Of a stretch of 59,314 nt of DNA, positions 1 through 59,314 are shown piece after piece. The translations under genes and the position numbers were made by a program. Below the pieces are notes generated by a model that searched no databases, had not been told where the DNA came from, and was given only the letters and a program-made list of their open reading frames with translations. Numbering within the stretch: the stretch's first letter is position 1; each line of letters begins with the position of its first letter. The stretch comes from Perkinsus chesapeaki (lineage: Eukaryota; Perkinsozoa; Perkinsida; Perkinsidae), in contig JAAPAO010000165.1 of the NCBI GenBank assembly GCA_013115145.1, positions 1 to 59,314 on the forward strand. The letters are read 5' to 3'.

Positions 1-1793
1 TAGATTGCCAAACTAACGACCACGAGGGCGTGGGTTCTAGCACCCCGGAGGGCCTCGGACTGCACTGCGCTAGATGTTCTGTTATGCAGTTAGGAAGTCT
101 GAGGGGAGAGTAAGATGTTCTCAGAAGGAATGCATTTGATGTTTCTCCTCCACCTGGCAACATTTTCTGCCAATTTTCCATCATATCTCCACGTTAGGAC
201 CACTTTTGGATCTTCTAAGCTAGAAGACATTTCTGTAAGACTATATGACTCTCTCGAATCTATCCTTCTGACTCTCTGGGCTTTTTCTTTCCACTGCTCT
301 TATCTGCCGATAGAAACATAAGCGGTACGAACATCGATATCTTTCCGATAAATCCTTGGTGAGTAAATGAAAGTCTTTGCTGTGAGTTCTCTCAAGCGCC
401 TGATAATAAGGACTGCATGTTGAAGAGAATTAACTGAGGAAGGGTGGCAAATGATTCGTTCTCAGGCTCCACGGTTATGCTGGCCATACCGGCGTGTTTG
501 GACTCCATAAAGCTAACTGATGACGTGGTGAGTTCTGAGGGTCTCGCACGGCTGAGCGACATACTTGTTATTACCTGCCTACTTTTGCTGCACTTTCGCA
601 CGATGCTCGCATACCTGATCTTAATATCTCTCATTGGCGAGCAGCGTACTGATCAAGGTGACGGAATTTCAGAGACATTTAAGTTGCCGTCTAGCTCATT
701 TCGAGCTAGCGGAGACTCAACTCTGCCCTAGTGTTGTTTAAATCCACTGGATTCTGCTGCAGCCATTCTTTTCATCTGTAGAGAGAGTCCAGTAGCACCT
801 TAGAGGAGGGATTGGCCTATTCGTTGGTCGTTATGCTCGATTTCTAACTCGCCTCTTGGTTAGGTTTTCGAGGAATGGACAACACGCTTCCTGTCATGCC
901 TCACTGAGAGCAGTTCCGAAAGTATCCTGAAGGACACTAAGAATGAAAAAGCCATTGGCGCTACGTTGGTGTCGCTTGCTCATCTGCAAGTCGGTCCGCC
1001 AGGGCTCACAAGCGGTAAGCGGCTGAGTGTCCACATCTCTATAACGTTCGCCTTGAGGTTCTGTGAGTCTTACATCGATACGCTTTAGGTGGGGCACTGT
1101 AGTTATGGAACTCCAAACTAAATACTGTATAGATCTTCGTCGGAGAGCCCATTTCATTCAGTATGTCTAGAGATCAACAGGAGTCAACTTGGTGACATAG
1201 TGGTTACGCATATTCGAGATTTCAACAGTTATATGGTAACTACTGACACCATGACAGTGGCAATCCGAAGCTCCGGGGACTAAAAGTATCACGAGTATGG
1301 TATCATATAGTTAGCATATGTTTCTGCGGGACTACAAGACGACGCTGTACTACAGCGTATGTAGGCATCATGATGGTCAGTCGCCTTGATGGTTCATCTG
1401 CTCCCAAGCAATGCTTGGGAAGCATCGACCGTAGTCGAAATCTTGCCAGAGAGCTCCATTTTAGAGTTTCCTGCACTTGTTGCCCCTGGACCAGAGGTCC
1501 TGGTCGATTTCATACTAACCCAACACTGTCTTCTTAAGCCAAAATGAGAATGATAATATGTAATCGAAGGAAAGAAAGGGATTCTATTAGCACCAACCAA
1601 TATAGTTGCATGCAATTCAGCTACAATGGGAAGTGCACGGAACTACAAGTAAACAAGTTTGAGTCCGCACACAGTCACACACTACCGTGAATACAATACA
1701 GGATAGAAACGACCTGCTCAAAGCGAGCCGATTCGACCTGACGTATAGGTCAGACCTATTAGGTCTGAATAAGCGACCACAAAATGACAGGGT
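1..1793. other. No supported gene
   Basis: I see no recognisable protein here. The longest open stretch on the plus strand, 444-731, would encode 95 residues with one hydrophobic segment (VITCLLLLHFRTMLAYLILI), but nothing else supports it. A small imperfect inverted repeat built on the motif AGGTCAGACCTATTAGGTCT lies near 1750-1770, just downstream of the secreted-protein gene on the other strand. Confidence 0.4.
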
Positions 1794-2249
1794 TTAACAT
1801 GACTTTGTCGAGAAAGGCTCGTAAACAAAGTCATAGTTTGGTACCCAGATAGTACTATCCGCGACTTTAATGAGATCGATGATGTCATCGTTGTAGTAGC
1901 CATCAGTGGCTCTGATGAAATCTTCATAACCATCCGCCAGCTCGATGGGGTATTCGGGATCTTTCGTCTGAGACTCGTAGTGACAAGGATAGGATTGGTG
2001 AAGTCCAGATTTTTCGTGAGGATAGAAGATAATAACATTATTAACTGCTATCACCTGAACCTTCTGCAGCAGCCATTTGGTGGAACCGGCACAATAAACA
2101 CCACTTTCGGGCATGCCGTTTACCGAGGCTCCCAAGGAGCTCTTGTCCATAGAGTCCACATGAGTAGCATTATGATGAATGTCGACCGACTTGGCCTCGC
2201 AAGTGTTGGCAGTAACCAGGGCAACGATGATATAGACGAAGGGAATCAT
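1794..2249 (-). CDS. Small secreted protein, paralogue of the gene at 54873-55295
   Basis: A single-exon ORF of 151 residues. It begins with a typical signal peptide (MIPFVYIIVALVTANTCEA), so the mature protein is probably secreted or lumenal. The C-terminal half contains VIIFYPHEKSGLHQSYPCHY followed by a LADGYEDFI segment. The same pattern (VIIFY, SG, SY.CHY, DGY.D.I, G.Y) occurs in the minus-strand ORF at 54873-55295, also behind a signal peptide, so the two are members of one family. The repeated tyrosine/aromatic spacing suggests a small beta-rich domain, but I do not recognise the family and propose no function. The start is the first ATG, which directly opens the signal peptide. The reading frame is uninterrupted. 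Confidence 0.72.
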   Translation of the reverse strand: MIPFVYIIVALVTANTCEAKSVDIHHNATHVDSMDKSSLGASVNGMPESGVYCAGSTKWLLQKVQVIAVNNVIIFYPHEKSGLHQSYPCHYESQTKDPEYPIELADGYEDFIRATDGYYNDDIIDLIKVADSTIWVPNYDFVYEPFSTKSC

Positions 2250-2279
2250 GTGGAGGGGGAGTTGGATAACTTTTTCTGA

Positions 2280-4239
2280 GTGGAAAACGATGATGTTTGA
2301 AGGTTCTGGTACGTGTAAATGTTATAATACTCATCGGCTATACTATATAACATTATGGCCACAATAGAGCGAAGTTATGAGTCCATCTGTTATACCAAAA
2401 AGATAAACAGGAAGCCTTTGGATGAGCTGCAAGAAACGCAGTATTGGCAATACAAAATTTTCGTGAAACTCCACGGCGGGCAGTCAAACGACGAATAGAA
2501 CGATGATCCTCTACACAGTTCTGTAGCTAGTTTGGCCATATCGGTGACAGATGATCGCTCACGTCACTGGAGCGACATCTTCTCAAGTTTCCTAAAATAA
2601 AGACTCAGAGACTCTTAGTAAGAGTTACGACTCGTCACCTACGAAATAGAACCTATTGACTAGCTCAATGCCCGGTTTCCTGCGGTACCGCACGCTAGGG
2701 GAGGATGGCAAGAGGGACAAAGCACTGAGCGCACTCACGCAGTGTGTGAAGGGAGCCGTCGACCGTTGATAAGTCGGCGTACGTGTCGCATTTGGCCGTC
2801 GCCGTAATTTTTTTATATTCTGCAGTGTATTAGCTTTTGTGGGCAGAAGGTTGTTCTGCACACGTGGAACTTGGTGTCAGCCCAACTTGGGTGGCCCTGG
2901 GCCGTGGGCCACTGGCCCAAGGTGCGTTATTGAAGAAATAGGTTTAAGAAGGTTCGCCAATGCGCTGTCTCCGCGCCTGGGCCCATTTTGTCCCTTTCGG
3001 AATTGGGTGGTTGCGCACTGAAATGAGGTACTACTTCGAGCTAGTGGTTCCCGACATTCTCCCTTCAAGCTTGTCCGTACAGTGTCGGCGCTTTCATTGT
3101 CGACGATTGGATTTGAGCTCACGCACGTCCTAGTGGGACCGTGTTCTCACCGAAGTCCATCGGTTCATACCACTCGTAGACTGGGCAGGGCCCGGGGACC
3201 ATGAAGTGGGTATTCTCTGACCAGCACAGTCAACCGCTGTTTCACTGTGGTGTTTCTTCTGCTAGTAATTGACCGATTTTCCCACACGCTATGTCGTATG
3301 CATCGCAACTGACGTGGAGCTCAATAGTCTCGGATAAGGCTCACCTAGTTGGCGAGTATGTGAAAATAAATTCTGAGTCCTCTCGAGTTGGTGCGCCTCT
3401 CAAGACCTGCTGTATATAATTATGCGAACCGAGGCGTGACAAATCTTTGCGGTGAAGTTTATAGTTTCATCATGAAACTTTCATGCTATCCCGGCACAGC
3501 ATGTTCGCTGAGATTGTTGAGCAGACAGGTGACCTGTGACACAGGTAGCCGGTTTCACGCACTCGAGGATACTGCCCGACCCAGCGGGTACCTTCAGAAC
3601 ACCGAGTGCATAATTTCCGGGAAAAATATGCACCCTTTGCTACAGTCCCATCAATGCCTGGTATTCTGTCAAAATAATTTTGGGAGTGGACTGGATGTTT
3701 AAGATCTTCGTTGCATTTGACGTCATAGACCTCATCGACAGGAGGACTTCCGAAACTGCTCAAGCTGTTGATCTAAGGGCTTTGGAAATTGAATTCAAGA
3801 GCCAAGATAATACGACAATAACACACACTGCCTTTACTAACGCAGACTTCTTCATGTATGCTCTAAACTGCCGTTCAAAGCACTGCAGTGCAAAGTACAC
3901 GTGATGTGATTCCCCAGAAAGAGACACTTTCAAGGACTTCAGAGGAGCTTCAAGACTGGATGCGCCGGAATAAACTATATTGTGAATCTGCTCCTGGAAT
4001 TTAGAGATGACTCGACTGAGAAGAGGTGCAAATTCTCGAGCACTGCTCTAAGCAGGGGCATATTGGCGCATGTACTCTCACCAAATGACTCTCCCACTGG
4101 ATTACCGACTTCAGCAACGTTGCCTGTCACAGGTGCACTTGGCGTCTTGCTAGATCGTATGGCGGCGTATATCCGTCAAGGAGATAGTCACCGAGGTCAG
4201 AATCGAATGATAACGCCTATTGGGGAGCCTCGACAGGTT
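2280..4239. other. Mostly uncharacterised sequence with short open stretches
   Basis: Short ORFs exist on both strands (for example 3680-3904 plus, 74 residues, and 2625-2861 minus, 78 residues) but none resembles a family I know. Some of the plus-strand stretch from about 3.6 kb may be 5' exons of the gene ending at 6715. I could not chain them with splice sites. Confidence 0.3.
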
Positions 4240-4255
4240 CTGGCGCTTTGTCCGC

Positions 4256-6715
4256 ACGCGCTCTGACTACCTTTGTGAAGGCATTCGGCAGTCTTGCAAC
4301 AGGAGGTCTTTCAAATTCCAGCCAGGACTCTCTGAAGAGTTTCAGTAAAAAAGATCTCCGTGAGAATTCGACCAAGGTAAGTGGTTGGGAGTTCACACTG
4401 TTATCGATGAGACATCTCGCGGTGCATTTGGGTAACTATCGATATTGTTGCTCTCCTTAATACAATTAGGATAACCTGATTATCATGATCGTTGTGAGCT
4501 CTGTGAATCACGGACTGATACGAACATCGCAAAGAATCGGAGGGACATGTCAGCAAGCATTATCGTTACGACGCCTCCGCAACTAAGCTCAAGAGGCTAA
4601 GGAAGTTACTCGGCAAGTATCTAAGCTTCAAGCACGCATTAAGTTTTCACATCACGAGAAGTATATTCAAGACTATCAAACCTGTTAACATATTAACGCG
4701 GGAAGTTTACTCTACTCTATCATTCTACATCATTGTTGTTAGATCAGCGAAGTACTCGCGCTCTGCCTCGCCGCCCTCGACCTCCCTAATTCACCGTCGG
4801 ACCGTCTTCTTCACCTCGCCATTGCGGTTGACGAAATTAATGCGAGTGAGTTTTCTCGAGTGCATCTGAACTCGGCTTTGAGTGCTAGGTGATACGCCGT
4901 TGCTTCGGGGAGTTGGAATTGCCGGGAATCAGATCAACCGGCTTGAAGCGGGTTTTGAGAAAGTCGAGATGGAAAGCACGTAGGACGGGGTATGCTGCTC
5001 CATACTACAGCACTTCGCTCTGTCACACATAGGAGAACATTAGACATTGGGCACAGAAGGACCGTTAGGAGGTTTAATGTTTTTCTTTTGGATTACTAAT
5101 GCATCGCCCGAAGTGCGTTTTCTACAAACCGTTGTAACAGAATCAACAGGAAATCTAGCAAGTGTGTGCTGTAGGGGTGCCGAGTGAAGCGGAATGGTCA
5201 ACAGGGTGAAACTCGTTCCTTTATGTTGAAACCGGTTTGTCAGTTACACAATCGATGAGCTTCTGGAACTACTCAGAGTCGCCCATTCCTTAGGGTGGAA
5301 GAACGATAGAATGTGTAAAGCGATTTTAAAAGTCAGCGAGGAGGATGGGATCGGCCCCCATGTCTTCGCTCGATCACTTCCCTATTTGAAGTTCGTCCGA
5401 CCATCTGAGATTGAGATTCTGCAGAAAGCCGGTAGGGGATGACATCATACGCCAGAGTAGTAAGCTTGATCAGTTGAGCTCACGAAAGGCCGAGACGCGG
5501 CGCAGTGCCTGGTGCAGATGGTGTCCATGGATGCTCTATCGTCTGATCTAGACGAGTGCAAGAGACTACTTGGTGAGATGGGTCCAATACTGTATAAGCT
5601 AAACCTTCGGTATTTCCGAGGGTTTTCCCATCGACTCGATGAGAAAGTACAAAGATAATGCAGAATTATGCCTAATGGAGGCTCTGGGAGTGTCAGGAGA
5701 ATCATTACACAGTCTACAAAGTCCAACAAAGTGTTCTTAGAACTCAATCCAATATGGAGCTTGAGATGGGAACTTTGAGCAGGTACGGTCCTCGGCAACG
5801 CACTGTCTGAGGTTGAGGTATGCAAGTTTACAACACAGCAGCTTATCGCTGCTCTTATGAGCGGCGCGTGCACTCCATCACTGAGCGAGCAGGTGAGACA
5901 GAGACTATGGTAAAAAGCAAGCAGATCTTCCCCAGCTGGATCATTCGGTATGGACTTTCGAACTATCTCAACGGTGAACTATCTCTCTCTCTCGTGGTGT
6001 GTTATGCTTGCATATCGGAATGCTTTCAAAAAATTACCTTGAGAAAAATCAAGAGCATGCTGCCAGCGGCAATTTCCCGCCCTCAACCGCATCCTGAATT
6101 CCCCCGCTTTGCTGTAAGCGAGGACAGCTGTATTCAGACGTTTTCTCAACCTTAGTGAAAAATGCTGACGGTTTTCCAGAACACGTGGGAAGCACACTTG
6201 GAATCATTTCTGTTCACCTTTTTTTCCAGCTCCTCCTAAGTGAGAAGGGTGACTTAGCCCGACTGGTGGAAGATCCCACCTCCTCCCCTATCCCTTTCAT
6301 GGTTCTTTTTCAGATCTTCAACAGTATCTCTGAGAGAATTTCGACGATCGGCAGCTCGCAAATTGAGCGCATATCCTACGATTTCCATCACCACGCGATG
6401 ACACATTTGTCGATGAAAAGTCGAGCTGATATGGTAAGGAAAGTCAGAAAGAAAAACGCTGGTGTACGTGACTTAGCGGCCTAATTAGGATTTGGTGCCA
6501 CTCTAGGACAATAGCGATTCAGTTTACCTTTTGCCACCTTACTACTGTGGTAACGGCAGCGCTTATTATAATACACTTACAAAATGAGTGTAGTGTTGGA
6601 CGTCAAACCGTAAGTCTTTTAGGCACGGCGATTTCGCGACTTTGCTGGTCTAGCTGATGATGAAGATTCAGCCTCACAATGGCGAGATGCAGCTTTCAAC
6701 ATATGGCGAATATGA
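4256..6715 (+). CDS. Multi-exon gene 1, possible helical-repeat (HPR/FAST-like) protein, partial model
   Basis: Several exon-like blocks with splice signals lie in order on the plus strand. About 4256-4376 reads SARALTTFVKAFGSLATGGL and is followed by a GTAAG donor. Near 4735-4840 there is ALCLAALDLPNSPSDRLLHL, then GTGAG. An exon at 6314-6433 is preceded by TTTTTCAG and followed by GTAAGG. The last exon, 6623-6715, reads RFRDFAGLADDEDSASQWRD and ends FNIWRI-stop. That ending resembles the last exon of the next gene (ARFVGLAGNEYVALKVWRMW-stop). The alanine/leucine-rich blocks are reminiscent of heptatricopeptide or FAST-kinase-like repeats of organellar RNA-binding proteins, but this is only a resemblance. 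The 5' end and most junctions are unresolved. Confidence 0.33.
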
Positions 6716-7836
6716 TATGAGACAACTACATGCAACGTTTCACTTTCATTGTTTCTGTTTTACTAATTGGCTTCAGAGTTGCAGCACTGATACGATACGT
6801 CAACTCACAGTGAGCTGAAAAGGATCACGCTTGCATCTGCGGGGCTTGTGCCATGAACCTCAGAGCAGTATCCGGCCTAAGTTCATCGGATCATTTGTCA
6901 GTCCAACGGTTGAATCCCTATTTCGAGATCAGAATTTACCTCCATTATGTTTCGCTGGCTCCCCCTCGCCCGGCCGCGATTCGCTAATGTAGCCTCTGCA
7001 GACTCAGCAGTGCCGATTTCTGTCATATCGGCTACCACAGATGTCGCTGTCAAAGCACGCAAGATGCAACTGGGGGCCAACCGAGCACGGTGAGTTGTGC
7101 TGGTTGGTATATTCCTATTCGACCCCATGATGCTCGTATGACTTGCCGCTCCTAATACGAAGTATAGTCAAGCTGGGCTACTTCCTTGCCTTCACCATGG
7201 TATGCCTTATTGCCAGAGTTTAGGCAGATGTTAATAGTACTGCGTCGTAGACACTCCGCGCCGCGGAGTCCGCGGGGTTAATGGTGGTGACTTGCACATT
7301 GGATTCAGCCCGGCGACATTCATTGTTGAAGTGGAGCTCAGATAAGCTTATAATTCTTCTTCAGGACGCTATTGAAGTTGACTCGCGACCTCTCGGATGA
7401 GCATGACCCATCGAGGCCCAGGAGATCAGTTCCAAAAAACGGCTTTAAAGCGCAGCTCATAAATCACGCTGTAGCTGCTACCAAATTAGTAGGCCTAGTT
7501 ACCTTAGTCTATAGGAATTACTACATAATGCTCTTGTGGACGTTTTTAGGTTAGCCGGGATGAAATGAGTGCATGGGACAACGATAAAAGCGATCGAGGT
7601 AAGATCCTCGCTGTATTGCCGAGACTTTCACGCATTTCATCAACAAGCTCGAAATAATCGAGCGAAGGACTTCATACTGCCTCGTGAAGTAAAGATTCAT
7701 TTTGCTGGTATGGGGTAGCTGCTACTTCGCCGTTCCGTACAAACTATCCCTGCTGAGCAGGAACTGAAGAGGGGGCACAAGTCCGAGTTGCCGACTTGTC
7801 TCGTGTTCGGCACCCACCAGAATCAGAATATTTCAG

Positions 7837-10448
7837 GCTCGGTCATTGTTGCCAACTTCTTCGACACGCTCGCCGCCAGAGCAGTTTCACTTTCCTCGAG
7901 CCTGACAGCCGCTGAAATCGGTGTCATTATGGCGGCATTCTCGAGAGTGGGAGTTTATCACGAGTTCATGGTGGGTATTCGAAGAAAGAGACTTCTACTC
8001 TTCGGGGTTTGAAAATCGACGGTTCGATTCTGCTTGTTTAAAATGACCACTTTGTTGACGTGCGCGACTTTATTTTTTTTATTTCCACTAAATCGACTCG
8101 ATAGAAACATCTGAAGCTCATGTCGAGATGTGGCTCCAGTTTGCGATTCTTGAATTTTTCGTATTATAAAATTTCCTGTCTTAGTGCTGCTCCTTTTGTT
8201 TCGACTCTGATAAGGTATAAGCGAGGAAGTAGCCCTAGGTATCTCCTAACTGCACTTCTCAACTAACTCTTCACTGCGTATAACAGATCTTCTCGTGCTC
8301 AGATGGAGACTTTGAGGAGTCGATTGTTTGTGGACCGTTTGATTGACGAAGCACAGCCGTCTACTATTGCTGCGGTAAGAAGCTTTTGCTGCGTATAACC
8401 CTTTTTATATCCCCGCCATTTTCAACAATTACCGTATAGGCTATGCGGTGCGAGTATCATTTTCCATTGCTGTTGGCAATATCTCACTCATACTTTTACC
8501 AGCACGGACTTCAAAACCCTCCAGGTGGCACACTTGTTCTAGACGGCTACAGTTTGTCTAACCTCAAGAACGGAGGATTTAGTTTCTCAATGAAAAACTA
8601 AATCCTCCGTTCTTACGGCGAATTGAAAGGCTATTTTGCACTGAACGAAACCCTTGCTTGGGACCAACCACGAACATGAGCTGAAAATGAAACAATGATT
8701 GCGACATGTTCTTTCACAGGTTTGCTGGTCATACGTTACCTTCAACAGAATCGAAGGGGATGCTGCGTCAGCCATTGCAGAGCGTCTACGCAAACTGCTT
8801 CAGTTCGGCGATGTTCTCCAGCTAAATGGGCATGGTTTCATCGGAATCATACGATACCTATCACAGTAAGACTTTCGGCCTAGCAACAACTACCGTGTAT
8901 GTGGTTTAGGCTAACCAGCCAGGAGAACACTGGCGTGCTCCGCCGCCTCGTGGAGGTAAGAAATATCTTCACTCGGGGCGCGAACTTCACGTGGCTGCGA
9001 TGAGTTCCTCTTTTACTTCCCGCTTTTCGAATTTCAACCCGCAGTGCCTCGTTTCGTACCAGGTTTGATTGCTTGTGGCAATGTAGGTTCAGCTGTCTAC
9101 CGCGCTCGTCGATATGTCGGCGAGTAACCTTTCCGCGCTTCTGGTTTCTTTCGTGGATGCTCACTATCCAACGGAAGTTAACGAGGCGGATATTATTCGG
9201 CAAGTAAGAGCAGTTCTTGGTTCTGCACTTTGCGTGCAGTGCATCCACAAACAAGATTTCAGCATTTAAATCCCTTGCTTCGGTGCTAGATTGATGGCAT
9301 CACCGGAAATGGAACTTCGGAAAAGAGCGTCGTCGTCATTTGTTTTATAAAGTCGCCATGATGACGTGGCGATTCGTTTGTTATACCCGTGAAGGCCGTA
9401 ATGCTAGTGTATACTTTTCAGCATGTTACGAGCGCCGTTGTGAGCAGCCTGCCTTGGTTTTCCCCACGCGAATGCGTTGAAGTGGGGAAGTTCTATTCTG
9501 AATGTAAGCACCTCACGAGAGCTATCTGGGCAGCAGTCGTCCATTTGTCGCACTCTTTGCTTAGTTATCCGCTGCTTTGGTATTGGCAACCAAGAGTCCA
9601 CAATACTAGCACACTGCTTAGGTGAGTAGTGACCACTCCCTTTCCACCAACTCTTGCTTAATTCTTCCAGGCTCTAGTGTAGTTACCGAGTGTCGTGACT
9701 GTGATAGCATTGCCATAGTATTATCGTGCATAGCGTCCTTATCGGCTGCTGGCCACTCGGGTAAGGTTGGCGAAGTATTCGAGGCTAATGAAACACTTGA
9801 AATGCCACAGGTATCCCTGGATGCTCGTTGATGAAAACGCGGACGATAATTGGCCAACTTTTACGCTCTCTCGACTCGGCTGAAGTCGGTGAATCAGCTG
9901 CATTAGTAATTGCTCGGAGTTGCTGCGCTATGAAGGTGAGTGGAGGGGACCTTTTTGCATGTTAGGTGGCTGCGCGGGAATTGGGTTTGCGTGCTCAGAT
10001 ACGCCGAGAAAAACTACAGAGCAGACTGATGACGATACTCGAGGCTGCGGGAGCCATGACACCGGATTTGCGGGACTGCTTCATTGAGCTTGAGATCAAT
10101 TCCACATGAGTTTCTGCACCGTTTCTGGAATTCGTGGAGCTGAGTTCGAGAATCAGTGGAGATGCAACCGTGCAAAGCAGCAGCTGCATTGCAGCGAAGA
10201 GGAATTCAACCCTTCATCGCGGAACACTGCACTGTACAATGCACCCATAAAATCACCAAGAAGGCGGCCGCCGTCCATTCAGGCTGATGCGAGGCCTACG
10301 TCCTCGGGGCAAAGGATATGTCCTGCCCTCAACAACAATTCTTCCAGTAGCAAAAAATTCTGAGTCAGAATTTCTGACTGATTTGGCTCGTTTTGTTGGT
10401 CTAGCTGGTAACGAATATGTAGCCTTGAAAGTTTGGCGAATGTGGTGA
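7837..10448 (+). CDS. Multi-exon gene 2, possible helical-repeat (HPR/FAST-like) protein, paralogue of gene 1
   Basis: Plus-strand exons with good splice signals are 7837-7970, 8287-8374, 8440-8524, 8720-8865, 9087-9203, about 9830-9934, 9966-10108 and a last exon 10283-10448. They encode leucine/alanine-rich helical stretches such as LTAAEIGVIMAAFSRVGVYH, FPLLLAISHSYFYQHGLQNP and VQLSTALVDMSASNLSALLV. These look like the degenerate helical repeats of heptatricopeptide (HPR) or FAST-like organellar RNA-binding proteins. The final exon ends ARFVGLAGNEYVALKVWRMW-stop, matching the end of gene 1, so the two look like a tandem pair. One junction is unsolved: the 9966-10108 exon runs into an in-frame TGA, so either the gene ends there or a splice site was missed. 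The true start probably lies upstream of 7837. Confidence 0.42.
8566..8614. repeat. Perfect foldback, 20-bp arms, 9-nt loop
   Basis: Arms 8566-8585 (AAGAACGGAGGATTTAGTTT) and 8595-8614 are exact reverse complements, separated by nine bases. The element lies between exons of gene 2, so it is probably intronic. Confidence 0.9.
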
Positions 10449-11392
10449 TCTCTAAGACCATGAGACGTTTCATCATCATTGTTTCTGTTTCACAAAGAGT
10501 TGCAACACTAATACGATACGTAACTCACATTATCTGAAGTACATAATCTACCAACCAATAAACACATTATAGCCGAGGATGTACGTTACCGCACGCTGAA
10601 GATTTCCTTTTTCGACGCAGCTGGTATGAGCACGAATAGTTCCCTAGTCCCAAAGGGTGAGTATTATATCGTACACTACGAGCTGGTACAGAGTTAAAGT
10701 TTTACGCGGTCAAACTGGTACAACCTTAGTTCGCACAGCATAAACCGAGCCGGTTACGACATGATGCTAGTTTAGCACAACGCACAACACCAGCCGCGCA
10801 TCATCCCAGAGACTGATGCCATAGTTCCACACTCGAAGCACCTATCGTTACGAAGGGTGCATAATGGTAAGATAGTAAACAAGTGAAAATGAACTTGAGA
10901 TTCTTCGTTTAGGAACTTCAATTTAGGCACATACTACTTCCCAACTCGATAATAGGAGTTTAAGTATGAAATCCTAGCATCAGATTCACAGCCTGTGTAA
11001 CAATCATGCACTAGTGAACGAATCTGAGTACTGATATTATGAGTTTACTATGTTACAGTTGGTCAGTGACCAATGGTCACGGCTATCATAGCCGGGTTAT
11101 GTGCTGGATTCTGTATTATGACCTTGTTATTGACATACCTATGTGACTTTCCCCTGACAGCTTCGGAATCATCGACCCTGTTGCACATAGTTGAAGGCCC
11201 TTTAACTATGTGCAACAGGGGTGCAACCCTCCAATAAAGGGTAAGTTTGAGACTAATAGTCTCGTAACTGCCATACCAGGTCTTGCTCGGAGAGGATGAA
11301 TAAGAAGAGTATGCCATGTAAAGGAGACAAAAAAGGGAACAAAAGATCTGGGAGAAACTGAGGGAGAACATAAATACGAGGATTCCTAGTAT
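10449..11392. other. Intergenic or uncharacterised stretch with a foldback
   Basis: No supported gene. A minus-strand ORF at 11063-11371 (102 residues, hydrophobic N-terminus) has no other support and crosses the fold-back at 11176-11220. Confidence 0.35.
11176..11220. repeat. Perfect foldback, 17-bp arms
   Basis: Arms 11176-11192 (CCCTGTTGCACATAGTT) and 11204-11220 are exact reverse complements with an 11-nt loop. There is no sequence similarity to the other foldbacks in the window. Confidence 0.9.
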
Positions 11393-11740
11393 TCATTGCG
11401 TATACTCCGCCAATTCCGTACTCGCAAAGTTAGGGCATGGTTCACTCAGTGAGCTGCGCTGCCCATGGAGCACGATGGCATCGATCAGGAGACGGTATAG
11501 AGTGAACAATAGGGCATAGGAACCAGTGCAGGGACAGAAAACGTAGATCGGGTAGCCAGGTGCAGAGGTTAGAATCTTGGAAACCGTTAGATAACCGTCT
11601 GAATCCTGGTCTATCCTAAAGTAGTCAAAGGCGTACAACCTTGTGAATTCATCTGTGGTTGCTGTTATCATCGCAAGCGTTAGGACTGTTCCAATTGTTT
11701 CTCCTGGAGCGCTCCATGGATGCGCTTTTGTGAATTTCAC
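11393..11740 (-). CDS. Hypothetical protein
   Basis: An uninterrupted ORF of 115 residues starting MKFTKAHPWSAPGETIGTVL, with two moderately hydrophobic segments. I do not recognise it. The part up to about residue 70 contains FDYFRIDQDSDGYL, which loosely resembles an EF-hand loop (D.D.DGYL), but there is no second hand and the match may be chance. The C-terminal half may be intron sequence, because a GT-like donor follows the PIYVFCPC stretch. Confidence 0.3.
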   Translation of the reverse strand: MKFTKAHPWSAPGETIGTVLTLAMITATTDEFTRLYAFDYFRIDQDSDGYLTVSKILTSAPGYPIYVFCPCTGSYALLFTLYRLLIDAIVLHGQRSSLSEPCPNFASTELAEYTQ

Positions 11741-11789
11741 TCTACGCTTATCTCACGATGTATTACATCGGAGGTTGCATGAGATTGCA

Positions 11790-11830
11790 TGAGATTGTTA
11801 CTCTTACATGATGTAAGAGTGGCAATCTCA
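11790..11830. repeat. Near-perfect foldback, 20-bp arms, 1-nt spacer
   Basis: Arms 11790-11809 and 11811-11830 are reverse complements with two mismatches. The left arm is preceded by a direct repetition of GCATGAGATT. Confidence 0.8.
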
Positions 11831-11942
11831 CGTTGCCACCAGTTTACTCGAGTCCCGATTCGGGAGTCCTGAACGCCTATCTCGAAAAGATAGGGTGGTC
11901 GATCGCACCTTTTCGCACGGTGCGGCGAGCCGATATGGCAAT

Positions 11943-12182
11943 TCAGTCACATGTCGGTGCAGCAGCGTTGTGTCGGGTCTTTCCTGCAGTAACCGGTTTT
12001 CCGGTCGCAAAAACTTTGCGATTAATGTACAAATGCTCTATCACTGCAGCTTTGAACGACACGGAGTCCATCGTGGTCTGTCTGCGGGTCGGACGAACAC
12101 TACCACCGGTAGCAATAGGCTTTTGGAAATGTTGGCCGATTACCAGAGCCAATAATACAAGGAGCACGATGGAAAGAGGCAT
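11943..12182 (-). CDS. Small putative secreted protein
   Basis: Read from an internal ATG at 12182, the ORF begins with a strong signal-peptide-like segment (MPLSIVLLVLLALVIGQHF) followed by a basic, Thr/Arg-rich tail of about 60 residues. The frame is open further upstream (ATG at 12257), but that start would bury the hydrophobic stretch and is less likely. I do not recognise a family. It could also be the first exon of a longer gene. Confidence 0.38.
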   Translation of the reverse strand: MPLSIVLLVLLALVIGQHFQKPIATGGSVRPTRRQTTMDSVSFKAAVIEHLYINRKVFATGKPVTAGKTRHNAAAPTCD

Positions 12183-12668
12183 TAGTATCGCATTATTACC
12201 GCAAATTGCGGTAAGCCTGTCAAACCGCACAGCTTGAGCCTCGGTAGTGCGTCTCATCTTGGTTCAGCGTGCAGATGCTGGACGACAAGGGACCCGTTTG
12301 TGGAGACTTCTTGATTATAGTATAATCATTTGGAATTATAAAGAATAAATCTTTCCTTTTTTCATGCGGAAAACTTCCTGTCAGAAAGCATCAAGGTCTG
12401 CTGTGGAGCAAGCAATAAAGATGGCATAAATGCAAGAGGAGGAATATTGGGTGTGGCGGACGGTGACACGCGTCATGGTGGATACCTTAGTTAGGTGTGT
12501 TCCGATACCATGCGTCGTCAGGGTAATGTTCCGAGCTGCTCGTTGCTCCATTCGCTCTATCCACTGTCTAACTTTATACGTCTAGATCGGCGACATTGCC
12601 TCTCCCATGTAGCGATCCTCGAAATCGCACGTAAGTCGATTGGTTGCGCGATTAGATAAGAATGCCGC

Positions 12669-13240
12669 CTAATCGTCGGATTTGTAGTCGTCTTGCCCAA
12701 GTGTTGAGTTTGTTGTTAATCTTTTCAAACATGGGCTAGCGGTGAGTCCCAAGGTCAACAACACAATCAATGGGACGAGACATTGGGGGCGTGCGACTGA
12801 ACTGCAGATACCAACATCTGGTTGTGTGGTAAACCTCTGGTCCACCCCGCGCATAGCAATGAAGTCTACAGGGCATCGTGGCTGTCCTCGAAGCCCAGAA
12901 AGATAATCTCCGATTCAACTCTGGCTCGCTGTGTCAGGCGAACCTTTGTTAACCTCCTTCCCACATCCCCAGCAAAATTGACATGGGCCAAGTGTAACGT
13001 TTGCGGTATCTGAGCTACCCGTCGTGTTGTGATTCGGAAAAGAAAACTCACAGTTTTGCCCGTCAAGATATATAGTGCACAGAAACTTGATAGGAACCAC
13101 TCTGTGTACTCAACACCTAGACGCATAATATAATCATATGGCTTGGCTTGCAGCGACGAGGAGAAAGAGGGCCATGCTCGGAAGAAAACAACTGTGGTAT
13201 CATAGAAGATGCAACCATAAAGCTCCGAACGCATCACAGG
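12669..13240 (-). other. Uncharacterised minus-strand coding-like stretch
   Basis: Overlapping minus-strand ORFs include a cysteine- and asparagine-containing segment (LCTIYLDGQNCEFSFPNHNT, then TLGPCQFCWGCGKEV) that looks like part of an exported protein. Introns cannot be fixed and no start is convincing. It is recorded as possible exons of one small gene just downstream of calmodulin on the same strand. Confidence 0.25.
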
Positions 13241-13333
13241 ATAGGTAATTCACTCAAATGAACGATAGCAGTGTTGTGATGGCACACAGTAAAAGATGAC
13301 ACGGACCTCCAACACCATGAATGCGACCCGACT

Positions 13334-16500
<3,167 letters not shown>

Positions 16501-16539
16501 ATCCACCATCTGTATAGAATTGAAGCTACACATTCAGGT

Positions 16540-18205
16540 GGTCATTCGAATGCCGCAAGTGCCGCGTTGTCATGTGAGACAGTAGCAAACCGCTTTGCCG
16601 TGGCAGGATACGCAGGTGCTAGGGGGGAGTGACGAGCGTGTGGGCGATGGTTATGTCAGATGGAAGCCTGTCAATGTGGAACCTAGAGAGCAATGAAGCG
16701 GTTGTAGGAACTATGTGCCATCCAGGAGGGGCCACCACCTCGGCGAGGGAGATGGAGGGTGATTTGAGGAAGGAGCGGTATGAGAGTGATGCCCTCTGGA
16801 AGGTTCGAAGCTTCTATCGGCTGGATCGGACGGCTACTGTCGCCTGTGGGACCCACTGGAGAGCGTGAAGTGCATTTGGACTTCACCCCCACCTGCACGG
16901 GAAGGCGAAGATGTAGTTCTGGTTGGATCCGGGAGGAAGCAACCCCACCTCTCGAAGTGTTTGCCTGTCTCAGCCATCAATGCGAATTCGGAGGCAGTTT
17001 ACGAGTGTCTCAGCGGTTGATGGAGGCCCGCTCGTGATTGCCGGAAAAAAGGATTCTTCCTGGCGCGCATTTGACACTAGGGTCGGCGGAGTTGGATCGG
17101 AGGTAAGCTGGGTTGAAGTGTTATGAGCCCTCGACGAAATTCGGGTGCAAATATAAACCAAATTTGGCGGTAAGAGCCTCGAAGCGGAGGAGAATGGAGT
17201 GTAATCATCGCTCGTTTTTTATGTGGAGCTAATTCGCAAGTACTGTCACCAGAGGCCCCGAGTTGATATACGCTTACTTGTCATCGAGGCAGGAGGCACT
17301 ATAAGATATATTTTATAATATTACTTGACGATGTTAAATTGCTATGTGTTGATGACAATCCAATAATAACAACCCCCGAAAATGATGGTTCAGGTTGTGA
17401 AGACCAAGATGACCGATTGGTGCATGTGCGTTGAATCCGACTCTCGACAGTCATGGATGGTGAGGTATCTAAGAAATGGTATCTTACGGTTTTAGCTTAT
17501 TATCAAGTAGCAAACAACAGTTACGTAGATTTGTCGGCTATAAACAAATTTCGAAATAGCGCAGTGTTCGCCGCCACATATCGATATTCCGAGTTATCTC
17601 AACCATCACCAAAGCGAACTAAAAGCTAGGCAAACTGAGAGACTCAGAAACGACGCGGGAGGATCCTCTCAGATGGGAGCGCGGTCGAATCATGTTCGGT
17701 TCCACTTGCACAGATTCGAGCAAGCGACAAGTCAGTGAAGCTCTTCGACATGAGACGCATTACCTTACATGGGGACAGTGGGGTGGTAAATGAAGCTCAT
17801 AGAAGTATACCCCGAATTCCCGGGACGTAGCGGAAAAGTCGGTATCAGGTTCTCGACTGTTAACTAGATTCTGTTCTGATGGACGTTATCGTCTAGTGTC
17901 CTGCGGCCTTGATGGACGAGTTCTGGTGTCAAGTCTTGAAAATAATGATAACGCTTATAAAGAAGTTCACAGTGAAGATGTAAGTTGTCGGCCAGCAGCA
18001 ACCCCTCTCTTCGATGCGGAAGGGAATGCGCTCAAAGCCTAAAGCTTTAGACATACCCTCCTCTGAGACAGTCAAACTTTCAAAGCCTCTGGTGATAGTT
18101 GTTGTCATTTCTCAGGACTATATGTTGGCATGCGCTTTCGATTCTACGAGATTGGTCGTAGCAGGCCTTCGGGGCAAAGTTGACATATTTAGTTTCGATG
18201 GCTGA
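16540..18205 (+). CDS. WD40-repeat protein (5' end and some junctions unresolved)
   Basis: Successive plus-strand blocks read as WD40 blades. Near 16560-16612: CETVANRFAVAGYAG. At 16629-16720: SVWAMVMSDGSLSMWNLES. About 16793-17010: KLLSAGSDGYCRLWDPLESV. 17014-17102: GGPLVIAGKKDSSWRAFDTR. Exon 17714-17785: RASDKSVKLFDMRR. Exon 17868-17979: YRLVSCGLDGRVLVSSLE. Last exon 18116-18205: LVVAGLRGKVDIFSFDG-stop. WD40 proteins form beta-propellers that act as scaffolds for protein complexes, and nothing here names the complex. Exon ends carry GTAAG donors and CTCAG/CACAG/CTAG acceptors. Two early junctions need frame changes I could not resolve, so missed short introns, sequence errors or partial decay all remain possible. 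The true start is upstream and not identified. Confidence 0.6.
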
Positions 18206-18564
18206 TGGCTGCTGAAGCTAAGTTGTTGTTGTTAAACTATGCTTTAACGGCCTTCTTGCATGGTCATGCAATTCATGCTCATCTGTTCTTGAGTTTTGTC
18301 AGTGAGATCCATCAATAGCCGAATCACCTAAATCGATTAAATGTTATATCTATAATGAGTACCACTACTACTATTCTCGAAACTGTCACAAGGAACCACA
18401 TGAGTTACCCTTTATTACGGGTTCAGTTACTGCGTATTACGCTTTAAAGTAATCATGATTTGATACCTCCAATCAAACTACATCTTCGGTGCGAAGAGAC
18501 GGAGCTCGATAGTGCTGTATATTGATAGAGTCTGCCTCGTTGAAGGCTTCGAGGAAAAAGCGAA

Positions 18565-18662
18565 AAATATTTGTTGTGGGATTCGAACCTTTGGGCGATT
18601 TCAACCCGATACGGATTTCTTCGCACACGAACGATTAACTCCTGCAGCACTCCTTGTCAAGG
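18565..18662 (-). repeat. Degenerate tRNA-derived element
   Basis: Read on the minus strand, this has a box-A-like segment (GCTGCAGGAGTTAATCG, compare tRNA-Ser/Leu D-arms), a long middle part and a canonical box B (AGGTTCGAATCCCAC). The stems do not close as a functional tRNA, so it is called a tRNA pseudogene or SINE-like relic. Confidence 0.45.
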
Positions 18663-21334
18663 CAACCTTTGTTGACTTCCCTCGCCTTCTTCGTCTGTAC
18701 CGTCGGTGTATTCTAGCATTTTCGTTACTGCACAACTCATACCGTATTTTCCTATGAAATTGTGAATTATTATAGCCATGGTAGTGTTGTTAAAAAGCAG
18801 CAGCAATTGTGGTGGAGATGGTGGCGGCAGATGGACTTGATATTGTATTCATCACTGAATGGTCCTTCGCCAGTAACATTGAGCTTATCAGCTACTATTA
18901 TATTAGTAACAACAGCAGCAGCAGCACTCGGGGCAGGGGCAGACAATCTAATAACAGACTAGAGGGGAAAAGAGCGTCATTTGATCGGCAATAAGAATGG
19001 TTCAATGGTTCAGATATTTATACTATTAATAATAAACGATTATCATGAATCTGTCTTCCCAAGGGCCTTACGACGATGAGCATCTCATCGCGGGCCCAGC
19101 TAGCATACAAAACTCGATAACAATAAATAATTGTTGTTGCGGCTTCAGAATAGTGCAATATTAGCAGCCACTGCGACTGCTATTATAATTAAACAATTAC
19201 TACTCCACGCGATACCGAAGTTCGGACATAAGGATCGTGGTTGCCTGAAAGCAAAGACCATCATAAAAAACAACAGCACCACCGGCGTTACGTCGGCAAT
19301 GTCGAATTGATGATTCTCATCATCATGATCGATATCGCAAATTCGGATCTCTCCTGTGCTCGCCGAGAGGGACACAGACACTTTCACAGGGACCTGCCAA
19401 CAGGTTCAGCGTCGAGGTGCGTATGCGTGCAGAATTACGGCTATGCTGTCCCTTGGTCGTTCGAATGGGGGCAGATGGACTGCTGCCGATGTCTGGTCGT
19501 CCGGCGGGAAAGTGTATGATGATTTATTTGGAGATGACAATTTCGGGCCAACAAACGCCCAAACCTGCACGCGTTGCGTTTCCTTCGGGATGAAGTCAAG
19601 TGGTAAGCGACCTGAAAGCAGCTTCACTGCGCCACGAAATTGTCACGCACCTAACAATGGCGAGAATTTCCGGCAGCTCCGAACACCGCCGCAGAGCATC
19701 GCTTCCTTTGAGGAAATGTGGAAAACGTGGACACTAGTTTGCCTGGGATCATCCCAGGGGGGAACTGAGCACAAACCACGTGACAAAAATGAGGTAGACC
19801 GTTTCCTCTTACGCAGTTGAATTGAACTCATTCTGGAGCGGTCTGTAGGGTAAACGAATCCGTCGACGTTTAACATAGACGGAATTGAGAACGATTTACA
19901 CATCGCCAGAAAAGTTAATGGGGACTCCCTGAGAGGACCGGTGCTGCGAAAATTAGCCTCAGACTTACCTTCCGCGGTTAATTCCGAGTATCCCCAGAAA
20001 TTGTGAGTTGCTCTCATCGACTATTGGAAAAGCACACTGTATGGCGGGGAATAAGCAACTGATGATGATAATGGTGACAAGGGAATGAATAGACTCTAGT
20101 TCGCCAGGAATTCTGACCAGTTTTTACGTAAAGTTCTGACAGATATGAGAGATAAATTAGCAGCAAAATTGACCAACGTGAAAATACATTTCGGAATCGA
20201 TAAGGTAATTGTCAATCCCGACTGACCGGTAGATATACCAACCCTTGATGAGGAATCCTCATTGAGAATGAACATTATTACTATAAAATCATCCAGCAGC
20301 ACCGCACTGCTCCGAGCACCTCTTATTCCAATGCTTTCAAATCCGGAAGGCGATCATATACCAAGTAGCGGTATACTCGCTTGCTTTCCTCGGCTAACTT
20401 CACCAAGGCCACCACCACAGAAGATGTAAAAGATCGGACCACATTTCATCAAAATGTAGTGGACACATGTGGTGCCCAGCACTACAAGCACTCGAACGAC
20501 AAGATCTTCCATCCTCGGAAAAATCCGATAAATTAGAGATGGAAAAATCTTTTCCCGGAAAATTTCTCGACGACCGTTGTACAGGATCAATAATATATAA
20601 AAACAATTCATACCATTATATGAAAACTTAAATGCTGCCACTTCCTCAGGAGTTCAACCCTGAGGAATATGCGCCAAGTTCTGACGTCATCGGTAGCCCT
20701 CGGCATAGGGCCGTTGAGCTACTAAAAGGTTGAACTCTGTGGGGAAGAATATTCTTTTTTCAGCCACTTCCCGGCAGTCCTTACTCGGCAAGCTTTGCAG
20801 TACTGAGGACCTCCGCTTGGCCAGATTCGAGAAATCCTGGCGCCGCAAGTTGCCCACTTAAGTTGACGGTATAAAAGGCAGAGTGAAGCGACGCCGAACA
20901 CCGTGGAGCTCCGGCTACATCGCTGACTGGGAGGGTACAGATGACCACCTGAGGACATTTGGACTTCGGAGAACCGCTCGCAACAGTCGATATGTGACTT
21001 GGGATGTGAAATAGTGATGGATAAGATGCTCCGTATTAGTGTATTTACTTGATACAATTATACATATACGATGCTCAGTATCATAAACGAATATAATTAA
21101 ATGATATCAATGAAGATGGTGAGGCTTGAACAGTTAAGTTCAACCCTACTGCTCTGCAAGCGACATTAGATGCCTCGATGAAAATAAATGCTTGTATCGG
21201 ATTTATTATTATTCCTTCTATACAAACACGCACCTGTGCCTGGTAGAAGGAGGTCGAGTGCTGCCGTGGAAAACGGTGCGATTATGTGGTGGATCTACTA
21301 AGTGGAAATTTAGTAATAATATCGAAGTTATCAT
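18663..21334. other. Low-complexity, AT-rich noncoding stretch
   Basis: Dominated by short AT-rich runs (TATTATTA, ATAATAAT) and a CAG-type microsatellite near 18910-18935. The ORF at 19356-19820 (154 residues) has no recognisable feature and its composition is not convincing. No gene is called. Confidence 0.4.
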
Positions 21335-22054
21335 TCATTGATATGATTTTCGTCGATATGCCACACAATACTGTCTGAGGGGAATCACACCGATAGCCGA
21401 AATCTTGGACACCAGACATTCCCGGGGCATTACCTCCTCATAGCAACCTTGCTCTTCAAAGAGAAATAAGCACTCCTCACCAGCTCCACTAGTAGTGGTT
21501 GTGGATCGTCTACCGACATCCATACAGTACTGCTTGCCACTGTACTCTTTGGCTGATTCTTCAATAACATCGTAATTATCATCGGCTTCATCGAATTCCT
21601 TGGACGTCGACTTTACCGACGCCCTCGATGACGTATCATCCTTTATTTTCTTAGGTTCGGGTCGAAGCACCAACGGTGAACAAATCTCAGTATTGCAATT
21701 ACAAACCGACGCGAGTTCCTTGAGTGCTGACAGCAATGACGCTGCAGAGGATCGAACCTGTGCGAGTTTGCTCCTACCTCCCGGGCTGGGCAACGAGGTT
21801 GCCATGTGCTTCAATTGATGGCGATGAAATACTATACCGGTGCTCGCCAAACCTTCATTTAGAGATATCTCTTCAGTGTCATCCGAGCAGCCCCGGCAAG
21901 GACGTGACGTATTGATCGCGGGCACCATCATGTCTCGGCGGAAGAGTATCGCCCAGCGACGTAGAGGCCAATGAAGAAGAAACCCTTCAGAAGGAAGAGA
22001 CAGCACCCACAGAAGAACGGACGGCACATTTTCGGTGGAGATGGCAGAGTTCAA
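21335..22054 (-). CDS. Hypothetical protein, 239 residues
   Basis: A single uninterrupted 720-nt ORF, unusually long for this intron-rich sequence, which argues that it is coding. The N-terminus contains a hydrophobic segment (VPSVLLWVLSLPSEGFLLHW), the centre is Ser/Lys/Asp-rich (KKIKDDTSSRASVKSTSKEF) and the C-terminal third has scattered cysteines. I do not recognise a family. The start is the first ATG. It ends about 450 bases before the first GT2 gene, on the opposite strand. It may be lineage-specific or a chance ORF. Confidence 0.4.
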   Translation of the reverse strand: MNSAISTENVPSVLLWVLSLPSEGFLLHWPLRRWAILFRRDMMVPAINTSRPCRGCSDDTEEISLNEGLASTGIVFHRHQLKHMATSLPSPGGRSKLAQVRSSAASLLSALKELASVCNCNTEICSPLVLRPEPKKIKDDTSSRASVKSTSKEFDEADDNYDVIEESAKEYSGKQYCMDVGRRSTTTTSGAGEECLFLFEEQGCYEEVMPRECLVSKISAIGVIPLRQYCVAYRRKSYQ

Positions 22055-22493
22055 GTTACCTATACGAAAGCAGGTAAATGATATTCACCATCACCTGGTG
22101 AAATACGAGCTCGGAAATATCTTGTTTCAACCTTAAAGATTCCTCTAATACAGACGCTGAGGAGTTTAGCCAATACAAATCAAAATAGTTCACGATAATC
22201 GATCGTAATGATATGGGTATCACAATATGATCGATCGACGCCATCTACAGACATACCACGAGTGTCAAGGTGACACAGTGGATGATGGGATCGGAGGGTT
22301 ATTAGCGCAGCTAGTAGAAGGGATATAACAATTATTTAATTAGCGCGGCCTTATAGATAGTCGACCTTTTCTGTATCTTACCTGCTTCAACCTAGGATAC
22401 CACATTGCGCATTTAAGTTAGCGCGCGCCCGTCTAATCGATCATTATAATCACGACTCTCGGGAAACGCGCGCGTCTCCTTGTTCGCTTTGAA

Positions 22494-25400
22494 ATGTCCG
22501 GTTATGTTCCGAATGGAGAAAACCATACAGGAGCTCATCGGAAAGGCATGCCCCCTCTAGGGAAGGACCCGAGTAATAAGGAGCTGTCGGCTGGATGTTA
22601 TTGTGGGGCTTGTAAAAGGAAGTGGTGGGGAAGCGAGAAATTATAGGATTGCTGATTGATAATACTAAAGAGTTAAAGTGACCGGAAATGATAGAATTGA
22701 GAAGACAATGGTGTGATCAATGACAATAAAAAATATAGTTTCGGAAAAGAAATATTCCTAATAAGGAATATATTTTGGAGCTTTACAAACATAACAAATG
22801 TAATTAAATTTTTCACACCGTGGTTTACAGGGATACCGCCGATGCCGGTGAAACGTGCTAATCGGAGTCGACCACCTCTACACCCCAGCACATCAGCTAG
22901 GAACAGGACCAGGGCACCTGGTAGAAGCCCTAAACGGTAGTAGTGGGGAGATGGGGCACATCCCCGATGCCTGGAGTTGCTTGAATTGCTTATGTATCAT
23001 CGCATTGTCTGTTTTACCTCTTCAAAGTCGTTGATATCTTTTTTATTCTGATTAGTCTTTTGATATTAACTAATAGACCTTCCCTCACTCTCTTGCGACA
23101 TTCGGGAAAAACTATTTATTGATGAAATCCCCCCCCCAAAATGTTCGTTTTTCGGGAATGTATTTTTCATCGAGGTTCCAAAAACCAACAGTACTTCGGC
23201 TCAGAAGGGAGCGTAGAGTGAAGTCAGCTGTCAGGCCCCGAAGGCATGAGTTCGATGTTTCCTTTTGGCGAATTTCCCATCAAAATTCTGTACATTTGTC
23301 TTCTATCACCTCCTCCGCATTAGAACCACTGTTCGATCCTTGAAAATGTTATTCTGGATATAATTGTGATTATCCACCAATGAAGAAAACTGCGCGATCG
23401 GGAAAATTTTATGAAGGGAAATAAATTTGAGAGCATCTTGAAAAATGATGAAATGTTTGTAAATTGAATTTTCGCATATTTCAAGTGAAATATTCGGCGA
23501 CTGTCGGGGGAATAGAAGAAGCGGGAAACTTAGGAGTGCAGGGAAAAGCCGGAAATTTATGTGGAAAAAGGCAGGGAAAAGCCGGAAATTTATGTGGAAA
23601 AAGGCAGGGAAAAGTCGGAAATTTATGTGGAAAAATGCAGGGAAAAGTGGGAAATTTATGTGGAAAAATGCAGGGAAAAGTGGGAAATTTATGTGGAAAA
23701 ATGCAGGGTATGTGGAAAAATGCAGGGAAAAGTCGAAAATTTATGTGGGAAAGTGAAAAAAGGGGAATTTCAAAAGGGGAAAGATTGTATTTTTCTTATC
23801 GCTCATTTCACCGATACAAAGCTGACATGTCTTCAATTTATTCAGTACCGTGGTATCACTTGCTGACCCTCTTCACAATCTCCGACAAATTCCGGGAGGA
23901 GACGAAGCGAGCAGGACAGCGTATCTTGCTAAAGCTGAAGAGGTAGAAATACTGCTGCTGAGGATCGAACCGGCGACCTTCAGGACCGCGAAAGTCGAGT
24001 TGTAGAGGAGAAAAATGCAGAGAAGAAATTGGACCCTCCGCCGAAGGCCTGGCCAATCACGTCATTCCTCATTTTTCGGATTCCTGGCGCGGCAATTTAT
24101 TTGATAATTTGCGCTGGTTTGGCAGCGACACTGTACACGTGGTCATTGGGGTGGATAAGTTCTGATGGTAGGAGGCGGAGCGAAGCGTTTTTTGTTTCAC
24201 AGTTTTGTCGTTCAGGCGGATTTCCGCTGTTCGATTGTCCGAGTTCGTCGGTTGTTTCGCTGAATGAGAATGTCGACGGCAATTTTTGCCAGCTGACATT
24301 CGCGTTTGATAACATTACGAACTATCGAGCCGCGGCGGTTGGATTCCAAAGTAGGCGGGGTGTAGAGGAATGGGATGATTTTATTCGGTGACATGTACTT
24401 TTATGAGCTTTCGATCAGGCAGGAGGAATCTAGATGAACTTTAGGGAAATTTGTTATTCGATCATCAGAGATACGATAGGGAGGAGAATATCTCTCCCCA
24501 GGAGAGAGTGCCGAAAGAAGCATCGGATGCATGCCCTTACTCTCCAATCTCACTGGCCATAAATCGGCTTGTTAGTTTATTATATATTTTCTCGTTTAGC
24601 CATATTAATCTTGCTTGTGAATCTTGATTTCTTTGGTTGGATGAAAAAACTATCTCCGTGCGATTTGCCTGACCGGAAATTCACAAATGCTTATGTAGAA
24701 ATATGGAAACGATACCTTCCAGAAGACAATGTAGATAATACATTCCAGAGGACAATGTAGATAATACATTCCAGAGGACAATGTAGATAATACATTCCAG
24801 AGGACAATGTAGATAATACATTCCAGAGGACAATGTAGATAATACATTCCAGAGGACAATGTAGATAATNNNNNNNNNNNNNNNNNNNNNNNNNNNNNNN
24901 NNNNNNNNNNNNNNNNNNNNNNNNNNNNNNNNNNNNNNNNNNNNNNNNNNNNNNNNNNNNNNNNNTAATACATTCCAGAGGACAATGTGGATAAAACAAT
25001 CCAGAGGACAATGTAGATAATATATTATCGTTTGATATTGTATCCTTCACTCTCTCTTATATAGTAATGCTTTGAAAGTGCAGAAGTGTAGAGCACACTC
25101 AAAAAAGGTATATTATTGATCGATTGTTGCTGAGGTGATTGTAATATATTTACGATCGTAGCAAGTCCAATAATGTATGATTTCTCTTTTGGAATGGCTC
25201 CCCTCCTCAGTAGGGAGATAGTAGACGATGTAGGGCCACTCAGATACGTGAAGAGTAGGGTGAGATTTGTCAAGTGAAGTAGTGAAGGGATCAGAATACA
25301 TTATATCATTTTTATTAGTGGTTTAATACTCCACATTGTGCTAGTTGAGATTGAAATTTTTGAGAAGATTTTTCAGAAATTTGTGGTTGAAGTAATGAGT

Positions 25401-28400
25401 TGTTCTGAGGAATCCTCGAAGATTTCGAGCTCAGGGGTATCTTTCGCACTATAAAGATTCCTTTTCAGAGGAGGATGGCTCGCGTTCAACTTGTTGGATT
25501 CCGTCTCGGTATCAGTATGAAGATTGTGATGCGCTGGAGCCGTGCTATGTAAAGAGTATCTTTACGCACTGTGAAGATTTCTGGCCCTTCAGGTGCGGTG
25601 CCGCTCAGCTGTACCATGCCGTACGGCTCTCTATGGGCCGGACTCGAAGACCACACCGAAGCCAAACCAGGTGGAACCAGTGGCCTGTGCAAAGACGGTC
25701 ATTTGGGGAGCTGATGAGAATAATAATATAGTAAGAGGCGTAGGTTCAATTCCCGGTGGAGGCATCTTTTAGTGTTGGGAATGATTTTCGTTATTTTACT
25801 AATAACTTAATAGTATTGGTCACAGTATTGGTAAATTAAAATTGGTCTGCTTGAATGAGAAAATCAAAAAAGGAAATTTGGAAAATAAAATAGAAGAAAA
25901 ATTGGGAAGAAATTAGAATATAAAAAGAGGAAGCAGTTCGAAGTGACCACTCTCCTCTGTTTTTTCGTGCACAAATCCACAAAGGTGAAGGGGAGCAAAG
26001 ATATATCTATAGACATATTCGCCAGCAGTGCCATTGTGCAATTTGTCCCCTTAGTTTTCCCATTCCTCAGGACTCGGGCTGCTCGCAAACGATATGGTTG
26101 AAGGAGGATCAACCTACTACAGTGCCGCAGACGGCCATCGCGGTTCAACCGTAAGTGATTTTTTGGAAACAAATATTTTTTCTCATCGGATGGTCCCGGG
26201 TTCGATTCTCGGTGAGAATAGGTTTAATGCACATTCTATCGAACTGATGAGAATTTCAGAGAAGGTTAAAAGCTGAAAAGTCAATAACAAATTACCATCT
26301 CAGAAGTTCTTCAACCCCAAATCGTCACGCGCCGTAGAATTATTTCCCATCAGATATTGCGACTGGGGCGGCACTGTATCTCCGGCTGACATAATAGGCA
26401 TTCGTGCCCTCTTTCTCGGGGTCCTTCTGTTCTTGCTAACATATATCGGTGAGTGATTAGTGTAATTAGCGCGCGCCCTGGTGATCGATTTGATTAGGCG
26501 CCGTGTTTGCCATTCGAGTGAACTATAAAAGACGGATGACGACGCACGCGGCGGAATTGGAGATGTTACAACCGAAAATGAACGATGTCCGCGAAGATAT
26601 GCATTCTGTGGTAAGTTTGAAAAATGCCGCCGGTGGGGATCGAACTCGCGTGGATGCTTCAGTTTACTCTGTGCATTTTATTTCCTGAAAGCCCATGGCT
26701 TTCGCGGGTTTTTGGTGTTTAGAATATAACGAAGACGAAAAGCACGACCATATCAATGTAGGCAATTTTTTTCAAAAATTCAAAAAATTTTTTTGCGGAA
26801 AATTTTTCCGGGTATTATGTAACATAATACCAGGAAAAATTTTCCGCAAAAACTTTTTTCTCATATATATCCTACATAATTTATGTAGGATATATATGAG
26901 ACTCTTTCGAGCTTTAATCCGAGAAGTATTTTCACTGCTGTTCTTCCCCCAAAGTATCCGCATAATAACACTATTTCCTCCGGTCCAGGTGGAGCGTCGC
27001 TGGTGCGGTCTGCCAGTCGAAGCTGGTCCTCCCCATGACTCAATGAACCACAACGGCCCGAAGTTCGAGACGGGCAGTTTGCTAGAACTGGTAAGAATGC
27101 ATAGAGCGGTCATTGCGGAATCGGAAAATATCCTTTTGGTGAAATATCTCAAGTGTTCTCGTACGTTTACAATTGCGCGGGTCATATTCTCAACGATTTG
27201 CGGTAGGGGGAATTTTCCCCCAATTTTTTCCGCTAATTTTCGTCAAGCTTACAGGATCCGAAAAGAACTATATTGCCGATGTAGAGTTCAGTGTGAATAT
27301 TAATTTGATAGTATATTTTTAGATCCTCTCAAACTTGCCACCGATGCATCCACTTCGTAAAAATTCATTCGCTTTGGAAAACGCAAAATTTTCGTACAAT
27401 TTGTGACTCCTATTCGCGTGAATTTTTTCCACTTTTTTGTGCATTTTGTGACTCGGTTGATACCTTTTCAGAATACCGCGGCGAAGCCGGGCAAACCTCC
27501 AATGACATCGGCAGATCATAAACGGCGGTGAGAGCATCCCGCGTTCGATCCCTGGTGGAGGCGTTTTTAATATCCAGGTTTGCGTCGGGAAGCTGGCGGT
27601 ATCGTCTGCGTTTAATGGCGGGCTTGCGAGCTCGCAAAAAGGCTATGGTAAGTAGTCTGAATAGTTTCGTGGCGCGCTGGAAAATTGTATGTTTTTTCAT
27701 GATTTCTTCTGCAAATTTTCTCATTCTCACGAATGGTTTGTCGAATGTTTCTACAATCTCCATGTAATCGAAGAAGAATTATTATTTTATATTATATAAA
27801 ATTTTATTAAGATCATTCTTCCTACTTTTGCTAGCCCGCCGTTCATACAACTAAAGTCTTGTTAAATATGAACCGGTATAATATATTATCTCCGACTTTG
27901 ATAATGTTTATTGGTTCTGTTAGGTGGCCTCTCGCATCCGTCACCAAGCTGTTATGATGGGTGTCAGCTATCTCCTGTTGATTGTATCGATTATGTGTTT
28001 GGTCTTGTTGATACAGCCACTCAATTACGTCGAGTAAGGAGTCTAAGGAGTTTTGATTGAATTATTCGAGTTGTGGAGGAAGGCATGCGGATTTCATCGG
28101 CTAACAAAAAAAGCTCTTCCCAGTGTCCCCGAATTTTTCCCCATTTTCGCCAATTTTCCCCAATTTTCCCCAATTTTTTCCCGTCAGTTACGCCCCCCGA
28201 GCGTTTCTCGATCCAATAATCCACCCGGCCACGCGAAATTCAGGCGAAGGTGTCTATGCATGGTTGGACCTGTTGGCATTCAGCGACTATATAGTGGAAT
28301 TTATAGTAAGGAGGCGCGGGTTCAATTCCCGGTTGAGGCGCTTTTATCGCATTTTTCAGGTTCTTACAATCGGTATATTGACGTCAGCGTATAAAATGAA

Positions 28401-31400
28401 AACTGGCAATCAGCTGGGCAAAAAAGAAGGTATTTTTTCGGAAATTTCTAGATTTTTTCCAAAATTTTCCATTTTTCAGGGCGGCCCCACGACCTAAATA
28501 CAGCTTCCACAGGTGTCTCACCGCCATCACGAGACGTCGAAGTGAGTTTCCTGGCGCGTGAATTTTTTATTTCACCCTCAGCTTGGCGTCGATTCCCCTG
28601 TTCGGCAAATCAGTGATGATGTCGAGCATGATCCGATCTTCCCAGAGAGCGTCTGCGCGATCGTTCTAGTAAGTTTTAGCGGAGCGAAGTTTCCCTACTC
28701 TATTTTTGACTATTTACACTGAGAGAAGTACGAGGAAAAATTTTCTGACATTTTTCGAAACTTTTTTCTTTTCGAAAATTGTAACTCAATTTTTGTGATG
28801 TATTCATCCTTGAGCTTGACTCCTCTAGATACAATTCGAAAAACTCCGCACTTTTTCCGGAAATTTTTCCGAGTTTTTTTCGAAAATTTTTATGAGTTTT
28901 TTCCGGCAATTTTTCCTTGCTTAGTTACCTGGAAACGGTGCCTGCACCTGGAGCGTTGATGCCCGATCCAATTTAGTGCGCTGTTTGACGCGGCTCATCG
29001 ACATCGGCCTCCCCGCTCGGCAAATCTTTGTGGTCGATTGTGGCAGTGGTCTGACACCAATAGACGATACTTGGCGAGTTGTAAGAAAGAATCGATTTTT
29101 TCCCGGAATTTTCCCCCAGTTTTTTTGGTATTTCCAAGTGTTATATTTTCGGATTATTCTTTCAATTCTATTCCTAAATTTTTAGTACAATTTTTTAGTT
29201 AACGGTTGTGGTTTCTAACTGTTTTTCCCCGATTTTTCATCAGTTGCATCCCAAATTAGTTTTCCAGTCAGCTTCTCAAGAATTTCGACGCTCTTGGCTC
29301 TTTGTCGTGATAACTGAGCCCGTCCAAATTTCTATATTCTTCGTACTTGTTGTAATTTCCCTTCTTTCCATTTCCCGCTTGTCGTTTTCTCAATTTTCCC
29401 AATTTTTCCTCTTTTCTTATAATTCGCCTTGCAGATACATACGGTTGTCTCCCCCGACATCAATTACAGTTACCTTCCCGAAAATAACCGAATTCTCGGC
29501 GCCTATTGGGCAAATAAGATATGGATCCCCTATGCCGGCAAAAAAGCGGCAGCAGCGAGTGGCATGAAGTAAGAACGTCTCGGGTTCGATCCCCGGCAAA
29601 GGCATTTTTATTGTAATTTTTCAGGACTGGCAGTTCGGGTGTGTTCGAAAGCAAATCTGAAGGAAGTACGTCAGTTTTATTGGGAAAATTTCGGAAAATT
29701 CCTCGAAATTTTCAGGTCCGAATGTAACCTTTCGCTACGCTCTTATCGTGGATGATATCGAAACGGTATTGCCGAGCACGTTCGATCTTCGGTCGCTCAA
29801 TCTCGGGTAAGAGGAAAAAATATTTTTTCCGGATTTTTCCCCACAGGGAAAGCAAACCTGCAGCAGTTCACTTTCCCGTTACAATTGACCCGAGAAACGT
29901 AAGAAATTTTCCGGGAAATTTTCAGGAATTTTTTTCAGCGACCGACCGAAGACTTGGCAAAATTCGCCGACATGCGGTTGATGCTACAGTGCGCTCACAT
30001 CAATTTGCAGGCCAACTTGCTCGGTGGGGCACTTTCGACGCAGAGGGGGATAAGCCTTTGGCATAGAGGAGCACTGGATAAGGTGAGGAAAAATTGGGAA
30101 AAATTGGGAAAAATTGGGGAAAATTGGAAATATTGGGAAAAATTGGGAAAATGGGGGAAAATGGGGGAAAATTGGGAAAAATTCGGGAAAATTCGGGAAA
30201 ATTCGGGAAAAATACAATATAAACCTGACATGGTAATATCCGTAAGCCCTGGTTTTTTGTTCTGAACATATTATACATATTTATACTAGAGATTTTGAAA
30301 GGGTTGGTGGGAATCAATTTTTCAGGTGTAAAACCGGAATTTGAGAATTACGCTTTTACACATTTTGTCGAACCGTTCGATCCTCTCCACAATAGGTTTC
30401 ATTTCGAATGACAGATTTTCTTGCAGCGCCGCGAAATTATTTTTGTCAGGTTTTATATGAGCACGGTACGGAGCCTTTTGCCGTGTGCGGTATCTTCGCC
30501 GGCTTACTAATGCTTCGACAGCGCGACGAAGATATCATCAAAACTGCAGTTCAATTGGCTCCTGAAACGTTCGGGAATTCACCTTATGTAAGTGGCGAGA
30601 ATCGAACCTGTGCGGGAAAGGGTGACCGGGGTTTAGACAAGGAATTAAGGTGCTTTATTGATCTTAAGAATCGATGTAAATTTTTGTGAGTATCTTTTGT
30701 CAGGTGGATGTTGGTTTTCAACCTAAAGATATTATTGAGTACGTTGCACAGGAAACGGAAGCCGCCGCACCCGCAAGATTTTTGATGTTGTAAGATATCA
30801 TTATAGATTCGGTCGGAAAGTATCCGGGGGAATTTCAAATGTTTCTATTCTTGTCTAGTCTTCGGGCATTTCTCTCTTTTCCTCTTGCTTTTTACGAGTT
30901 CCTATTTACCTCCTTTTTCTTATGCTTATCTGTATTTCTTCTTCTACCGGTTTTTTGTTTTTTTCCTATCGTGTGGGTTTTTTACCTTCTGTTTCGCCTC
31001 AATTTTTCCTTCTCAATGGTAAGTTATCATCCGTTTCAGGTATTTCCGTGAACTCCTTTGGGTGCCTTCCTTCACCCATATGCGGTCGGTCTTCTTCAAG
31101 CCTTTTTTGTTCTTCGTACCAATTCTATCGGGCATTTTGGATTTCCTTCGCCCTCTGGTGAGTTCCGTCACGCGCCAGGAAATTATCTCTGTGATCCGGT
31201 GAATCGCAATTGCAGAATCACACGCGGAAATGGAAATAAATTTTTATGAATTTGAACGAGAAATAACAAATTAGTTTCAATTGAGGGAATTTGAGACGAG
31301 CGGGATATGTTCATCGGCCAAGCCAATTTGACTCTGAAGGAAAGTGGAATTCGCGTCGAGGGTTCTTTCGGAATTGAATTACGTTCAAAGCTTCCGGGGG

Positions 31401-32831
31401 GGGAGCCTTGTGAACTCTTGTGTAAGTGCATTCGTCTGGAATGAAGGCGAAGGAAATATAATCGAAATGTTGGTGGGGAATATGCTTCTAGGGAAGAACC
31501 AAATACTTTACTTTTGGGCCCTTCTGGGTCTGATGTTCCTCCAGTTTACCTTACTCTTGCGCGGGATGAATAGCGTTAGTACAATACGGAGATCCCTGGA
31601 AAGTCGTGGGTTCGATTCCCAGCGACGGTATTTTTCAGATATTATGCTCTTTGGTGTTTCGGGACCCTTTAAGTTTATTGGTTATGTTAATCGTTCTGGC
31701 CATCTTTTCCTGGCTTCTCGCCCTATTGATTATGGCATCACACAGAAAAGGGTGAGTTTCGAATTCGAAAAAATTAGCTAAATTGCGGTGACTGTTTCAG
31801 ATCATCTCGGATTCGTCGAGCGGGAACAGCGTATGGGTTGCGAGGGTTTCTACTTCATCCATTTTTCCAATTTATTAACTCACTAACGAGGATGGCAGGG
31901 GTAAGAAAATTACGGTAAAAATACCGCCGCCGGGGATCGAACCGGCGCGTGCTCGCCGAGTTTCAAAAGCAGCGGGTGGAAAATGGCTGAGAAGATGAAA
32001 TTGAATCGCTGGCGAGGACCGACTTTCCGGTCGCTCGGTTTTGGTGGAAATTATTATTCAACTAAAAAAATTCAAATTTTTGATGATGAAGTCGCGGCTG
32101 GGATAGGAAAGAGGCGCATGATAAATTTGAAGATGACTGAAAGTTGCTTGTATGCTTTAATGTGTTTCGAGTGCGTCGAAGGATACCAAAATCATAGTAT
32201 TGGAATTCGGCAAAACTTTTTTCGGAAGATTTTTAGGAAGGCGAAGACTTCGGCGACACGGTCGGCGCTTCGTGGCCCTTATCTTTTTAAGCAGCTTAAC
32301 AATCGTCATGATGCTCGATGATGTTGGAGAGAAATTAAAATTTCAAAATTAAAACGAAGTTAAATTGGAAAAGTCAGTTTGCGACGATATCTATCTTACT
32401 TTAATCCTGAACAAAATTTTAATTGGCTTTTCCCCATTTCAAATCGGCCGACTTCCTGGCCCCTGTCCCCTCGCCGAGGATCGAACCCGATACCTCTTCC
32501 TCTCAGCACTTCGTTCTTCTATTTGGTTCGAACTGGCAAGAGCGAGCTCTGACCGGTGATGAGAACTCCCTGCGGGTGGGCCTGCGGGTCGATGACATTC
32601 GAGACATCCCACCGTGCCCGCCGAGCACAGAAGTGGACTGGTTTTCGGTAAGAAGATTTCAGGAACTTTTTCCGACGTTTTACATTTTTTCTGGGGATGT
32701 TCCACGATATTCCTGCCTTGATTTTTTCTCACGCGCCACGAAATTATTTTTTTCAGGTTTGGGCAGGCGCTGGTCCGCAAGGAACTGGTGATCATCGACA
32801 CCATGCAGACCGCGAGATGTCGGAAGACTAG
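22494..32831 (+). CDS. GT2-like multi-pass membrane glycosyltransferase, copy A
   Basis: First of three tandem paralogues, rebuilt by aligning copies A, B and C. Exon 1 is 22494-22572 and exon 2 22831-22936 (RSRPPLHPSTSARNR). Later exons encode TM1 with an ectodomain (about 24029-24167, 24216-24350, 25469-25548, 25593 to about 25697), TM2 (26354-26448, 26498-26610), a linker (26989-27090), TM3 (27924-28033) and TM4 (about 28240-28305). The GT2 domain follows (28582-28668, 28925-29080, 29435-29568, 29625-29665, 29716-29806, 29847-29898, 29939-30082, 30450-30587, 30704-30789). C-terminal membrane exons run 30858-31900 and the last exon is 32757-32831. Catalytic-domain landmarks are RQIFVVDCGSGLTPIDDTW, YLPENNRILGAYWANK, RYALIVDDIETVLP and RGISLWHRGAL. 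These correspond to the order FVVDNG..TP.D, GNKT, DDD and G.ISLWRR in chitin/hyaluronan-synthase-like GT2 enzymes. The usual ED and QxxRW motifs are not evident, so activity is uncertain. The N gap at 24870-24965 lies inside the gene. Exons between 22937 and 24028 are unresolved. Confidence 0.6.
23538..23755 (+). repeat. 33-bp tandem repeat
   Basis: About six head-to-tail copies of a 33-bp unit containing GCAGGGAAAAGT and GGAAATTTATGTGG. Because 33 is divisible by three, all three forward frames stay open, giving an apparent GKVGNLCGKMQ repeat protein. It lies in the unresolved 5' part of GT2 copy A, and its GGAAATTT content resembles the intron filler elsewhere, so it is treated as intronic. 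Confidence 0.8.
24168..24215 (+). repeat. Intron of GT2 copy A with GGAGCGAAGCG cassette
   Basis: A 48-nt GT-AG intron carrying GGCGGAGCGAAGCG. The same cassette occurs in the copy B intron 35499-35567, near 28679, twice in the A-B spacer (33033, 33091), and inverted near 33772 and 46653. Confidence 0.75.
24724..25020 (+). repeat. 26-bp tandem repeat interrupted by an assembly gap
   Basis: A unit containing GACAATGTAGATAATACATT is repeated about 5.6 times before the gap and about twice, with changes, after it. The true copy number is unknown. It lies in an intron of GT2 copy A. Confidence 0.92.
24870..24965. other. Assembly gap (96 N)
   Basis: A run of N inside the 26-bp tandem repeat, evidently a repeat the assembly could not span. 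Confidence 0.99.
25549..25592 (+). repeat. Intron of GT2 copy A, GTGCGCA family, inverted orientation
   Basis: A 44-nt intron with GAGTATCTTTACGCACTGTG then AAGATTT and a CAG acceptor. A second, shorter member (GTATCTTTCGCACTATAAAG) ends at 25468, immediately before the preceding exon. Confidence 0.7.
26449..26497 (+). repeat. Intron of GT2 copy A, GCGCGC-GATCGAT family
   Basis: A 49-nt intron with TTAGCGCGCGCCCTGGTGAT then CGATTTGATTAG. Related cassettes are in the introns 40384-40431 (inverted), 45361-45463 and 48201-48251, and near 22420 upstream of copy A. Confidence 0.65.
26790..26853. repeat. Long hairpin, about 30-bp arms, in an intron of GT2 copy A
   Basis: The left arm (TTTTTGCGGAAAATTTTTCC then GGGTATTATGT) and right arm (ACATAATACC then AGGAAAAATTTTCCGCAAAA) pair with about one mismatch and almost no loop. 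Confidence 0.88.
26860..26900. repeat. Perfect hairpin, 19-bp arms, 3-nt loop
   Basis: CTCATATATATCCTACATA, then ATT, then its exact reverse complement. It follows the previous hairpin by only a few bases in the same intron (26611-26988). Confidence 0.92.
28306..28359 (+). repeat. Intron of GT2 copy A, tRNA T-arm (box B) family
   Basis: A 54-nt intron consisting of GTAAGGAGGC, a T-arm-like GCGGGTTCAATTCCCGG, an acceptor-like TTGAGGCGC, a TTTT run and a CAG acceptor. Four of the five T-stem pairs form. Confidence 0.78.
28542..28581 (+). repeat. Intron of GT2 copy A, GTGGCGCG family
   Basis: A 40-nt intron: GTGAGTTTCCTGGCGCGTGA, then a T-rich tract and CTCAG. Confidence 0.65.
29569..29624 (+). 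repeat. Intron of GT2 copy A, tRNA T-arm (box B) family
   Basis: A 56-nt intron: GTAAGAACG, T-arm TCGGGTTCGATCCCCGG (five stem pairs including one G-T), AAAGGC, a TTTTT run and TTTTTCAG. It is flanked by exons confirmed against copies B and C. Confidence 0.82.
30083..30215 (+). repeat. AAAATTGGG-type short tandem repeat in intron
   Basis: About twelve copies of a 9-10 nt unit (AAAAATTGGG/AAAATTCGGG) form much of the intron between two catalytic exons of GT2 copy A. Confidence 0.88.
30588..30703 (-). repeat. Intron of GT2 copy A carrying an inverted box-B cassette
   Basis: A 116-nt intron. Directly after the donor, the minus strand reads AGGTTCGATTCTCGCC, the T-arm motif in reverse orientation relative to the gene. 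Confidence 0.7.
31575..31638 (+). repeat. Intron of GT2 copy A, tRNA T-arm (box B) family
   Basis: A 64-nt intron with donor GTTAG, T-arm GTGGGTTCGATTCCCAG (four stem pairs), GCGACGG and a TTTTTCAG acceptor. Confidence 0.78.
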
Positions 32832-33138
32832 CAAAATCTTCGCAGTGCGGCGACGCGTATCTTTTGGGGGAGGTTGTTGTTAATAGGAATCTTTGTATTA
32901 TGACTGTTGCATTATTATCACATTTATTGACTTCGGTGGAAGTCTCGAGAACTTTCGAGCCGCAGAAAATAGTATATTAAATCAGACGGTTACAGAAGGA
33001 TGAGTGTTTGGTTTGAGTGAAATGAATGGGCGGAGCGAAGCGATTCATGATTACGGTTTTCGTTTCTTGAAGGGTTTTTGGATTATTTGAGCGGAGCGAA
33101 GCGATTCAGAATTATCATTTTCATCTCTCATTCATCTC
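32832..33138. other. Spacer between GT2 copies A and B with intron-type cassettes
   Basis: It contains an AATCTTCGCAGTGCG...GTATCTTTT segment (32832-32870) and two GCGGAGCGAAGCGATTC segments (about 33033 and 33091). These are the same cassettes found inside introns. They may be introns of a 5' leader, or insertions outside genes. Confidence 0.55.
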
Positions 33139-36100
33139 ATGTCCAGTTCCCGGTCGACGTATCGAGCTCAGGGCTCGTCAGTGAACGACCCAACTCGCCA
33201 GGGTCGACACGCGCGCTCGAGCTCTCCAAACCAGCGAAGTAAGGTATCTTCAAATCGATCGCGTGATCGATTTGAGTTAGCGCCACGAGGGCCGCCTCCT
33301 CGAGCACCCAGCCCTTCGTTTGGGCCGCGTCGACCGCCGTTACACCCGAGCACTCCGAAACTCGCCACTGGCAGTCCAAGGTAAGGAAAGATTTTGGGAA
33401 TTTCAGGAATTTTTTTACGAAAATTGTACGGAAAAACGGAAATTTCATGGGAAAAAACTAGGCAGGAAAGTGTCGGGGAAGGAAAATTGTTCAAGAACAA
33501 CTTTGTCAAGCTTTATTGGGGGAAAGTAAAAGAAATCGCAAAAAAATCATGTTTCGGAAAATATCTTTTCAACGAAAATTTGGTAGTGAAATACATCATC
33601 ATTTTTGTTATTTCCAGACGCGCTTCACCTTCCCGTAAAGCCTCCCCTCCAGCAGCGCCTCCTCTACCGCTGTACGTACAAGAAATTGATAGCGGGGACG
33701 AGGCATCACCACCGCCAGCTGAGATAGACGAACCAAAAGCAAGTAGGCAAGTGGAAAAATGAGAACGTGAAACGCTTCGCTCCGCTAGATTAATGGTTCA
33801 TTCTACTATTGACTGTCGAATGGATTTAGTTTTCCTTTTGATTGTTTTCTCCGTAATTTCTGCAGCTAAAAAATGAGGATTCAATACGTAGTTGACGCCG
33901 CCGGGAATCGAACCTGAATTGGGAATTTTCCGGGAAAATTTCTTTTCTTCAGCTCGAATTCGAGAATCACCACCGAAGTTCCGCAACCGAGCAGATTCAT
34001 TCGGCTCTGACGGTAAGAGAAGTCGATTAAAGTCGTGCGCTTTTCATATGGACCATTTCAGCTGGTGTGAGTGTTGGTGATTTTCCGAACGATATTACGT
34101 CGGATGGAGCTGCCATGATGGTCTCAGCGGCAACTACTAAGGATGGATCGGTTAGGATTGGCGAAACTCCTATGGAGGAGATGATGCGTCATGAGAGGAA
34201 GTAAGGGTATCTTGGAGTTGAGCGTGCAAGATCCGAATAAGGTTGGATTGGGTGGTTTTCAGGTATTTCCGGAGCACATTGCCGAAGAAGTTAGTCAATC
34301 CTTGTGGCTGTTTCTGTCGAATAGTTTCCACTGTTATATGGATCGTAAGTTGGAGATGGTATCTTTAGGTTGAGCGTGCAAGATACTAACTAAGTTAACT
34401 TTCTCTCAGGCCATATCTATCATCGTGAGCGCATCTGTATACACTCAATCCACAGGGTGGGTTGAAGGCTTAACATGCATCCAACCGGCCCATACATACG
34501 GCGCTGTTCCGGGATACTCCAAGGTGGGAAAATTTTCCCGGAAAAAATTCCGAAATTTTCCTATTTCAGGTTTTTGCTGCATGGGATGTCACTGGTACCC
34601 ACGACACAATCGAAGGGACAAGGTGCCGCGTTTGGTTTCAATTCGACCCGCGGGTTGGAGTGAGCCAAACTGCCGTCAGAGCCATCACTCAGTACAGCAT
34701 CGATACTGGTGCCTTGTGTGGTAAGAAAATAACTTTGCGAAAATTGGGCACAAATTTTGTCGTCGGAACTCGGGAGAAACTGTACTTCTCCCCTGGAATT
34801 TTACCGGTATTTGTTATGAAAATTTTACGGAAAAATAATAAAAATAATAAGTTTAATTTGGATTCCGGATAACATTTTTTTGATTAATCTCGTATTTTTG
34901 GTATCTCGAAAAAAACTAAATTCTCCGAAATTTTCTCGCCGAAATTCCGCGGAAAAACTTTTTTCCGAAGAAGTTTTTCCAGAAACTTTTTCGCAGGCTA
35001 TTACAGCGAAGATGAATTTGGTGGCGATTGCGCTGGTGGGCACTGCTGGACATGCATCTCGAGCATCCCGTGTACGCATACGGTGGGGCAATCAGTTCCT
35101 ATTGGGGAAGACTCAGAGGTTAGTTGGACTGATCAAAGGTGAGTCGATGAAGAATTTTGGGGAATTTTCGGGAAATTTCCGGGAAAAAAATCCCGGAAAA
35201 AGGTGTGCCCGCGAGTGAGGAGAACGGTGAAGCTTTTGAAAGGATGTGCTATGGATAGAGCTGAACGAAATGGTCTCTGTTTTTTCTACTGCTTCGTTGG
35301 TTCATCTTAATATTAATTTACCATCAAATGATTTTTCGTGGTTTTTTATATTTTTTGTAGGTGGCTAATTTAGTGGCGCGTGACTCTACTATCAGGTTTC
35401 CTGTGTTCTATCCGAACTCATCTGCCCCACCGCTGGAGCTCCGTATGGATGATGACCATGAAGTCATCGTCAACAACGCTGTCATTGGACTCGAGCCGGT
35501 TTGTTCGGTTGACGGGAATGTAGGGAAATGTAGGCGGAGCGAAGCGATTCATGTTTCACATTTTTAGGTTACTCCTGGGCACATTATAGTAGTTCAGGGA
35601 TTCATTATCACTGGAATGTTACTTGTCTTGTTTGTTATCATCAGAGAAATGTATCTTTGGGTAGGTTGGGATGTGTGGTATCTTTGCGCACTATAAAGAG
35701 TTCTCATGGGTATCTTTTGCGCACGAGGAAGAATTTACGCGGGTATCTTTGCGCACTATGAATATTTTAGTATCGACTTTACGCGGGTATCTTTGCGCAC
35801 TATGAATATTTTAGTATCGACTTTACACGGGTATCTTTGCGCGCTGTGAAGATTTTCTGTTTTTAGTGGTGTAAAATTCAACAGAATCATAAGCGAGCAG
35901 TCGACTGTTCTGTAATAGCGTGTCACATGCATGAAGTAAGAAGAGAGATGCGACGGCGAGTAGAAGGACAATGGGAGACAGAGGCCGTTCGGTACCTATC
36001 TCAAATCGATCACGTGATCGATTCGCTTCTCAGGCGGATGGTGGACTCCCAAAGGCATGCTGAAAGTGAAGGCGAGCGACGGGTATGGGTTCCAGAGCAA

Positions 36101-39100
36101 TTTTGTGGCGCGCGGTATTTATGTTTCTATTTCAGGACGGAAGCTTATCGCCGGGCGCCAGAGGCTTTTCCGCTGACCAGGATTCCCCGTCTGGTCTCCG
36201 GTCGAATGTCCAGCGTCATTTTGAGCACGGGTGCTTATGCGTGCTAGTTTTATTCATACCAAATTTTGGTATACTTTTAGGAGTATATTGAGTCATGACC
36301 CGAGTCCAACGGCAATGCTGGCACGAGCACATTCCACGACAAAGTTTGGGATTGGTTAGATTTGGAGAATCTTCACAGTGCGCAATGAGTATCTTTAGGT
36401 GCGATGAATCCACTCTGTCGAGACCGTGCTGCTGGTTGGGATGTTCAGGTTAAAAACATGCGGGTGAGTTTTGTGGAATGGCGGGAAATTTCAGAAAAGA
36501 GAACAAAATTTCCGGAAAAACGGAAAATTTCCAGAAAAAAAACGGAAAATTTCCGGACAAAAACGTGTTCGCTGGCAAGTAAACAGTGGGAAAAAATGAC
36601 AGACGTGGGGAAATTTTTTCAAGATTTAAGATTTTTCCGGTATTTTTCCTGTGACAGGTCGGACTACGACGACGGCAGAGGACTGCGTTAGTTCGAGGCG
36701 TGCTGAAGACGATGATACGTGCATTTCTGTAGGAGTATCTTTGCGCACTGTGAAGATTTTTGTGTCAGTTTCCTCATTCTTCATATCTTGGCTTGTCTCT
36801 TTGTATTTGCCGTTTCTCCTCGACAACTGTTCGATTCATCTTGGTGGAGTGAGTTGAGAAAATGTAAGTGAGAGTAAGATTGTAAGATTTCAGGTATATT
36901 GGATGCTGCCAGAGGCATACAGCAGGTCGGGACGGGGTCTCCTTGGGTATTCACGGATTTGCTCGTCCTTGTGGACGTTGCCTTGTTGATTTTGATGGCG
37001 ATTCCATCTGCAGTGCGGGCTAGTTGGTAAGGGGGTTGGTTCAGGCTTCGGAAGGTTGCTGGTTCAATTCTCGGCGGGGCTATGCTCACTTTAATTCATT
37101 GCAAATTTGCCGAGTTTGATTTCTTAGGTGGCCTCGAGGTGACTTTAAGTCAGACAGGATGACATCCTCAGACGCCCCGACCAAGCGAGCCCATGAATTT
37201 AGTCCACTTGACAAGAGTAAGTCACGCGTTGAGGAAATGCAAGATTTGCAAGGCTTCGCAAGAGGGAGTTATACTAATAATTGAATACTTGCTAACCAAG
37301 GCTACATCTTCGCACATAATCGTCGGGGGAATTTCATTTGTCGAAGTCAGGAAAATTAGAAAAATTTCTCCTGTATGAAAATTTCGTCATAATTTTCTGC
37401 CCGTGTGTGGGTGTTCGTGTAGTGCGTGGGAGGACGAAAACTACTGTCAACGAGTTGGAAATCTTTTGAAATTTTCGGGTTCGGAAGTATTCCATTTTAA
37501 TTTTCAGGCGCGCGACAAATGACGGTGGTTGACCAGGACGTATGTGTTATAATTGTCATTCGCAGCGGGAGCTGCGCAGATTTTACAAAACGCAAGCGAA
37601 TCGCTAAATTGGTCCGCAGGTAAGATCGTAAAATCTTCGCAGTGCGCAAGGAGTATCTTTAGGTGTGAGAATCTTTTCCCGTGTGAAGCTCCAGGATTTT
37701 CACGAGTATTTGTGGTGGATCATGGCACAGGGTTGATGCCAGCTGATGACTGTTGGAAGATGCTACAGGTGGGAATATTCCAAATCGATCACGCGATCGA
37801 TTTCAAGCATTCTGTCTCTGGAACTATTCTACTGTAACTTCCCGGGAAATGATATTTTCGCGGAAATTTCCCGGGAAATGATATTTTCGCGGAAATTTCC
37901 CGGGAAAAATGACCAAAGCCCCTTGGCGTGGAAATCGCAGTAGAACAATCGATGAGGCTTGTACACAAAATTCTGTCCCTCGCGTACTAGTTAGATAACA
38001 ATGCTCATCCGGCATAGGAATTCATGATAGTAAATTAATACATTAAATAATCCTCGGGGTGATTCGAACCTCTGCCCTTTCCGTTGTAGGACACAGTATC
38101 TCCCCATATTAACTACGCTTACCTGCCTGAAGATGATAAGGCAGTTGCCATCCACTGGGCCAACAAATCCTGGGTCTCGTCGCAAGTTCGACGATATAAT
38201 GCCAACACTAGCGGACCCAAAGTCGCGATGTAAAAGACGCGGGAAAATTTCGGGAAATTTCGGAAATTTTTGGCAGTTTTCGCTACGCCATGGTAATCGA
38301 TGATGTCGACGGGGTTGATGATTTTCTGTTGCCCACCTCGATGGACGTGGATGTTAAGGTGAGCGTTGAGGAACTGCAAGATTGGTCAAGATTGCAAGAT
38401 TCCAGGAGATTGCCAGTAAAGGTGTTAATTTGGTTTGGTTCCCCTCGACGGTTCGACCGGTTGTACAGGGACAGGATCAATCAGTTTGGGTTGACGATTA
38501 TTTATTAAAGAAAGATTCCATGTAAGTACAGGGTGCGCACTGCGAAGAATTTGCGCATGCGTGCAAATATTCGTATCTTTTCGTATTTACCGCATAGAGA
38601 CAATGGCTTATTATCGTAACTGTATTGATATGATACCTGATCGTTCTGGAGAGAGGTGGAAAGTAGATCGCTCGAGGTTGATTGGCAGGAATACAGAGAT
38701 TTACTAAAGTTAAAAAAAAACCTTCTTTTAATTAATCGCAGAATTTTATCGGGGGAAAATTAATGTATGAATAAAGAACTATGGCGGTTGAGGGAGGGCA
38801 AAGGGCGTCCTGGTCGGGAATGAGAATCTTGATTTGTCAGGTTTTTCTCGATTCAGGTTTGAAATATAATTCGTAATAAAATACCATTTTTCAGAGTTTC
38901 GTTAACTCAAGAGAAGTTGGGAAGGTCGGCGGTGGTGACACCCCAGAAATGTGTGTGCCTTTGGAATCGCAGAGTGCTATATGAAGTGATGGAGAGGATG
39001 AGTGGATCTGATGGGGTAAGGGAAAAAATATTCTGAAAAAAATTTTAGGCTGGAAAGTTGCGGAAAAATCCTAGTGGATAAGATTTTTTGCGAAAATTCG

Positions 39101-40785
39101 AAAGCAGTGGAAATTTTTTCCCAAAATTTTCGAATTTCTCCGGAAAATCGTTTTTTTTCAGAAGGACATGACGAATGCCGAGCTAACTCAGCGAATGTCG
39201 ATCGAACAGATGAAAATGAAGGGAGCATCCTCGATGATGGCAGCGCCACAGGTGGGTTACAAAAATCGATCACTTGATCGATTCGTCTGTGTGGTTGGTG
39301 ACCAGCTGATTGCTTGGGTGCGTTCCTGGTGCGAAGATAAAATTGAAATGATTTTCCGAGTGAGTGACAGGAAATCACTTTGGTTTGGAAGCGTTAGATT
39401 GCGATTAGTATAGTCTCAAGCGTTACAGATGCGGTTGTGGTGACCGGGTGTGGGGCAAAGTGGTTCTAAACCGACGTCTATTGAGAGGAATGGTTGGCAA
39501 TTACGAATTTTTATCGAAGAGGAAAATTTTTGGGCTGGCAAGATTATTTTTTACTCTGTATAATAGTCTTACTGATCAATCGTGATTTTTTTAATTTTTT
39601 TGGAGTGTGGTATTTTTCAGGTTCGTGTTACAAATCATGACCAGTTTGGTTCGCACTGTAGAGAATGGAGGATACTCTGCACCTTAATGTTAGAATCCAT
39701 CAACCCCTTTGTGTGTACAGCTTCTAGGTGGGGACAATTTGCACAATAAATTTGCACGCGTGCGCACGTTTGTGCTTTTCTTCAGATGGGCAGCCAAATT
39801 ATGGATTTTGCTATATTATGTTGTACCCGCCTTCTTCATTATCACAAGGTAAGCAAAAATTCTCCCAAATTTTCCGGAAATTTTGTTTTTTCCCTCAGGC
39901 CTTTTTACCTCGGAACACTATTGTTAAGAGCTCCAATCGATATTCCGATCTTGTTGGCAGTAAGTATAAAAAGATATTTTTCGAGGTTGAATAGTGACCT
40001 ACGCGGCTGTATCCAACTTTATAGAAGGTCTTCTGGCTCTCCCTGGATTTTCTCAAAAAATATTTTACCTAAACTTACTCTTTCCCTCTTCCTCCGATTT
40101 CCCTGAGGATTTTTCCGTTTCTCTTTCATTCCGAAGTTCCTCTTCTTGCAAAATTTCTCATCTTCCTGAAATTCCCTTATTTTTCGTGAAATTTTCCCAT
40201 TTTTCCTGAAATTTTCCCATTTTTCCTGAAATTTTCCCATTTTTTCCGAAATTTTCGCATTTTTCCCGAAATTTTCCCATTTTTCCCACCTCAGATATAT
40301 TATGTAATTCTAAACGTGCTCTCCGTTTCCCTAACTCTCCTGGCCCTCCGCAAGCGCCCCGAAATCAAACGCCATTGGACCATGTAAGCCGATAGTAGCA
40401 AATCGATCATCTGGGCGAGCGCTTTTGTCAGCCCTCTCCTGCTGTTTGTATTACCGCTGTACAAATTGGCGTATGACATTGCATATCTTCATACCAGCCT
40501 TTTTCACACAATGTTCAAATTGTGTGCATCTTACCCATCTATAAGGGAAGGGGAAAAGAAGGTAATAATCTTGCAATCTTGCATTTTCTCAACGCTGGTA
40601 TGCCGCTTCAGCCTTGTGGAGCGGGAGTGCCGCCGTTGCCGGGAAGCTCTACGGTTGATTGGTTTTCGGTGTGGGTGACCGAGGACGAAATCGAAGTTCT
40701 GAAGGGCCGCGGAAAGTCAATTCATAAAAGCGGCGGGGCGGTTTGGGTTGCCCCGGAGAAGGGGAGTAGGGGTAGTCGATTGTAG
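33139..40785 (+). CDS. GT2-like multi-pass membrane glycosyltransferase, copy B
   Basis: The best-resolved copy: 33 exons totalling about 3.3 kb (roughly 1,100 residues). The N-terminus is Ser/Pro/Arg-rich (33139-33238, 33281-33380 with RRPPLHPST, 33618-33742). TM1 is at 34263-34523 and a Cys-containing ectodomain at 34570-35138 and 35396-35498. TM2 is at 35568-35660 and a basic linker runs to 36448. TM3 is 36769-36848 and TM4 36894-37026. GT2 exons are 37508-37619, 37663-37768 (RVFVVDHGTGLMPADDCW), 38090-38229 (YLPEDDKAVAIHWANKSW), 38277-38358 (RYAMVIDDVDGVDDFLLP), 38406-38521, 38895-39015 and 39162-39251. The C-terminal membrane exons are 39621-39727, 39786-39848, 39899-39959, 40295-40383 and 40432-40561. 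The last exon, 40612-40785, has TVDWFSVW. By family analogy the enzyme would sit in a membrane and build or export a beta-linked polysaccharide. An apparent in-frame TAA at 40384 is removed by a 48-nt intron. Exon 12 has an uncertain start. Confidence 0.66.
33239..33280 (+). repeat. Intron 1 of GT2 copy B, GATCGAT-palindrome family
   Basis: A 42-nt intron whose core is the palindrome AAATCGATCGCGTGATCGAT, followed by TTGAGTTAG. Confidence 0.8.
34345..34409 (+). repeat. Intron of GT2 copy B, TTGAGCGTGCAAGATAC family
   Basis: A 65-nt intron with GGTATCTTTAGGTTGAGCGT then GCAAGATAC, itself an imperfect inverted repeat (GTATCTT/AAGATAC). Relatives are at 34201-34262 and 47002-47172. Confidence 0.68.
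35661..35930 (+). repeat. Array of GTGCGCA-family cassettes in one intron of GT2 copy B
   Basis: Between TM2 and the linker there are four or five head-to-tail copies of GTATCTTTGCGCACTATGAA, two of them followed by the same TATTTTAGTATCGACTTTAC. The usual single intron cassette is here expanded into a tandem array. Confidence 0.8.
35992..36033 (+). repeat. Intron of GT2 copy B, GATCGAT-palindrome family
   Basis: A 42-nt intron: GTACCTATCTCA, palindrome AATCGATCACGTGATCGATT, CGCTTCTCAG. The flanking exons are confirmed against copy C. Confidence 0.82.
36083..36135 (+). repeat. Intron of GT2 copy B, GTGGCGCG family
   Basis: A 53-nt intron with CAATTTTGTGGCGCGCGG and a TATTTCAG acceptor. Confidence 0.72.
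36355..36398 (+). repeat. Intron of GT2 copy B, GTGCGCA family, forward
   Basis: A 44-nt intron ending AATCTTCACAGTGCGCAATG then AGTATCTTTAG. Confidence 0.8.
36729..36768 (+). repeat. Intron of GT2 copy B, GTGCGCA family, inverted
   Basis: A 40-nt intron: GTAGGAGTATCTTTGCGCAC, then TGTGAAGATTTTTGTGTCAG. It is the reverse complement of the cassette in 36355-36398 but is spliced in this orientation. Confidence 0.82.
37027..37127 (+). repeat. Intron of GT2 copy B carrying a partial tRNA-Pro-like sequence
   Basis: A 101-nt intron. After the donor comes GGTTGGTT, then CAGGCTTCGGAAGGTTG, which folds as an anticodon arm with the loop TTCGGAA (CGG, proline), then box B GGTTCAATTC. Most of the 5' half of a tRNA is missing. 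Confidence 0.6.
37620..37662 (+). repeat. Intron of GT2 copy B, GTGCGCA family, forward
   Basis: A 43-nt intron: GTAAGATCGTA, then AAATCTTCGCAGTGCGCAAG, then GAGTATCTTTAG. It lies at the same position as the copy C intron 47515-47560, which carries the same cassette. Confidence 0.82.
38045..38089 (-). repeat. tRNA 3'-half-like cassette at an intron end of GT2 copy B
   Basis: Read on the minus strand: CTACAACGGAAAGGGCAG, then AGGTTCGAATCACCCC. The intron 37769-38089 ends at the anticodon-proximal edge of this element, giving the acceptor GTTGTAG. Confidence 0.6.
38359..38405 (+). repeat. Intron of GT2 copy B, TTGCAAGATT family, inverted
   Basis: A 47-nt intron: GTGAGCGTTGAGGAACTGCA, then AGATTGGTCAAGATTGCAAG, then ATTCCAG. 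Confidence 0.78.
40384..40431 (+). repeat. Intron of GT2 copy B, GCGCGC-GATCGAT family, inverted
   Basis: A 48-nt intron containing AAATCGATCATCTGGGCGAG then CGCTTTTGTCAG. Removing it also removes an apparent stop codon. Confidence 0.68.
40562..40611 (+). repeat. Intron of GT2 copy B, TTGCAAGATT family, forward
   Basis: A 50-nt intron: GTAATAATCTTGCAATCTTG, then CATTTTCTCAACGCTGG, ending CTTCAG. It is nearly the same as the copy C intron 47270-47319, which sits at a different position in the gene. Confidence 0.82.
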
Positions 40786-41809
40786 AAAGTAGCGGAGAAG
40801 TCGGTATGAACAAATTTGCACGCACGCACAATATTGTACATTATCAACGTCTTGTTTAGCGAGCGGATTGTCGCTCATATTGAAAGACGAATATGTAGTG
40901 GAGTAGGAAAATCTTTATAGTGCGTAGATGACGTATCTTTGTATGGCAAGGCAGCAGCAGCAGTAATGGTGTGTAGTGCTGTATTGTTGTTTTCTATTAC
41001 GTTTCATAGACATCAGACAAGTCAATCACAACGTTAACTAGTATTGGTTTTGAGTTGTGGGTGAAATCGATTAGATGATCGATTTGGCGGGAGAAGGAGT
41101 ATTATGGGGATGAAATCCTTCCAGAGGGGTTCTCTGCCATCTGCTGGAATATTGTTATGGTGGAGGTCGACGAAGGCTCCCTACTCCAGTGGGAGCGTGT
41201 GATGAATAATAGTCTTCAGTCCAGGCTGGGCTCATAGGCCTTGGGAGCAGCCCCGAGCGGCTTTCGTGGGAAGGGCATTGCGACTCCGATAGTAGGCTTT
41301 TGAGGCAGGGAGTGATATAGTAACATCAGATGTTTCCAGCAGGAATGCGTTACAAATTTCCGTTTGGTTTTGAAAAATTTCCGTCGGGTCCGGGAAAATT
41401 TCAGTTTAGGAATAGTCGGTGATCTCTCGGGAACACATTTCTGAGAGGCCAGAGACGACTTCCAGTTGTGAGGTTTTGTGTCGGTGGATTTTACGAGTAC
41501 AAGGTGACTCAGAAAATGTGCTTGATAAATTCCTAAGAAGGGTGGCACGTATGAGGTTCGAAGGCTCTCAGAAATTACTTGCTATTGGTTGACGGCCCAT
41601 GATGATATTTGATGGGGTTGGCGAGAAATGTCGATTTTAAAATTCCCAAAGTATCAGTTAGAATGGAAGAGGTAAGCGTTTTATAGGCTTTGGTGCGTGA
41701 GATTAAACGGGGTTTGGGTTTTCGGGTTTTCGGGTTTTCCGAGGTACCGGTTAATTCAGTATTTGAGTTGTCCTTACCGGGAATGGAACCTGGTTCGTCT
41801 GGACAAGAA
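40786..41809. other. Spacer between GT2 copies B and C with intron-type cassettes
   Basis: No protein is supported. It contains an AAATCGATTAGATGATCGATTT palindrome-like block (about 41065), a GTGCGCA-like remnant (about 40910) and, just before the copy C start, an inverted box-B motif (GGGAATGGAACC, about 41779). Confidence 0.5.
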
Positions 41810-44800
41810 ATGGAGAACGGAGGAGAGGATCGATTTATGATGGCATCGCCGCATCATACGGGAGGACACAGAAGGGTGGCGCACACGCCTGCTGGCCATT
41901 CGCCGGCGGTGGACCCGCGTAATTGTGGGGAAGGTGGATCCTTCATTTGCAACAGAAAATTGAAGATATGCTTTTATATGGTCGATGAGGTTGTTGTTGA
42001 TATTTGGAAATCATTGTATTGTCCGATCAGGGTGGGGCTGGTGATAATGGACAGGGAGCGGTCGTGGATGAATTTCGGAACTTTGCTACTATACAATTTT
42101 ACTATAATATTAAAACACAGGAGAACTTAATTAAAAATAGATTACTCTTTTCTAGGACGATTACACAGTGATTAGGAAGTGATAGCCATCAGTCTCTGTG
42201 TCGGGGTAATAATTGCTCGATATGAACGCCTCGTAAACCTGGAATGCATCGCTGGGATATCATTCGTGCGTACATATGTTATTATAGGGTTACCGCCGGC
42301 AATTGCCCATCGAAGCCCGCGTAGTCGGCCACCACTGCATCCCAGTACACCTAGGAGGAGCAGGCCGGGGATGTCGAGCCCGAGAAGGTAGTGTGGGGAA
42401 ATATAATGATGTTCAAAGTTGGATGGTTCTTCTAGAAAGCTTGTGATAATTACTTCTCAGTAGGGTTTTCAAGTAGCATATCTCACATAGGGGCATTTGG
42501 TTGATTGATTGATCGAAGACTCCATTTGATTGTCTTTTTGTATTCGTCATAGAATAAATATTTGGGAATTTGCGTTATCTTGAAAAACATTTTATGTTGA
42601 TCGGTGGAGCTGCTACTGTCCAAAGGTGGCCTGAGACTTGGTTGAAATTTGATTCAAGGCACCAAGTTTTCTGAACTCCTCAATATGGCCATCTGTGTAT
42701 GTCTTTCTCTCTTGCTATGTTATGAGGGAAGGTCGTGACTTTGTTACAGAGCACGCGTGGAGCGCTGCTTGATGGAGTCTTAGTAGTAATCGATATCGAC
42801 CAGTACTATCGTACGGCATAAGTTGTATTACAGTGAAAGCAATCGAGTCGGTAAACTACATCGAATCTAAAATATAAATACATTAATAATTAGTAACATG
42901 TTGATTGTTGATATCATCACGAACGGAAGTGTAGTGTGAATGGATATCACTTTTTATAAACTGGTTGTGTATTTTACGTTGACTTACCCCCGCAAATGCT
43001 TCCCATTCGACGGACGATCTTCCTCCATGAAAAATACCTGTTATTTTTCTCGGCATGGTCTTCCTTGATTTGTTATCTATGTCAGTTGGGCTCAGACAGG
43101 AGTGGAGTCACGGTCGCAGCAACCGGCGCAATCATCGAGTACTACGCCCAGCACGGCGGTAGGCGAAGTAGTGGTGGTCGAGCAGCAGCAGGGAGCGGAG
43201 GGGGGCTTAGACGAGGGTATGGATGCCATGGGGCTCGAGGAAAACGATCTGATGAAACGAGAAGGAAAGGCGGCAGGTGAGCTGGTGTCAGGGGGAGGGT
43301 CTTCGGTGGGGTGGGAATGTCGTTAATTACTCAACGATCGCCGAACAAAGCGAGTCCAACGGATGACTCTGATGGTTTCTGGAATAGCATTTTAGGGGAC
43401 TTTGAACAGCAACTTCTAAGGGTGGGCTTATTGATGGAATCTTCCTTTAATGTTACCTTTTACGTTATATAAGTTGTAAACCACGGGGCTTACCGAGTCG
43501 AGGAAGCCGCGAATACGGCGACCAGAGTACTTTTGTGAGCTGTGGGAAGAAGTGGACCTATTCTGGTTGATATCGCCTCACGGAAATATGGGAGGAGGGG
43601 GCTATAATGGGGATTTCGGTAGGAGATATGCTCCTAGGGCGGCATCGAATGCATCCCTTCTGGGCGGCCTAACATGTGATTTTCCTCCCTTTTTTACCTT
43701 GCTCTTTTTTCAATAGCGCGTTGCAAAAGTCCCTGCAAAGCCAGTGGAGAGTAAACGACAGTAAATGATACCTTTCAGGAAACACAAGCTCAGATGACTC
43801 CTTTTTCGAGGGAGAGTATTCCAGTCCGGTTCCGGCGCGGCAACCTCGGATAGAAGTGCCTCGGTACAGAGCGGATACGTTTCGATCTGATGGGGGTAAT
43901 TTCGTGGCGCGGTGACTGTCGGCTGCTGATAGTCTTCACTAGGTGATTCGGACTTCAATTCGGATGCGGAAGGGAGCGTAATGGGTGATGCTGATTTGGC
44001 TGGTCGACGAGGGCGGGTGGTCGGGCCGGCTATGGTGGCATCTGATAGGAGTTTTGGGGCTATACTGAAGCAGGAACGACAGTAAGTTGGTAGGGAGAGT
44101 TGTTTCTAACTGCAAGTGAACGGAGCAGTTTGGCACTGTGCTCGCTCAGTGGCTGATGCTGAAACTCGCATTAGTGCGTGGAAGGCAATTTGGAACGAAT
44201 ACTGAGTTACGAAATTGGTTCGTTGGACGCTGCAATGGATATAACGTGCCCACCAGAGTGCACCCTCATCTGGGCGTGACTGGAGTTGCCCAAAATGTAT
44301 CACATTGCTTATTCATTTCGTATTATGCTCATGATTATTATCCGCTCAAAAGGTCAGTGGTTTATCATTCTCATTATCGGTGATGCTTTGCTGATTCTGT
44401 CGTCAAGGTACCTCCTGTCACGTACTCCTCCGCCGTTCCTCTCACCCCTGCCTGAAATACTTCGCGTCATCGGTTCAATAATAGCATTGATATTAGCAGT
44501 CGGCGTGGCAGTTACAGCGATGGTGGGATCAATAAATTGGATAACTGCACTCAACTGCCCGTATCCGGTAAGATATCCAAATCGATCACGCGAGCGATTT
44601 GTTTTTTTAGGCTATACCGTTTGCTGCTAGCGAGAACATAGACGGTCTCTACTGTCGAGTGAGGGTATCCTACTCTAGTGTGACCCAGCAGCAGCAGGAT
44701 TGGGCTACGATCTACAGTCCGTACACGACAAGCGTAGCGAACCGCAATGGAAATTTAGGCTGTAAGTGTGTGAGTGTTTCGAGCGCAACAAAAACAATCA

Positions 44801-47800
44801 ACGAATTGGTGAAGTCTCCGGCAAATTCCCGAGAAATAGGCGCGTAAATTTGTGCGGTATTTTTTGGATGTTAGAATAGAAATTTGTCTTCAGGAAGGTC
44901 CCTGGTTCGATTCCCACAGTTGTCGTTTTTAGGTACGCAGATTAGCAATAATGAAGTTAGTTGTCTATCGGCCATTCCCTGTGATTTCGCAGTACAACTG
45001 TCATCGGACGGCACTAGTTGTCCAGCCAATACCATTCTCTGGACTGAAGGAGAGTAACCGATGCCTGCCGCAGGTTCATTTCATACCACATTTCCCTCAG
45101 ATTTAATGACAACATATTACCTTTTGGTGGCTCTTGCCAGTATCTTTTGGCCCTCGATCTTCAGCAGTATCTAGTTTCCGGCGCTGGTATAAGCGTTGAG
45201 CCTTTCTGCACAGCAAACGGCGACGTCCCACCGGGAAAAGTATTTGTTGGATTTCGTGGCGCGTGAGAAATTTCATTTTCAGGTGATTATAGCAAACGCC
45301 TTATTGGTACTTTGTGCCGGTTGGGTTATCTTCATCGTGATTGGCGAAATACGAGTCTACGTAAGAAAGTTGAAATAGCGCGCGAGTTGGTGATCTATTG
45401 TGTCGTCTCGGGGGTTTGTTCGCGTAGCAGTTAATCGATCACGCGATCGATTTGTTAACTCAGGTTAAACGACAGAGGAAAGCTCGGCTTGAAGAGGTGG
45501 ATAGGAAAGTGATGGAGCCGAAACTCCCTGGTGTAGGTTTCAATTTTGTGGCGCGCGTGAATTTTAATCAGGTGCACGCGGCATATCGTCGTCGAGTACA
45601 AGCCAGTTGGACCGAGCAGGCTAATCGGGAGCACAGAAGGTTAATGGAAAAACAAGTGAGAGCGAAGGCTTGATTTTCAGATGGGCGGGTCTGCCTATAT
45701 CAAATATAAAACATTTATAGTTTATATTTTCGGTATAATTCTTTGAGTCGCGCAAAGCTGTGGGGAATTTGGCCTAAATCTAATGTAAATTCTTACTTTT
45801 TTCTCAATCTTCATTCGGCTCCTTGAGGTGGAGGAGGGACTCTTGATTTTCATCATTTCGCGAAGTTTGTAAAAAGCGAGCGTTTCGCTATCGATGCCCC
45901 GTTTTTCAGGCCGAGGAGCAACATAGCGACACAGATTCCGTGAAATCTCCGCAGTCCGTCTTCTCGGTTGATTTGGATTCTCCTTCTGGTCTGAGGAGCA
46001 ACGTCCATATGGCGTTCGAGCACGGAAACTTACAAGACTTGGCTGGAGGATTGGTAAAGACGGTTGATGAGAGTGGTGAGTAGGAGGGGAGGGCTTTAGA
46101 ATATATATACCAAATTACGCAGAGGAAGTCGGTGAGCATGAGGAGGATACAAGGCACGGAAAGCTCCAGTGTTGGAGTGTCTAAGTTTCCAATGTTGCTC
46201 GGGCAAGGAAATGTCGATGAAGTTTTATTACATTGCTTTGCTCGATTTTTGCATGTTCCCCCCACTATCAGGGAGTGCACCCCCTACAGCGATCTTCCTT
46301 AGCAGACAGTTCACGCCTCCATCGCATCTACTCGATGATCGAGTCTCGATCATCTTCCATATTCAGAGACCCTTGCTGCTGTAGTATCTCTAGCTTCAAC
46401 TGTCACGTTCGATCGATTGATTCTAAGTATTTGGCCTGCTATTCTTGGCGCGCGGGAAGACTATGCTCTATATTATAGAGCCATAATTGCCCTCCTTTTA
46501 TGGATCTACCTTCAGTATAAATACCATGAAATAGTATATACTATTGTTTCCTGATTTTTTCCACAAGAAATCTCGCAATTTACTTGCTCGCGGCTGAGCG
46601 TTTTCACTAGTTCGTATAAAGATTCTCGCCTCCCGTCTCAGATGTGCATGAGCTTCGCTCCGCTGAGGGTATGTAACTTTTCGGCCTCAGGAAACCCGAT
46701 ACATCCGTACGCTCGATTTCAAAGTAAAGAGTGGCGTGCGAGAGTATCCGTGGCGTTATTGGAGATTCGATACAGAGCCAAAATGGCCGTCAAACGAGGA
46801 GTTCTGTATTGGTCTTTAACGATGGTTTTGTAAGCGAAAGGTCCCTAGTTCGATCCTCGGCGGAGGTCTTTTTATCATTTAGGGGATGGATTCTACTGTT
46901 CCTTTGCTGCCTTCTTGTGGTGGGAGTGTTCCCGAATCAGATTTATCAGAATTCTGGTAAACTGGACTTACTGGATTATATAAACAATGGGGCTGATGGA
47001 GGTGAGGATATCTTTGAGGTTGACCATGCAAGATACGAAAAATGTTGACTACCGAATGATGATCCCCTTGCTAGAGATCCTTAGAGGAGTTCTTATTCTG
47101 TGCCGCGTGTTACCCGAGTTCCGATGGTTTTTTGTTCCTGCGAAATAATTACAAAAATCTTTGTATTTTCAGAGTCAGTGCCAGCAGTCGCCGTGATCGA
47201 CTGGCTGGTAATTCTCGACGGCCTCATTCTCACAATTCTCGCCTTCCTTCCAGCTCTTCTCAGTTCACGGTAAGCATAATCTTGCAATCTTGCACTTTCT
47301 CAACGACGGTTCTCATCAGCTGGCCGTCATTGCCGACAGCTAGGCGATCTAGTGCTGGTCGCAGCATGTCTGAGAGTGGCAATCCGGTGGCGGCGATAAA
47401 TCGAGAAGAAATCGCAGATGAAGATGTTACGGACGTCTGCGTGATCATGGCTCTGCATAGTGGCTGCTGCACTGACCCGATAAAGAGGGCTCGCGTCCGA
47501 AAGATTCTGCGGAGGTGAAAATCTTCGCAGTGCGCAAACGTATCTGAAGCTTGAATTTAGGTGTACATCTCTGTTTCCTCCAAAAGTTCACGGTTGTAGT
47601 CCGATTTTCGTCGTGGAGGTCGGCAATGAATTAGCACCAGCAGACGATTGCTGCAAAATGATTCAAGTAATAAAGAAGGATCTTGCAATCTTGCTCGTTC
47701 TTGCATTTTCTCCACGCTTGTTTAGGATTCTGTTTCACCGGATATTAATTATGCATATTTGCCTGAAGATAACAAATCGATGGCGATTTATTGGGCTAAC

Positions 47801-49445
47801 AAATCCTGGGTCCCATCCGTACTGAGATACGCGAATCCTCAGGAGAATCGCAATTCCGCGTAATAATCGATCGTTTGATCGATTTGCAATTTCGTATCAT
47901 GGTTTCAGATTTCGGTATGCTTTGTTGATTACCGATGCGGATTCGGATGATGATTTGATGTTGCCAGTGGCGCTTGATTTGAACACTCAGGTGAGTCATG
48001 TGGAAATAAAAATATCCTTCCACTGGGAATCGTACCGGAGTCGTTAGCTTACAAGAAGAGCATAATACTCACTCGGCTGTTTTGACTTAGGATTATAGAC
48101 GCCATGGAATCAAGGTCGTCTGGTATATGCCAACAGTCCGCGGTGTGAGCAACATGCCTCTGGTGACTATGGAGGATTACATGGTCAAGCAGCGAGCTAT
48201 GTAGGTGTTTCTTTGTAAAACGCGCGCATCCAGATGATCGATATTTCTCAGAATGTCATTTACACAGGAGAAGCTGGGAGGATCATGCGTGGTGACTCCG
48301 CTGAAATCGGTGATGTTATGGGATCGAGCCGCTCTTCATAGAACTCTCGCTGGCTTTATGGGCATTAATGTAAGTCCTATTTCGTGGCGCGTGACGATTG
48401 CAAGATGTGGCTGCGGTAGGCCGATGATGCTCCTGGATTCCTACAGCCATCGTTGATGATGGATCGATACCTGCGGCATGATTTTGAAACTTCGTTAGGA
48501 GGCAGTCAGGTAGCCCGGTGACCTCCGTACAGCCGACCCAAGCTCGATCCCGGGGTGGTTCATTTTTATAAAAGTAATGTTGTGCTTGTCTCAGATTCGT
48601 ACAGACACCGGGAGCAACCATTTTTCTTCCGAGTGCGCTCGTTGGTATCTTCGGTTGAGAATCTTCTCTGTTGTATTTGCCCCGACTGTCCGCGTGAAAG
48701 GTTGTTGTTCTCGAGAAGCTATTGTTGGTCGAATCTGGTCGTTTTTTGCTGACATAGTGCCGACAGTGATGATCATATTGAGGTGAGCATCATCTGTAGC
48801 TACCGAGGATTGAACTCGGGGTTGTTCGCTGACGAATCTTGTTCTTTAACTTTAGGCCATTTCTTCTAGTTTCAATATTTCTTCGGCAGCCCGCCCTTAT
48901 CGGTGTATATTTTGGTATATACTTTGTAGTCTTTCATGGAATATCTGTAGCTTTAATGGCGATAACGTTGCGTAACCGACGAGACGTTCGCCGGCAATGG
49001 AGTAAGACCACGCTTTTCTGGCTCTCAAATCAGCACATCGCTCTACTCTTCAGACTGGTTCGTGGCAACCGTTATGTTGCCATTCTATAAAATCTACCAG
49101 TACGTCATGGATGTCTATCCGGCGCTCCTTCACGTTATGTTCTCTATTCGTAAAATACCAGGCGGCCGTCAGAATATGCATACGGTAAGTCCGTATCACC
49201 ACTCTAACGGTTAAGTTTCGTGCTTGACTTGCTAACAATCATGAGTTCGATTCCATGCCACGGTTTTCATAAAATACAGAGTCGTTGTTTCTCAGGGAAC
49301 TTCAGTCCCTCTGCCGCCTGCTAAGGACGTTGACTGGTTCACCGTGTGGAAGTCAGGCAGCGACACCTCCGCGTCGAACATTCCTGGGGACATCGATGAC
49401 ACTGACCAGAAACGGCGAGACAAGAGGAAGAAGGCACGCCGCTGA
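41810..49445 (+). CDS. GT2-like multi-pass membrane glycosyltransferase, copy C
   Basis: Third tandem paralogue. Exon 1 is 41810-41918 and exon 2 42288-42387 (RSRPPLHPSTPRRSR). Low-complexity exons at about 43100-43276 and 43330-43421 are tentative, then 43779-43895 and 43943-44081. TM1 is 44408-44567, the ectodomain 44611-44761, 44933-45053 and 45101-45239, and TM2 45283-45360. The charged linker is 45464-45530, 45572-45655 and 45910-46075. TM3 is 46691-46829 plus 46883-47001 and TM4 47173-47269. GT2 exons are 47320-47514, 47561-47666 (PIFVVEVGNELAPADDC), 47726-47859 (YLPEDNKSMAIYWANKSW), 47909-47990 (RYALLITDADSDDDLMLP), 48091-48200, 48252-48369 and 48447-48509. C-terminal exons are 48595-48782 (ECARW, a possible QxxRW relic), 48856-49001, 49034-49184 and 49296-49445 (KDVDWFTVW). 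The first catalytic-type Asp found in copies A and B is Glu here. Several membrane exons align one-to-one with copy B. Confidence 0.65.
43896..43942 (+). repeat. Intron of GT2 copy C, GTGGCGCG family
   Basis: A 47-nt intron: GTAATTTCGTGGCGCGGTGA, ending TCTTCACTAG. Confidence 0.72.
44568..44610 (+). repeat. Intron of GT2 copy C, GATCGAT-palindrome family
   Basis: A 43-nt intron with CCAAATCGATCACGCGAGCG, then ATTTG, a T run and TAG. Confidence 0.8.
45240..45282 (+). repeat. Intron of GT2 copy C, GTGGCGCG family
   Basis: A 43-nt intron with GATTTCGTGGCGCGTGAGAA and the acceptor TTTTCAG. Confidence 0.78.
45531..45571 (+). repeat. Intron of GT2 copy C, GTGGCGCG family
   Basis: A 41-nt intron with CAATTTTGTGGCGCGCGTGA and the acceptor TTAATCAG. 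Confidence 0.75.
46830..46882 (+). repeat. Intron of GT2 copy C, tRNA T-arm (box B) family
   Basis: A 53-nt intron: GTAAGCGAAAGG, then CCCTAGTTCGATCCTCGG, CGGAGG, a TTTTT run and TTAG. With the exon end it reads TTTTGTAAGC, like an anticodon loop. Confidence 0.75.
47270..47319 (+). repeat. Intron of GT2 copy C, TTGCAAGATT family, forward
   Basis: A 50-nt intron: GTAAGCATAATCTTGCAATC, then TTGCACTTTCTCAACGACGG, ending CATCAG. Confidence 0.82.
47515..47560 (+). repeat. Intron of GT2 copy C, GTGCGCA family, forward
   Basis: A 46-nt intron: GTGAAAATCTTCGCAGTGCG, then CAAACGTATCT, ending GAATTTAG. Confidence 0.8.
47667..47725 (+). repeat. Intron of GT2 copy C, TTGCAAGATT family, forward
   Basis: A 59-nt intron with GATCTTGCAATCTTGCTCGT, then TCTTGCATTTTCTCCACGC and TTTAG. 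Confidence 0.76.
47860..47908 (+). repeat. Intron of GT2 copy C, GATCGAT-palindrome family
   Basis: A 49-nt intron: GTAAT, then AATCGATCGTTTGATCGATT, ending GGTTTCAG. Confidence 0.8.
47991..48090 (-). repeat. Intron of GT2 copy C carrying an inverted tRNA-like sequence
   Basis: A 100-nt intron. The minus strand reads a D-arm-like CAGCCGAGTGAGTATTATGC, a loop CTTGTAA (TGT in anticodon position) and a box-B-like GGTACGATTCCCAG. The stems are degenerate. Confidence 0.6.
49185..49295 (+). repeat. Intron of GT2 copy C carrying a tRNA-Ser(GCT)-like sequence
   Basis: A 111-nt intron. It contains TCTAACGGTTAAG (D-arm-like), GCTTGACTTGCTAACAATC (anticodon-arm-like, GCT) and ATGAGTTCGATTCCATG (T-arm-like). 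It may be a tRNA-derived SINE relic. Confidence 0.55.
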
Positions 49446-49471
49446 CTCTTATTGTCAATTGTGCCGACTAT

Positions 49472-51177
49472 GTGCTCGGCGACCGTTACGTAACAAGTGC
49501 TAATACTAACCATATATTATGTCCATTTATTTTGTATTTCTCTTTGACTTGTCGGTGTCGTCTTTGCGAGCCGGATTCGGACGGCAGGTGGCCTGAAGGT
49601 GTCGGTTTCCTAACACTTTTGTCGTTGAATTAGCCGACGATTGAATTAAGATTGTAATGCAGCTATTTTCAAGCATGACAAGCGAGTCTGTGAGCAGCGA
49701 ATATCGCTTGCAGTACTTCCCAATGAGGGGACGAGGAGAGCCAATCAGGCTCATGCTGGAGCTCAACCAGCTGTCGTATACCGAGGTCACCGAATATAGT
49801 GCTGAAAGTCTCAAGCGGGTTATTCGTTCAGATTGATGTACACTATTCCGCCATGAAAAGACATGCCGGCATGAGTGATTCGCCGTTCGGGCAAGTACCA
49901 TTGCTAATAAATGGCGATAAGACAGTAGCACAAATGGATGCTATACTTAGGTAAGTGTGCTTATCAAATATGGCCTATAACTACTATCCAATGGGACAAT
50001 ACATCTGTATTGAACCCTGAGTGTTCAAATCGTTTTTCTAAATCATTCCTGGTAGTACAGAGGCCGTGGTGAAGGATTTATCCCTGGGCCAGCTCGACTA
50101 TGCGGTCCTGACTGCTCACTAACCTCACACATCCAGGCCAAGGAATGAACTATGAATCATAATCTATGTTGGTGAACAGCAACAGTACGAACAACGAAGC
50201 AACAATGGAAGTCGTCTTTCCACTCTCGAGTCAATAGGTTTTATGCTCATGGACAATACGGTTGCGGTATTACGGTACAGACCCTGTCAGCGAGACCTAC
50301 GCCGTATGCGTGCACCTCCACACCGTGCTCGGCGACCGTTACGTAACAAGTGCTAATACTAACCATATATTATGTCCATTTATTTTGTATTTCTCTTTGA
50401 CTTGTCGGTGTCGTCTTTGCGAGCCGGATTCGGACGGCAGGTGGCCTGAAGGTGTCGGTTTCCTAACACTTTTGTCGTTGAATTAGCCGACGATTGAATT
50501 AAGATTGTAATGCAGCTATTTTCAAGCATGACAAGCGAGTCTGTGAGCAGCGAATATCGCTTGCAGTACTTCCCAATGAGGGGACGAGGAGAGCCAATCA
50601 GGCTCATGCTGGAGCTCAACCAGCTGTCGTATACCGAGGTCACCGAATATAGTGCTGAAAGTCTCAAGCGGGTTATTCGTTCAGATTGATGTACACTATT
50701 CCGCCATGAAAAGACATGCCGGCATGAGTGATTCGCCGTTCGGGCAAGTACCATTGCTAATAAATGGCGATAAGACAGTAGCACAAATGGATGCTATACT
50801 TAGGTAAGTGTGCTTATCAAATATGGCCTATAACTACTATCCAATGGGACAATACATCTGTATTGAACCCTGAGTGTTCAAATCGTTTTTCTAAATCATT
50901 CCTGGTAGTACAGAGGCCGTGGTGAAGGATTTATCCCTGGGCCAGCTCGACTATGCGGTCCTGACTGCTCACTAACCTCACACATCCAGGCCAAGGAATG
51001 AACTATGAATCATAATCTATGTTGGTGAACAGCAACAGTACGAACAACGAAGCAACAATGGAAGTCGTCTTTCCACTCTCGAGTCAATAGGTTTTATGCT
51101 CATGGACAATACGGTTGCGGTATTACGGTACAGACCCTGTCAGCGAGACCTACGCCGTATGCGTGCACCTCCACACC
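49472..51177 (+). repeat. Direct tandem duplication, two 853-bp units
   Basis: Units 49472-50324 and 50325-51177 look identical by eye, including identical shadow ORFs offset by exactly 853. Each unit contains the upstream region, exon 1 and exon 2 of GST-1. The boundary motif is GTGCTCGGCGACCGTTACG. It begins 27 bases after the stop of GT2 copy C. Confidence 0.93.
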
Positions 51178-52895
51178 TCGGTCTCTCACAATGAGATTCA
51201 GTCCATCAGACAACGGGAATATAATGCATTGCTGCAGTATAATGAAGGAACTTCCTTCAAGGAAGACCGTAGCCCCGGAGGTGGCCGTTTTTGGGAGAGC
51301 CGTGGTACATAGCTACGTGCCACCGTGGTGCCACCACGTAGTACGTCGTGGCACCAGTGGTGGTGCCCGTTAGAATGGCCCACATGTGGATCCCAATTCA
51401 CCTTTGCCATTGGTGGTCAGTTACAGGTGGTGATCTAGCAGGTTGTGAAGTACCAGCAATGCACAACTTCAACGTCACTGGAGAGTCAGCTCTTTTCAAA
51501 GCGACGTAGTTATGTGATTAACTTCTGCCCTAACCGCAACTGCGACAGCAAGAAGACATTGACAAGCACAACTGATGGGGAAGGCCGTTGTCGTTTATGC
51601 GCCGGCTCACAACACAGTATGCAGTGCACCCTGTGACGAAATACTCGATATATAGTACTCGTATGATAGCGAGTTCCAAATATTATATTATTTTATTTCG
51701 GAATGGTTGCTTATCCGCGCAACCGTACTGTCAGTCTAGAAGCTGATAAGGCCAATGAATCGTGTGATGAGGAAACGAGTGAGGCCGCCCAACAAGAAAG
51801 CACCGACGACATTGTGTTCAAGGAGAGACATACTGAACTGAGTGCTCCAGTCAAACAAGTTGTGAAGCGAATCACCAATGAGGTTGAGAACTCTAGCTGC
51901 CGCTATGGGTCGAGTTTCTAGCTTGCTGATTCATGATGCACATGATGACAAGATTAAGCATCATGCTTGTTTCACCAGTCAACAAGAACTCCGGTTCAAT
52001 TCCGCTTACCTCCCATGCCCATCCATTTCCATGAATTGTCTCCAGATACCTTGGCCGGAGGCACGGCATGTACTGTGGGTCCCCAGAGGAACTCGCAGAA
52101 ATAGACGAGATGTTGAGCGGCCTCGAAGCACTGCGCCAGAAGTACAGCCACGAGGAAGATCTCTCGCGTGCGCAGATGCGTATCTTCTTAGATACTATGA
52201 TCTAGCGTATGTTGGCCAGTTCACTCCGGAGGCAGTTAGGAAGTATGAGCGCGACCACATGGATCCGAACACCAGGACTGGCGATAACCAAGGTAGGTCA
52301 GAGGCACGATGCAAAACATTTATATTTTTCGAGTCAATAATTGCCGTATGATTCTATTAATGGGGAAGGCTCCCGGAGAAGCAACCTTCTTTAATCAAAG
52401 TATCCTTTCTCAGGCGCGCACATGTTTTTCATTTACCAATTATTCCTGCGGAGTTTTGCCGGCTACGAGAAGTCGTTAAATATTGGTCACGTGCAGCTGT
52501 ATGACATCATTGACCTTCATCTACGAAGAGCTATTGATTGGTCCCGAAACTTTGAAAAGTGGTATCCCGAATTGTAAGTACAAAGACCTCGTGTATTTCT
52601 TTCGCTATCGCGTGCAACTCATCTGGGGTATTCTCGAGAAGACTTCTCGACGGAGGCACTTAGTGCCTCGGCCTAATCGGCGTCTCAAGCATTGTTGTTT
52701 GGATTACTCGGCTTTGCTCAAGCATCTTCAGAATTTAGATATTTTGCCTATGACCGGAGGATGCGAAAAGTCGAAAAATGGTTTGATTCTTTTAGGGTTG
52801 ATTTCCACCAATACTTCTCTCGTTTGCCAACTATAAGGGACTATATACAGAGCGAACGGCGGCCATTAAATGTTAATGTTAACCATCTTGGATAG
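49675..52895 (+). CDS. Glutathione S-transferase, sigma-like (GST-1), with duplicated first exons
   Basis: Exons 1-2 occur twice (49675-49785 and 49832-49950; again 50528-50638 and 50685-50803). Exons 3-6 are 52046-52141, 52192-52292, 52414-52573 and 52795-52895. The protein reads YRLQYFPMRGRGEPIRLMLE (thioredoxin-fold start with the catalytic-type Tyr), FGQVPLLINGDKTVAQMDAI (glutathione-binding region ending in the usual Q-S/D-x-AI), then the helical C-terminal domain to VNVNHLG-stop. Sigma-class GSTs conjugate glutathione or isomerise prostaglandin-like substrates in the cytosol. The apparent frameshift in 52047-52292 disappears when a 50-nt intron (52142-52191) is removed. The match to GST-2 is then gapless: LRQKYYDLAYVGQFTPEAVR against LRAQYHPLVYVHRLAPDYLK. 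Either duplicated first-exon pair can splice to exon 3. An in-frame ATG at 49657 is an alternative start. Confidence 0.78.
50804..52045. other. Long first-domain intron or spacer of GST-1
   Basis: It includes the tail of the second duplication unit and about 870 bases of unique sequence. An ORF at 51703-51921 (72 residues, Glu-rich) has no support as a separate gene. Confidence 0.35.
52142..52191 (+). repeat. GST-1 intron, GTGCGCA family, absent from GST-2
   Basis: A 50-nt intron: GTACAGCCACGAGGAAGATC, then TCTCGCGTGCGCAGATGCG, then TATCTTCTTAG. The core matches the forward GTGCGCA...GTATCTTTAG cassette. GST-2 is continuous at the same codon. Confidence 0.75.
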
Positions 52896-53341
52896 ATAAA
52901 TACCACCACGACGATGGTCTTGTTGTTTTAATACAATTGTTTAGTATTCTTCCTCCTACTTGTTGTGTTCCATCAGTCCGGACGCTCTTCACCTGTTAAA
53001 CCTCTTCACGTGACTCTTGCTGTTATTATCGACAGTGCCCTCCTCGGTGGAACATTCATTTGTACTATTGATTCGGAAACGGAACAGATGATAGGATTGT
53101 GAATCCTAGAACAAGGAAATTAAAAGGGACAGATTGCGCAGGCCCGGTTCGGGCCTCCCTGTCCTTCCGAAGTCGGTGAAGAAACTGTTGCTGTTGTAAA
53201 TCCAACAACACCACGAATAGTCCAATTTACTCTGCTCGATGCCACAAAAAGGGAATATAAAGCGGTTTAGGTATCAGTTGCACTGTGTGCGGTAGCTCTG
53301 AGGAATCTTCCTCTCTATTATACAGTGTTGTTGAGTTTTTC

Positions 53342-54415
53342 ATGCCAGCAGCGGCAGCAGCCGAGGAGACATACACGCTGGTCTACTTCCCCGTCCGTGG
53401 GAGGGCTGAAGCTATACGTTTATGTATGGAATTGAAGGGTGTCAGCTACAAGGAGATACCTATGAACGATAGAGCCGAAATGAAAGCGAATGCTGGTATG
53501 GAATATCCTTTTGGTCAAGTTCCCATCCTCAAGAAAGATGGTAGAGTAATGGCACAAAGTGGTGCCATCCTCAGGTGAGATTTCCGTTCCCGTTTCTTGC
53601 AGCCTCAACTTGTCCCCACAGCAGGAAAGTTACCGGGGATTGTCAATTAAAGTGGATTGCGAATATATAGGACGGGACGTCAGGATCGGACTGTCGGACG
53701 GTTGGCCACACTCGTCGGCGTAGAAAAGTGCTAGTGAGCGAGCACACTCTCCATACAATCAAGGGATGCTAGTTCTTGGTTTAATTTAATCTCAGGTACC
53801 TAGGCCGCCGTCATGGCATGTATGATGGCTCCCCAGAGGAATTGGAAGCAATCGATGAAATGATCGCTGGTGTCGACGATCTTCGTGCCCAGTATCATCC
53901 GTTAGTCTACGTTCACCGACTCGCCCCGGATTATTTAAAGGAATACATCGCCAAGCATATCGACCCAAAAGGGATCCATGAAGACAATAAAGGTGGGCAC
54001 CGCTGGAATGGCTCATAGGCGACCTTCCACAATCAGTGCCCGCTCATTAGCCGCAGTGAAAGGGTTACGATTTCCACATTGAAGCGTCGTAGAAGAATCG
54101 TTCTTCTCAGGTGCCCACATGGCATTCCTAAACAAGCTCTTTGAAAAGCACTTCGCCCGTTATGATGATTCTTCACTAAATATTGGTCACGTGAAGCTTT
54201 TTGACGTCGTGGACACCCACCTTCGAGGAGCGTTGAACCCCAGCAGTCAGTTCCAAGAGTGGTATCCTGAATTGTAAGTGCTCAGTTTGTTCGTCATGGA
54301 ACGCTTTGTCTTTAGGGTCAAGTTCCACGCCTATTTCGCCGACCTTCCGATGATCAGAACGTACCTCGGCAGCGAACGCCGTCACGTCGACATCAATGCC
54401 AACAAGCTCGGATGA
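53342..54415 (+). CDS. Glutathione S-transferase, sigma-like (GST-2)
   Basis: Four exons (53342-53574, 53796-53992, 54111-54273, 54316-54415) join in frame. The protein begins MPAAAAAEETYTLVYFPVRG and contains the glutathione-site motif FGQVPILKKDGRVMAQSGAI. It ends RHVDINANKLG-stop, close to the usual GST length. The catalytic Tyr is expected in YTLVYF. It is a paralogue of GST-1 immediately upstream, with shared splice positions at ILR|YLG, NKG|AHM and PEL|VKF. It lacks two introns that GST-1 has inside its first two blocks. An in-frame ATG at 53285 would add 19 residues. I prefer 53342 because the family normally begins a few residues before the first beta strand. Confidence 0.9.
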
Positions 54416-54872
54416 GCAATCTCAAACTCTGTTTCGCAGAGAAGTCGTATTGTGTTATATTGTAAAGAGCAACACATTGTGTTGAACACTGCGCGAAATC
54501 CACAGGATGCTGGTTATCATTAACTGCAGACTAACACAACAAAAGCTCGAATACGCAACCTACTACACCGGTCACTGATGATCAGTGCACTCGCTGGGAG
54601 CTCAGGAGAAATGCCGAATCTACCGCAGTAGAAAAACGACGTGGCTTGTAATATACAACGTGAAGTAGAGATCATCGATCGATCAAGAGGTCACTGTTAC
54701 CTCATAAGATTCCTTTGTCTCGCTCTGACCCAAAGCGAGCCTTTAACGACTTAGCAGAGGTACATGCTGCTTGGTGATACTGATTCACTAAAAAAAGGCA
54801 GCGTGACAATAAAAACGACTGCAGTGAGTAATAGTATGATAGAGTCCGCCACTCTATCAATGCTGCTTACAA
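54416..54872. other. Intergenic region between convergent genes
   Basis: Nothing recognisable. It separates the 3' end of GST-2 from the 3' end of the minus-strand secreted-protein gene. Confidence 0.4.
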
Positions 54873-55295
54873 CTACTTCACGCGAAACGTTTCGTAGCCG
54901 AAATCGGCGTGGGTGATTGTTAATGTCGCATAATTTCCCTCAATTTCAGTGGCGAACTTCAGATCATAGAAGCCATGAGAGTCCTCGATGATATCTTTGT
55001 AACCGTCAGTCAGAGTCAAGCGCCATCCATCACCCTTGCTTTTGAAGGTATAATGACAAGAATAGGACTCCCGGGGCATACCACTATTTTTACATGTATA
55101 AAATATAATGACTTTGGTATCAGGCAATACCTGGATTGAACCAAATTTGTTGAACCGAGAAGAATAGTAAGTGTTCCTAGGAGGGCCGCTGGACGCAGAT
55201 TCCACAGAGGGGGATGGAAAGCCATTGAAGTGATCGACTCGCTCGCAGGACGCTGCGAGGAGAAGGCCGATGAAGATGTGGACGAGGGTGGTCAT
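54873..55295 (-). CDS. Small secreted protein, paralogue of the gene at 1794-2249
   Basis: A single-exon ORF of 140 residues with a signal peptide (MTTLVHIFIGLLLAASCERV). The mature part shares VIIFYTCKNSGMPRESYSCH, the DGYKDII segment and aromatic spacing with the 1794-2249 product. The family is unknown. The two cysteines in the shared block (TCKN and SCHY) could form a disulfide, but the other copy keeps only one of them. The start is the ATG that opens the signal peptide. Confidence 0.75.
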   Translation of the reverse strand: MTTLVHIFIGLLLAASCERVDHFNGFPSPSVESASSGPPRNTYYSSRFNKFGSIQVLPDTKVIIFYTCKNSGMPRESYSCHYTFKSKGDGWRLTLTDGYKDIIEDSHGFYDLKFATEIEGNYATLTITHADFGYETFRVK

Positions 55296-56227
55296 TCTAA
55301 GGATAACAATGTGAGAGTTCTTTGTGCAAAGGAGACAGACACAAAACTTGTTGTCACGTCACGCCGAGTGACTCCTTGAACACACGGCGACGTTTCTCCA
55401 GCAGTGTGAGAGTAGGAGATTTGTCCACCCGCTCGATCGAACTTGGTCACCGCAGCGTAGGTCACGCAAAGGTGGTTATATCTTACGCTGCAGTGGCCAC
55501 TGGTTGGGGCTAGACCACAGTTGCCGATTGACTATACAGTGACAGTTGAAGCGCATTCCTTGGATGTGCAGCATAACTTATACTGTACCTTTTCGGCACC
55601 GTTGGATTATAAACTCACACAAAGAGTGGTTCAGCAATGCTTCGAGCTTTCACCGCTTTGACTCAGTTAAGCAGATGTCTAACATCTAACCAGTACGCAA
55701 TACCAAGGTTATAGAGGGAGACAGCCTTCAGAAGACAGTCACGGTTACCTCTGCAGATGTACGCAAACGCAAAACCATCCTTTTGTGATGGGTTCAAAAA
55801 CTAGCCAAGACGTGGAATGAGAATCAGTTATTGAGGTCAAAATGGCACACCTCTGAATCTGGTTTGCATCCCATCACCTACTCTTCAATAAAATACGTCT
55901 CCTGTTGTCAATCCATCATTGGTGATGCAACCGACAATATCTACGTAAGGTGGCAACTCTTCCTTGCTTTTCGAGGAACAGCTCAATTTGTACCGTATTA
56001 CGCATCAAACTAATAGCCCATGATTTATATAATACTTTATATATCTACAACCAATCTACCGACCAATACCTTTTTTTGCTCCTCTTCACTACACTGTGTG
56101 TGGGAGCTCTTGATTGACCACTATAATCATACGCAACAGAATCACGGTTGATGTAAAATTAAAGCCAGAAAGAGTCAAGTTGAGAATATAAACCACTACT
56201 CCATCACAACACCGGACACATTCACAC
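55296..56227. other. Intergenic region between co-oriented minus-strand genes
   Basis: No ORF of interest. This is the likely 5' flank of the secreted-protein gene and the 3' flank of the aminotransferase gene. Confidence 0.4.
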
Positions 56228-58332
56228 TTAACTCCCCGTGACTTTCGAGTCAAACGTCTTGAAAACACTTATAATGATGTCGCACGCACGATCCATCTCG
56301 TCCTGAGAAAACAGAAATCACTGATATGCGGTGATTTAAGAACGCACTTCTGGAATGACCAGAGGTGGGGCAAACCGAATAATATTGTCGTGGGTCTGCT
56401 TGGCTAGCAGCCCCGCGTCCCGCAACGCCAAACAAACCTGAAAATAGCAGTAGCGAAGGCGTTTCCAGCATCGACTTACATCCCAGGCCTTCACCTTATC
56501 ACTGAAGGTTTCATCGCATACAACTGCGTTCAACAGACCTTTACCTGTACGGAGGTGAGCGTCATCGTCGTCAGCAAAGCATCGGCTACCTCTGATCTGC
56601 TTCACCCAACTCATCCTGCCGATTCCATCTTGCATCTTGGAGCGGAAAATCGCCCCAAGGCGATCGGCTCTTTCAACCAGCTTCTCATCCTTGATCACCG
56701 AAAGTGCCTCCATCGCGACCCGACAAGCAACGGGATTTCCACCGTAACTGAAGCTCACGTCAACAACAGCAAGCCATGGTTTAAATTCGTCACGTCGAGC
56801 CGTGCTGGCCTGGCTTCACCGTCAGCATTATCTCATTATTAGACAGAACTGCCGACACCGGATACATACCTCCGCTCAGCGCCTTCCCCAGAACCTGACA
56901 AAGCATCTATCATCGATTGAGAGGGAACGAATCGTACAACTATATCTGGTCGAACACCCCAGTGCTCACTGCACAACATTCGACCTGTACGAGCCAGGCC
57001 AGTCTGAATTTCATCACAGCACAGCAGCACATTGTGCCTGTAAAAAGTGATCAACACCGCTGGCTTACGGAGACCCGACTTAGTGCAAAGCTCTCTAACA
57101 GCAGGAAGATACGTATCGTCCGGCACATTCACGCCAGCCTCGCCTTGGATTGGCTCGACGTAGAAGCCCGCGACATTCGGGTTGCTCTCGAAAAGCTTTC
57201 TTAAGGCCTCCACGTCATTGTAAGGGACCTACAACGAAATGCAGCCCTCGAAGAACGAATGCTTACAATCTCAAAGCCGGGAAGAAACGGTCCATAATTC
57301 GTGTAACAGTCAGGGTCAGTCGAGGAGCTACATGCGGCCAAGGAACGCCCTGCTCGAGGTTGCGAACAAGTATCCGCGACGAAGTTGACTTACCCCAGAA
57401 GTTGTCCTTGGCAAAGACGATAACAGCCTGGTTTTGAGGGATCTTCTTTATTTCATAACCCCACCTGCGGAGGAGCTATGAGTCGAATTGAAGGCTGATG
57501 CTGCTGCTTGGGTTACCTTCTTATTAGCTTACAGGCTGTCTCCCCAGCCTCAACACCACTGTTCATAGGCAACACTCTATCGTAACTGATAAGTGGACAG
57601 AATCATGTCAAAAGGGTCGGTAAGTGGACAAAGGTATGACGATACGGCAATCGAGTGAAAAAATACGTGACCGAGCGACAAAAAGAATTAAGTTTTTTTA
57701 ATAGGGAAAGTAAACGTACAGGAGGAAAAGAAGCGGTAGAAGACTTACCCGAAAAAGTCAGTGATAAACTTGGTGAACAATGCAAGAGTTTCATTATGAA
57801 AAGCCCTGCTTGTTAAAGCTAAAGTTTGAGCCTGTTGGGTTAAGGCGGCAACTATACGGGGGTGGCAATGGCCTTGGTTCACAGCCGAATACCTGACATA
57901 GCGATCGTAATAATAATAATGACGACTATTCCTATGCAGACTCAACTATAGAGCTGGCATCAAGGACCACAAGGAGCCAGAGGCAGGTGCTTAGTCGGTC
58001 TAACCACGCAATAGGGTTACAGTAACTTACGCGGAAAGGAAGTCAAGATATTTATTTCCCTTTACGTCCCACACGTAGCACCCCTGCCCACGTGCCAGGA
58101 CGACGGGCAGCGGGTGGTAGTTGTGGGCGCCGTAGGCATCCTCGAGCTTGATATATCTGAGAAATAAAATGCTAAATGGAACAACGATCTGTTACTCTTC
58201 GGGATCGTCACTCCTCGGAAGATACTTGCTCTTGAGCTCGGCAATGAAGGCATCCTCGTTGCTGGGCTCCGTCCTGAGCTTCTTTGGGGACCTGCTGGAG
58301 CTATTGCCGATAGAAGGCTCGAAGAGGACTAC
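56228..58332 (-). CDS. OAT: Ornithine aminotransferase (5' end uncertain)
   Basis: Fourteen minus-strand exons, 5' to 3': 58196-58332, 58031-58156, 57749-57892, 57517-57585, 57394-57464, 57267-57349, 57080-57228, 56938-57037, 56794-56894, 56590-56747, 56480-56544, 56348-56437 and 56228-56302 (the first of these may itself be preceded by another). The protein shows [86 protein letters not shown] (PLP-phosphate/ring contacts) and [16 protein letters not shown] with the PLP lysine. It ends FDSKVTGS-stop. This pyridoxal-phosphate enzyme converts ornithine and 2-oxoglutarate to glutamate semialdehyde and glutamate, often in mitochondria. One intron uses a GTCGGG donor and is 42 nt, so the frame stays open through it. 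The first exon starts after a CCAG acceptor at 58332. No convincing ATG or targeting peptide was found upstream. Confidence 0.9.
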
Positions 58333-59183
58333 CTGGAGCCGTTATTTCTTGATAAGGGAGACATTCGAGGAAAAAATAGGCAACTGCGAGGAGATCGAGG
58401 TGGAGGAGCAGCAGCAGAGACAACGAGCGGCGTCACCGCCGGCGGGTTGGGTAATTCGTTAAAAGTGAAAGTCGCACGGTGAACCCACACACAGACAGAA
58501 TTGGAAGATTCGCAGGACGCTCTATGGCACAACAAGAAGCGTTGAATAACTCCAGGTGCTCTGCTGCACACAAACATCTGCACGCATGCGCAGGGAGAGT
58601 GCACGGTTTCGGCGATGGGCCATCGATAGACAGCCAGTGATATCATTATTATAAACATTCAGCCTGTCAAACGGCTTCGCCTTCACAGAATGTTAGTTTG
58701 TTACGAAATACAACGCTGAATATCTTCTACATGCTTCGCTAGCCCTCATCCTGTTCCCTGCGGGACTACTCCTGCCCCCCCAGGTAGACAGCCCACAAGC
58801 ACGCGAAGCATCATGGCCGCCACCTTACAGTAGGCCAGTTGACTCCGTCTGACCGTTGCCATGCTACAGTGGAACCAATAGCGATCTTATCGGCCAAATG
58901 GGAAAACACACGCGGCCGATAAGAAAGATTTATCCCACAAATCTCCTCGGTGTGACGCCGGACTTGAACTCAAAACGTGCGTTAGTGTAGCAAATGGGTT
59001 ATTATCAACATAGAGCAGTTGGGCTCACATCACCCGCCTGTCGATTACGGAAGGGATGACGCGAAGACTATTTACCGATATAATAAATAATACAACAACC
59101 TCAGTACTAGAGGGAGAGGCCAGCCTCACAGGCGAGCTGTGACGCTGGTTGAAGGGGGCCAGTACGCAATAGGACTGACAGCG
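58333..59183. other. Upstream region of the aminotransferase gene, with a tRNA-like relic
   Basis: No supported gene. On the minus strand, about 58945-59035 reads tRNA-like: TGTGA/TCACA acceptor-like ends, ATTTGCTACACTAAC (GCT in loop position) and GAGTTCAAGTCCGG (box-B-like). Confidence 0.4.
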
Positions 59184-59186
59184 CGC

Positions 59187-59261
59187 GGGGGGGGGGGGGG
59201 GGGGTGGGTTTTTGGGGGGGGGGGGGGGGGGGGGGGGGGGTTGGGGGGGGGGGGGGGGGGT

Positions 59262-59314
<53 letters not shown>
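59187..59314. other. Terminal poly-G run, probable sequencing artefact
   Basis: Almost pure G to the end of the window with a few T. This pattern is typical of failed base calls or an unfinished contig end rather than genomic sequence. Confidence 0.85.

What the first reader, a model, noticed from the sequence alone, without database searches (positions are those of the whole stretch)
22494..49445. Introns of three tandem genes are built from a small set of recurring cassettes (introner-like families)
Aligning the three GT2 copies fixes many exon boundaries. The 32-60 nt introns between them then fall into at least eight recurring sequence families, several of them sampled in both orientations, with GT and AG at or near the cassette edges. 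One is also found in calmodulin and GST-1. Seen directly: repeated motifs inside introns. Known: introners, which spread introns with built-in splice sites, exist in several eukaryotes. Inference: this lineage carries several introner families at once.
Basis: partly seen in the sequence, partly recalled or inferred. Interest (0 to 1): 0.9.

Follow-up and report, generated by a model that had tools for sequence, protein, structure and literature searches.

The report
Swappable short repeats inside Perkinsus introns
In this single-celled relative of dinoflagellates, many tiny introns are filled with copies of a small set of short repeated sequences, and related genes keep some introns at the same place while holding different copies, so introns here look more like fixed slots with exchangeable contents than like freshly inserted introns.

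Summary
The assembly carries perkinsid-type spliced leaders, and the one protein relative found is Perkinsus olseni. Ten families of short words recur in short GT-AG introns of the tandem genes; one is also in calmodulin and GST-1 introns. Seven families counted genome-wide give 53 to 441 hits; the reversed-pattern control gave 0 (2 for one family). In gene copies 2 and 3, 44 of 46 sites lie in homology-defined introns. Without using families, 75 of 146 short introns in cassette-rich loci share 13-mers, against 2 of 146 after shuffling.

The introner reading holds only in part. Among 7 short intron pairs that copies 2 and 3 share, 6 carry different families (four labels by eye). An independent alignment to a P. 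olseni protein confirms the exact position of the 4 pairs it can test, all different in content. Some introns hold two or three families, no target-site duplication shows, and 7 of 43 similar pairs pass the published end-to-end test. Best reading: short repeats enter existing introns and replace their contents, mostly in hot gene clusters. One family looks like pre-tRNA 3' ends. Intron creation is not excluded, least of all for family F4. No RNA data were available.

The parts
33289..40674 (+). aligned part of tandem gene copy 2, 23 introns, 21 with a listed cassette
42287..49349 (+). aligned part of tandem gene copy 3, 24 introns in the merged model, 13 with a listed cassette by pattern
25900..33000 (+). 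region of divergent gene copy 1, no reliable intron model
35520..35567 (+). copy 2 intron with F4 (sense)
35992..36033 (+). 42-nt in-frame GT-AG stretch holding F2, probably an unrecognised intron
   Evidence: my reading; site listed outside introns
36083..36135 (+). copy 2 intron with F6 (sense)
36729..36768 (+). copy 2 intron with F3; same position as copy 3 intron 46830-46882
46830..46882 (+). copy 3 intron with T (label by reading)
37027..37127 (+). copy 2 intron with T; same position as 47270-47319
47270..47319 (+). copy 3 intron with F5
37620..37662 (+). copy 2 intron with F3; paired with 47515-47560, same family
47515..47560 (+). copy 3 intron with F3
37769..38089 (+). copy 2 long intron with F2 by pattern, and T- and F8-like words by looser labels
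38230..38276 (+). copy 2 intron with F8; same position as 47860-47908
47860..47908 (+). copy 3 intron with F2
38359..38405 (+). copy 2 intron almost filled by F5 (antisense); same position as 47991-48090
47991..48090 (+). copy 3 intron with T (antisense)
39849..39898 (+). copy 2 intron, F8-like by reading; paired with 48783-48855 (T by reading)
40562..40611 (+). copy 2 intron with F5; paired with 49185-49295 (T by reading)
43896..43942 (+). copy 3 intron with F6, GT directly before the core
44568..44610 (+). copy 3 intron with F2
45240..45282 (+). copy 3 intron with F6
45533..45571 (+). copy 3 39-nt intron with F6
24168..24215 (+). predicted intron with a near end-to-end F4 unit
   Evidence: gene-finder prediction only
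13472..13509 (-). calmodulin intron with an F3-like word
52142..52191 (+). GST-1 intron with an F3-like word

Best explanation
The cassettes are short repeated sequences (core 14-28 nt, whole unit up to about 40 nt) that keep entering introns which already exist. The position and the GT and AG ends of an intron stay, its body is replaced. Shown: ten families; strong enrichment in introns; no orientation bias in nine of ten families; two or three families in some introns; the same intron position and phase in paralogs with different contents; cassette-rich and cassette-poor gene clusters. Inferred: copying is at the DNA level, since both orientations occur; insertions survive where splicing removes them; selection for introns of about 47 nt then deletes older content, so the body turns over while the slot persists. 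Family T has the layout of a pre-tRNA 3' end, so one source may be small-RNA genes. The copying enzyme is unknown.
For: Shared positions, different families: 6 of 7 short pairs of copies 2 and 3; separate alignment of each copy to an intron-free P. olseni protein puts 8 of 21 copy-2 introns on exactly a copy-3 position, including the 4 testable short pairs, all with different families; at one of these (protein nt 1745) a third paralog on contig C237 also has an intron, with an F9-like word, so F3, T and F9-like share one site. 18 of 166 cassette introns hold two or three families. Orientation near 1:1 except F6. Cassette introns are no longer than others (47 and 47.5 nt) and show no extra direct repeats, while cassette-rich loci have more long introns (median 138 against 61.5). 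A cassette-poor tandem triple shares 8 of 9 and 8 of 8 intron positions with no cassette in its short introns.
Against: The pair aligner charges little for a second intron at the same site, so it favours shared positions; without that help 13 of 21 copy-2 introns are not at an exact copy-3 position, and for the C237 paralog 1 of 6 matches copy 3 and 2 of 6 match copy 2, where the pair aligner had shown 7 of 7. Some of these misses may be real gains. No filled and empty alleles were seen. F4, F5, F9-like and one F2 pair are similar nearly end to end. Shrinkage after insertion is not shown. No RNA data.
Confidence: 0.5

Rival explanations
1. Classical introners: each copy created a new intron by inserting into an exon and bringing or recruiting splice sites; several families are active together.
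For: 7 of 43 similar short pairs meet the published end-to-end criterion, four of them among four F4 introns, three of which lie in one predicted gene of L039. Some cassette introns of copy 2 have no partner at the exact position in copy 3, such as 35520 (F4) and 39728 (F7). Short units and many families per genome are known for introners (PMC9860276, section 4).
Against: Different families at the same position and phase in paralogs; 36 of 43 pairs not end to end; no target-site duplication signal; several families in one intron.
Confidence: 0.25
2. Whole introns are swapped through RNA: an excised intron reverse-splices into the exon junction of another mRNA and a cDNA copy replaces the resident intron.
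For: Would explain fixed positions with new contents; F6 is 25 sense to 4 antisense, 14 to 0 in introns up to 80 nt.
Against: The other nine families show no orientation bias, and most similar pairs share only the inner part of the intron.
Confidence: 0.1
3. The words are protein-binding or splicing signals kept by selection, not mobile copies.
For: Very short sharp cores; F2 is a perfect palindrome containing CACGTG and folds better than shuffles (mean z -2.18, 15 introns); F6 sense bias could reflect a branch-site role.
Confidence: 0.08

Closest known systems
Introners, Gozashti et al. 2022 (PMC9860276; section 4 and section 15 read)
   Same: Families of similar introns in one genome (1 to 43 families, median lengths 30 to 654 nt), opposite orientations allowed, gene-rich location, some families without target-site duplications or inverted repeats, some without own splice sites.
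   Different: Most copies here are only a part of the intron, sit at positions that paralogs share with other contents, and can be several per intron; the published pipeline excludes similarity confined to the intron interior.
Introner elements of Amoebophrya (PMC7789003; passages read)
   Same: Alveolate relative; repeated introns; inverted repeats in some.
   Different: There 8-20 nt inverted repeats, 3-5 nt direct repeats and non-canonical splice sites; here no direct-repeat signal, and only GT-AG was modelled.
tRNA-derived SINEs and tRNA pseudogenes (recalled, not read)
   Same: Family T carries a tRNA 3' part with the B-box region and a T run.
   Different: The D-arm was found in 1 non-tRNA place of 3 hits; copies are about 40 nt and lie inside introns in both orientations.

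Membership tests
Introner (criteria of PMC9860276) | introns with similar sequence in unrelated places | tested here: met
   43 pairs among 49 short introns at E<=1e-5
Introner (criteria of PMC9860276) | similarity reaches within 10 intronic or 5 exonic bases of both splice sites in both introns | tested here: not met
   7 of 43 short pairs pass; met for four F4 introns, one F5 pair, one F9-like pair, one F2 pair
Introner (criteria of PMC9860276) | intron is new at its position | tested here: inconclusive
   8 of 21 copy-2 introns at exact copy-3 positions, 13 not; 6 of 7 short shared pairs carry different families
Introner (criteria of PMC9860276) | target-site duplication (frequent, not required) | tested here: not met
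   direct repeat of 4 or more at the junctions in 10 of 72 cassette and 24 of 180 other introns
Introner (criteria of PMC9860276) | terminal inverted repeats (frequent, not required) | tested here: inconclusive
   consensus cores: F2 11, F9 7, F3 5, F7 5 nt; F6, F4, F5, F10 none; F8 and T not tested
Introner (criteria of PMC9860276) | spliced out of mRNA | not testable with these tools
   no RNA reads; inferred from reading frame and protein homology
Amoebophrya-type introner element | non-canonical splice sites | tested here: inconclusive
   the aligner and the gene finder allow only GT-AG
tRNA-derived SINE | internal Pol III promoter with A and B boxes | tested here: not met
   B-box word present by definition of family T; D-arm search gave 3 places, two of them intact tRNA genes

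The most novel reading that the evidence does not exclude
Intron positions act as fixed sockets whose bodies are exchanged, fast and regardless of orientation, among a vocabulary of ten or more mobile words under about 40 nt, one of them copied from pre-tRNA 3' ends. This would be a further mode of intron evolution beside gain and loss: body replacement, with position kept and sequence continuity lost.
Probability: 0.4. Interest if true: 0.88.

Novelty: new variant of a known kind. Interest (0 to 1): 0.72.

Why it matters
Introners are studied as an engine of intron gain. If old introns can have their bodies replaced by repeats, then a repeat family inside introns is not by itself evidence of intron gain, and counts of recent gains based on intron similarity need a position check. 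The units are very small, and cassette-rich and cassette-poor gene clusters lie in one small genome, so insertion, splicing and selection on intron length could be separated by strain comparison. In the library searched one paper holds both 'introner' and 'Perkinsus', and its title and the passages I saw concern Amoebophrya.

Tried and rejected
Hairpins as the common feature: at first all families looked like hairpins to me; folding shows it clearly only for F2 (mean z -2.18, 15 introns), weakly for T (-0.9, 7 introns) and F8 (-0.73, 2), not for F6, F5, F3, F7, F10.

Target duplication of AGGT type as the way to make orientation-free introns: exon edges and junction repeats do not differ between cassette and other introns.

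Donor GTRAG near the motif as proof of intron location: too weak, 0.11 to 0.50 for families with at least 8 sites, against 0.11-0.12 at random positions; replaced by homology and a gene finder.

A maintained T-arm in family T: the three variable stem pairs are paired no more often than in shuffles. Rfam lists no tRNA in the window and ARAGORN none.

Near-identical duplicates to find filled and empty sites: 49 genome matches to window 30000-49900 were short, at most about 130 nt; the attempt on L049 printed no alignment; the identical 853-nt repeat in the window shows no difference by definition.

Viral source: F2 has 0 exact matches in viral contigs; only F2 was tried there.

Hot loci as fast-evolving genes only: hot loci include genes with Brr2-type (Sec63/DEAD), NAD kinase and GARS domains.

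Limits: most fetched loci were chosen around F2 hits. The gene finder calls most of the sample genic, its 24 of 26 short homology introns were among its training data, and 61 of 297 sites fall in its predicted exons. Hot loci were defined by the same families that the 13-mer test then partly re-finds. The clustering test used listed places only: 67 F2, 100 F6, 61 F4, 53 T, and ignores contig ends. Copy 1 was not usable.
Full report
WHERE IT COMES FROM. The window is contig C74 of a 35.4 Mb, 884-contig assembly. A spliced leader of perkinsid or dinoflagellate type occurs 28 times with up to 2 mismatches, reversed control 0. The one protein relative found for gene copy 3 is a partial Perkinsus olseni protein (8000 candidates scored), 612 of 775 aligned codons identical. 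I take the genus to be Perkinsus and do not name the species. Published P. marinus introns are 39 to 1622 bp, mostly under 100, and 72 of 104 genes have them (PMC3101222, passages).

INTRONS BY HOMOLOGY. The gene-to-gene spliced aligner (GT-AG only) gave 23 introns in copy 2 and 21 in copy 3. The P. olseni protein gave 19 in copy 3, one of them a merger of two. Calmodulin on the minus strand (143 of 146 codons identical) has five introns of 38 to 51 nt. A gene finder built here returns 30 of 44 homology introns, 24 of the 26 short ones, in the setting used, but it was trained on the short ones and calls most of the sample genic.

FAMILIES. On a non-redundant sample of 293,389 nt (window plus 39 loci) the most over-represented 11-mers are mainly the cassette cores, with spliced-leader words and triplet repeats among the rest. 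Ten patterns give 297 sites against 14 in shuffled sequence: F2 62/1, F6 45/0, F4 34/3, T 46/4, F3 34/1, F5 13/3, F7 27/2, F8 22/0, F9 4/0, F10 10/0. For F2 (22 nt) and F6 (17 nt) conservation ends sharply at the core; F4, T, F3 and F5 extend further.

WHERE THE COPIES LIE. By predicted class 82 of 297 sites are in introns up to 120 nt (17,487 nt), 136 in longer introns (115,104 nt), 18 outside genes (59,973 nt) and 61 in predicted exons (100,825 nt). Homology-defined structures are cleaner: copy 3, 13 of 13 sites in introns; copy 2, 31 of 33. By my reading the two others lie in a 42-nt in-frame GT-AG stretch (35992-36033) and in a 35-nt one (35361-35395); one search indeed ends the intron there at 35395. 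Independent of families, 75 of 146 short introns in hot loci share a 13-mer with at least two other places (shuffled 2); in cold loci 3 of 72 (shuffled 1); exon pieces 57 of 1028 in hot and 9 of 441 in cold loci (shuffled 7 and 2). Hot loci were defined by family density, so the hot-cold contrast is partly circular; the intron-exon contrast within hot loci is not.

PATCHINESS. Six 10-kb stretches chosen without regard to cassettes (L041, L050-L054) carry 1, 1, 0, 1, 6 and 1 sites, and L038, chosen for the spliced leader, 1; L040, chosen around F2, has 37, and the window 12.6 per 10 kb. Listed places of four families lie within 5 kb of each other 3.3 to 16 times more often than expected in 9 of 10 comparisons; T with T gave 0.

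FIXED POSITIONS, CHANGING CONTENTS. In the pair alignment copies 2 and 3 share 14 introns in position and phase. In 7 of these both introns are at most 130 nt: one pair has F3 in both, six differ: F3/T, T/F5, F8/F2, F5/T, F8-like/T, F5/T. Three T labels and one F8 label are by reading; with pattern labels only, 3 of 4 pairs differ. Because that aligner favours shared sites, I aligned each copy separately to the intron-free P. olseni protein: 8 of 21 copy-2 introns fall on exactly a copy-3 position, among them 4 of the 7 pairs (36729/46830, 37027/47270, 38230/47860, 38359/47991), all four different in content. The other three pairs lie where that protein has no residues. The remaining 13 copy-2 introns do not match exactly; some are 1 to 8 codons off, as expected from alignment drift or from real differences. 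A paralog on contig C237 shares 7 of 7 introns with copy 2 in the pair alignment, but in the separate alignment 2 of 6 match copy 2 and 1 of 6 matches copy 3; the site at protein nt 1745 is common to all three and holds F3, T and an F9-like word (last two by reading). In the cassette-rich L037 tandem pair 6 of 8 introns are shared, and F2 and F6 occur in one partner only at several of them; in the cassette-poor L054 triple 8 of 9 and 8 of 8 are shared, with loose motif matches only in introns over 260 nt. Relatives with long open frames (743 and 797 aa) exist on C880 and C189; they were not read.

MECHANISM. Nine of ten families show no orientation bias; F6 is 25 sense to 4 antisense, 14 to 0 in introns up to 80 nt. 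Junction repeats and exon edges do not differ between cassette and other introns, and lengths are 47 and 47.5 nt. Hot loci have longer introns (median 138 against 61.5), and 18 of 166 cassette introns hold two or three families. I read this as insertion into old introns, followed by shrinkage under selection for short introns; the shrinkage is inferred. Under the published criterion 7 of 43 similar short pairs reach both ends, four of them among four F4 introns, three in one predicted gene. F4 may be a true introner family.

FAMILY T. The consensus AAAGGTC, three letters, GGTTCGATTCCCGGC, then GGCATTTT has the spacing of tRNA positions 44 to 73 and a T run instead of CCA (numbering recalled). 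One copy in L048 reaches back through the D-arm, antisense in a predicted 78-nt intron. Stem pairs are not maintained, and the source genes were not identified. The genome search scored 63 of 3361 tRNA-like candidates and reported 62 matches.

LITERATURE. PMC9860276 (sections 4 and 15 read) and PMC7789003 (passages) are nearest. Searches for introner with Perkinsus, introner with tRNA-derived (none), Perkinsus with intron gain, introner alone (40 of 67 listed), Perkinsus with SINE, P. olseni genome with introns, palindromic intron repeats, intron turnover and tRNA-like introns listed no description of this system that I recognised from titles and abstract starts. The library lacks most subscription papers.

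Noticed in passing
window 49472-50324 and 50325-51177: An 853-nt stretch around the first GST is repeated head to tail with 100% identity: a very recent duplication or an assembly artefact.
   Followed up: partly
L047 9356-9412: A hammerhead type III ribozyme match, 33.6 bits, E 0.002, below the family's gathering score of 48.5, in a cassette-rich locus.
   Followed up: no
window 35661-35884 and L040 820-1062: F3 words occur as tandem repeats inside an intron in the window, with a related tandem array in L040.
   Followed up: no
window 26783-26859: A nearly perfect inverted repeat with 38-nt arms, 92% complementary, 1 nt apart.
   Followed up: no
window 24703-25026: A 26-nt tandem array interrupted by a run of N.
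   Followed up: no
window 33029-33109: Two F4 copies lie between gene copies 1 and 2, before the probable start of copy 2, perhaps in the part removed by trans-splicing.
   Followed up: no
G000 C880:35843-36412 and C189:28089-28412: Relatives of the tandem genes with open frames of 743 and 797 aa, so probably intron-poor.
   Followed up: no
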